Part shown: in pieces, positions 1 to 36,281 of the stretch
How the letters are laid out: each line of letters starts with the position of its first letter
How positions within the stretch are numbered: position 1 is the stretch's first letter
Source of the DNA: an uncultured Collinsella sp.
GTDB taxonomy: Bacteria > Actinomycetota > Coriobacteriia > Coriobacteriales > Coriobacteriaceae
Direction of reading: 5' to 3'
DNA length: 36,281 nucleotides
NCBI GenBank assembly: GCA_934643145.1
Contig: CAKUBM010000023.1
Coordinates: forward strand, 1-36,281
The notes under the pieces: model-generated
What the model was told of the DNA's origin: nothing
What the model saw: only the letters and a program-made list of their open reading frames with translations
The model's database searches: none
Made by a program: the position numbers and the translations under genes

Positions 1-167
1 GAGGGCCGGATTGCCTTCCCTCCCCGCTCACGGCTCCGCAGGGTCGCGTTGAGGGGAGGCAATCCCGCCCTCCCGGCCCGCTTTGGGTCGTTGCGTGCTC
101 GCCACATATAAGCTGATAAGAAGTTTGTGTGCCGCCCCTTTTGGGGCGGCACGTTTTTGTGTGGGGT
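1..167. repeat. Direct repeat copy A (partner at 884-1050)
   Basis: This stretch is repeated with an offset of 883 bases at 884-1050. Both copies hold an inverted repeat, a short variable segment and then an identical rho-independent terminator. The left arm of the inverted repeat is cut by the window edge. The best-conserved parts are the first ~75 bases and the last ~45; the segment between, about 85-120, is looser. No gene was found in bases 1-218. The two copies bracket the membrane-protein gene at 219-851, so they could mark a tandem duplication of a gene unit or a family of extragenic repeats. Confidence 0.85.
129..158 (+). terminator. Rho-independent terminator in repeat copy A
   Basis: A 10-bp perfect stem (GTGCCGCCCC paired with GGGGCGGCAC) with a TTTT loop is followed by GTTTTT. 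It would end a transcript arriving from left of the window. The same terminator recurs at 1012-1041. Confidence 0.85.
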
Positions 168-218
168 ACACTGGGTAGTGCTTTTGTTTGTTTACTGCCT
201 GATATGGGGTGTTTTGGT

Positions 219-851
219 ATGGGTAAGAAGTCTCGGGCTCGGGTGGCTGCTGCTGGGACTCGTCGTGATCCTAATCGCATGGTTGATGAGGGCGGTAAGG
301 TTGTCCGTGCCGATAAGGAGAAAAAGGTTGGTGCGCATGCTCATCCTGAGTGGGCGCCTCATTTGAATTCGGCTAGTGAGGATTTGACTGCCAAGTTGTT
401 TACTCTGGTCGAGGCTATCTTGGGCGTGGTGCCTGTGGTGGTCATTGGCCTGTTCCTGGCCTCTAAGGATGCCACGAGTGTGGATAAGCTCACCGATGTC
501 TTTTCTCAGGATCCCTCGATGGTGGTTACGTTTATCTCTGCGTGTCTGCAGCCGTTTGTGGCGTACATGCTGTACATGATTTATCGCAAATACTGCGAGG
601 GCGACGCGGGCTTTGCCGCCGGCAACCTGATCGGTCTTTTGTGCTCCGAGATTCTACTGCTCAATATCCCGGGCGTCATCGGTATGGGCATCTTGCTGTG
701 GCGTGTTTGGCGCAACGTTGCTCCGCACTTTGAGAGCTGGTTGTTTGAGCGCCGCGTTGCGGGCGTACTGGCCGACATCGCTGGTTCACTCGTGATCCTG
801 GCCCTAGCGTTTATGTGTGCCACCGCTGCCCGAGGCCTTGCGGGCATGTAG
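219..851 (+). CDS. Hypothetical multi-pass membrane protein
   Basis: This encodes about 210 residues. I chose the ATG at 219 (MGKKSRARVAAAG) because the longer upstream frame runs back through the terminator at 129-158; an in-frame ATG at 204 is an alternative. The first ~65 residues are basic and hydrophilic. After them come roughly four hydrophobic segments: about 66-86, 104-122 with its continuation, 137-158, and a last one near 185-205. The loop between has the tyrosine-rich run YMLYMIYRKY. I recognise no enzymatic motif. The N-terminus is likely cytoplasmic. The gene stands alone between the two copies of the 167-bp repeat, so it may belong to a duplicated family. Function unknown. Confidence 0.75.
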   Translation: MGKKSRARVAAAGTRRDPNRMVDEGGKVVRADKEKKVGAHAHPEWAPHLNSASEDLTAKLFTLVEAILGVVPVVVIGLFLASKDATSVDKLTDVFSQDPSMVVTFISACLQPFVAYMLYMIYRKYCEGDAGFAAGNLIGLLCSEILLLNIPGVIGMGILLWRVWRNVAPHFESWLFERRVAGVLADIAGSLVILALAFMCATAARGLAGM

Positions 852-874
852 CCTGCTATCACCGACTGCGAAGC

Positions 875-964
875 GCGGGCCGGGAGGGCCGGATTGCCTT
901 CCCTCCCCGCTCACGGCTCCGCAGGGTCGCGTTGAGGGAAGGCAATCCGGCCCTCCCGGCCCGC
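875..964. repeat. Long perfect inverted repeat, 30-bp arms
   Basis: Bases 875-904 and 935-964 are perfect reverse complements (30 bp each) around a 30-base spacer. The arm begins GCGGGCCGGGAGGGCCGG. The structure lies just after the stop codon of the membrane-protein gene and about 50 bases before a standard terminator. A nearly matching structure is cut by the left window edge (1-80), where the right arm has small differences. The stem is too long and lacks the T-run of an ordinary terminator. It resembles an extragenic palindromic repeat. Confidence 0.9.
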
Positions 965-1050
965 CTTGGGTCGTCGCTTGCCCGCTGTAGAAAAGCTGAT
1001 GATTAAGTTTGTGTGCCGCCCCTTTTGGGGCGGCACGTTTTTGTGTGGGG
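884..1050. repeat. Direct repeat copy B (partner at 1-167)
   Basis: This is the second copy of the ~167-bp unit, with the same order of palindrome, variable segment and terminator as copy A. Downstream, 1051-1295 holds no recognisable gene; it contains two copies of AGCTTTTGGTCA (near 1075 and 1184) and otherwise nothing I can assign. Confidence 0.85.
1012..1041 (+). terminator. Rho-independent terminator in repeat copy B
   Basis: It has the same 10-bp GC-rich stem, TTTT loop and GTTTTT tail as the terminator at 129-158. It is the likely end of the transcript of the membrane-protein gene at 219-851. Confidence 0.85.
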
Positions 1051-1295
1051 TCCCGGTTTTCACAATTTTCGTCAAGCTTTTGGTCAGGTTTTGGTTAGTT
1101 GGCGGGATGGTGGAAGGCCAAAAGATTGCTGGCGAAAAAAGCTCAGAGAAAGTGCTGGTAGGGGAGTTGTTGAGCTTTTCGACAGCTTTTGGTCAAAAGA
1201 AACTTTGCAGCTATTGCTGCGGATTGCATTGCCGCGGCCATGGGGGTGCGGGATGCTGGCTCTAAGCGTCGAAAGCTCCAGTTAGGGAGGCCAGC

Positions 1296-1748
1296 ATGGA
1301 TCTATTTCTAGAGACCCCGCAGCAACAAGCCGAGCGCATGTTGCGTCAGCAACAGCGACTCATGGAGATGCAAGCGCAAGGGGCGTCTGCGCAAATCTTT
1401 GCGCAGGGCGCTTCGCCTACGGCCACGCCGATGGCAGCAACCGAGCGCGGGTCGGTCCATGAGGGCGAGCCAGCGTCCGAAGCCTATTCCGTTCAGCAGG
1501 ATTCGTATGCGCAGGAGCTCGCGTTCGACAAGCGTCGTGCGCGCCGCCGCCGTTTGGGCCAGCGTCTGCGCACATTGGCGATGATCGTGCTCATTCCGTT
1601 GGGGCTTATGGTGATCTTCTTGGTCTCGTATGCGCTCACCTGCATCCTCAACGGTGCCTCTCCCAACGAAGTGCTCCAACACCTGGCAGCCCTCGGCCAG
1701 CGCCTAGGCGACGCCGTAACAACCATCCGCACCGGCTGGGAGAGCTAG
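1296..1748 (+). CDS. Hypothetical small membrane-anchored protein
   Basis: This encodes 150 residues. The start at 1296 has a good ribosome site (AGGGAGG, about 6 bases upstream). The N-terminal ~85 residues are hydrophilic and rich in Gln and Ala, with an early Q/R-rich helix that could be a coiled coil. A strongly basic patch (KRRARRRRLGQRLR) precedes one clear membrane helix at about residues 94-116 (MIVLIPLGLMVIFLVSYAL). A short tail of about 30 residues follows. The basic patch just before the helix predicts that the large N-terminal part is cytoplasmic. I recognise no family. It is monocistronic. Confidence 0.75.
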   Translation: MDLFLETPQQQAERMLRQQQRLMEMQAQGASAQIFAQGASPTATPMAATERGSVHEGEPASEAYSVQQDSYAQELAFDKRRARRRRLGQRLRTLAMIVLIPLGLMVIFLVSYALTCILNGASPNEVLQHLAALGQRLGDAVTTIRTGWES

Positions 1749-1871
1749 CGCCCGTCTTTTCAGACCTTCCTGGGCGTAAAGGTTCCAAATGGGAATAGGA
1801 ATCTATCTTTCCATGAGTCTTTCTGTGCAACTGAATAGTATTATTGATGATAAATAAAAATAGGATATGCC

Positions 1872-2402
1872 ATGTATAAGCAGGATTTAGAGCGGACTCT
1901 TTTGGGCATTGACGAAGAAGCGGAGCTGGAAATAGGTCCAAGAGACGATAGACCGAGCATTGTATTGGTGGGAGGAAGCGCCTTCATACTAAACGATGTG
2001 ACGAATCGGTCGGTTACACATGACATTGATGTGTTTGAGGCAGACAGGTGCCTCCGCGAGGTCATAGCTCGATACCCCGAGGTGAATGGCATGGCGGTGG
2101 CATATTGCAACCAGATGCCATTCAATTACGAAGATCGCTTGGTTCCCTTGGAAATCGGAGCGCGCTTCATAAGATATTTCACGCCGTCGCTGGAGGATCT
2201 GGCGGTGATGAAGCTTTACGCCTATCGTCCGAACGACATCGTCGATCTCCATAGCCGAGCGTTTATCGACCGACTTGATTGGGACCTGCTCGAGCATCTT
2301 ATATTCGATGAAGGGGAGGCGTTGGCGTCGTCGCCTTCTGAGCGGAGTTATCAGGAGATGGTCTGTGCATACAGGCAATACAAAAAGGAGGTGCGCGGTT
2401 GA
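1872..2402 (+). CDS. DUF6036/AbiEii-like nucleotidyltransferase, putative toxin or effector
   Basis: This encodes 176 residues. The motif VLVGGSAF followed some 15 residues later by HDIDVF is the G-G-S/A plus D-x-D active-site signature of the polymerase-beta-type nucleotidyltransferase fold. The arrangement fits the DUF6036 and AbiEii-like groups. A middle segment LEDLAVMKLYAY resembles the helix these families carry after the core. Related proteins in toxin-antitoxin and abortive-infection systems modify tRNA or a partner protein, but that role is only inferred here. Its stop codon overlaps the start of the next gene, so the two are translationally coupled. The upstream region (1790-1870) and the gene are AT-richer than the neighbours, which suggests acquisition. 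A third catalytic acidic residue is not obvious. Confidence 0.7.
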   Translation: MYKQDLERTLLGIDEEAELEIGPRDDRPSIVLVGGSAFILNDVTNRSVTHDIDVFEADRCLREVIARYPEVNGMAVAYCNQMPFNYEDRLVPLEIGARFIRYFTPSLEDLAVMKLYAYRPNDIVDLHSRAFIDRLDWDLLEHLIFDEGEALASSPSERSYQEMVCAYRQYKKEVRG

Positions 2403-2962
2403 ATCTGACTTTTGAAGGGTTCTTGAAAGGCTATTGCCGGGAGTTGTCCGGACAACAGTCGTTGAGCTTTAGGAAACTCGTAAAACAGGCAACGACGGTT
2501 GAGCCGCGCGTGGCGGAGCCCCTGTTTTTGCTTGCTTTGGCGCAGGGCAAAGCCGAATACGTTTTGGGTTTATCCGAGGGCTCGTGGATGGAAGAGAGCT
2601 ATCGAGACGTTGTGTCCCTGTACGGCCAAGCGGGCAGTTTGGCATCTCTGTGCATTGAGGGCAAACTCCCTAATCGTTACGCCAACGTTTGGCGTGCGTA
2701 TCGAGGTGTAAAAGAAAGGTCGGCGGCCGATAGAAGGGTTAACGCCCTGATGAGAAAAAGGACGCTGGAAGCGCTGAAGGAATCGGGCGTAACACGCTAC
2801 GGTCTCTGCCGCGATTTGCACCTGAATAAGGGAAACGTATACGCATACTTAGCCGGTGACGACTCAAAGGTGAGCAGGGAGACGGCGCGCCGCATTATGG
2901 AATATGCGGAAGGAGGAGGCACCCAAGAAGGGGCCGGGCGCCCGGTGCGTGTGGCGGGGTAA
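2399..2962 (+). CDS. Helix-turn-helix partner of the nucleotidyltransferase
   Basis: This encodes about 187 residues from a TTG start at 2399, overlapping the previous stop (TTGA). The start is fixed by AAGGAGG about 7 bases upstream. The N-terminal ~120 residues are helical with no motif I recognise. Near residues 120-168 there is a helix-turn-helix-like segment: LKESGVTRYGLC, then LHLNKGNVYAYL, then SRETARRIMEY, resembling XRE-type DNA-binding domains. As the downstream partner of a nucleotidyltransferase it may be the antitoxin and autorepressor, or an adaptor. The C-terminus is Gly-rich. Its base composition is also lower in GC than the following rmuC gene. Confidence 0.65.
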   Translation: MNLTFEGFLKGYCRELSGQQSLSFRKLVKQATTVEPRVAEPLFLLALAQGKAEYVLGLSEGSWMEESYRDVVSLYGQAGSLASLCIEGKLPNRYANVWRAYRGVKERSAADRRVNALMRKRTLEALKESGVTRYGLCRDLHLNKGNVYAYLAGDDSKVSRETARRIMEYAEGGGTQEGAGRPVRVAG

Positions 2963-3011
2963 GATTGATCGCGGTTTTGGTTGATTCGATTGAGTTTGTT
3001 GGGCGGAATGT

Positions 3012-4367
3012 ATGTCTGCTATTGATGTTGTGCTTATTGTGATTGCCTTGGTGGCGGTGGGGGTTGCTGTGGCCTGCGCGCTGCAGCTCAAGGGCCTGCG
3101 TGCCGAGCTGCGGAAACGCGGCGATAGCGGCGCGGAGACGCTGACGGCGCTCGAGCAGGCCAACAACGCGCTCGACGCCCTTAATGTGGCGTTGGCGGAA
3201 ACCCGGCGCACGGCCAATGCCATCGCGCAGCAGCAGACGACCGACGCAGCTGTGGAACAGCAGCGTTACCTGACCATCGCGCGCGAGTTCTCGCAGGCCG
3301 GCGACCGTATGGACGACCTGCGCCGCGAGACGGCCCAGCAGCTCGGCGCCAACCGCGAGGGCATCGAGCGCCGCCTGGACAAGGTTCGCGAGACGGTCGA
3401 TGCCCAGCTGGGCGCCATTCGCAAGGACAACAACGTGCAGCTCGACCAGATGCGTGCGACGGTGGACGAGAAGCTCTCCCGTACGCTCAATGACCGCCTG
3501 TCCGCATCGTTTAAGCAGGTGAGCGACCAGCTCGAGGCCGTGTATAAGGGTCTGGGCGACATGCAATCCATCGCCACCGGCGTGGGCGACCTCAAGCGCG
3601 TGCTGGGCAATGTGAAGGCGCGCGGAATTTTGGGCGAGGTGCAGTTGGGCGCGATTCTGGCGGACATCCTCATGCCCGACCAGTATCTGGAAAACGTTGC
3701 CACCAAGCCCGGAGCCTCGGAGCGCGTTGAGTTTGCCGTCAAGCTGCCGGTGGACGAGGGCGACCCCGTGCTGCTGCCGATTGACTCCAAATTCCCGGGC
3801 GACGCGTACGAGCATCTGCTCGACGCCCAGGAGTCGGGCGACGCGGAGGCCGTCGCCGCTGCGCGCAAGACGCTCGACGCCATGGTCAAGCGCGAAGCTA
3901 AAGACATCTGCGAAAAGTACCTGAGTGTGCCGGCAACGACCAACTTTGGCATCATGTTCGTGCCGTTTGAGGGCCTGTACGCCGAGATCGTCAGTCGCCC
4001 CGGGCTTATCGAGACCCTTGGCCGTGACTATCACGTCAACGTGGCCGGCCCCAGCACCATGGCCGCCATTCTCAACAGCCTGCAGATGAGCTATCAGACG
4101 TTTAGGCTGCAAAAGCGCACCGATGACGTGCTGCGCGTACTCTCTGCCGTCAAGGCCGAGCTGCCGCGATACCAGGCGGCGCTGCGCCGCGCCCAGCAGC
4201 AGATCGAGACCGCGGGCAAAACGGTCGAGGGCATCATCACCACGCGCACCAACGTTATGGAGCGCAAGCTCAAGGACATCGACGCACTGGAAGACGCCGA
4301 CCAAGCCGATGAGATCTTGGGACTCACGCCCGCGAGCCTGCTCACAGACCAAGAGGACGAGGACTAG
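3012..4367 (+). CDS. rmuC: RmuC-family DNA recombination protein
   Basis: This encodes 451 residues. It begins with one membrane helix (about residues 4-26), followed by a long helical, Ala/Gln/Glu/Arg-rich coiled-coil region to about 190. The RmuC domain comes next, recognisable by GILGEVQLGAIL, LPIDSKFPGDAYEHLL, TTNFGIMFVPFEGLYAEI and GPSTMAAILNSLQMSYQTF. RmuC proteins have a PD-(D/E)xK-like nuclease core and limit inversions at short inverted repeats in E. coli. That link is worth noting because this window is very rich in inverted repeats. A terminator follows directly. Start from ATG at 3012, with a weak GGGCGG ribosome site. Confidence 0.93.
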   Translation: MSAIDVVLIVIALVAVGVAVACALQLKGLRAELRKRGDSGAETLTALEQANNALDALNVALAETRRTANAIAQQQTTDAAVEQQRYLTIAREFSQAGDRMDDLRRETAQQLGANREGIERRLDKVRETVDAQLGAIRKDNNVQLDQMRATVDEKLSRTLNDRLSASFKQVSDQLEAVYKGLGDMQSIATGVGDLKRVLGNVKARGILGEVQLGAILADILMPDQYLENVATKPGASERVEFAVKLPVDEGDPVLLPIDSKFPGDAYEHLLDAQESGDAEAVAAARKTLDAMVKREAKDICEKYLSVPATTNFGIMFVPFEGLYAEIVSRPGLIETLGRDYHVNVAGPSTMAAILNSLQMSYQTFRLQKRTDDVLRVLSAVKAELPRYQAALRRAQQQIETAGKTVEGIITTRTNVMERKLKDIDALEDADQADEILGLTPASLLTDQEDED

Positions 4368-4370
4368 TCA

Positions 4371-4420
4371 CAGCGGACGGTGGGGCGCCAGCTCAAACGC
4401 GGGCGCCCCGCCGCTTTTAG
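4371..4420 (+). terminator. Rho-independent terminator after rmuC
   Basis: The stem GGTGGGGCGCC (4379-4389) pairs with GGCGCCCCGCC (4402-4412) with one G-T wobble, and is followed by GCTTTT. It separates rmuC from the ABC transporter gene. Confidence 0.85.
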
Positions 4421-4493
4421 TATCGCGCTTGCCTGGAGCGCGCTCCAATGTGCAACAATGGCGTTTCGCCCTGCCAGATGCGAAAGGAAGCCC

Positions 4494-6296
<1,803 letters not shown>

Positions 6297-6359
6297 GCGT
6301 CTCGGACGTGGGACAATTGTGCCCATAAGTTTATTGTGCCGTTGAGCTGAGGAGTCGTT

Positions 6360-7025
6360 ATGCCACGCGAGACCAATGCCGCCAAGCGCGAGCGCGCCAT
6401 CGAGGTGTGCGAGCGCCTCAACCGTCGCTATGGCCCGGTCGAGTGCTTTTTGGACCACGAGAATCCCTTCCGCCTGCTAATCGCGGTGCTGCTCTCGGCT
6501 CAGACAACCGACGCGCAGGTCAACAAGGTGACGCCGCGGCTGTTTGCCCAGTGGCCCACGCCCGAGGCCATGGCCGGGGCGAGCGTGGCTGACGTGGCAG
6601 ACACCATCAAGTCACTCGGCTTCTACAAGAGCAAAGCCAAGCATGCCGTCGAGGCCGCGCAGATGATCGTCGCCGACTATGGCGGCGAGGTGCCGGCCGA
6701 CATGAAGGAGCTTGTAAAGCTGCCGGGCGTGGGACGCAAGACGGCGAACATCGTGCTCAACGTGGGGTATGGCATCGTGGAGGGCATTGCGGTGGACACG
6801 CACGTCAACCGCATTGCGCACCGCCTGATGTTGAGTCCCAAGACGCATGCCAAGGAGCCGCTCAAGACCGAGCAGGATCTGCTCAAGATTTTGCCGCACG
6901 AGTATTGGGAGTCGGTCAACCATCAGTGGATTACCTTCGGTCGCGAGATCTGCGACGCCCGCAAACCCAAGTGCGACGAGTGTCCGCTGGCAGATTTGTG
7001 CCCCAGCGTGCGCGTTTTGGGGTAG
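6360..7025 (+). CDS. nth: Endonuclease III (DNA glycosylase/AP lyase)
   Basis: This encodes 221 residues, the usual length. It removes oxidised pyrimidines and nicks at abasic sites in base-excision repair. The helix-hairpin-helix LPGVGRKTAN carries the catalytic lysine K127, and the second catalytic residue D146 lies in AVDTHVNR. The C-terminal iron-sulfur ligands are C198, C205, C208 and C214, in the exact C-x6-C-x2-C-x5-C pattern. The start has a GAGGAG ribosome site. It is followed by its own terminator, although mfd begins only 120 bases on, so the two repair genes are probably transcribed separately. Confidence 0.96.
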   Translation: MPRETNAAKRERAIEVCERLNRRYGPVECFLDHENPFRLLIAVLLSAQTTDAQVNKVTPRLFAQWPTPEAMAGASVADVADTIKSLGFYKSKAKHAVEAAQMIVADYGGEVPADMKELVKLPGVGRKTANIVLNVGYGIVEGIAVDTHVNRIAHRLMLSPKTHAKEPLKTEQDLLKILPHEYWESVNHQWITFGREICDARKPKCDECPLADLCPSVRVLG

Positions 7026-7090
7026 CGCCGTGGCGTGCATCGGCGTGCGCGCCCCATGCGCTACCATGACAGGCAACGAATTTGACGAAC

Positions 7091-7120
7091 GACCCGCCGA
7101 GCTTGCCCCGGCGGGCTTTT
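7091..7120 (+). terminator. Rho-independent terminator after nth
   Basis: CCCGCCG (7093-7099) pairs with CGGCGGG (7109-7115), followed by CTTTT. It sits only 25 bases before the mfd start, so any mfd promoter (a possible TACCAT -10 box lies near 7060) would have to read through it. Confidence 0.7.
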
Positions 7121-7145
7121 GGCGTTGCGATGCCGGAGGAACAGC

Positions 7146-10100
7146 ATGCTCATTCACCGTATAGCCGCGCAGCTCTACACTGCCGAGGCCTTGCAGATCG
7201 TCGAGGCCGGACTCGATGCCGGCGAGGACGTGACGCTGGCTGTGTCGCAGTCGGGCCGCACGCTTATGGCGGCCGCCCAGTTTGCGCGCCGTCCGCGCCC
7301 GACGGTCTACATTGTGAGCGGCGAGGATGCGGCCGATCGCGCCGCGCGCAGCCTTGCCGCCTATGTGGGCCTGGCGCACGTGTGCCGCTTTCCCGAGCGC
7401 AAGGACTATCCGTGGCGCGAGCAGGCACCCGACGACGCCGTGGTGGCGCAGCGCTGCGAGGCCCTGGGACGCATCGTGCGCGGTGACAACTGCATCATGG
7501 TTGCCTCGGCTCGCGCGTTGCTGCGCTGCGTGCCACCAGTCGAGAGCCGCTACTGGGAGTCCACTACTTTTGCGGTGGGCGAGGAGATTCCCTTTGACGA
7601 GGTACCGCAGCGTCTGGTGGGCATGGGCTACACCAATGCCGGCGCCGCCGACGCGCCCGGTCTGTTCCGCGTGCACGGCGATACCGTCGAGGTGTTCCCA
7701 GCGCAGGAAAAGGCGCCCGTGCGCATTGAGTTCTTTGGCGACGAGATCGATCGCATCCGCCGTATGGTGAGCTCCACGGGCCAAACCATCGGCAACGAGG
7801 ACAGCATCGAGATCTTCCCCTGTCGCGAGCTCGCGCTTACCGACGAGGCCGTCCACAACATGCACGTGGCGCTCTACCGCGCCAGCCAGGACGACAGCAA
7901 GCTGGCGGCGCTGCTCGAGATGGTGGACGCACGCATCGTCACGCCCGAGCTTGATCGCTTTTTGCCGGTGATGTACGGCCAGACCGTGAGCCCGCTGGCA
8001 CACGTGAGCGGCAAGGCACTGGTGGTGCTGTCCGAGCCGCGTTCGCTGTTCGACGACTGCCTGCGCGCCTACGAGGATATCGAGGCCCGTGCCGGCGAGG
8101 CGGGGGTCGACCGTCTGGACGGCTTGTACGTGCGCGCCCAGCAGCTCGACTTTGGTGCCCAGCAGCGCCTGAACTACGTAAGCCTCATTCGCGCGGGCGG
8201 TGCGGTTACGGCAGAGCTCAAGATTGAGCAGCCGGCCATTGCGGGCTCGGACAATCGCTTTATGACGCGCATTCAGGAAGTCGTGGGCAAGCGCTACGCC
8301 TGCGTGTTTGCCATCCCCGACCGCGGTGCACGCGAGTCGATGGAGCTCACCTTTGGCGATGAGGGTATTACCTTTGAGGAGTCGCTGACGGCCGCGCCCG
8401 AAAACGCGGGCGCTATTGGCGACCGTGTGCGCGTGGCAGCGGCGGATTCTGCCGATCGTGCTGTCCGCCAGGATACTCATGCTGCAATTCGCGAACGCAA
8501 GGCCGACGCGCTCAACGCCCGCTCGCTCGAGGCAGGTGCCGCCCAGGCTGCCGCCGGCGCCGCCGTGCCCACCATCTCGCGCGGACGCGTGACCTTTGTC
8601 GATGCCGCCTTGCCGCAGGGCGTGGTGGTGCCCGATGCCAACCTGGCCGTGTTCTCGATCGCCGACCTCAACGCCCGCATGGACGCCAACCGCGCGCGCA
8701 GCCGCCGCAAGGTGGACATTACGCAGATCACGTTCCCGTTTAAGCCGGGCGACTACGTGGTGCACGCAACGCATGGCATCGCGCTCTTTAGCGAGATCGC
8801 ACGCCAGGAGGTGGGCGGCAAGGAGCGTGACTACTTCTTGCTGGAATATGCCGACGGCGACAAGCTCTACGTGCCGCTCGAGCAGGTCGACCGCATCACA
8901 CGCTATGTTGGCCCCGACGGCGACAAGCCGCGCCTGACCAGGCTCAACACCGCCGACTGGACGCGTGCCACCAACAAGGCGCGCAAGAATGCCAAAAAGT
9001 TGGCGTTTGACCTGGTCGACCTGTATACGCGCCGCTCGTCGATTACCGGTATCGCCTGCCCGCCCGATACGCCCGAGCAGATCGAGATGGAGGAGAGCTT
9101 CCCTTACGACGAGACGCGCGACCAGTTGGAGGCCATCGCCGACATTAAGGCCGACATGGAGGCGCCCAAGCCCATGGACCGCCTGCTGTGCGGCGACGTG
9201 GGCTTCGGCAAGACCGAGGTCGCCCTGCGCGCGGCGTTTAAGTGCGTGGACTCCGGCCGCCAGGTCATGGTGCTCTGCCCCACGACCATTTTGGCCCAGC
9301 AGCACTACGAGACGTTCTTTGAGCGCTTTGCCCCGTTTGGTCTTGAGGTCGAGGTGCTCAGCCGCTTCCGCACGCCGGCGCAGCAAAAGCGAGCGCTCAA
9401 GGCATTTGCCGAGGGCGGGATCGATGTGCTCATCGGTACGCACCGTCTGCTTTCGGCCGACGTGAACCCCAAGAACTTGGGCCTGGTGATTATCGACGAG
9501 GAGCAGCGTTTTGGCGTACAGCACAAGGAGCAGCTCAAGAACCTGCGCGAGCAGATCGACGTGCTCACGCTCTCGGCAACGCCCATTCCGCGAACCATGC
9601 AGATGGCCACGAGCGGCGTGCGCGACATGAGCCTGATCACCACGCCGCCGACCGGGCGCCGTCCCGTGATCGTGCACGTGGGGGAGTACGACCCCGACGT
9701 AGTGAGCGCGGCGATTCGCCTGGAGGTGGGCCGCGGCGGCCAGGTGTACTACGTGTCCAACCGCGTTAAGACCATCGATGACGCCGTGGCCCGCGTGCAC
9801 GAGGCCGCGCCCGAGGCGCGCGTGGGCGTGGCACACGGCAAGATGAGCCCGCGCGAGGTCGAGGACGTGATGATCGAGTTCGCGACCAAGAAGATCGACG
9901 TGCTCATCGCCACGACCATCGTGGAGAGCGGCATCGACAACGCGACGGCCAACACGCTCATCATCGAGGATTCGCAGCGCCTGGGCCTGGCGCAGCTTTA
10001 CCAGCTCAAGGGCCGCGTTGGCCGCTCGGCCACGCAGGCATACGCGTACTTTATGTTCCCCGGCGAGCTGCCGCTGACCGAGGAGGCCACGGCGCGCCTG

Positions 10101-10778
10101 ACCGCGCTTTCCGAGTTCCAGGACCTGGGCAGCGGCATGCGCATCGCCATGCGCGACCTGGAGATCCGCGGCGCCGGCTCGCTTATGGGTGCCGAGCAGC
10201 ACGGTAACCTGTCGAGCGTGGGCTTTGACCTGTTTACGCAGATGCTGGGCCAGGCCGTGGCCGAGGCGCGCGGCGATGACGACGCCGGCGTGGAGGCGGC
10301 GAGCGTGGGCATCAACCTGCCGGCCGACTACTTCTTGTCCGAGGAATATATGCCGGCGGTGGACCAGCGCGTGCTCGTGTACCGCAAGCTCGCGGCGGCT
10401 GAGGACCTGGAGAGTGTCGACGAGGTGCAGGAGGAGACCGAGGCCGCGCATGGTGAGCTGCCGCTGGCGGGACTCAACCTGTTCAATCGCGCGCGCATCC
10501 GCATTCGCGGCGAGCGCCTGGGGCTCGAGAGCGTCACGCTCAGTGGCGGCCGCATCACGTTTTTGGGCGTAGACGTGCCCAAGAAGGTGGCCTTTGAGCT
10601 TAAGACCCGCTATGGCGCGGTGAACTTCCCCAAGAGCCGCAAGCTGTCGGTACCCTACAAGGCGGGCGCCGGTGCGGGCAGCGGCCTGGGCCGAGGTCTC
10701 GACGCCAACGACGGCACCGGCCCGGTGGCGGCCGCGCTCATGCTACTGCAGCAGCTGGGCGCGACTGACGATGACTAA
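7146..10778 (+). CDS. mfd: Transcription-repair coupling factor Mfd
   Basis: This encodes 1210 residues. I chose ATG 7146 because GGAGGA lies 5 bases upstream. Mfd displaces RNA polymerase stalled at lesions and recruits UvrA. In order: an N-terminal UvrB-like region with FPERKDYPWRE and the run GYTNAGAADAPGLFRVHGD; a CarD-like RNA-polymerase-interaction domain (FKPGDYVVHATHGIA near 535-550); the RecG-like translocase with Walker A GDVGFGKTEVA near 683 and Walker B IDEEQRFGVQHKEQL near 783; LSATPIPRTM; motif VI-like QLKGRVGRS; and a C-terminal TRCF domain. The residue ~410-500 linker is Ala-rich and looks extended. The end is Gly/Ala-rich. Confidence 0.96.
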   Translation: MLIHRIAAQLYTAEALQIVEAGLDAGEDVTLAVSQSGRTLMAAAQFARRPRPTVYIVSGEDAADRAARSLAAYVGLAHVCRFPERKDYPWREQAPDDAVVAQRCEALGRIVRGDNCIMVASARALLRCVPPVESRYWESTTFAVGEEIPFDEVPQRLVGMGYTNAGAADAPGLFRVHGDTVEVFPAQEKAPVRIEFFGDEIDRIRRMVSSTGQTIGNEDSIEIFPCRELALTDEAVHNMHVALYRASQDDSKLAALLEMVDARIVTPELDRFLPVMYGQTVSPLAHVSGKALVVLSEPRSLFDDCLRAYEDIEARAGEAGVDRLDGLYVRAQQLDFGAQQRLNYVSLIRAGGAVTAELKIEQPAIAGSDNRFMTRIQEVVGKRYACVFAIPDRGARESMELTFGDEGITFEESLTAAPENAGAIGDRVRVAAADSADRAVRQDTHAAIRERKADALNARSLEAGAAQAAAGAAVPTISRGRVTFVDAALPQGVVVPDANLAVFSIADLNARMDANRARSRRKVDITQITFPFKPGDYVVHATHGIALFSEIARQEVGGKERDYFLLEYADGDKLYVPLEQVDRITRYVGPDGDKPRLTRLNTADWTRATNKARKNAKKLAFDLVDLYTRRSSITGIACPPDTPEQIEMEESFPYDETRDQLEAIADIKADMEAPKPMDRLLCGDVGFGKTEVALRAAFKCVDSGRQVMVLCPTTILAQQHYETFFERFAPFGLEVEVLSRFRTPAQQKRALKAFAEGGIDVLIGTHRLLSADVNPKNLGLVIIDEEQRFGVQHKEQLKNLREQIDVLTLSATPIPRTMQMATSGVRDMSLITTPPTGRRPVIVHVGEYDPDVVSAAIRLEVGRGGQVYYVSNRVKTIDDAVARVHEAAPEARVGVAHGKMSPREVEDVMIEFATKKIDVLIATTIVESGIDNATANTLIIEDSQRLGLAQLYQLKGRVGRSATQAYAYFMFPGELPLTEEATARLTALSEFQDLGSGMRIAMRDLEIRGAGSLMGAEQHGNLSSVGFDLFTQMLGQAVAEARGDDDAGVEAASVGINLPADYFLSEEYMPAVDQRVLVYRKLAAAEDLESVDEVQEETEAAHGELPLAGLNLFNRARIRIRGERLGLESVTLSGGRITFLGVDVPKKVAFELKTRYGAVNFPKSRKLSVPYKAGAGAGSGLGRGLDANDGTGPVAAALMLLQQLGATDDD

Positions 10779-10784
10779 CGGGTC

Positions 10785-10815
10785 GACGCTGCAAACGCCC
10801 CATTTGGGCAATCTG
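10785..10815 (+). repeat. 31-base post-stop motif, copy 1
   Basis: It starts GACGCTGCAAACGCCCC and ends GGGCAATCTG. Related 31-base copies lie at 15785-15815 and 24045-24075. All three lie shortly after a stop codon and on the same strand as the upstream gene. GCCC can pair with GGGC here. Confidence 0.55.
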
Positions 10816-10834
10816 ACCCCATCGAAAGGAAAGT

Positions 10835-11698
10835 ATGTTCGGATACATCTATAAGAAAGATGCCGCCATGATCGCGATTGTCCTGTGCCTTTGTCTGTGC
10901 GTGGGCAGCTTCTTCGATTATCAGATCTCGAGCGCGCTGTTCAACATCGGCAGCATGTACGGCCGCTTTATCGAGGCCGCCGGCGAGCTGCCGTTCGAGC
11001 TGACGGCAAGCGTCGCAGGCGTCATGCTCGTGCGCGCGGTGCGTCCCGACTCCAGGGGGAGCAAATGGCTCGCCGTGCTCGGCATCCTCGTCAACGTTGG
11101 CCTGGCCGGCTACGAGATCGTCTCGTCCCTAAAGGTTGGCGGCAAACTCATCGCGGTTCAGCTGGTACTGACGTTTGTGCTGGTCATCGCTGCCAACCTT
11201 ATCGTCTGTCGCCTCACGCGCGCGACCGAGCCCGACGAGCTCACACGCTGGGCGCTGATGGTACTTGCCGTGTGGGTCGCTCAGGCCATTATCCTCAACG
11301 TGATCGTCAAGCCGCTGTGGTCGCGCCCGCGCATGCGCGTGATCGAGGTCACGCCGGGGCTCAATTTTCAGCCGTGGTGGGTAATCGGCAATCCCGACAA
11401 GTGGACCTATATCGCCGCCGGCGTGATCAAGGACGGGTTCAAGTCGTTCGCGAGCGGGCACACCGCGCATGCGGCGATCGGCCTTATGCTCGCCGGGCTT
11501 CCCGCGGCAGCCTTTAAGGAAAAGCCCTCGCGCCGTCGCGTGGTCTTTTGGGCGGCGGCTGTGGTTGCGGCGCTTGTCGCCTTTGGTCGTATCGTGATCG
11601 GAGCGCACTTTTTGAGCGACGTGAGCTGCGGCTTTGCCCTGGTGCTGGCGCTTGAGTGCCTTGCCGCGCGCATTGCCTATCCCAACGGCGTACAATAG
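10835..11698 (+). CDS. PAP2-family membrane phosphatase
   Basis: This encodes 287 residues, with AAAGGAAAG just upstream of ATG 10835. The three PAP2 signature motifs are present: K-x4-5-RPR (KPLWSRPR, near 159-166), SGHTAHA (S207-G208-H209) and R-x6-H-x3-D (RIVIGAHFLSDV, about 252-263). The histidines of motifs 2 and 3 are the phosphotransfer residues. About six hydrophobic helices span the protein. Likely substrates are lipid phosphates such as undecaprenyl pyrophosphate or phosphatidic acid, but specificity cannot be read. It follows mfd by 56 bases with no clear terminator between. Confidence 0.88.
   Translation: MFGYIYKKDAAMIAIVLCLCLCVGSFFDYQISSALFNIGSMYGRFIEAAGELPFELTASVAGVMLVRAVRPDSRGSKWLAVLGILVNVGLAGYEIVSSLKVGGKLIAVQLVLTFVLVIAANLIVCRLTRATEPDELTRWALMVLAVWVAQAIILNVIVKPLWSRPRMRVIEVTPGLNFQPWWVIGNPDKWTYIAAGVIKDGFKSFASGHTAHAAIGLMLAGLPAAAFKEKPSRRRVVFWAAAVVAALVAFGRIVIGAHFLSDVSCGFALVLALECLAARIAYPNGVQ
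11691..11696 (+). promoter_or_regulatory. -10 box (TACAAT) for the threonine aldolase
   Basis: TACAAT overlaps the stop codon of the PAP2 gene (TACAATAG), 48 bases before the aldolase start. No good -35 box is visible. The same -10 form recurs at 22125 and, on the minus strand, at 30204. Confidence 0.45.
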
Positions 11699-11743
11699 CC
11701 CCGTTTGAATCATCGGGCCCGTGCCCGGCTAGAGAGGATTGCC

Positions 11744-12769
11744 ATGCTCGCGTTTAACAACGACTATTCCCACGGCGCACATCCGGCAGTGCTGCAGGCG
11801 CTCGTCGACACCAATATGGAGCCGCAGCCCGGCTACGGCACCGATTCGCACACCGAGCGTGCCAAGCAACTTATCCGCGAGGCCTGCCAGGCGCCGGACG
11901 CGGATGTGTTCTTGCTGGTGGGCGGCACGCAGGCCAACGCGACGGTGATCGATATGCTGCTCGCTCCGTACGAGGGCGTCGTTGCCGCCGAGACCGGTCA
12001 CGTTGCTTGCCATGAGGCAGGCGCCATCGAGTTTGGCGGCCACAAGGTGCTCACCATCCCCGGTTACGAGGGCAAGATGCACGCCGATGATCTCGAAAAC
12101 TACATCCAGGTGTTTTACGAGAACGAGAGCTACGAGCACACGGTGTTCCCGGGTGCCGTGTACGTGAGTCTGTCGACCGAATACGGCACGCTGTACTCCA
12201 AGGCCGAGCTCGCGGCGATTCATGCGGTGTGCCAGAAGCGCGAGATTCCGCTGTTTGTGGACGGCGCCCGCCTGGCCTATGCGCTGGCGGCCGACGAGTG
12301 CGACATCACCCTACTCGAGCTGGCGCAGCTGTGCGACGTGTTCTACATCGGTGGCACCAAGTGCGGTGCTCTGTGCGGCGAGGCCGTGGTGTTCTGCGGC
12401 ATGCATGCTCCGGCTCATCCCATTCCGCGCATTAAGCAGCATGGCGCGCTGCTGGCCAAAGGTCGCCTGACGGGCGTGCAGTTCGAGGCGCTCTTTACCG
12501 ACGACCTATATTTTGAGATCGGCCGCCAGGCGATTGAGACCGCGCAGGCCCTTCGTCGCGTGCTGCATGAGCGCGGCTACCAGTTCTTCTTGGAGACGCC
12601 TACCAACCAGCAGTTTGTGATTCTGCCCAACGAGGACATGGCGCGCATTCGCGAGCATGCGGCGATTGAGTACTGGGAAAAGTACGACGAGGCCCATACC
12701 GTGGTGCGCTTTTGCACCAGCTGGGCCACAACGCAGGAGGACATCGACGCGCTGGCGGCTGTCCTGTAG
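11744..12769 (+). CDS. Low-specificity L-threonine aldolase
   Basis: This encodes 341 residues from ATG 11744 (AGAGGA upstream); the upstream in-frame ATG at 11705 lacks a ribosome site. It is a PLP-dependent fold-type I enzyme of the beta-eliminating lyase family, splitting threonine or allo-threonine to glycine and acetaldehyde. The PLP lysine is K206 in YIGGTKCGAL, and VDGARLAYAL holds the usual PLP-binding Asp and Arg. SHGAHPAVLQAL is the conserved N-terminal segment. The protein is cytosolic and monocistronic, ending in a strong terminator. Confidence 0.92.
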   Translation: MLAFNNDYSHGAHPAVLQALVDTNMEPQPGYGTDSHTERAKQLIREACQAPDADVFLLVGGTQANATVIDMLLAPYEGVVAAETGHVACHEAGAIEFGGHKVLTIPGYEGKMHADDLENYIQVFYENESYEHTVFPGAVYVSLSTEYGTLYSKAELAAIHAVCQKREIPLFVDGARLAYALAADECDITLLELAQLCDVFYIGGTKCGALCGEAVVFCGMHAPAHPIPRIKQHGALLAKGRLTGVQFEALFTDDLYFEIGRQAIETAQALRRVLHERGYQFFLETPTNQQFVILPNEDMARIREHAAIEYWEKYDEAHTVVRFCTSWATTQEDIDALAAVL

Positions 12770-12785
12770 GTTGATGTGATGACGA

Positions 12786-12830
12786 GGGGCCGCCCTGCGC
12801 CTGGGTTTGGCGTGGGGCGGCCTTTGCTTT
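12786..12830 (+). terminator. Rho-independent terminator after the aldolase
   Basis: A 14-bp stem (12788-12801 with 12809-12822, two G-T wobbles) is followed by TTTGCTTTT. It separates the aldolase from the GNAT gene, whose ribosome site lies just beyond. Confidence 0.85.
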
Positions 12831-12847
12831 TGAGGGGGAGGGTCTGT

Positions 12848-13450
12848 ATGCTCGAGATATCCGAGCCGACGATTCGTCTGGCAACGCCCGACGACGCGCC
12901 GGCGTTGCTTGCCATCTATGAGCCGTATGTGCGCCAGACGGCGATTACCTGCGAATACGAGGTGCCGAGCGTTGAGGAGTTCGCCGGGCGCATCGAGCGT
13001 ACGCTCAAGCGCTATCCGTATCTGGTGATGGAGCTGGACGGGCGCCCGGTAGGCTATGCCTATGTGAGCCCGCTCAACAGCCGCGAGGCATACGACTGGT
13101 CGGTCGAGACGTCGATCTACCTGGCGCGCGACGTGCATCACGGCGGGCTGGGCCGCAAGCTGCACGATGCGCTCAAGCAGTGCCTGGTCGCGATGGGCAT
13201 CACCAACATGTGCGCGCTCATCGCCGTGCCGCACGACAAAGACGACGAATACCTGACGCACAACAGCCAGGACTTCCATGCCCATATGGGGTATCGCCTG
13301 GTGGGCGCCTTCGACCGCTGCGCCCAAAAGTTCGGCCGTTGGTACGACATGTGTTGGATGGAGCTGGTCCTAGCCGAGCGCGTCCCCAACCAGCCCAAAC
13401 CAACCTGGTTTCCCGCACTTGTTGCCCAAGGTTTCAAACCTACCATTTAG
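12848..13450 (+). CDS. GNAT acetyltransferase, phosphinothricin-acetyltransferase-like
   Basis: This encodes 200 residues; ATG 12848 has GGGGGAGGG upstream, and the longer frame runs through the terminator. The GNAT acetyl-CoA motif is visible (VHHGGLGRKLHDAL, the Q/R-x-x-G-x-G/A loop). RLATPDDAPALLAIYEPYV near the N-terminus and the late WYDMCWMEL segment fit the PAT/Bar-like branch, which N-acetylates small amines or methionine sulfoximine. The actual substrate is unknown. The last codons lie inside a repeat element (13435-13465) related to those at 21133 and 31938, so the C-terminal tail may have been rewritten by that insertion. Confidence 0.88.
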   Translation: MLEISEPTIRLATPDDAPALLAIYEPYVRQTAITCEYEVPSVEEFAGRIERTLKRYPYLVMELDGRPVGYAYVSPLNSREAYDWSVETSIYLARDVHHGGLGRKLHDALKQCLVAMGITNMCALIAVPHDKDDEYLTHNSQDFHAHMGYRLVGAFDRCAQKFGRWYDMCWMELVLAERVPNQPKPTWFPALVAQGFKPTI

Positions 13451-13465
13451 GGACAGGTTTTTGGC
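13435..13465 (+). repeat. Partial copy of the GGGACAGGTTT element
   Basis: AAACCTACC, then AGGGACAGGTTT and TTGGC, match part of the 48-bp elements at 31938-31985 (same orientation) and 21133-21180 (opposite). The stop codon of the GNAT gene lies within it. Confidence 0.55.
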
Positions 13466-13550
13466 TGTCTTGCGGTATCAAATCGCCGCAAGAAATGCAG
13501 CGTTCGTACGCTTTTTTGACTCGAATCGTCCCGTCGAGACACCTTGCGAG

Positions 13551-13673
13551 CTAAGTGAGTAGACTTTTTGGCGCAAGGCGAGCACAAAGCGTATCTGCTT
13601 TAGTAAAACCGCAGGTCACGGAGATGGCTGTTTTGGTTGTGCTTGGCAGGTCGCGAAAAGTCTACTCACTTAG
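13551..13673. repeat. 123-bp inverted-repeat element, copy 1
   Basis: The terminal inverted repeats are CTAAGTGAGTAGACTTTT and its complement at the other end (18 bp). Inside is an imperfect second stem (GCGAGCACA with TGTGCTTGG) and an inner AAAACCGCAGGT region. A copy of exactly the same length at 21915-22037 differs at about 12 positions. It holds no open frame. It looks like a MITE or a structured extragenic element. The rest of the 373-base gap 13451-13823 holds nothing else I recognise apart from a fragment TAAAAACCGCAGGT near 13772 that echoes the element's centre. Confidence 0.85.
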
Positions 13674-13823
13674 GTTTACGGTGCTGGATATTCTGGGCAG
13701 GAACAGTTGAGCTTGGGCGGCGCGTGTTACCAGGCGATGTTGGCATTTGCGCCATGCCGGCTTGAGATTTAATAAAAACCGCAGGTAAAACGCATATTAG
13801 TTAGTTTCGCCTCGTTTAGTGCG

Positions 13824-14546
13824 CTAGCCGATGGGTTCGGTGTATTTGGCGCGGTCGGTTCGTTGGATGCGCTTGGAGACGTGGAGCGGGCGTCCGTCGG
13901 TGTCGTAGACGTAGTCGGTGATAAGGATCAGCGCCTGCCCGCGCTCAACATTGAGCAAAAACGCCTCGTTTTGCGAGGCATAGCACACCTCAAAGGTTTT
14001 GTTGCCCTGGGCCGGCGCGCGATGGAACTCCTGGCGCAGTGTGGCGTAGAGCGACCCGTTGATGTCGCGGTCGATGAGCGCCCCAAAGCTCGGCGGCAGA
14101 TACGTGGTTTCCAAGCAGAGCGGCACGTCGTCCAGATAACGCAGGCGGACAAGCTTGACGAGCTTGCTGCCCACGGCGGCATCAAAGAACTTGGCCACGC
14201 TGCCCGCCGCCTTGGCGAAACCCGAGTCCACCGTGCGCGTGGTAGGCTTCATGCCCTGTCCCTCGACCTGCTTGGTATAGCTCGAAAACACCAGATTGTT
14301 CTCGTGCACCTCGGGCGTGTCGGCCACAAAGGCGCCGCGCCCGCGCTCGGTGCGCACCAGGCCCTCATCCACCAGCACCTTAAGCGCGTGGCGCACGGTG
14401 CTGCGCGACAGACCCGATTCTGCCATGAGCTCCATCTCGGATGGCAACTTGTCTCCGCGTGCGTAGGTGCCAGCGGCGATACGGTCGCGCAGCGTGCCCG
14501 CCAGGCGCTCGTATTGGGCCAAGTTCTTTTTCGACGAAGTGCTCAT
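13824..14546 (-). CDS. GntR/HutC-family regulator 1 (UTRA domain)
   Basis: This encodes 240 residues. The N-terminal winged helix has GDKLPSEMELMAESGLSRST and VRHALKVLVDEGLVRTERGRGAFV. The C-terminal UTRA domain (about 95-235) is the effector-binding part, typically sensing a phosphorylated sugar or amino-sugar compound. It is divergent from the SIS gene at 14752. A direct-repeat motif (TGTAT-N6-TGTAT) lies just upstream of its own ribosome site (14556-14574) and again before the SIS gene (14696-14713). I infer a repressor of both genes, relieved by the SIS substrate. Confidence 0.9.
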   Translation of the reverse strand: MSTSSKKNLAQYERLAGTLRDRIAAGTYARGDKLPSEMELMAESGLSRSTVRHALKVLVDEGLVRTERGRGAFVADTPEVHENNLVFSSYTKQVEGQGMKPTTRTVDSGFAKAAGSVAKFFDAAVGSKLVKLVRLRYLDDVPLCLETTYLPPSFGALIDRDINGSLYATLRQEFHRAPAQGNKTFEVCYASQNEAFLLNVERGQALILITDYVYDTDGRPLHVSKRIQRTDRAKYTEPIG

Positions 14547-14555
14547 GCGACCAAC

Positions 14556-14574
14556 CTGTATCTAACTTGTATGC
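14556..14574. promoter_or_regulatory. Putative operator of regulator 1, site A
   Basis: CTGTATCTAACTTGTATGC shares 17 of 18 bases with the site at 14696-14713, if the first C is ignored. The two TGTAT halves are 11 bases apart, about one helical turn. It lies in the leader of the regulator gene, so binding here would give autorepression. Confidence 0.6.
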
Positions 14575-14695
14575 TTGCCGAACCAAGCATGTATCCAACA
14601 TGACAACAAAACCGCTGGTAAATGATTTCTGAAAACCATGGCAGCAAAATTTCTAAGACAAATATAGCATACAACTAGTCGACATCGCAAAGACA

Positions 14696-14713
14696 TGTAT
14701 GTAACTTGTATGC
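14696..14713. promoter_or_regulatory. Putative operator of regulator 1, site B
   Basis: TGTATGTAACTTGTATGC lies about 40 bases before the SIS start at 14752. Weaker partial matches (GCATGTATCC near 14588, GCATACAACT near 14668) lie between sites A and B, which suggests a multi-site control region. Confidence 0.6.
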
Positions 14714-14751
14714 CATCGAGAGCATCAAACGAGAAGAAAGGCTGATGCACG

Positions 14752-15744
14752 ATGACTACTCAGGAACAGGTCAAGGACGTCGTTTCGCAGGTTTTGGCTG
14801 ACAAGGCAGACAAGGGCGGCATCAAGCGCGTCGTGTGGATCGGCGCCGGCGGCTCCAACGGCGGCAACTATCCTGCCCAGTACTTTATGGAGCACGAGGC
14901 CACGCAGGTCGTGAGCTCCAGCTACACCAGCAACGAGTTCGTTCACGCCACCCCGGCCTACGTCAACGAGAACACCCTGGCCGTCGTCGTTTCCATGCGC
15001 GGCACCAAGGAGACCATCGTCGCCGCCCAGGTCGCCAAGGATCACGGCGCCAGCACCATTGCCATTTACGTTGACGAGTCCGGCCTTACCGAGGTCTGCG
15101 ACTACAAAGTTCAGTACGACAGCCTGGCCGTCGACGAGTCCTGCATGGGCCGCACCAACTCCGCCGTCGTGACCATGATCGCCATGGAGCTCACGCAGCA
15201 GACCGAGGGCTATGCCGAGTACGAGACCGCCATGGCCGCCTTCGACCTGGTCGATCCCATCTATCGCAAGGCCGTGGAGTACACCACCCCACTTGCCGCC
15301 AAGTGGGCCGAGCAGAATGCCGACAAGCCCTGCATCAACGTTATGGCTCAGGGCCCGCTCTTTGGTGCCGCCTATGTCTTTAGCATCTGCAACGTTCAGG
15401 AGATGCTGCAGATCGACTCCTGCACCATCAACACCTGCGACTTCTTCCACGGTCCCTTCGAGATCCTGGACAAGCGCACCTCGCTGTTCCAGCTCATCAG
15501 CGTTGGCCGCAGCCGTTGCAACGACGAGCGCGGCATTCGCTTTGTCAACCAGTACGGTGGCGAGCGCGTCTACCAGCTCGACGCCAAGGAGCTCGGTCTC
15601 AACGACATCAAGGACAGCGTGAGCGAGTACTTCAACCACCTGATCTTTGCCCCGATCCTCAACAACGTGTACATGCGCGCGCTCTCTGCCGTCACCCACA
15701 AGGACTACATGACGCGCCGTTACATGTGGAAGCTCGACTACTAA
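14752..15744 (+). CDS. SIS-domain protein 1, FrlB-like deglycase
   Basis: This encodes 330 residues. It has two SIS (sugar isomerase) domains. The first includes VVWIGAGGSNGGNYPAQYF and the Ser/Thr phosphate-binding region VVVSMRGTKETI. The second has CDFFHGPFEI, in which the conserved His-Gly-Pro-Phe-Glu belongs to the fructoselysine-6-phosphate deglycase/AgaS-like branch. The end HKDYMTRRYMWKLDY is shared in form with the other two SIS proteins here. The likely reaction is removal of an amine or amino acid from a sugar phosphate. Start at 14752 with AAAGG upstream. It is divergent from its probable repressor, and its codon use is strongly biased to C/G-ending codons. Confidence 0.85.
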   Translation: MTTQEQVKDVVSQVLADKADKGGIKRVVWIGAGGSNGGNYPAQYFMEHEATQVVSSSYTSNEFVHATPAYVNENTLAVVVSMRGTKETIVAAQVAKDHGASTIAIYVDESGLTEVCDYKVQYDSLAVDESCMGRTNSAVVTMIAMELTQQTEGYAEYETAMAAFDLVDPIYRKAVEYTTPLAAKWAEQNADKPCINVMAQGPLFGAAYVFSICNVQEMLQIDSCTINTCDFFHGPFEILDKRTSLFQLISVGRSRCNDERGIRFVNQYGGERVYQLDAKELGLNDIKDSVSEYFNHLIFAPILNNVYMRALSAVTHKDYMTRRYMWKLDY

Positions 15745-15751
15745 GGGTATT

Positions 15752-15780
15752 GGTTCCGCCGTTCTGCCGAACGGCGGACC
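15752..15780 (+). terminator. Stem-loop after SIS gene 1
   Basis: TCCGCCGTTC (15755-15764) pairs perfectly with GAACGGCGGA (15769-15778) around TGCC, ten bases after the stop codon. No T-run follows, so it may be a stability hairpin rather than a full terminator. Confidence 0.5.
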
Positions 15781-15784
15781 AGCC

Positions 15785-15815
15785 GACACTGCAAACCCAT
15801 CAGAGCGGCACTTGG
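15785..15815 (+). repeat. 31-base post-stop motif, copy 2
   Basis: GACACTGCAAACCCATCAGA and the following GCGGCACTTGG resemble the copies at 10785 and 24045; this one is the most divergent. Confidence 0.5.
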
Positions 15816-15885
15816 GGACGTTCCCTTTCTGCCGGCAGTTAGGGACGTTCCTTTTCTGCCGGCAGTTGGGGAAACTCCTTGTTTC
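15812..15885 (+). repeat. Tandem 27-bp repeat
   Basis: Units at 15812-15838 and 15839-15865 (TTRGGGACGTTCC then CTGCCGGCAG) differ at two or three bases. A degenerate third unit starts at 15866 (TTGGGGAAACTCC). Each full unit ends in the palindrome CTGCCGGCAG. No gene overlaps. Confidence 0.75.
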
Positions 15886-15926
15886 AAGAGATTTCCCGTT
15901 CGCCGATTTGTGTCTTGAAAAATGTA

Positions 15927-15942
15927 TATAACGACTATAACG
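15927..15942. promoter_or_regulatory. Putative operator of regulator 2 upstream of the EamA gene
   Basis: On the minus strand this is CGTTATA-N2-CGTTATA with a 9-base period, the same layout as at 17204-17219 and 23239-23254. It overlaps the likely -10 region (TATAAC) of the EamA gene; a TTGAAA -35 candidate lies near 15915. Confidence 0.6.
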
Positions 15943-15982
15943 TAGTATGAAACATATTGGAAACAATATCGAGGGGGCTGCG

Positions 15983-17065
15983 TTGAAGAAAAGCAATCTG
16001 GGCTATGTGCTGGTGCTGATCGCCGCGCTCATGTGGGGCACCATTGGAATCTACGTCAACGGCATCTCGGCCATGGGCATTACGTCCCAAAGCATGGCGG
16101 CCTTCCGTCTGCTGGTCGGCGCTCTTATCCTGGCGCCCGTGCTGGCGTTTATGGGTTGCCGCCCGGGCGAGGGGACCACGACGGCCCCGGGTCCGCTGGC
16201 CCTGTTTAAGGCGAGCCCCAAAGAGCTCATCCCCTGCGCGCTTGTCGGCATCATCGGCCTTGCCACCGCCAACACACTCTATTACGAGTGCATGCGCGAG
16301 GTGGGCATGTCCACGGCGTCGGTTTTGCTCTACACCTCGCCGGTCTTTGGCTGCATCCTGGGCCGCATGCTCTATAAAGAGCGCGTCACGTCGGTCAAGC
16401 TCGTGGCGATCGCCTGTAACATCCTGGGCTGCGTGCTCGCGGTGACAAACGGCGATCTGTCCGGTTTCCATTTCTCGGTTTGGGGTGTCACCTCGGGCGT
16501 CGTCGCCGGATTGTGCGGCGCGCTGCTTGCGGTGTTCAGCCGCATAGCGACCAAAACCGTGCACCCGCTGGCTGTCACCTTTTGGGGCTTCGTCTTTGGC
16601 GGCGCGGTTATGGCGGCCATCACGGCCCCGTGGCCCGATATGGCGGCTGCTATGTCGCCGCAGCTTATCTTGTTGTTCGCGGGCTTTGGCCTGATTCCCA
16701 CGGCCGTCGCCTACATCCTGTATATGCAAGGCCTGTCCATGGGGCTCGAGACGTCGAAGGTCCCGGTCGTGATGTCGTTCGAGACGGTGGTTACCGTGCT
16801 GCTGGGCATCGGCATCTATGCCGAGTCCGCCGGCGCCGTCAAGGTCCTGGGCATTGTGCTGGTGCTCACGTCCATCCTGATCATGAACACCGACTTCTCC
16901 AAGCTGCGCAACGGCGTCATTGTGAAACGTATTGTCGAGAGCATGACTTTTAAGCCCAACGCGTGGTGGACGGAGAAATCGCAGGACATGGATCTGTTCA
17001 AGGAGCGCACGGGTATCGCGCTGGAGCCCACCGTGCAGGAAAGCCCCTGGTACTTCGTGCGATAG
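15983..17065 (+). CDS. EamA/DMT-family transporter
   Basis: This encodes 360 residues from a TTG start at 15983, chosen because GAGGGGG lies 6-7 bases upstream. The ATG at 15947 has no ribosome site and overlaps the putative operator. About ten membrane helices form two EamA repeats: the first opens LGYVLVLIAALMWGTIGIYV, the second begins near VWGVTSGVVAGLCGALLAVF. A hydrophilic tail of about 50 residues follows the last helix. The family moves small metabolites, often exporting amino acids or sugars. Its place among sugar-amine genes makes export of an amino acid released by the deglycases one possibility, but this is speculative. Confidence 0.87.
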   Translation: MKKSNLGYVLVLIAALMWGTIGIYVNGISAMGITSQSMAAFRLLVGALILAPVLAFMGCRPGEGTTTAPGPLALFKASPKELIPCALVGIIGLATANTLYYECMREVGMSTASVLLYTSPVFGCILGRMLYKERVTSVKLVAIACNILGCVLAVTNGDLSGFHFSVWGVTSGVVAGLCGALLAVFSRIATKTVHPLAVTFWGFVFGGAVMAAITAPWPDMAAAMSPQLILLFAGFGLIPTAVAYILYMQGLSMGLETSKVPVVMSFETVVTVLLGIGIYAESAGAVKVLGIVLVLTSILIMNTDFSKLRNGVIVKRIVESMTFKPNAWWTEKSQDMDLFKERTGIALEPTVQESPWYFVR

Positions 17066-17203
17066 GGGCCAATGCCGAGGCCTGGATCGCGGCGTATCCA
17101 GCCAAGGCTCGCTAACCAACCCCAACGTTTCGAGTACGTTAAACCCGTCAACGGTCGATTTTCACCCGCGAACGGTCTTTATACTAATTAGCAATATAAG
17201 CAA

Positions 17204-17219
17204 CGTATAAGACGTTATA
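17204..17219. promoter_or_regulatory. Putative operator of regulator 2 upstream of the PTS operon
   Basis: CGTATAA (17204-17210) and CGTTATA (17213-17219) are 9 bases apart. An inverted half site, ATAACG, follows at 17226-17231. A TATACT box at 17180-17185 is a possible -10, which would place the operator just downstream of the promoter. Confidence 0.6.
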
Positions 17220-17247
17220 ATGACCATAACGAAAAGGAGGAGGCAAG

Positions 17248-18171
17248 ATGAATCAGATCATTCTCGCATCTCATGGCGGCCTGGCCGCAGGCGCCAAAGA
17301 CACGCTCGAGATGGTTCTCGGCGACGTGTCGAACGTCCACGTCGTGTCGCTTGCTCGTGACGACAAGGAGCCCATCACCAACAAGGTGGACGCCATGATC
17401 GCCACGTTCAACGCGGACGACACCGTCTACGTGCTAACCGATATGCTCGGTAGCTCGGTCAACAACAACATGGTCGAGCTTTCCAAGAACGGCACGAAGT
17501 TCACGGTTGTCAGCGGTTTCAACATCCCGCTGGCGCTCACGCTCGCTATGAGCCCCGCCCCCGTCAAGGGCGCCGAGCTCGCGGCCCTCATCAACGAGGC
17601 CCGCACCGGTCTGACCAACCCCAACGCCCCGGTCGAGGTCGCCGCGGCTCCCGCCAAGAAGGCCAAGGCACCCCGTCACAACGCCGGCCCCGCCAAGATC
17701 GTCCTCGCACGTCTTGACTACCGCCTGCTGCACGGCCAGGTCGTCTTTACCTGGACCACCAAGGTCCAGGCTGAGCGCATCATCGTCGTCGACAACGCTG
17801 CCGCCAACGATGACATCAAGAAGGGCGCTCTTAAGCTAGCCAAGCCCCAGGGCGTGCGCCTGAACGTCTTCACCGTCGAGCGTGCCCTCGCCAAGATGGA
17901 CAAGCTCAACACCCTCGGTGAGCGCGTCATGTTCGTCTTCGGCAACACCGCCGAGATGCTGCAGTTCTGCCAGGGCTACAAGCTCGACGCCATCAACCTA
18001 GGCGCCACCGCCAACCACGACGGTGCCGACCAGATCGGCGGCAAGGACAGCTCCGTTTTCTTCGACGCCAACCAGAAGGCCGACGTCAACCAGCTGCTCG
18101 ACATGGGCATCAAGCTCTATGTCCAGCAGACCCCCACGTATCAGAGCGTCGACATCGACGCCAAGCTGTAA
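17248..18171 (+). CDS. Mannose-family PTS EIIAB fusion
   Basis: This encodes 307 residues, with AAGGAGGAGG upstream. Residues 1-~125 are a mannose-type EIIA with the phospho-histidine H9 in ILASHGGLAAG. An Ala/Pro/Lys-rich linker runs about 127-150. EIIB follows, with its phospho-histidine H162 in RLDYRLLHGQVVFTW. Phosphate passes from HPr to H9, to H162 and then to the incoming sugar. The protein is cytoplasmic, acting on the EIIC-EIID channel encoded next. The first gene of the operon, it follows a putative operator. Fusion of A and B is also seen in E. coli ManX. Codon use is strongly C-biased, suggesting high expression. Confidence 0.93.
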   Translation: MNQIILASHGGLAAGAKDTLEMVLGDVSNVHVVSLARDDKEPITNKVDAMIATFNADDTVYVLTDMLGSSVNNNMVELSKNGTKFTVVSGFNIPLALTLAMSPAPVKGAELAALINEARTGLTNPNAPVEVAAAPAKKAKAPRHNAGPAKIVLARLDYRLLHGQVVFTWTTKVQAERIIVVDNAAANDDIKKGALKLAKPQGVRLNVFTVERALAKMDKLNTLGERVMFVFGNTAEMLQFCQGYKLDAINLGATANHDGADQIGGKDSSVFFDANQKADVNQLLDMGIKLYVQQTPTYQSVDIDAKL

Positions 18172-18207
18172 TCAACCAGGCTTTTGCCTGACTGAAAGGA
18201 GAAGGGT

Positions 18208-19002
18208 ATGAATACGTTCATCAGTGCGGTGCTCGTCGGCCTCGTCGGCGTGTTCTGCATGTGGGACTCCCGCCTGCTCGGTCGTCTTAACTTCGAGCAG
18301 CCCCTCGTTGGCGCTACGCTCGTCGGTCTGCTGCTGGGCGATGTGCCCACCGGCCTCGCCGTCGGTGCCGCCGTCGAGCTCGTGTCCATGGGCCTGGTGC
18401 AGGTCGGCGCAGCCGTCCCGCCCGATATGGTCCTGGGTGGCATCGTGGCCGCTGCCTTCGCATGCCTGACCGATGCTTCCGCCGAGACCGCCATGACGAT
18501 CGCCATCCCGGTCGCCGTCCTGGGTCAGCTCCTCGGCATTGTCTTCCGTTCCATCATCGCCGCCCTCACCCATGTGGCCGATAGCGCGATCGATAACGGC
18601 AAGTTTAAGACCGCCTACCGTATGCACATCTGCGCCGGCTCCGGTCTGTACGCCATCATGTACTTCCTGCCGATCTTCCTGGCCGTCTTTGTCGGCACCG
18701 ACCTGGTCCAGGCCATCGTCAACATGGTTCCCGAGTGGCTGTCCACTGGTCTGAACGTCTCGACCAAGATCATGACTGCCTACGGCTTGGCCCTGCTGCT
18801 CACCATGATGATCAAGAAGGGCATGACCCCGTTCCTGTTCATCGGCTTCCTGCTCGCCGCCTACCTCAACCTGTCCGTCATCGCGGTCGCTCTGATCGGT
18901 GTGTGCCTGGCTATCGTCTTCATGGGCTTCAAGTTCAACGGTTCCCATGCAGCCGCCGGTGTCGATTCCGACTACGATCCGCTCGAAGACGACGAAGACT
19001 AA
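18208..19002 (+). CDS. Mannose-family PTS EIIC
   Basis: This encodes 264 residues and starts 36 bases after EIIAB, with AAAGGAGAAGG upstream. It is a hydrophobic transport subunit of the mannose/fructose/sorbose type. Telling parts are LNFEQPLVGATLVGLLLGDVP near the N-terminus and the run GLVQVGAAVPPDMVLGGI. It forms the sugar channel with EIID. The C-terminus is acidic (DSDYDPLEDDED). The sugar cannot be read from sequence; the surrounding SIS genes suggest an Amadori or other amino-sugar compound. Confidence 0.92.
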   Translation: MNTFISAVLVGLVGVFCMWDSRLLGRLNFEQPLVGATLVGLLLGDVPTGLAVGAAVELVSMGLVQVGAAVPPDMVLGGIVAAAFACLTDASAETAMTIAIPVAVLGQLLGIVFRSIIAALTHVADSAIDNGKFKTAYRMHICAGSGLYAIMYFLPIFLAVFVGTDLVQAIVNMVPEWLSTGLNVSTKIMTAYGLALLLTMMIKKGMTPFLFIGFLLAAYLNLSVIAVALIGVCLAIVFMGFKFNGSHAAAGVDSDYDPLEDDED

Positions 19003-19015
19003 GGAGGAACACACT

Positions 19016-19849
19016 ATGGCAACCGCAACCAAGGACGTGTCCCTGAACAAGAAGGTCAGCCAGTTCTTCTGGCGCTCCTGGGCCATCCAGGCCTCTTGGA
19101 ACTACGAGCGTCAGATGAACATGGGCTTCCTCTACGGCATGGTTCCCACGCTCGACCGCCTCTATCCGGATGAGTCCGACCCCAAGCAGCTCGCTGCTAA
19201 GAAAGAGGCTTACCACCGTCACATGGCGTTCTACAACTGCACCCCGCAGACGAGCGCTTTCGTCCTCGGCCTCGCCGCCTCCATGGAGGAGGAGTACGCC
19301 AAGGATCCCGAGAACTTCGATCCCGATTCGATCAACGCGGTCAAGACCTCGCTCATGGGCCCGCTTTCCGGTATCGGTGACTCCTTCTTCCAGGGCACCA
19401 TCCGCGTCATCGCCTTTGGCCTGGGCGTTCAGCTGGCTCAGCAGGGCTCCATCATGGGCCCGATCCTGGCCATGCTCATCTCCATCGTCCCCTCCGTGCT
19501 GGTCACTTGGTTCGCTGCCAAGATCGGCTACCAGGGCGGCCACGAGTATCTGAGCAAGCTCCAGGGCGGCGACCTCATGGAGAAGCTCATGTATGTCTGC
19601 GGCATCGTGGGTCTTATGTCCGTGGGCGGCATGATCGCTACGCTGATCGGCGCCACCACCCCGCTGCAGTTCGCTGACGGCACCGTCGTCATCCAGGACA
19701 TCCTGGACGGCATGATGCCCCAGATGATCTCCCTCGGCCTCACCGGCCTTATGTACTGGCTCATCAAGAAGAACGTCAACACCGGTTGGCTTCTTGTGAT
19801 CGCCATCGTGGGCGGCATCGCCCTCTCCGCGGCCGGCATCCTGGCCTAG
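19016..19849 (+). CDS. Mannose-family PTS EIID
   Basis: This encodes 277 residues; the start at 19016 has AAGGAGGAAC upstream and lies 13 bases after EIIC. EIID signatures include FFWRSWAIQASWNYERQMN, the run MGPLSGIGDSFFQGTIR, and membrane helices in the C-terminal part (about 125-165 and 195-275). EIID is the second membrane subunit of this PTS class. A hairpin and 197 bases follow before SIS gene 2, which is probably in the same operon. Confidence 0.93.
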   Translation: MATATKDVSLNKKVSQFFWRSWAIQASWNYERQMNMGFLYGMVPTLDRLYPDESDPKQLAAKKEAYHRHMAFYNCTPQTSAFVLGLAASMEEEYAKDPENFDPDSINAVKTSLMGPLSGIGDSFFQGTIRVIAFGLGVQLAQQGSIMGPILAMLISIVPSVLVTWFAAKIGYQGGHEYLSKLQGGDLMEKLMYVCGIVGLMSVGGMIATLIGATTPLQFADGTVVIQDILDGMMPQMISLGLTGLMYWLIKKNVNTGWLLVIAIVGGIALSAAGILA

Positions 19850-19883
19850 TCGCGACCGAGCGTCCAAACGCTTTCCCCGGGGG

Positions 19884-19912
19884 CCTGCCTGGCATCCCAT
19901 ACCCCAGGCAGG
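19884..19912 (+). other. Intercistronic stem-loop between EIID and SIS gene 2
   Basis: CCTGCCTGG (19884-19892) pairs perfectly with CCAGGCAGG (19904-19912), without a T-run. It may set differential stability or partial termination between the transporter and enzyme parts of the operon. Confidence 0.5.
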
Positions 19913-20046
19913 TTCCCATCCCTAAACGTGACAAAGGGGCAACTCCTTTGCCACATCCTCAACGGGCTGGCGACTCGGCCCCAATCACGGTAACCCTGCG
20001 AGCGTCCGGCAATGTGGCGCCGCAAAAATCGAAAGGAATGTGTCAG

Positions 20047-21030
20047 ATGTACGAGATCGACCTTAACCTCCCTAAGCAGATCGTCGCTGACGTCCTGTCC
20101 AACCACGAGATCCACAGCGTCGCCTTCGTCGGCTGCGGTGCCTCCATGTCCGACCTGTACCCCGCCAAGTACTTCCTGGCCAACAACACGGACAAGCTGA
20201 ACGTTCAGATCTTCACCGCTAACGAGTTCAACTACGACACGCCTTCCTGGGTCAACGAGCACACCTTCGTGATCACCTGCTCCCTCGGTGGCTCCACGCC
20301 CGAGACCGTCGAGGCCAACAAGACCGCCAAGAAGCACAACTGCCCGGTCGTCTCCCTCACCAACAAGGCTGGCTCCGCTCTGACCGTCGACGCCGACCAC
20401 GTCATCGTTCACGGCTTCCACGCCAACTATGCCGCCAAGGCCGAGAAGCCTGGCTACGCCATCGCTCTTGCTCTCGAGATCCTTCAGCAGACCGAGGGCT
20501 ATGATCACTACGAGGATATGATCACCGGCCTCACCAACATCTTCGACCTGTGCGAGAACGCCGCTCAGCACTGCACCAAGCTCGCCAAGAAGTTCGCCGA
20601 GGACTTCAAGGACGACAAGATGATCTACTTCATGGCTTCCGGTGCCTCCGAGAAGATGGCCTACTCTCACGCCGCCTTCCTGTTCACCGAGATGCAGTGG
20701 ATCGACGCCGCCGCCTACAACACCGGCGAGTACTTCCACGGCCCGTTCGAGGTTTCCACCGAGGGTAAGCCCTACGTCTTCTTCATGTCCGATGGTGCCA
20801 CCCGTCCGATGGACGCCCGCGCCCTCACCTTCCTTGAGCGCATGGGCGCCAAGGTCGCTCTGATCGACTCCAAGGACTACGGTCTGGCCGACGCCGTGCC
20901 GGCGAGCGTTGTCACCTACTTCAACCCGCTGCTGCACCTCGCCGTTATGCGCGAGTACGGCAACCAGATCGCCGAGGCCCGTCAGCACCCGCTGACCATG
21001 CGTCGCTACATGTGGAAGCTTTCCTACTAA
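20047..21030 (+). CDS. SIS-domain protein 2, FrlB-like deglycase
   Basis: This encodes 327 residues. ATG 20047 is preferred over the ATG at 20038 because AAAGGAA ends at 20038, the right distance for 20047. Two SIS domains: VAFVGCGASMSDLYPAKYF and FVITCSLGGSTPETV (phosphate loop) in the first; NTGEYFHGPFEV in the second. It ends HPLTMRRYMWKLSY. It follows the PTS genes in the same orientation, so it is the best candidate for acting on the phosphorylated product of this PTS. In the gfr systems of Salmonella the equivalent genes encode glucoselysine- and fructoselysine-6-phosphate deglycases. A strong terminator follows. Confidence 0.86.
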   Translation: MYEIDLNLPKQIVADVLSNHEIHSVAFVGCGASMSDLYPAKYFLANNTDKLNVQIFTANEFNYDTPSWVNEHTFVITCSLGGSTPETVEANKTAKKHNCPVVSLTNKAGSALTVDADHVIVHGFHANYAAKAEKPGYAIALALEILQQTEGYDHYEDMITGLTNIFDLCENAAQHCTKLAKKFAEDFKDDKMIYFMASGASEKMAYSHAAFLFTEMQWIDAAAYNTGEYFHGPFEVSTEGKPYVFFMSDGATRPMDARALTFLERMGAKVALIDSKDYGLADAVPASVVTYFNPLLHLAVMREYGNQIAEARQHPLTMRRYMWKLSY

Positions 21031-21061
21031 TCACAAGTAAGTAAACCTTACGGGTTGATTG

Positions 21062-21096
21062 AAAGGGGATGGGGTTTGCGCCCCGTCCCCTTTTTT
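21062..21096 (+). terminator. Rho-independent terminator of the PTS-SIS operon
   Basis: AAAGGGGATGGGG (21062-21074) pairs with CCCCGTCCCCTTT (21081-21093) around TTTGCG and runs into TTTTTT. It closes the operon that begins at 17248. Confidence 0.92.
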
Positions 21097-21132
21097 GCTT
21101 TGGGGAGGGCGTGTCCGTTGCGTCACAAAACC

Positions 21133-21180
21133 CCAGATAAAACCTACCAAAATAAACCTGTCCCTTTTTGGCAGGTGGGA
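21133..21180 (+). repeat. 48-bp leader element, copy upstream of the HAD gene
   Basis: Begins CCAGATAAAACCTACC, contains AAATAAACCTGTCCC and ends TTTTTGGCAGGTGGGA. The ACCTACCAAAA and TTTTGGCAGGT parts form a short stem. The same element, with about three differences, lies at 31938-31985 in front of the minus-strand cyclo-ligase gene. In both cases it ends 13-14 bases before the start codon and points the same way relative to the gene. Confidence 0.75.
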
Positions 21181-21190
21181 GGAGATGCGT

Positions 21191-21820
21191 ATGATCAAGG
21201 CAGTGCTGTTTGATATGGACGGCGTGCTGGTCGATACCGAGTGGTTCTACAACCGTCGTCGCGTGGCGTTTATGGAGGAGAAGGGGTTCCACTTTGACGA
21301 GATCCCCGACCTTTCGGGGTCTAACGAGCCTGCCATTTGGGAGGCGCTGGTGCCCGACGATATTGAGCTGCGCGAGCGCCTGCGCGTGGAGTACAAGCAG
21401 GTCTACAGCCCGGACCATCCCGTTCCGTATGCCGAGCTACTCAACGAGCAGACGGAGCCGGTGATGCGCGAGCTACACGAGCGCGGCGTGATGTGCGCCA
21501 TAGCGAGCTCGTCCTATCGTGAGCTGATCGACGAGCTGGTGGAGATCGCCGGTATTGCCGACGTGCTGGACTACACCATCAGCGGCCACGAGTGCAGCGC
21601 GTTTAAGCCTGACCCCGAGATCTACCTGCGCGCCATGGAGGCGCTGGGTGTGGAGCCGGCCGAGTGCCTGGTCATCGAGGACTCGCCTTTGGGCATCGAG
21701 GCCGGCAAGCGCTCTGGCGCCCGCGTCCTGGCGCTGCGCCCGCACGAGGGCGTCAACCTGGACCAGTCCGCTGCCGACGTCGTCATCGACAGCCTGTCCG
21801 ACATTTTGGCCGCTCTGTAG
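21191..21820 (+). CDS. HAD-superfamily phosphatase or phosphoglucomutase-like enzyme
   Basis: This encodes 209 residues. I prefer ATG 21191 because the ribosome site GGGAGGAG ends right at the ATG at 21185, leaving it too little spacing. Motif I FDMDGVLVDTE holds the nucleophile D8 and the acid D10. Motif II is IASSSYREL, the lysine is in SAFKPDPEIYL, and motif IV is VIEDSPLGIEAG. The family includes beta-phosphoglucomutase and small sugar-phosphate phosphatases. The cap domain lies about residues 16-85. It lies after the PTS operon terminator, so any role in sugar-amine use is only positional. Confidence 0.9.
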   Translation: MIKAVLFDMDGVLVDTEWFYNRRRVAFMEEKGFHFDEIPDLSGSNEPAIWEALVPDDIELRERLRVEYKQVYSPDHPVPYAELLNEQTEPVMRELHERGVMCAIASSSYRELIDELVEIAGIADVLDYTISGHECSAFKPDPEIYLRAMEALGVEPAECLVIEDSPLGIEAGKRSGARVLALRPHEGVNLDQSAADVVIDSLSDILAAL

Positions 21821-21914
21821 CGTCAATTCATCGCGAGCAGTGCCGATTCGCGCATTAATTGCGGCAGATGGGCTCATTTTGGCTTCGATTTGGTCCGTTT
21901 GGCTTCGACTCAGA

Positions 21915-22037
21915 CTAAGTGAGTAGACTTTTTGGCGCAGGCCGAGCACAAAGCGTTTCTGCCTTAGTAAAACCGCAGGTCACAGAGGTGGCAGTTTTGG
22001 GTGTGCTCGGCAGATCGTAAAAAGTCTACTCACTTAG
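21915..22037. repeat. 123-bp inverted-repeat element, copy 2
   Basis: The same length and the same 18-bp terminal inverted repeats as at 13551-13673. Here the inner stem (CCGAGCACA with TGTGCTCGG) pairs perfectly. It lies in the 355-base gap between the HAD and YitT genes (21821-22175), in the same orientation as copy 1. No other feature stands out there but a -10 box. Confidence 0.85.
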
Positions 22038-22124
22038 ATTTTTGCCCTTTGGTCGTAGGAGTTGCTGGTCCCGTTTTGGTTGTCGAGAGAGGGGTGAATT
22101 GAGGCGCCCTCTGTCGCTCCATGT

Positions 22125-22130
22125 TACAAT
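22125..22130 (+). promoter_or_regulatory. -10 box (TACAAT) for the YitT gene
   Basis: TACAAT lies 45 bases before the GTG start. A TTGAGG at 22099 is too far (20-base spacer) to be a convincing -35. Confidence 0.4.
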
Positions 22131-22175
22131 CGCCGGCATGCCCCACAACTACATCTGCCTTCGAAGGGAGCCTAC

Positions 22176-23183
22176 GTGGCGAACGCCATCGACCAGCTCA
22201 CGGACCGCGTGCTCGTGCTCGGCCGCCTCACCATCGTCCGCCGCGCCATCACTGCCGTGGCGGTCACCATATCCGCCATTCTGCAGACCTTCCTGATCCA
22301 GGCATTCATTCGGCCTGCCGACCTGCTTCCCAGCGGCCTCACCGGCGTTGCGGTCCTGCTCGATCGCGTAACCTCGCTCGGCGGCATTCATATCGACACC
22401 TCGCTCGGCATGCTCGCGCTCAACATTCCCGTGGCGCTCCTATGCTGGAGTGGCATTAGCAAACGCTTCGTAATCTTCTCGATGATGCAAGTTGTGCTCT
22501 CATCGCTGTTCCTCAACATCTTTCATTTCGCTCCGTTTTTGGGCGACAAGATCATGCTCATCATTTTTGGCGGCGTGGTCTCGGGTCTGGGCGCTGCCAT
22601 CGCGCTCAAGTCCGGCGCATCCACCGGCGGCACCGACTTTATCGCGCTGTGGGTCTCCAACCACACGGGCAAGACTATCTGGGGCGTCATCTTTGGTTTC
22701 AACTGCTTTATCTTGGCGATCTTTGGCTTTATGTTTGGCTGGGACAATGCGGCGTACTCCATCGTGTTCCAATTTATTTCGACCAAGACCATCGACAGTT
22801 TCTATCGTCGCTACGACCGTGTGACGCTGCAGATCACGACGCGCAAGGCAGACGAGGTCATGACCGCCTATGTTGACCATTTTCAGCACGGCATTAGCTG
22901 CGCCGAGGTCATCGGCGGATACAGCCGCGAAAAGATGTACCTGCTGCACGCCGTTGTCTCGACCTACGAGAGCCAGGACATTATCAAGCTGGTGTGCGAC
23001 ATTGATCCCAGCGCCGTGATCAATGTGTTCCACACGCTCAACTTTGTGGGCGGCTGGTGGGGCGGTCATGTCGATGAACCCATGCCCACGGCCGTGCCAG
23101 ATCCGGACAAGCCCGCGCGCATTGCCAGTAGACAGGCGCGCTTGAGCGAGCAGGACAGCCTGCAGCAGGACGACGGCAAGTAA
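22176..23183 (+). CDS. YitT-family membrane protein
   Basis: This encodes 335 residues from a GTG start at 22176, with AGGGAG 7 bases upstream. The N-terminal half has about five membrane helices with family features such as RPADLLPSGLTGVAVLL and LKSGASTGGTDFIALWV. The C-terminal DUF2179 domain (about 220-300) starts near SFYRRYDRVTLQITTRKADEV. An extra ~35-residue hydrophilic tail makes it longer than most family members. Function is not established for the family; transport or sensing has been suggested. Confidence 0.9.
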   Translation: MANAIDQLTDRVLVLGRLTIVRRAITAVAVTISAILQTFLIQAFIRPADLLPSGLTGVAVLLDRVTSLGGIHIDTSLGMLALNIPVALLCWSGISKRFVIFSMMQVVLSSLFLNIFHFAPFLGDKIMLIIFGGVVSGLGAAIALKSGASTGGTDFIALWVSNHTGKTIWGVIFGFNCFILAIFGFMFGWDNAAYSIVFQFISTKTIDSFYRRYDRVTLQITTRKADEVMTAYVDHFQHGISCAEVIGGYSREKMYLLHAVVSTYESQDIIKLVCDIDPSAVINVFHTLNFVGGWWGGHVDEPMPTAVPDPDKPARIASRQARLSEQDSLQQDDGK

Positions 23184-23238
23184 GGATTTGCTGTATGCGG
23201 TATATCGTTTTATCAAACTGAGGTAACATATAAAAAGA

Positions 23239-23254
23239 CGTTATATACGTATTA
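23239..23254. promoter_or_regulatory. Putative operator of regulator 2 at its own gene
   Basis: CGTTATA (23239-23245) and CGTATTA (23248-23254) repeat the 9-base-period layout of the sites at 15927 and 17204. It lies 34 bases before the regulator start, consistent with autoregulation. Confidence 0.6.
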
Positions 23255-23287
23255 GTTATTTCGCTATTTTGATAAGAGTGACCAGAT

Positions 23288-24007
23288 ATGTCCGCACCCA
23301 AAAATGCACCGCTTTACCAGCAGATTTACGATGAGATTAAGGATTCGATCGAGAAGGGTGTTTATGCACCCAAGGAGCGCATTCCGTCTGAGCTTGAGCT
23401 TGCCGAGCAGTACGAGGTAAGCCGCATTACGGTGCGCCGCGCCGTCGAGGAGCTGTGTTCCGACGGCTACCTGGTCAAGCAACAGGGCCGCGGCACGTTT
23501 GTTGCCACGCCGCACATCAACCGCCAGTTCCATGCCACGGCGCTGCAGACGTTTACCGAGCTGTGCACATCGAATGGCATGAAGGCCGGCGCGCATGTGG
23601 TCGATCGCCAGATTGTCCCGGCGCGTCAAAACGAGATGGAGTTTTTTGGCCTGCAGAAGGATGCGCTGCTGCTGCATATTAAGCGCGTGCGCACCGCCGA
23701 TGGCGAGCCCATCTTTGAGGAGAACATCTTTGTGCCGTTTGATCAATATCGCGAGCTATTGACGGCAGACCTTGAGGATAAGTCGATTTTTGCTGAGGTC
23801 GAGCGCGTCGGCGGCACTCCGATTGCCTCGGTTGGCTATCGTTCGGTTGAGGCGGTTCGCGCTAACGCCGAACAGGCGGTCGAGTTGGGTATTGCCCCGC
23901 ACGACCCGCTGCTCAACCTGCGCGCCGGCTTTACCGGCCCCAACGGCGAGCCGGTCCTGATGGGCAAGCAGTACTACGTGGGCAGCCGCTACGTTATGGT
24001 CATGTAG
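23288..24007 (+). CDS. GntR/HutC-family regulator 2 (UTRA domain)
   Basis: This encodes 239 residues. The winged helix is clear (KERIPSELELAEQYEVSRIT then VRRAVEELCSDGYLVKQQGR), and the UTRA domain spans about 90-235. Its own leader carries the CGTTATA direct repeat that also lies before the PTS operon and the EamA gene, so I infer that it controls those. The UTRA domain probably binds a phosphorylated sugar-amine. The ribosome site is weak (AAGAGTG), as often seen for autoregulated repressors. A hairpin follows the stop. Confidence 0.9.
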   Translation: MSAPKNAPLYQQIYDEIKDSIEKGVYAPKERIPSELELAEQYEVSRITVRRAVEELCSDGYLVKQQGRGTFVATPHINRQFHATALQTFTELCTSNGMKAGAHVVDRQIVPARQNEMEFFGLQKDALLLHIKRVRTADGEPIFEENIFVPFDQYRELLTADLEDKSIFAEVERVGGTPIASVGYRSVEAVRANAEQAVELGIAPHDPLLNLRAGFTGPNGEPVLMGKQYYVGSRYVMVM

Positions 24008-24012
24008 CTCTA

Positions 24013-24039
24013 GTTGCGCGGTTTTTCAAACCGCGCAAC
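24013..24039 (+). terminator. Stem-loop after regulator 2
   Basis: GTTGCGCGGTTT pairs perfectly with AAACCGCGCAAC around TTC, six bases after the stop codon. No T-run follows on the plus strand, so termination is uncertain. Confidence 0.5.
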
Positions 24040-24044
24040 GGCTC

Positions 24045-24075
24045 GACGCTGCAAGCCCGCCAGAGCGGCAATCTG
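24045..24075 (+). repeat. 31-base post-stop motif, copy 3
   Basis: GACGCTGCAAGCCCGCCAGA followed by GCGGCAATCTG. CCGC can pair with GCGG. Related to 10785-10815 and 15785-15815. Confidence 0.5.
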
Positions 24076-24079
24076 CAGA

Positions 24080-24147
24080 ATGAGCGTGGATAATCTCCCG
24101 TTTTTGGCTTGGTGACGGGTTCAAAGTGGGAGATTATCCACGCTCAT
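24080..24147. repeat. 68-bp palindrome with 20-bp perfect arms
   Basis: ATGAGCGTGGATAATCTCCC (24080-24099) is the exact reverse complement of 24128-24147, around a 28-base loop. It lies between regulator 2 and recQ. Confidence 0.85.
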
Positions 24148-24154
24148 CCGGAAA

Positions 24155-24176
24155 GCGTCCAAAAATCCACGCTCGT
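24155..24176 (-). repeat. Single ACGAGCGTGG unit
   Basis: Read on the minus strand this is ACGAGCGTGGATTTTTGGAC plus GC, nearly the unit repeated three times at 36119-36190. Its first half resembles the arm of the adjacent palindrome. Confidence 0.55.
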
Positions 24177-24247
24177 TCCCCTTGGATCCCTTTCGGACCG
24201 CAATGCCCGTGGCCGGTAGCCATGCGGCACCGGTCCGCGTGGCGGCG

Positions 24248-24253
24248 TATAAT
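24248..24253 (+). promoter_or_regulatory. -10 box (TATAAT) for recQ
   Basis: A consensus TATAAT lies 32 bases before the recQ start; no convincing -35 box. Confidence 0.55.
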
Positions 24254-24284
24254 CGGCGGCAGATGATTCTGACGTTAGGAAACC

Positions 24285-26261
24285 ATGACCGATAGCATGC
24301 AGCAGGTGGCGCTCGATACGCTCGGCGCCTATTTTGGCTACACCTCGTTTCGCCCAGGCCAGGACCGCATGGTCGATGCGATCCTTGCCGGCCGCGATGC
24401 GCTGGGCGTTATGCCCACGGGCGCCGGCAAGTCTATTTGCTATCAGGTGCCTGCACTTATGCTGCCTGGCATCACCTTTGTGGTGAGCCCGCTGCTGTCG
24501 CTCATGGAGGACCAGACCCGCGCGCTGCTCGCGGCGGGTGCACGCCCCAGTTATCTCAACTCTAGCCTTACGCCCGCCCAGCAAAATACCGTACTCAAAC
24601 GGGCGCGCGAGGGCCGCTACCAGCTTATGTACATTGCGCCCGAGCGCCTGCTCGAGCCACGTTTTCTGGCCTTTGCGCAGGAAGCCGCAACGGCCGGCGG
24701 CATCGGCGTGCCGCTCGTGGCAATTGACGAGGCGCACTGCGTAAGCCAGTGGGGCCAGGATTTCCGCCCCGCCTACCTGCAGATTCGCGAGTTTATCGAT
24801 GCACTGCCGCAGCGCCCCATCGTGGCGGCCTTTACCGCCACGGCGACCGAGCGCGTGCGCGCGGATATTCAGCAGATGCTCGGCCTGCAAAATCCCGCGA
24901 CCGTGGTGACGGGCTTCGACCGCAAGAACCTCTACTTTGGCTGCGAGGAGATGGGCGACAAGGCCAAGGCCGCATGGGTGCGCGACTACGTGATCGCGCG
25001 TTCGAGCGAGAGCGGCATTGTGTATTGCTCCACCCGCAAGACGGTCGATGCTCTGGCCGGCGAGCTTGCCGAGGCGCTGGACCCCAGCGGCATTCGCGTG
25101 GGCCGCTACCATGCCGGCATGGGCAACGACGCCCGTCGCCAGAGCCAGCGCGCCTTTATCGACGACGACATCCAGGTGATGGTCGCCACCAACGCCTTTG
25201 GCATGGGCATCGACAAACCCAACGTTCGTTACGTGATTCACAACAACGTGCCCGAGAGCATCGAGGCCTACTATCAGGAGGCGGGCCGCGCCGGCCGCGA
25301 TGGCGATCCGGCGAGCTGCCATCTGTTGTGGAACGGCAACGATTTTCGCATGCGCCGCTTTTTGATTGACCGCGGCGATGCGGCCGACGAAGCGCTCGAC
25401 GACGAGCAGCGCGCGTGGGCGCTCCAGAACCGTTACCGTCTGCTCAGCCAGATGGAGGGCTACTGCAATACCACCGGCTGCCTGCGCGAATACATGCTGC
25501 GCTACTTTGGCGACGAGGCTGCGGCCGAGCATGCGGCGGCGGGCGCGGACGGCACGGCAGACGAGGCCGAGGGCTGCGGCAACTGCAGCAACTGCCTCAC
25601 GCAGTTCGAGGTCGAGGACGTGACCGACATGGCCCGCGCCATCGTGCGCTACGTGGCCACACGCCCCATGCGTTTTGGCAAGTCGCTCATTGCCGACGTG
25701 CTCCACGGCGGCAATACCGAGCGCATTCGCCAGATGCACTTGGACGAGGATCGCGGCTATGGCGAGCTGTCGAGCGAATCGGTCGGACGCATTAAGGACA
25801 TCATCGGGCAGCTGTGCGGCCGTGGCTACCTGGCCACCTCACAGGGCCAATATCCGGTGGTGGGTCTGGGTCCGCGTGCCGGCGAGGTCGAGGACGAGAC
25901 CTTTGCCTTTACCACTAAGCGTCGCGCGTCCAAGCGCAAGGCGTCGGCGCGCGCCCGTCGTGCGGTGGACTTGCTGCGCGAGGAGGCCGAGCTGGATCAG
26001 CGTCCGCGCGTGGGCGACGACGCCGAGCTGTTCGAGCGCCTGCGTGCCCTCCGCAAGGAGATCTCGACGGAGCTCGAGATGGCACCGTACATGGTTTTCT
26101 CCGACAAGGCCCTGCGCGGTCTGTGCCGTCTGCGCCCGCAGACACGCGATGAGCTTATTCAGGTCAACGGCATCGGCGAGAAAAAGGCCGACAGCTTTGG
26201 CAAACAGTTTATGGCGGCGATTGAAGAGTTTGAGTCCGAACACGCACGGGATGGAGCATAA
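24285..26261 (+). CDS. recQ: ATP-dependent DNA helicase RecQ
   Basis: This encodes 658 residues. It unwinds DNA 3'-5' in recombination and repair. Walker A is MPTGAGKS (G48-K49-S50), the DEAH box is D148-H151 in IDEAHCVSQWGQDFRP, and QEAGRAGRDG is motif VI. The zinc site of the RecQ-C-terminal domain is C399 (GCLREYMLRYFGDE), C431, C434 and C437; the stretch between the first and second cysteine is about 15 residues longer than in E. coli RecQ and is Ala/Asp/Glu-rich. The HRDC domain is at about 575-655. It is followed after two bases by regulator 3, so both are probably co-transcribed. Confidence 0.96.
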   Translation: MTDSMQQVALDTLGAYFGYTSFRPGQDRMVDAILAGRDALGVMPTGAGKSICYQVPALMLPGITFVVSPLLSLMEDQTRALLAAGARPSYLNSSLTPAQQNTVLKRAREGRYQLMYIAPERLLEPRFLAFAQEAATAGGIGVPLVAIDEAHCVSQWGQDFRPAYLQIREFIDALPQRPIVAAFTATATERVRADIQQMLGLQNPATVVTGFDRKNLYFGCEEMGDKAKAAWVRDYVIARSSESGIVYCSTRKTVDALAGELAEALDPSGIRVGRYHAGMGNDARRQSQRAFIDDDIQVMVATNAFGMGIDKPNVRYVIHNNVPESIEAYYQEAGRAGRDGDPASCHLLWNGNDFRMRRFLIDRGDAADEALDDEQRAWALQNRYRLLSQMEGYCNTTGCLREYMLRYFGDEAAAEHAAAGADGTADEAEGCGNCSNCLTQFEVEDVTDMARAIVRYVATRPMRFGKSLIADVLHGGNTERIRQMHLDEDRGYGELSSESVGRIKDIIGQLCGRGYLATSQGQYPVVGLGPRAGEVEDETFAFTTKRRASKRKASARARRAVDLLREEAELDQRPRVGDDAELFERLRALRKEISTELEMAPYMVFSDKALRGLCRLRPQTRDELIQVNGIGEKKADSFGKQFMAAIEEFESEHARDGA

Positions 26262-26263
26262 CG

Positions 26264-27028
26264 ATGGCAACCGATAGTAAAACCGAGCGCACCGAGCGCA
26301 CTGACGTGCCCGCCGTGCCGCTGTACCAGCAGGTCATGGATGACCTGAAGGGCGAGATCGCGCGCGGCGTATATCCGACTGGCTCGCGCATTCCTTCCGA
26401 GATGGAGCTCGCGAAGTCCTACGGCGTGGGGCGCATCACCGTGCGCCGCGCCATCGAGGAGCTGTCGCGCGCGGGGTACCTTAACCGCCAGCAGGGGAGG
26501 GGCACCTTTGTATGCGCTCCCAAGCTCAAGCGCAAGATTGTCCAAAAAGGCGATGTCCAGAGCTTTACCGAGGGCTGTGCTGCCAACGATATGGTGGCGG
26601 GCGCGCGTCTGGTGTCGCGCACGGTGGTCGCGGCGACGCGCGAAGACGCGGCGTTTTTTGGCGTGGAACCCGGCTGCGAGCTTATCGTGGTCGAGCGCGT
26701 GCGTACGGCCGACGGCATCCCCGTCATGCTCGAGAACAACGCCTTTGTGTTGGTTGATCACCCGTATCTGCAAACGCTGGCCGACGAGGACCTTACCGAC
26801 AACTCGATCTTTGCGCTTGTTGCAGAGCACTCGGGTCGTTCGCCGCTCAAATCCGATCCCTGCACGGTGGAGATTGCGCTTGCCGATGCTCAGACGGCCC
26901 CGCTGCTCGAGGTCCCGATTGGCGAGCCGCTCTTCTACATGGAGGCGTACTTTACCGATTTTGATGAGCGACCTCTGCTGCTCGGCCGCCAAAAGATCGT
27001 GGGCTCGCGCTACGTGTTCGACATCTAA
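26264..27028 (+). CDS. GntR/HutC-family regulator 3 (UTRA domain)
   Basis: This encodes 254 residues and starts two bases after the recQ stop codon, with GGATGGAG inside recQ as ribosome site. Winged helix: GSRIPSEMELAKSYGVGRIT then VRRAIEELSRAGYLNRQQGR. The UTRA domain covers about 100-250. It lies just upstream of SIS gene 3, whose promoter region carries two ATAGAACA-type direct repeats (27038 and 27100), so I infer that it controls that gene. It resembles regulator 2 in length and layout, so the two could be paralogues. Confidence 0.9.
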   Translation: MATDSKTERTERTDVPAVPLYQQVMDDLKGEIARGVYPTGSRIPSEMELAKSYGVGRITVRRAIEELSRAGYLNRQQGRGTFVCAPKLKRKIVQKGDVQSFTEGCAANDMVAGARLVSRTVVAATREDAAFFGVEPGCELIVVERVRTADGIPVMLENNAFVLVDHPYLQTLADEDLTDNSIFALVAEHSGRSPLKSDPCTVEIALADAQTAPLLEVPIGEPLFYMEAYFTDFDERPLLLGRQKIVGSRYVFDI

Positions 27029-27037
27029 CGTCCACAG

Positions 27038-27056
27038 ATAGAACAACATAGAACAA
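27038..27056. promoter_or_regulatory. Putative operator of regulator 3, distal site
   Basis: ATAGAACAACATAGAACAA is a direct repeat of ATAGAACA with a 10-base period, ten bases after the regulator stop codon. It differs from the proximal site (27100-27118) at two positions. Confidence 0.65.
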
Positions 27057-27071
27057 ATTTGCCGAAATGAC

Positions 27072-27118
27072 TTCACCTGCGGTAGCTCGCGTGGTATAAA
27101 TAGGACAACATAGAACGA
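27072..27118 (+). promoter_or_regulatory. Promoter of SIS gene 3 with proximal operator
   Basis: TTCACC (27072-27077), a 17-base spacer and TATAAA (27095-27100) make a plausible promoter. The second operator copy, ATAGGACAACATAGAACGA (27100-27118), begins at the last base of the -10 box and covers the expected start of transcription, a typical repressor position. Confidence 0.6.
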
Positions 27119-27172
27119 TCGCAGGTACGAGCTGCCGTCGCTCAAGGCCGTCACACAGGGAGGAACATCAGC

Positions 27173-28141
27173 ATGAACGCACATGATCTGGTCCAGGAAA
27201 TTATCGGGCGCAAGGGTAAGATCGAGAACGTCTTTTGGATCGCCTGCGGCGGTTCGATGATCGACCTGATGCCTGCCAACGAGCTGCTCAAGCGCGAGGC
27301 CGCCACGTTTACCTCCACGGTCTACACCGCGCGTGAGTTCTGCCTGATGGTTCCCAAGAGCCTTGGCGAGAAGTCGCTCGTCATCGCCTGCAGCCATAGC
27401 GGCAATACGCAGGAGGTGGTCGACGGCTGCGAGATGGCGCTGGCCGCCGGCGCCGAGATCGTCGCCATGACCGACTGCGAGGGCTCCAAGATCGACAACG
27501 GCAAGTGGACCACCTGGGTCTACCCGTGGGGCGAGGGCGTGTCGCAGGCCGAGGTGCCGCAGGGCATCGGCGCTCTGATCGCCGCCGAGCTGCTCGATCA
27601 GCAGGAGGGCTACGAGGCGCTCGCCGACATGTACGCCGGCCTCAAGCAGATGGACGCGCTGCTGCCCGCTGCGCGCGAGAAGGTCAACGCCGAGCTGGGC
27701 GCCCGCTTCGCCGAGCTCTGCCAGCAGCACGAGTTCTTCTACATCCTGGGTTCCGGCCCCAACTTTAGCCAGACCTATGCCATGGCCATCTGCTCGCTCA
27801 TGGAGATGCAGTGGCAGCACTGCTGCTACATCCACTCCGGCGAGTACTTCCACGGCCCCTTCGAGGCCACCGAGCCCGGCGTGTTCTACTTTGTGCAGCT
27901 CGGTGCCGGCGAGTGCCGCCCCATGGAGGAACGCGCGCTTGCGTTCCTCAACACGCACACCGACACGATCATGGTGCTCGACGCGCTCGAGTACGGCGTG
28001 GGCGAGGTGCCCGCCAGCGTGCGTTCGTTCCTTGAGCCGATCTTCTTCTACGCGATGAGCTGCGAGCTGCGTGCCGCCCGCGGCAAGGTCTTCGACCACA
28101 GCCCCGAGGTTCGTCGCTACATGGGCATCGAGCAGTACTAA
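27173..28141 (+). CDS. SIS-domain protein 3, FrlB-like deglycase
   Basis: This encodes 322 residues, with GGGAGGA upstream. Two SIS domains: VFWIACGGSMIDLMPANELL and IACSHSGNTQEVVDG (the S-G-N-T phosphate loop is the most classical of the three paralogues) in the first; HSGEYFHGPFEATEPG in the second. It ends VRRYMGIEQY. It is more divergent than proteins 1 and 2 and sits with its own regulator and operator, so its substrate probably differs. No transporter gene adjoins it; the PTS at 17248 or another one must supply the substrate. Confidence 0.86.
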   Translation: MNAHDLVQEIIGRKGKIENVFWIACGGSMIDLMPANELLKREAATFTSTVYTAREFCLMVPKSLGEKSLVIACSHSGNTQEVVDGCEMALAAGAEIVAMTDCEGSKIDNGKWTTWVYPWGEGVSQAEVPQGIGALIAAELLDQQEGYEALADMYAGLKQMDALLPAAREKVNAELGARFAELCQQHEFFYILGSGPNFSQTYAMAICSLMEMQWQHCCYIHSGEYFHGPFEATEPGVFYFVQLGAGECRPMEERALAFLNTHTDTIMVLDALEYGVGEVPASVRSFLEPIFFYAMSCELRAARGKVFDHSPEVRRYMGIEQY

Positions 28142-28164
28142 TATACCGGGAATAACCTCTCACG

Positions 28165-28196
28165 ACGGGGCTTCCGCCAAGTGCGGGCCCCGTTTT
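28165..28196 (+). terminator. Rho-independent terminator after SIS gene 3
   Basis: ACGGGGC (28165-28171) pairs with GCCCCGT (28187-28193), with an inner CCGC/GCGG stem, followed by TTTTGCTTT. Confidence 0.85.
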
Positions 28197-28226
28197 GCTT
28201 TGCCAAGAAAGAAATGGGGACTGAAC

Positions 28227-28874
28227 ATGCGCGTGCTTGATTTGACTCACACGATTAGGGAAGACATGCCGGTATTTCCCGGAGCCGATACACCCAAGCT
28301 GCTGCCAGCGAGTACCTACGAGCACGACGGATTTAAAGAGACGCTCATGCAGATGTACACCCATACGGGGACGCATATGGATCCACCGGCGCATCTGTTT
28401 GCCGACCGCACGACGCTCGATGCGTTTCCGGCAAGCCAGTTTATAGGCAGGGCATTGGTTGTCGATTGCCGCATGCTCGCCGAGGGTGAGGCCATTACTG
28501 TGGAGCAACTCCGTCCCTATGGCGATAAGGTGACCCAGGCCGAGTTTTTGCTGTTCAACTTGGGTTGGGATAAGCGCTGGGGAACCGAGGCGTACTTTGG
28601 CGACTATCCTTGCTTGGACGACGAAGTGTTGGACCTGATCATCGACGGCGGCTACAAGGGCATCGGCTTTGATGTAATTGGACTCGACCCCATCGCGGAC
28701 GAAAACCTGACGCGCCACAAGAAGTTGTTCCGCGCATGCGATATCGTCAACATCGAGAATCTAAAGGACTTGGACTGTTGCGGCGACGATCTGTTCTGGT
28801 TTAGCTGCGCACCGCTCAAAATCGAGGATTGCGACGGCTCGCCCATTCGCGCAATCGCGTGGTTTGAGGATTAA
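28227..28874 (+). CDS. Cyclase-family metal-dependent hydrolase
   Basis: This encodes 215 residues from ATG 28227 (GGGGA upstream); the longer frame runs through the terminator. The signature H-x-G-T-H-x-D-x-P-x-H is visible as HTGTHMDPPAHLF (H46, H50, D52, H56), the metal site of the kynurenine formamidase/isatin hydrolase family. DLTHTIREDMPVFPG is the typical N-terminus. Related enzymes hydrolyse amides or cyclic esters. Kynurenine-pathway genes are not adjacent, so the substrate is open. The 3' end runs into a long palindrome beginning at 28901. Confidence 0.9.
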   Translation: MRVLDLTHTIREDMPVFPGADTPKLLPASTYEHDGFKETLMQMYTHTGTHMDPPAHLFADRTTLDAFPASQFIGRALVVDCRMLAEGEAITVEQLRPYGDKVTQAEFLLFNLGWDKRWGTEAYFGDYPCLDDEVLDLIIDGGYKGIGFDVIGLDPIADENLTRHKKLFRACDIVNIENLKDLDCCGDDLFWFSCAPLKIEDCDGSPIRAIAWFED

Positions 28875-28900
28875 AGCGCCCTGTTCCATCTGTCGAAAAA

Positions 28901-29081
28901 CGAAGGTGAATACTTTTCCGCGAAGTGAACGACCTATTTTGGACCCCGAAGCATCCACACTTTTTGATGCCAAAACTGCAGGAAAAGCTCGGCGAAACCG
29001 CAGGAAACGGCCTCTTAAAAGTGTCGATGCTTCGGGGGCTCGTTTTTGCTCGTTCACTTCGCGGAAAAGTATTCACCTTCG
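28901..29081. repeat. 181-bp nested palindrome with 32-bp perfect arms
   Basis: Bases 28901-28932 and 29050-29081 are perfect reverse complements (arm begins CGAAGGTGAATACTTTTCCG). Inside, 28944-28964 and 29017-29037 (CCCCGAAGCATC...) form a second 21-bp inverted pair with one mismatch. The centre contains CAGGAAAAGC and CAGGAAACGG. It fills most of the 314-base gap between the cyclase and dehydrogenase genes. No open frame; no obvious flanking target duplication. Confidence 0.9.
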
Positions 29082-29104
29082 ATTCGCAAGGGCACTGCGT
29101 GAGT

Positions 29105-29146
29105 CAAAAAAGCGGGCCGCGCCGGGGATTTCCGGCGCGGCCCGCT
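29105..29146 (-). terminator. Rho-independent terminator of the dehydrogenase gene
   Basis: AGCGGGCCGCGCCGG (29111-29125) pairs perfectly with 29132-29146. Read on the minus strand the stem is followed by a run of Ts (29106-29111), so it ends the minus-strand gene. Confidence 0.9.
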
Positions 29147-29188
29147 TAGTATCGCGTTTAGATTCGCAAGGTTGCGGCAGCCAGCGGC

Positions 29189-30166
29189 CTACTTTGCGTC
29201 GTAGGCCTCGGCATCCCACCAGTCGAGCTGGGCGATGTTGTCGCGGATGTGCTGGCAGCTCTTGTGGAAGCCCTCGAGCTCGTACTCGGACAGGTCGAGC
29301 GTGTAGACCTCCTCGACGCCCTCGGCACCGATCACGCACGGCAGGGAGGTAAAGATGCCCTCCTCGCCATACTGGCCGGTCATAAGCGTAGAGGCCGAAA
29401 GCACGGCGTGCTCGTTGTGCAGAACGGCAGCACAGACGCGCGCGGCGGAGTTGGCGACGGCGTACTCGGTGCACTGCTTGCCCTGGTAGGTCACATAGCC
29501 GCCCTTGCGCGCGAGCTCCTCGACCTCCATGTGGTCAAAGGCGTACTTGTCGGGGTTCTCGGCCTGAAGCTCGTTAAGGCTCTTGCCGGCGATGGTTGCG
29601 GCCTTAAAGGCGGCAAGTTGGCTAAAGCCGTGCTCGCCGATCATGTAGGCGTCGATGGACTTGGGGCTCACGCCGACCTTCTTGGAGATCTCGGTGCGCA
29701 GGCGGGCGGAGTCCAGGCCGCAGCCCGAGCCGATGATCTTCTTGGGATCGTAGCCGGTCAGGTGCCACAGCTCGGTGCATACGACGTCGCAGGGGTTGGA
29801 GATGCTCACGAAGATGCCGTCAAAGCCGGCGTCGACGATGCGCTTGGCAAAGGTGCGGGCGGCGTCGGTGGTAAAGAACAGCTCGCCGTCGCGGTTGCCG
29901 GCGGCCAGCGCGACCTTGCCGGCGGCGTTGACGATGACGTCGCAGCAGGCCAGCTCCTCGTAGTGGTCGTAGCAGTTGACGATCTTGGTGTTGTACGGGA
30001 CAAACGAAAGGGAGTCGCGCAGGTCCTGGACCTCAGACGTCACCTTGGCCTCGTTGATATCGCACAGGTACAGCTCATCGGCAATGCCCTGCATGAGCAG
30101 GCTGTTGGCGACATGTGCTCCTACGTGGCCCTGGCCGACCACACCGATCTTACGCGTCTGGTACAT
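29189..30166 (-). CDS. L-lactate / L-2-hydroxyisocaproate dehydrogenase-type enzyme
   Basis: This encodes 325 residues; the start at 30166 has AAAGGA upstream. It reduces a 2-oxoacid with NADH. The NAD-binding loop is GVVGQGHVGAHVA, and the catalytic residues visible are N124 (SISNPCDVV), D152 and R155 (GLDSARLR) and H179 (IGEHGFSQ). The substrate loop reads GKVALAAGNRDGE, unlike the usual lactate dehydrogenase QxxGETR, and is closer to that of L-2-hydroxyisocaproate dehydrogenase. A lactate role in fermentation is possible, but a branched or bulkier 2-oxoacid should be considered. It has its own promoter and terminator. Confidence 0.88.
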   Translation of the reverse strand: MYQTRKIGVVGQGHVGAHVANSLLMQGIADELYLCDINEAKVTSEVQDLRDSLSFVPYNTKIVNCYDHYEELACCDVIVNAAGKVALAAGNRDGELFFTTDAARTFAKRIVDAGFDGIFVSISNPCDVVCTELWHLTGYDPKKIIGSGCGLDSARLRTEISKKVGVSPKSIDAYMIGEHGFSQLAAFKAATIAGKSLNELQAENPDKYAFDHMEVEELARKGGYVTYQGKQCTEYAVANSAARVCAAVLHNEHAVLSASTLMTGQYGEEGIFTSLPCVIGAEGVEEVYTLDLSEYELEGFHKSCQHIRDNIAQLDWWDAEAYDAK

Positions 30167-30203
30167 ATATGTATCCTTTCGGCCGAGTTTTTCGCGTCGA
30201 ACC

Positions 30204-30232
30204 ATTGTAGCGTTCTGCTGCTACTTTGCCAG
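30204..30232 (-). promoter_or_regulatory. Promoter of the dehydrogenase gene
   Basis: On the minus strand, CTGGCA (30232-30227), a 17-base spacer and TACAAT (30209-30204), 37 bases before the start codon. Confidence 0.6.
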
Positions 30233-30235
30233 GCT

Positions 30236-30276
30236 AAAGTGCCGTAGATTTTGGGACATGCCTTAATCTCTACTTT
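30236..30276. repeat. Imperfect hairpin related to the terminator at 32894
   Basis: AAAGTGCCGTAGATT faces AATCTCTACTTT around TTTGGGACATGCCTT. The minus-strand reading (GGCATGTCCCAAAATCTAC) matches the plus-strand loop and arm of the hairpin at 32900-32938. Confidence 0.55.
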
Positions 30277-30342
30277 TGGAGTGATTTGGGCCGCTGACGG
30301 TGTCTCGGGGCGATGTGCTCGCGCGGATGGGGCCGGTCGTTG

Positions 30343-30348
30343 TACCAT
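30343..30348 (+). promoter_or_regulatory. -10 box (TACCAT) for metA
   Basis: TACCAT lies 29 bases before the metA start. No -35 box, S-box riboswitch or other leader structure was seen. Confidence 0.4.
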
Positions 30349-30376
30349 AGCTGCAACTGACTCGTAAGGAGCATCC

Positions 30377-31303
30377 ATGCCCATTCGCATCCCCGACGCC
30401 CTCCCTGCCGCCGCGCAGCTCGAGAGCGAGAACATCTTTGTCATGACCGAGTACCGCGCGCTGCACCAGGACATCCGTCCGCTGCGCGTGCTCATCCTCA
30501 ACCTCATGCCCACCAAAATCGCCACCGAGACGCAGATCATGCGCAAGCTCTCCAACACGCCGCTGCAGGTGGAGGTGGACCTGCTGCGCACCAAGACGCA
30601 CGAGGCCACGCACGTGAGCGCCGGTCACCTGGAGACGTTCTACCGCACGTTCGACGACATTCGCGACATCCACTACGACGGCCTGATTATCACGGGCGCG
30701 CCCGTGGAGCAGATGCCGTTCGAGGAGGTCGACTACTGGCCCGAGCTCTGCCAGATCATGGATTGGTCCACTACGCACGTGCACTCTACTCTGCACATTT
30801 GCTGGGGCGCGCAGGCTGGCCTGTATCACCATTACGGCATTCAGAAGTACGATCTACCGGCCAAGGCAAGTGGCGTGTTCGAGCATTATCTGGTGAAGCC
30901 GCAAAGCCCGCTGGTCCGCGGCTTCGACGACCGCTTCTATGCCGTGCATTCGCGCAACACCGATGTGCGCCGCGAGGACGTGGAGGCCGAGCCGCAGCTT
31001 GAGGTCGTGGCCGTATCCGACGAGGTGGGGCTGTACATTGTCAAGTCGACCGACAGTCGTCGCTTCTTTGTCTTTGGCCATCCCGAGTACGATACCGACA
31101 CCCTGCGCCTGGAGTACGAGCGCGATGTGAAGCGCGGCCTCAACCCTCAGGTGCCGGCGCATTACTTCCCGGGTGACGACCCCACCGCCGAGCCGCGCAA
31201 CGTCTGGCGCAGCCAGGCTCAGCTGCTCTACACCAACTGGCTCAACTACTACGTCTACCAGACCACGCCCTACGACCTGGCCCGTGCCGGCGAGGAGCAC
31301 TAG
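30377..31303 (+). CDS. metA: Homoserine O-acetyltransferase/succinyltransferase MetA
   Basis: This encodes 308 residues, with TAAGGAG upstream. It acylates homoserine in the first step of methionine synthesis. The catalytic triad is visible at the E. coli numbering: C142 ([13 protein letters not shown]), H235 and E237 (FGHPEYDTD). Position 111 is Glu (ITGAPVEQM). In the MetA family Glu at this position marks use of acetyl-CoA, as shown for the Bacillus cereus enzyme, while Gly marks succinyl-CoA. So the product is probably O-acetylhomoserine. The gene converges on the cyclo-ligase gene with only 23 bases between. Confidence 0.95.
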
Positions 31304-31326
31304 GCTGTCGGGAGGTGCGCCAGCCG

Positions 31327-31923
31327 TTAGGCGCTGATGATGTGGGGTAGCGGCAGGTCGTGGGCATCGGTGGGAACGTGGTCGACACGCTGTTCGTCAA
31401 AGGCGATGCCGATGATTTGGCATGCGGGTGAGAGCATGGGCAGGTAGCGGTCGTAGCAACCGCCGCCGTAGCCCAGGCGCGCGCCGGTTTGATCGAAGGC
31501 CACGAGCGGCACAACAATCATGTCGAGTGCTTCGGCAGGTACGATGGGGAAGCGGTCGCTGTCGATGTCCGTGGCCGCGAAGGCCCGCGCGGGGTGGGCG
31601 ATAAACGGAGCCGCGGACGCATCGTCGGCGGCAACTGCTCGCATGCACATGCGCTGGCCACAAGCTGCGGCATCAATTGCCGAGAGCATGCACGGATAGG
31701 CCACGCGCCAGCCGCGCGCGGCGACCGCAGCGGCAAACGCGGCAGGGTTGACCTCGGAACCCATCGCGGCATAGACGGCAACGGTGTGCGGCGCCGCGGC
31801 ATCCGAGCGATCCAACAGCTCAACCAGCCGCGCACAGATATCAGCAGACTTCGCCGCCTGCAAGTCCAAATCAAGAGCATCGCGCCGAGCAATCACCGCC
31901 CGCCGCAACTCAGCCTTGTCCAT
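31327..31923 (-). CDS. 5-formyltetrahydrofolate cyclo-ligase
   Basis: This encodes 198 residues; ATG at 31923 follows AGAGGGGG. The family motif LGYGGGCYDRYL (ATP and folate site) and the start DKAELRRAVIARRDAL are clear. It converts 5-formyl-THF to 5,10-methenyl-THF with ATP. The position beside metA fits one-carbon and methionine metabolism, though the genes are convergent. The 48-bp leader element (31938-31985) ends 14 bases before the start. Confidence 0.92.
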   Translation of the reverse strand: MDKAELRRAVIARRDALDLDLQAAKSADICARLVELLDRSDAAAPHTVAVYAAMGSEVNPAAFAAAVAARGWRVAYPCMLSAIDAAACGQRMCMRAVAADDASAAPFIAHPARAFAATDIDSDRFPIVPAEALDMIVVPLVAFDQTGARLGYGGGCYDRYLPMLSPACQIIGIAFDEQRVDHVPTDAHDLPLPHIISA

Positions 31924-31937
31924 CCTAGCCCCCTCTC

Positions 31938-31985
31938 CCAAACCTACCAAAAAGGGACAGGTTTATTTTGGCAGGTTTTATCTGG
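31938..31985 (-). repeat. 48-bp leader element, copy upstream of the cyclo-ligase gene
   Basis: The minus-strand reading matches 21133-21180 with about three differences and has the same spacing to the start codon. Contains AAATAAACCTGTCCC. Confidence 0.75.
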
Positions 31986-31991
31986 GCAAAC

Positions 31992-32032
31992 GTCGAAGCC
32001 GCCGCAAAGGCGCCCTTTGTGGCGGCTTCGAC
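31992..32032. terminator. Long hairpin between the cyclo-ligase and hicB genes
   Basis: GTCGAAGCCGCCGCAAAGG (31992-32010) faces CCTTTGTGGCGGCTTCGAC (32014-32032) with one G-T wobble and a 3-base loop. It lies 12 bases after the hicB stop codon. The T-run on the minus strand is poor (GTTTG), so it is a possible, not certain, hicAB terminator. Confidence 0.5.
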
Positions 32033-32044
32033 TCGACGTTGGCT

Positions 32045-32374
32045 TCACAGCGCCGCAGCGATCGCTTCAGTCACAAACTTATTGAGTGACTCACCCTTCT
32101 TTGCCGCCGCCAGCGCTGCTTGCTTGTGGAGCTCAGAGCCCGTTCTTACGTTGAACGAGCCCTTAAAAGCCCGCTCGGGTTCCTTGCCCTTCTCGGCGCA
32201 AAACTCAAGGTAATCGTCGACGGCGTCGTGGAAGCATTGCTCCACTTCTTCAGCCGTGGAGCCTTCAAATACGATTGCGTCCCTAATGCCGGCGACCATA
32301 CCTGTTAGCACATGCTGTTCGGCATCGAACTCGACCGGGGCGAAATAACCCTTGTATGCCAAAACGTTACTCAT
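32045..32374 (-). CDS. hicB: HicB-family antitoxin
   Basis: This encodes 109 residues; the start at 32374 has GGAGG upstream. The N-terminal part (KGYFAPVEFDAEQHVLTG, then IVFEGSTAEEVEQCFHDAVD) is the partly degenerate RNase H-like HicB fold that blocks the toxin. The C-terminal FNVRTGSELHKQAALAAAKK and SLNKFVTEAI form a ribbon-helix-helix DNA-binding domain. Its start overlaps the end of hicA by 8 bases. It is expected to repress the pair at the palindrome 32646-32664. This and hicA are AT-richer than the flanks. Confidence 0.9.
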   Translation of the reverse strand: MSNVLAYKGYFAPVEFDAEQHVLTGMVAGIRDAIVFEGSTAEEVEQCFHDAVDDYLEFCAEKGKEPERAFKGSFNVRTGSELHKQAALAAAKKGESLNKFVTEAIAAAL

Positions 32375-32630
32375 GACTACCTCCGACATCTTGCAGAAAG
32401 CGAACGATGTTTCGAATGGTCCCCACTGTCAATTCGTCAGATGGATGAGGCGCGTGCATTACGAACATTCTGCCATCTGATGGCCTGTAGAAGCGAACGC
32501 GCGATCCGGATGTCTTGCCTTTGCTGTCCATTTCAAAGCCATATGAAGCCATAACTTTAAGAAAGTCAGCGAATCTATACGTTGAAGGACAGCTAAGCAG
32601 CTGGGCGATGAGTTTATCGGATCGAGTCAT
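32367..32630 (-). CDS. hicA: HicA-family toxin, variant active-site segment
   Basis: This encodes 87 residues, the first gene of the pair. HicA toxins are small double-stranded-RNA-binding-fold mRNA interferases. The region of the usual catalytic G-S-H reads SGSRVRFYRP, with R44 where the histidine is expected; H59 and H62 (MHAPHPSDEL) remain. Other HicA homologues with a GSRVxF segment exist, so this is probably a subfamily rather than a broken gene. TVGTIRNIVRFLQDVG is the typical C-terminal helix. GAGG precedes the ATG. Confidence 0.82.
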   Translation of the reverse strand: MTRSDKLIAQLLSCPSTYRFADFLKVMASYGFEMDSKGKTSGSRVRFYRPSDGRMFVMHAPHPSDELTVGTIRNIVRFLQDVGGSHE

Positions 32631-32645
32631 CCCGCCTCACATTCT

Positions 32646-32664
32646 GCAACTATATTCTAGTTGC
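32646..32664. promoter_or_regulatory. Putative HicB operator over the hicAB promoter
   Basis: GCAACTA and TAGTTGC form a perfect 7-bp inverted repeat around TATTC, 16 bases before the hicA start. The minus-strand TAGAATATAG within it resembles a -10 region. Confidence 0.6.
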
Positions 32665-32693
32665 AATTTCAGTTCGATGCAAGCACCTCTACT

Positions 32694-32719
32694 ATAGAAC
32701 ATGTGTGCGTATAGAACAA
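32694..32719. other. Two ATAGAACA half sites
   Basis: ATAGAACA at 32694 and ATAGAACAA at 32711 match the half sites before SIS gene 3 but with a 17-base period instead of 10. No gene reads away from them on the plus strand. The rest of the 313-base gap 32631-32943 holds the hicAB operator, a palindrome and a terminator. Confidence 0.35.
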
Positions 32720-32788
32720 GTGTTCGAATCACAACTGAGGAAGGAGACAGGCACCTTTGTGGTGGTCTGTGCTGTGGAGTGGGCGTCT

Positions 32789-32865
32789 GCGGCGGTTTGT
32801 CTCAATCTGTAACAGTAACTCGGCAAAATTGGACCTAGATGTTACAGATTGAGACAAACCGCCGC
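32789..32865. repeat. 77-bp palindrome with 26-bp perfect arms
   Basis: GCGGCGGTTTGTCTCAATCT plus GTAACA (32789-32814) is perfectly complementary to 32840-32865 around a 25-base loop. No coding content. Confidence 0.9.
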
Positions 32866-32893
32866 GGTGGGCTGCGCCGCCCCGCTCAAACCG

Positions 32894-32938
32894 CAGAAAA
32901 AAGGTAGATTTTTAGGCATGTCCCAAAAATCTACCTTT
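32894..32938 (-). terminator. Rho-independent terminator of the M16 peptidase gene
   Basis: On the minus strand AAAGGTAGATTTTT and AAAAATCTACCTTT form a 14-bp stem (32938-32925 with 32913-32900) around GGGACATGCCT, followed by TTT. It begins six bases after the peptidase stop codon. Confidence 0.85.
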
Positions 32939-32943
32939 GTGCA

Positions 32944-35900
32944 TTAAGCCAGCAGGTCGATGACGTTAAAGCCGGCGTTGCTCTTTGCGATGACGTCGCG
33001 GCCGCCAAAGACGCAGCTGGGCGACTCGGCTGCGATGCGCGTCACGTCGGTGCCGAGCGAGCGCAGCTCACCGGGCGTGGCGGCGAGCATCTGGGCGCGA
33101 CGCTCCTCGCGCGCATGCGGATCAAGCCCGGCCAGGTAGGTCGTGTTGCGGCGCTTGGTGAGCGCGTACGGCTTCACCGGCGCGTCCATGCCGCTCACGC
33201 AGCTCACGATAAAGCCCTCAAAGGCGGCTTCGTCGGGCTCAAAGCTGCCGAGCCATGCACCCGCGCGCTTCACGCGCTCAATCGAAGGATCGATCGTCGG
33301 GTCGCGGTAGGTGTAGAACGTCGTCTGGCGCTCGCCGGCTGCGCGGAATCCGCAGCCGTACGCACCGCCCTTCACGCGGATCTCGTTCCACAGGTAGTCG
33401 TAGGAGAGCGCGTTGGCGGCAACCGCCCAGGCGCCCGTCACGTCGAGCCCCAACCGACGCGGATCGCACGCGCGTGCCGCAAAGCAGATGTCGCTGGGGA
33501 TGACGAACGCCTCGTGACGGTCGCGTGGCTCCGGCACCACGAGCGTGCCGCTGGCAGCGTCGTTGCCCGCGCCAAGCCCCAGGTTACCCGCGGCATCCCA
33601 GTACGCGTCAAAGTCCTCATCGCTGCCGGTAAAGCTCGCCATGCAGCCATCGGCCACAAAGATGCGCTCCGCCAGCTCGGCAAGCTTGGCGCGCAGGCCG
33701 TCCAGTCGCTCGTCAAAGTGGTCGAGCAGATCGCGCAGGAACAGGTAGAAGTCCACGCCCGAAAGCTGCTCGCGCACCACGGCCGAAGGCGAGCTGTAGC
33801 TCATCGCGCGACCGAGCGCCGCCGAGTGACCGTTGTTGATAAAGCCCTGCTCAAGCCCAATGCGAATCTGCGTTAGCACGTCGCGCACGCGGTCGGCGTC
33901 GGCGTCTGCCAACAGCGTGCTCGACCACACCTCGCGCGGCAGACTTGCCAGCGCATCGATCTTCTCGGACAGGGCGCCGGCGCTCACCAGCAGGTAGGGG
34001 CGCACGCCGTCCACTTCGGGCTGCGTCATGACTTCGGTCGTAAAGCTCAAAAAGCCGAGCTTGCCAGCGAGCAAGTTGTCGAGTTCCTCGGCCGAATGCT
34101 CGCGCGTGGGCAGCTGCTTAAGCAGGCGGCAGAGCAGCGTCACATAGGGCAGGTCCTCAAACGCGACGCAGCTCAGGTCGAAATACTGCATGGCGTAGGC
34201 CAGGCGGTTGGTAGGGATGTCGTGGCGCAGACAGACGATGGGCGCGGTCGTGTCCACGACCAGCGGCGGTTCGGGGCGCGCCTCGCCAATGTCGGACACG
34301 CGCAGGCGCGGCAGCGTGTCCTTGTCCTCGGGCGTGTCCTCGGCTTCCTGCGCGGCACGCAGCGCGGCCGTGCGCTCGACCACGTCGGCCAGCTCGGCAT
34401 CGGTCATGGCATCGCGCTTGGCTGCCAGCTCGGTGGCCTCGGCACCCTCCGAACCCTCGGCGGCGTCCACCGGCACCAGCTCGACCAGTGCCATGTGGTC
34501 GTTTTCCAGCACCAGCTCGCGCAGCAGGTCCTCAAAGTAGGTGCCGTCCAGCTCGCTACGCAGCTCCTCGTACACCGGGCCGTACTTGAGCGCCAACGTC
34601 GCGGCGTCGTCATCGTAGAGCCAGGTGCTTAGCGCGTCGCACGCAATTGCCACGCCGTCGGCGATACCGTAGTCGCGCTGGCGCAGGTCGTATTCGTTGC
34701 TGCTGATGATGGCTTCCAGGCGCTCGCGCGGAACGCCGTGCTCGCACAGGTCGCGGCAGGCGTTCTGGAACATGCGACGCAGTTCGCGCGCCATGCCGGG
34801 CTGCGCGTTTTGCAGCATGATGAGCTCGTAGGGCTGCAGGCTCTCGGCCGCGGTGTAGCTCACCACGTTGCCGCCCAGGCCGGCGGCCAGAATGGCCTTC
34901 TTAACCGGTGCTTCGTTGGAGCCCAGCAGTGCCTCAAACAGGATATCCGCCGCGATCGTGCGCTTGCGGTCGAGCGCGCTGCCAAGCACCAGGCCCAGGC
35001 CCACCAGGGCGTTCTCGGGTGTGGTGGCCATCTCGACGCGCTTATACTCGCAGGTCACGGGCGCCTGCACGTCCAGCGGATTGGGTGCCAGCGTGGACGG
35101 GTCCTCGCCGGCGGCGACGGCGGCGTCCATGCGGCGGCTCGCGGCACTCGACTGCGACAGATAGCGCTCGTCCAAAAAGGCCAACGCTCGGTCCACGTCC
35201 AGGTCGCCGTAGAGCGTGATGTAGGAGTTGGAAGGATTGTAGTGGCGCGCGTGCGTATCCAGGAACTGATCGTAGGTGAGCGCAGGGATCGCGCGTGGGT
35301 CGCCGCCGCTCTCGTGCGCATAGGCGGTGTCGGGATAGAGCGCGGCGTTGACGGCGTCGTCCAGCACGCTCATGGGGTCGGACAGCGCGCCCTTCATCTC
35401 GTTGAACACCACGCCGTTATAGCGCAGCGTGCCTTCGCGCAGGCTCGCGGAGCTGCCGTCGCTCTCGCCCTCGGCGCCTTCCGGCAGGTCAAGCTCGTAG
35501 TGCCAGCCCTCCTGCTCAAAAATGGTGGGCTTGGTGTAGATGGCCGGGTTGAACACCGCGTCCAGGTACACGTCCATCAGGTTGTACAGATCCTGCTCGT
35601 TGGTGGTGGCGACGGGGTAGATGGTCTTGTCGGGGTAGGTCATGGCGTTGAGAAACGTCTGCATGGAGCTCTTGATCAGGTCGACAAACGGCTCCTTGAC
35701 GGGAAACTTGGCCGACCCGCACAGTACCGAGTGCTCAAGAATATGGAACACGCCGGTGGAATCGGCTGGCGGCGTCTTAAAGCCAATGGCAAAGGCCTTG
35801 TTTTCGTCGTCGCACGCCAGGTACAGCAGGCGAGCACCCGAGGCAGTGTGGCGCAGCACGTAAGCGTCAGAGTCGAGCTCGGGCACGGTCTCGCAGCGCT

Positions 35901-35982
35901 CGACGGCAAAACCGTGGCAGGTAGTGCCGGGCACCAGCAGTGCGGCGGCAGCGGCGCGCGGGTCGGTTGAGGTGGTGGGCAT
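32944..35982 (-). CDS. M16-family metallopeptidase (presequence-protease type)
   Basis: This encodes 1012 residues; the start at 35982 follows AAAGGAGA. The inverted zinc motif H-x-x-E-H is HILEH (H80, E83, H84) within GVFHILEHSVLCGS. E195 in VVFNEMKGALSDP is the likely third ligand. The single-chain length with two M16 halves fits the M16C branch (PreP/insulinase-like), which degrades short peptides in a closed chamber. Residues ~560-590 are an acidic Ala/Glu linker between the halves. The second half includes KGGAYGCGFRA, the conserved substrate-binding Arg/Tyr region. There is no signal peptide, so it is probably cytosolic. Confidence 0.93.
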   Translation of the reverse strand: MPTTSTDPRAAAAALLVPGTTCHGFAVERCETVPELDSDAYVLRHTASGARLLYLACDDENKAFAIGFKTPPADSTGVFHILEHSVLCGSAKFPVKEPFVDLIKSSMQTFLNAMTYPDKTIYPVATTNEQDLYNLMDVYLDAVFNPAIYTKPTIFEQEGWHYELDLPEGAEGESDGSSASLREGTLRYNGVVFNEMKGALSDPMSVLDDAVNAALYPDTAYAHESGGDPRAIPALTYDQFLDTHARHYNPSNSYITLYGDLDVDRALAFLDERYLSQSSAASRRMDAAVAAGEDPSTLAPNPLDVQAPVTCEYKRVEMATTPENALVGLGLVLGSALDRKRTIAADILFEALLGSNEAPVKKAILAAGLGGNVVSYTAAESLQPYELIMLQNAQPGMARELRRMFQNACRDLCEHGVPRERLEAIISSNEYDLRQRDYGIADGVAIACDALSTWLYDDDAATLALKYGPVYEELRSELDGTYFEDLLRELVLENDHMALVELVPVDAAEGSEGAEATELAAKRDAMTDAELADVVERTAALRAAQEAEDTPEDKDTLPRLRVSDIGEARPEPPLVVDTTAPIVCLRHDIPTNRLAYAMQYFDLSCVAFEDLPYVTLLCRLLKQLPTREHSAEELDNLLAGKLGFLSFTTEVMTQPEVDGVRPYLLVSAGALSEKIDALASLPREVWSSTLLADADADRVRDVLTQIRIGLEQGFINNGHSAALGRAMSYSSPSAVVREQLSGVDFYLFLRDLLDHFDERLDGLRAKLAELAERIFVADGCMASFTGSDEDFDAYWDAAGNLGLGAGNDAASGTLVVPEPRDRHEAFVIPSDICFAARACDPRRLGLDVTGAWAVAANALSYDYLWNEIRVKGGAYGCGFRAAGERQTTFYTYRDPTIDPSIERVKRAGAWLGSFEPDEAAFEGFIVSCVSGMDAPVKPYALTKRRNTTYLAGLDPHAREERRAQMLAATPGELRSLGTDVTRIAAESPSCVFGGRDVIAKSNAGFNVIDLLA

Positions 35983-36118
35983 ATGCAGTCTCCTTTGACG
36001 CCCCAGCGGGGGCGAATCGAGTCGAATCCCCGAGAGTATACCCATATGGGGCCGCGGCACTGCGGCGAACTGGAGACGATGCCGGCTGATCGTCGATCAC
36101 TCGCGGTTCGCCCGCCGC

Positions 36119-36190
36119 ACGAGCGTGGATATCTGGACGCACGAGCGTGGAAAATTGGACGCTCGCCAAACGAGAGTGGATATTTGGACG
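36119..36190 (+). repeat. Three 21-bp ACGAGCGTGG repeats
   Basis: Units at 36119-36139, 36141-36161 and 36170-36190 follow ACGAGCGTGGATATTTGGACG with few changes. They lie between the peptidase gene and the transposase remnant. A fourth unit is at 24155-24176 on the other strand. Confidence 0.8.
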
Positions 36191-36232
36191 GAATCTGCCG
36201 CAAAGGGGGTGCGGACGATTTCCTGGACCGCC

Positions 36233-36281
36233 CTATGCGTATCCAAGCTTCCTGCGGTACTCCATCGGGCTCAGCCACCCG
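36233..36281 (-). CDS. IS3-family transposase, C-terminal end only (window edge)
   Basis: The minus-strand frame from 36280 reads GWLSPMEYRRKLGYA and then a stop at 36233-36235. W-L-S-P-M-E-Y-R-R-x-L-G-Y is the standard C-terminus of IS3/IS150-type transposase OrfB (integrase catalytic core). The rest lies outside the window, so whether the element is intact is unknown. The terminal inverted repeat should lie within 36190-36232, but I could not fix it from one end. Confidence 0.75.
   Translation of the reverse strand, partial: GWLSPMEYRRKLGYA

Follow-up and report, generated by a model that had tools for sequence, protein, structure and literature searches.

A mannose-family PTS cluster with three FraB/FrlB-type SIS proteins in Collinsella, predicted to catabolise sugar-amine compounds

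Results

The window analysed here, a stretch of 36,281 nucleotides from an uncultured Collinsella sp., carries between positions 13824 and 28141 three FrlB-like SIS proteins, a mannose-family PTS (EIIAB, EIIC and EIID) and three GntR/UTRA regulators (Table 1). The host is, or lies very near, Collinsella aerofaciens. This gene content, proposed in the initial annotation, was confirmed by Pfam domains and coordinates, the SIS domain scoring 32.8, 62.5 and 30.9 bits in SIS1, SIS2 and SIS3 (cut-off of 25) and both the UTRA and the GntR domain passing the cut-off in UTRA1, UTRA2 and UTRA3. The gene order had to be corrected, since SIS1 precedes the PTS and SIS2 follows it, and the EamA, HAD phosphatase, YitT, recQ and cyclase-family genes had been missing from the earlier list. 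A family-library scan of 31 window ORFs revealed no sugar kinase, no PfkB (FrlD kinase) or xylose-isomerase-like TIM-barrel (FrlC) gene, and no FraD kinase, FraE asparaginase or fra transporter. The Rfam scan returned no RNA family and ARAGORN no tRNA. Terminator-like sites in the region (12 against a shuffle mean of 14.1) were not above shuffles and promoter-like sites numbered 6 against a mean of 4.7 (sd 2.1), both scans thus lying at most one standard deviation above shuffles.

Table 1. Genes and sequence features of the cluster, in positions of the window
Feature	Position	Strand	Basis
UTRA1, GntR/UTRA regulator divergent from SIS1	13824..14546	-	Pfam UTRA and GntR above cut-off
Two copies of TGTAT[CG]TAACTTGTATGC (14557, 14696), putative UTRA1 operators between UTRA1 and SIS1	14557..14713	.	
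SIS1, predicted FraB-related sugar-amine-phosphate deglycase, atypical signature EMLQ...NxC[DE]FFHG	14752..15744	+	SIS domain, tree, signature
EamA-family (DMT) transporter	15947..17065	+	Pfam EamA
ACGTTATAATGACCATAACG, putative operator or promoter element just 5' of EIIAB	17212..17231	.	
PTS EIIAB, mannose family	17248..18171	+	Pfam EIIA-man and PTSIIB_sorb; one fused protein
PTS EIIC	18208..19002	+	Pfam EII-Sor; tree
PTS EIID	19016..19849	+	Pfam EIID-AGA; tree
SIS2, predicted sugar-amine-phosphate deglycase, FraB-type catalytic residues	20047..21030	+	SIS domain, tree
Terminator-like hairpin 3' of SIS2	21061..21094	+	Stem of 15 pairs and T tail
HAD phosphatase, beta-PGM/YqaB subfamily	21191..21820	+	Family-library match; conserved behind SIS2
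YitT-family membrane protein	22176..23183	+	Pfam YitT_membrane and DUF2179
GACGTTATATACGTAT, possible UTRA2 autoregulatory site, weak	23237..23252	.	
UTRA2, GntR/UTRA regulator, likely of the PTS-SIS2 unit	23288..24007	+	Pfam UTRA and GntR
recQ, between UTRA2 and UTRA3	24285..26261		
UTRA3, GntR/UTRA regulator of SIS3 (putative)	26264..27028	+	Pfam UTRA and GntR
Tandem pair ATAG[AG]ACAACATAGAAC (27038, 27100), putative UTRA3 operators 5' of SIS3	27038..27116	.	
SIS3, predicted FrlB/FraB-type deglycase, clade found in kinase-type operons	27173..28141	+	SIS domain, trees
Cyclase-family (arylformamidase-like) gene 3' of SIS3, variable neighbour	28227..28874	+	Family-library match

Different operator-like repeats precede SIS1, the PTS and SIS3, which agrees with the separate regulation of the SIS genes suggested previously. 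The putative UTRA1 operator pattern has only two matches in the window (at most 3 mismatches) against a mean of 0.0 in 20 base-composition shuffles. The core CTATAATGACCATAACG lies at or just 5' of the EIIAB start in four loci (L070, L071, L077 and L088; 4 mismatches allowed), and ACGTTATAATGACCATAACG may itself be part of a promoter, because it has TATAAT inside. For the GACGTTATATACGTAT site, one related match was found outside C. aerofaciens among the loci scanned, in L073. The UTRA3 operator-like pair, its copies 62 bases apart, stands 5' of SIS3 in 22/22 SIS3 genomes (at most 2 mismatches), and related pairs stand 5' of frl-like operons. Away from SIS3, matches to this operator showed no excess (18 in 43 genomes, 25 in the backward-pattern control). 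An extra near-match, ATAGAAGATCATAGAAC, occurs in 12 genomes; none of the genes recognised in the 12 kb read around its G003 copy was of the SIS, PTS or kinase kind.

SIS1, SIS2 and SIS3 all fall inside the clade of Bacillus FrlB and FraB (100/97 in the first tree, 99/97 in the second), grouping with the alpha-type enzymes (Salmonella FraB, Bacillus FrlB) and apart from GfrE, GfrF, E. coli FrlB, GlmS (in both trees) and AgaS (in the first tree only, on a very long branch). None of them joins 2aml or the E. faecium GfrE-like protein, a stand-in for GfrE chosen from its operon layout, and none groups in either tree with 2a3n (Salmonella GfrF). Forcing any of the three together with GfrF and E. 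coli FrlB was rejected by the AU test on the second tree (p 0.0007 to 0.0095), with sets chosen after the first tree had been seen and a rejection made easier because the GfrF/E. coli FrlB set does not itself form a clade there. Among solved chains, FraB, 3fkj and B. subtilis FrlB (3eua) come nearest; 9otj, from its 93% identity to annotated FraB, would be the FraB of the Salmonella fra locus. All three proteins keep in register the FraB pair Glu-x15-His (the catalytic E214 and H230). A conserved general acid and base of FraB and FrlB is described in the accessible part of PMC9609667, and that of PMC12632257 gives alpha-glycated amino acids as preferred by B. subtilis FrlB.

From this placement and the retained Glu/His pair, the three proteins appear to belong to the FraB/FrlB type of the sugar-amine-6-phosphate deglycase lineage, upholding the Amadori-type kinship first proposed; a grouping with glucosamine- or tagatosamine-phosphate enzymes, named beforehand as evidence against it, did not appear in the trees. 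The grouping of the three SIS genes is beyond chance: in the nearest genome compared (2.1 Mb), a search with SIS2 (E up to 0.001) found only four SIS proteins, namely SIS2, SIS1, SIS3 and a weak fourth (48 bits, 642-codon open frame), probably GlmS, while the one-contig genome G003 has SIS1, SIS2 and SIS3 within approximately 15 kb and further SIS genes elsewhere. SIS1 carries the constant signature EMLQ...NxC[DE]FFHG, as opposed to EMQW...[HN]xGE in most FraB-type enzymes. It differs from FraB in lacking the EMQW Trp and in the Cys that stands two positions ahead of FFHG.

The genes found up to 9.5 kb from SIS1 were compared in 80 SIS1 loci: 57 have a PTS, 16 a kinase, seven neither and none both. 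If only the 54 loci that extend 7 kb or more in both directions are counted, the PTS and a SIS2-type gene occur in 42, a FrlD-type kinase in 11 and neither in one; in clostridia SIS1 mostly accompanies the kinase, not the PTS. PTS and kinase are therefore mutually exclusive within SIS1 loci, which is what one would predict if PTS and kinase yield the same product, and the idea that PTS import replaces a kinase gains from it.

The order SIS1-(EamA)-PTS-SIS2-(HAD) is one conserved module of Coriobacteriia, Lactobacillus, Pediococcus and Enterococcus, and the PTS, SIS2-type gene and HAD gene also occur on E. faecium megaplasmids. SIS1 is dispensable, being absent from the SIS3-bearing draft genomes G032 and G034 and from the E. 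faecium megaplasmid stretches read. EamA lies directly 3' of SIS1 in 30/80 loci, 18 of them from the C. aerofaciens group or Collinsella sp. BA40, and EamA genes are also present in two other Collinsella SIS/PTS loci (L145 and L036). The HAD gene follows the SIS2-type gene in many PTS-type loci, including the E. faecium megaplasmid operon, and is missing from several. In the window, a terminator-like hairpin parts SIS2 from HAD. The hairpin, the loci lacking HAD and the dispensability of SIS1 all count against our preferred explanation below. In the loci of Collinsella, Olsenella and their relatives the module ends with UTRA2, and loci of Collinsella, other Coriobacteriaceae and Lactobacillaceae retain a UTRA gene oriented divergently from SIS1. 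Five uncultured Coriobacteriaceae-type loci have an asparaginase (FraE-like, 29-34%) close to the module, which might have hinted at fructose-asparagine, but we set it aside. It lies behind HAD in L074 and L075 and approximately 4 to 9 kb upstream in L079, L080 and L081. Since its position varies and it is accompanied in four of the five loci by a CAAX-protease-like gene (recognised by eye), it may be background neighbourhood.

In a tree without Salmonella GfrCD, the window PTS and the E. faecium megaplasmid PTS share a clade of 13 rows (100/100), which is distinct from the gfr-like PTS of E. faecium and Collinsella, a group with support of 91/94 only. In the clostridial loci L102 and L130, SIS1 adjoins a PTS from the gfr-like side of that tree, which also counts against our preferred explanation. 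A separate gfr-like locus exists in some Collinsella genomes: a GfrF-type protein occurs in 18 of 43 genus genomes, 12 of which are among the 24 with SIS1, and where read (L031, L145) it sits in a PTS-plus-epimerase locus.

SIS3 appears from its surroundings to be a separate regulator-operator-deglycase unit behind recQ. Of the 17 SIS3 loci that extend to LDH (20 searched), 3 carry the cyclase-family gene that follows SIS3 in the window, and we therefore rejected it as a core pathway enzyme.

Discussion

Our preferred reading, to which we give a probability of roughly 0.6, is that the cluster takes up sugar-amine (Amadori-type) compounds through its PTS and breaks them down by means of SIS1 and SIS2, with substrates more likely alpha-linked and SIS3 as a third deglycase in its own unit. 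The PTS would import the compound and add a phosphate, probably at C6. SIS2, whose gene immediately follows the PTS, and SIS1, which has its own regulator, would then act on different phosphorylated sugar-amines, each releasing a hexose 6-phosphate together with an amine or amino acid. EamA may carry this amine or amino acid out of the cell, direction and substrate both being predictions, and HAD may remove a dead-end phosphate. The sequence shows the gene content, lineage, catalytic residues, synteny, the PTS/kinase exclusion in SIS1 loci and the operator-like repeats, whereas substrates, reaction, these accessory roles and induction are inferred. Alpha-linked fructosyl-amino acids or a related class seem more likely substrates than epsilon-fructoselysine, a preference carried over from enzymes 33-41% identical, in a family within which specificity can shift. 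SIS3 could be fed by the window PTS or by a FrlD-like kinase elsewhere.

The initial annotation saw a new specificity in SIS3; this is not the best bet, because the odd active-site signature belongs to SIS1, which we regard as the best candidate and whose altered residues could mean a different chemistry. A tentative idea, and one we would rather bet against, is that SIS1 defines a deglycase class not recognised so far, with a substrate of its own, and that a single promiscuous PTS serves the SIS1/SIS2 pair, feeding two or three different sugar-amine phosphates, each branch under its own UTRA regulator.

A gfr-type system, with epsilon-fructoselysine and glucoselysine taken up by the PTS and their 6-phosphates cleaved by the SIS proteins, shares the PTS class and the SIS deglycases with the window; the NCBIfam deglycase match of the SIS proteins is fructoselysine 6-phosphate deglycase, although at 58-119 bits against a cut-off of 430, and fructoselysine use by Collinsella was reportedly found by Wolf et al. 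in 2019. We nevertheless consider it unlikely, and the detailed gfr analogy drawn earlier is not sustained: no GfrE- or GfrF-type protein is present among SIS1-3, the AU test rejects the GfrF grouping, the window PTS lies outside the gfr-like group and the GfrF-type protein of the genus has a locus of its own. Far less probable still is that these are amino-sugar phosphate isomerases or deaminases (GlmS-, NagB-II- or AgaS-like) using glucosamine or galactosamine brought in by the PTS. Both families would be shared, the models of GlmS and NagB-II match weakly, and SIS2 even scores 87 bits with the GlmS model and 73 with the deglycase model; yet GlmS and AgaS fall outside in the trees, the nearest solved chains are FraB, 3fkj and B. 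subtilis FrlB, related SIS1 genes accompany FrlD-type kinases, and no gene of the NagA, KbaY or KbaZ type was found among the window ORFs scanned.

The standing of SIS3 is more contested. It may be the remnant of a kinase-type frl-like operon, beside the module by chance and using the product of a FrlD-like kinase elsewhere, an explanation that falls not far short of an even chance. Its nearest paralogues (61-76%) are in YfcC-FrlC-FrlD-type operons, mostly with an amidohydrolase, and upstream of several of these lie a UTRA gene and a related operator, single or paired; UTRA3 relatives sit in frl-like operons as well. Furthermore, the PTS module is present without SIS3 in Collinsella tanakaei, and of the 22 related genomes in which SIS3 occurs, 20 encode a FrlD-like kinase (at least 93%) elsewhere, standing without its SIS in all five contexts read. 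The earlier statement that no kinase is present thus holds for the window and not for these genomes. However, a search at E up to 1e-20 found no such kinase in G021 and G035, which have SIS3; shared descent confounds any co-occurrence inside a single species complex; and in three Lactobacillus loci (L110, L119 and L120) SIS1, PTS, SIS2 and a SIS3-clade gene follow one another in a single run. SIS3 and its nearest kin seem to fit the kinase route as well as the PTS route. The three-branch region originally proposed is backed by those Lactobacillus loci, which join all three SIS types to one PTS, but reads better as a SIS1-PTS-SIS2-HAD module plus a separable adjoining UTRA3-SIS3 unit.

Heated food exposes gut bacteria to sugar-amine compounds, and frl or gfr labels often serve as the basis for assigning a given compound to a given bacterium. 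The present cluster invites the label of fructoselysine use through its NCBIfam match below cut-off, yet its enzymes and PTS are of another branch. Since the module spans Coriobacteriia, lactobacilli and enterococci, part of it on E. faecium megaplasmids, a substrate assignment would re-label many genomes, and the SIS1 signature offers a simple test for a new enzyme specificity. A literature search of titles and abstract openings found no paper on the SIS1-PTS-SIS2 module, although Wolf et al. 2019 or Miller et al. 2015 may describe the module or the locus.

Comparison with known systems

The E. faecium megaplasmid PTS operon (CP063550, CP063649) shares with the window the PTS branch, a SIS2-type protein (54% to SIS2) and HAD, but encodes EIIA and EIIB separately (EIIA-IIB-IIC-IID), has a sigma-54-interacting regulator instead of UTRA and, in the stretches read, lacks SIS1 and EamA. 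We do not claim it as the ptsD colonisation locus, as the ptsD in the accessible part of PMC3846456 could not be matched to it. FraB, the 6-phosphofructose-aspartate deglycase of the Salmonella fra locus, represents the closest characterised lineage to SIS1 and is near that of SIS2, with the Glu/His register in common, whereas the kinase, C4-dicarboxylate-type transporter and asparaginase FraE of the fra locus read (L043) have no counterpart in the window. The kinase-type frl operons and B. subtilis FrlB (3eua) share the SIS clade, and SIS3 has its paralogues in such operons, although no FrlD kinase, frl-type sugar importer or FrlC-type epimerase was found in the window. Like Salmonella gfrABCDEF, the fructoselysine/glucoselysine PTS operon, the window combines a mannose-family PTS with SIS deglycases (two in gfr) and no kinase; unlike it, the window has neither GfrE- and GfrF-type SIS proteins nor a gfr-like PTS, has one fused EIIAB in place of GfrA and GfrB, adds UTRA regulators, EamA and HAD genes, and carries SIS genes on either side of the PTS. 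The type of cluster is already known, and its enzymes, as judged by sequence, form a different branch from the fructoselysine enzymes compared.

Gene content of the window

All genes described in the initial annotation were present in the window, and a scan of 31 window ORFs found no kinase, as it had stated. Gene starts were set by eye, and the EIID, SIS2, HAD and cyclase queries carried one or two extra front residues. With SIS1 98-99% identical across 18 Collinsella loci, the source is Collinsella aerofaciens or something very close to it.

Features of the window in gene order
Feature	Position	Strand	Remark
UTRA1	13824-14546	minus	first in gene order
SIS1	14752-15744		
SIS1 to EamA	15745-15946		repeated GGGACGTTCC[CT]TTTCTGCCGGCAGTT units
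EamA transporter			
EIIAB, EIIC, EIID	17248-19849		mannose-family PTS
SIS2	20047-21030		
HAD phosphatase			
HAD to YitT	21821-22175		long inverted repeats by eye; possibly mobile or regulatory elements
YitT membrane protein	22176-23183		
UTRA2			
UTRA2 to recQ	24008-24284		long inverted repeats by eye; possibly mobile or regulatory elements
recQ			
UTRA3			
SIS3	27173-28141		
Cyclase-family gene			
MetA	30377-31303		exceeds the NCBIfam acetyl-type cut-off, does not reach the succinyl-type one

Conservation of the SIS1-PTS-SIS2 arrangement

GTDB genomes were scanned with the SIS1 alignment and the best 80 of 106 loci encoding relatives were kept, their neighbours within 9.5 kb being labelled by best BLAST hit, by which distant genes may be mislabelled. 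In the 54 of these 80 loci whose flanks reach 7 kb or more on either side of SIS1, 42 carried a mannose-family PTS together with an SIS2-type gene and 11 an FrlD-type kinase (10 loci show an FrlC-type TIM barrel), and a single one (L122) had neither PTS nor kinase; with the C. aerofaciens group left out, the figures were 27 and 11 of 39. Over all 80 loci, the PTS was found in 57, the kinase in 16 and neither in seven, six of which have one SIS1 flank shorter than 7 kb, and in none of the 80 did PTS and kinase occur together within 9.5 kb. The PTS form occurs in Collinsella, Enorma, Atopobium, Olsenella and uncultured Coriobacteriaceae among the Coriobacteriia, and further in Pediococcus, Lactobacillus and Enterococcus; in the clostridial loci L102 and L130, SIS1 adjoins a PTS from the other side of the PTS tree. 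The kinase form belongs to Lachnospiraceae and other clostridia, and genes resembling ABC sugar importers by eye adjoin it in L101, L111 and L123, the three loci whose genes were listed individually (the L111 kinase scores 168 bits against a cut-off of 247). In distant species, too, YitT genes are found close to SIS1/SIS2 loci (L071, L072, L073, L092, L123, L125), in L123 between two SIS genes; the family is a possible transport partner.

Phylogeny of the SIS proteins

In trees of 48 and 47 proteins (support pairs in that order), SIS1, SIS2 and SIS3 form three distinct groups within a clade including B. subtilis FrlB (100/97, 99/97). The SIS1 clade groups with FraB and 3fkj, presumably STM0572 (99/97, 100/96), FraB being represented by 9otj on the strength of 93% identity to an annotated FraB, and the SIS2 clade (100/100, 100/99) includes the SIS protein of the E. 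faecium megaplasmid; a sister placement of SIS1 and SIS2 was rejected (AU p 0.010). Forced grouping with GfrF/FrlB-Ec was rejected for SIS1 (p 0.0007), SIS2 (p 0.0095) and SIS3 (p 0.0042), in a test whose constrained sets were named after the 48-protein tree was seen, whose reference set is itself no clade in either tree, and in which E. coli FrlB, like AgaS and GlmS, is a long branch. Salmonella GfrF is represented by 2a3n, and the E. faecium proteins standing in for GfrE and GfrF (L050) are putative, assigned in part from operon layout. The proposed kinship with Amadori-type deglycases is supported by the clade with B. subtilis FrlB and FraB; the gfr analogy in its details is not.

SIS3 as a separable unit

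Of 43 genomes in the genus, 22 encode SIS3 at 92% identity or more, and in every context read (L029, L037, L039, L138, L139, L140) the gene stands behind recQ-UTRA3. The PTS module occurs without SIS3 in C. tanakaei and species related to it, and in L034 recQ is followed directly by metA, the SIS3 unit being absent. Judged by this distribution, the SIS1-PTS-SIS2 cluster is one module and SIS3 a separate, adjoining unit. An IS110-type-transposase-like gene (by eye) lies just before EamA in G034 (L140, 391-1665), a genome in which no SIS1 was found, and a similar one between UTRA2 and recQ in the C. aerofaciens-like G003 (L029, 14013-15116). In G003, another SIS and PTS gene cluster, also with a weak kinase match, starts roughly 850 bases after the gene for the M16 peptidase (L030, 9413-18928); since the window extends only some 300 bases past its M16 gene, a cluster at that distance would fall outside it.

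SIS3 might be thought to belong purely to the kinase route and not to the PTS. It groups with SIS proteins of kinase operons (100/99, 100/100), and its paralogues (61-76%) lie in operons with a YfcC-type transporter, an FrlC-like TIM barrel, an SIS protein and an FrlD-like kinase, joined by an amidohydrolase in all contexts read other than L026. An FrlD-like kinase of at least 93% identity occurs in 20 of the 22 SIS3 genomes (it was not found in G021 and G035), and a 75-76% SIS paralogue in 13. The five solo kinases read (L132-L136) stand next to a HAD gene, with no SIS, TIM barrel or transporter, although L133 ends just behind its kinase. What speaks against an exclusive kinase route is that three of the five loci named Lactobacillus (L110, L119, L120) have the order UTRA-SIS1-PTS-SIS2-SIS3-clade-UTRA, no gap exceeding about 260 bases, with an SIS3-clade gene inside the PTS run.

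Different repeats precede the SIS1, PTS and SIS3 units. Two copies of TGTAT[CG]TAACTTGTATGC, putative operators, lie between UTRA1 and SIS1 (14557 and 14696); ACGTTATAATGACCATAACG stands before EIIAB (17212), where it is possibly part of the promoter, and four loci from outside C. aerofaciens share its core. Before SIS3 are tandem putative operators, ATAG[AG]ACAACATAGAAC (27038 and 27100), 62 bases apart in 22 of 22 SIS3 genomes (at most two mismatches). Similar sites, paired or single, occur upstream of YfcC in frl-like operons; the shuffles used for the repeats preserved base composition only. As different repeats precede the three units and the SIS3 pair is conserved throughout, separate control through these putative operators is supported.

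Specificity and comparison with known systems

Glu-x15-His is kept in SIS1, SIS2 and SIS3. Among the 120 matches listed for SIS1 (the closest of 1123, fragments included), 115 combined E-MLQ with a Cys ahead of [DE]FFHG, and five did not fit this pattern; among the 120 closest listed for SIS3 (of 585, likewise with fragments), 113 had E-MQW (112) or E-MQR (1) and lacked the Cys, and seven did not fit. This difference in signature makes SIS1 the outlier and, on sequence criteria, the better candidate for a new specificity, a role the initial annotation had given to SIS3. B. subtilis FrlB and FrlD prefer alpha-glycated amino acids to epsilon-glycated lysine (PMC12632257) and the substrate of FraB is 6-phosphofructose-aspartate (PMC4941530, PMC9609667). 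Because of these preferences, alpha-linked substrates seem more likely for the window deglycases, by analogy with relatives only 33-41% identical to them. Further related literature is available (PMC12675984, PMC9749803, PMC10134792, PMC9501902, PMC12136445, PMC3846456, PMC4697335, PMC12051030).

In a tree of EIIC and EIID from 22 systems, the window PTS clusters with those of the E. faecium megaplasmid and lactobacilli (100/100). The megaplasmid PTS-SIS-regulator-HAD operons (L042, L046; rectal swabs), of the same branch, are flanked on either side by IS elements no more than about 3 kb away; genes for a mannose PTS and frlB_2, which may or may not be those of this operon, have been linked to infecting E. 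faecium isolates (PMC10644037). Gfr-like loci also occur in Collinsella. The one in G002 (L031) comprises a GfrF-type SIS protein alongside a PTS and a TIM barrel, and the one in G024 (L145) has in addition an EamA gene and an SIS protein weakly like GfrE (28% over 63%). A GfrF-type protein (at least 50% identity) was found in 18 of 43 genomes, 12 among the 24 with SIS1 and six without it, counting a partial match in G006 and broken-up genes in G018.

The cluster in the window thus appears to be a PTS-fed sugar-amine deglycase cluster of two conserved deglycases with a third adjoining unit. The gfr analogy does not extend to detail: the gfr-like PTS systems found in E. faecium and at another Collinsella locus fall in a different, weaker group (91/94) from the window PTS, and the GfrF/FrlB-Ec grouping of the SIS proteins was rejected. 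By these comparisons, the cluster is related to gfr, yet no member of it.
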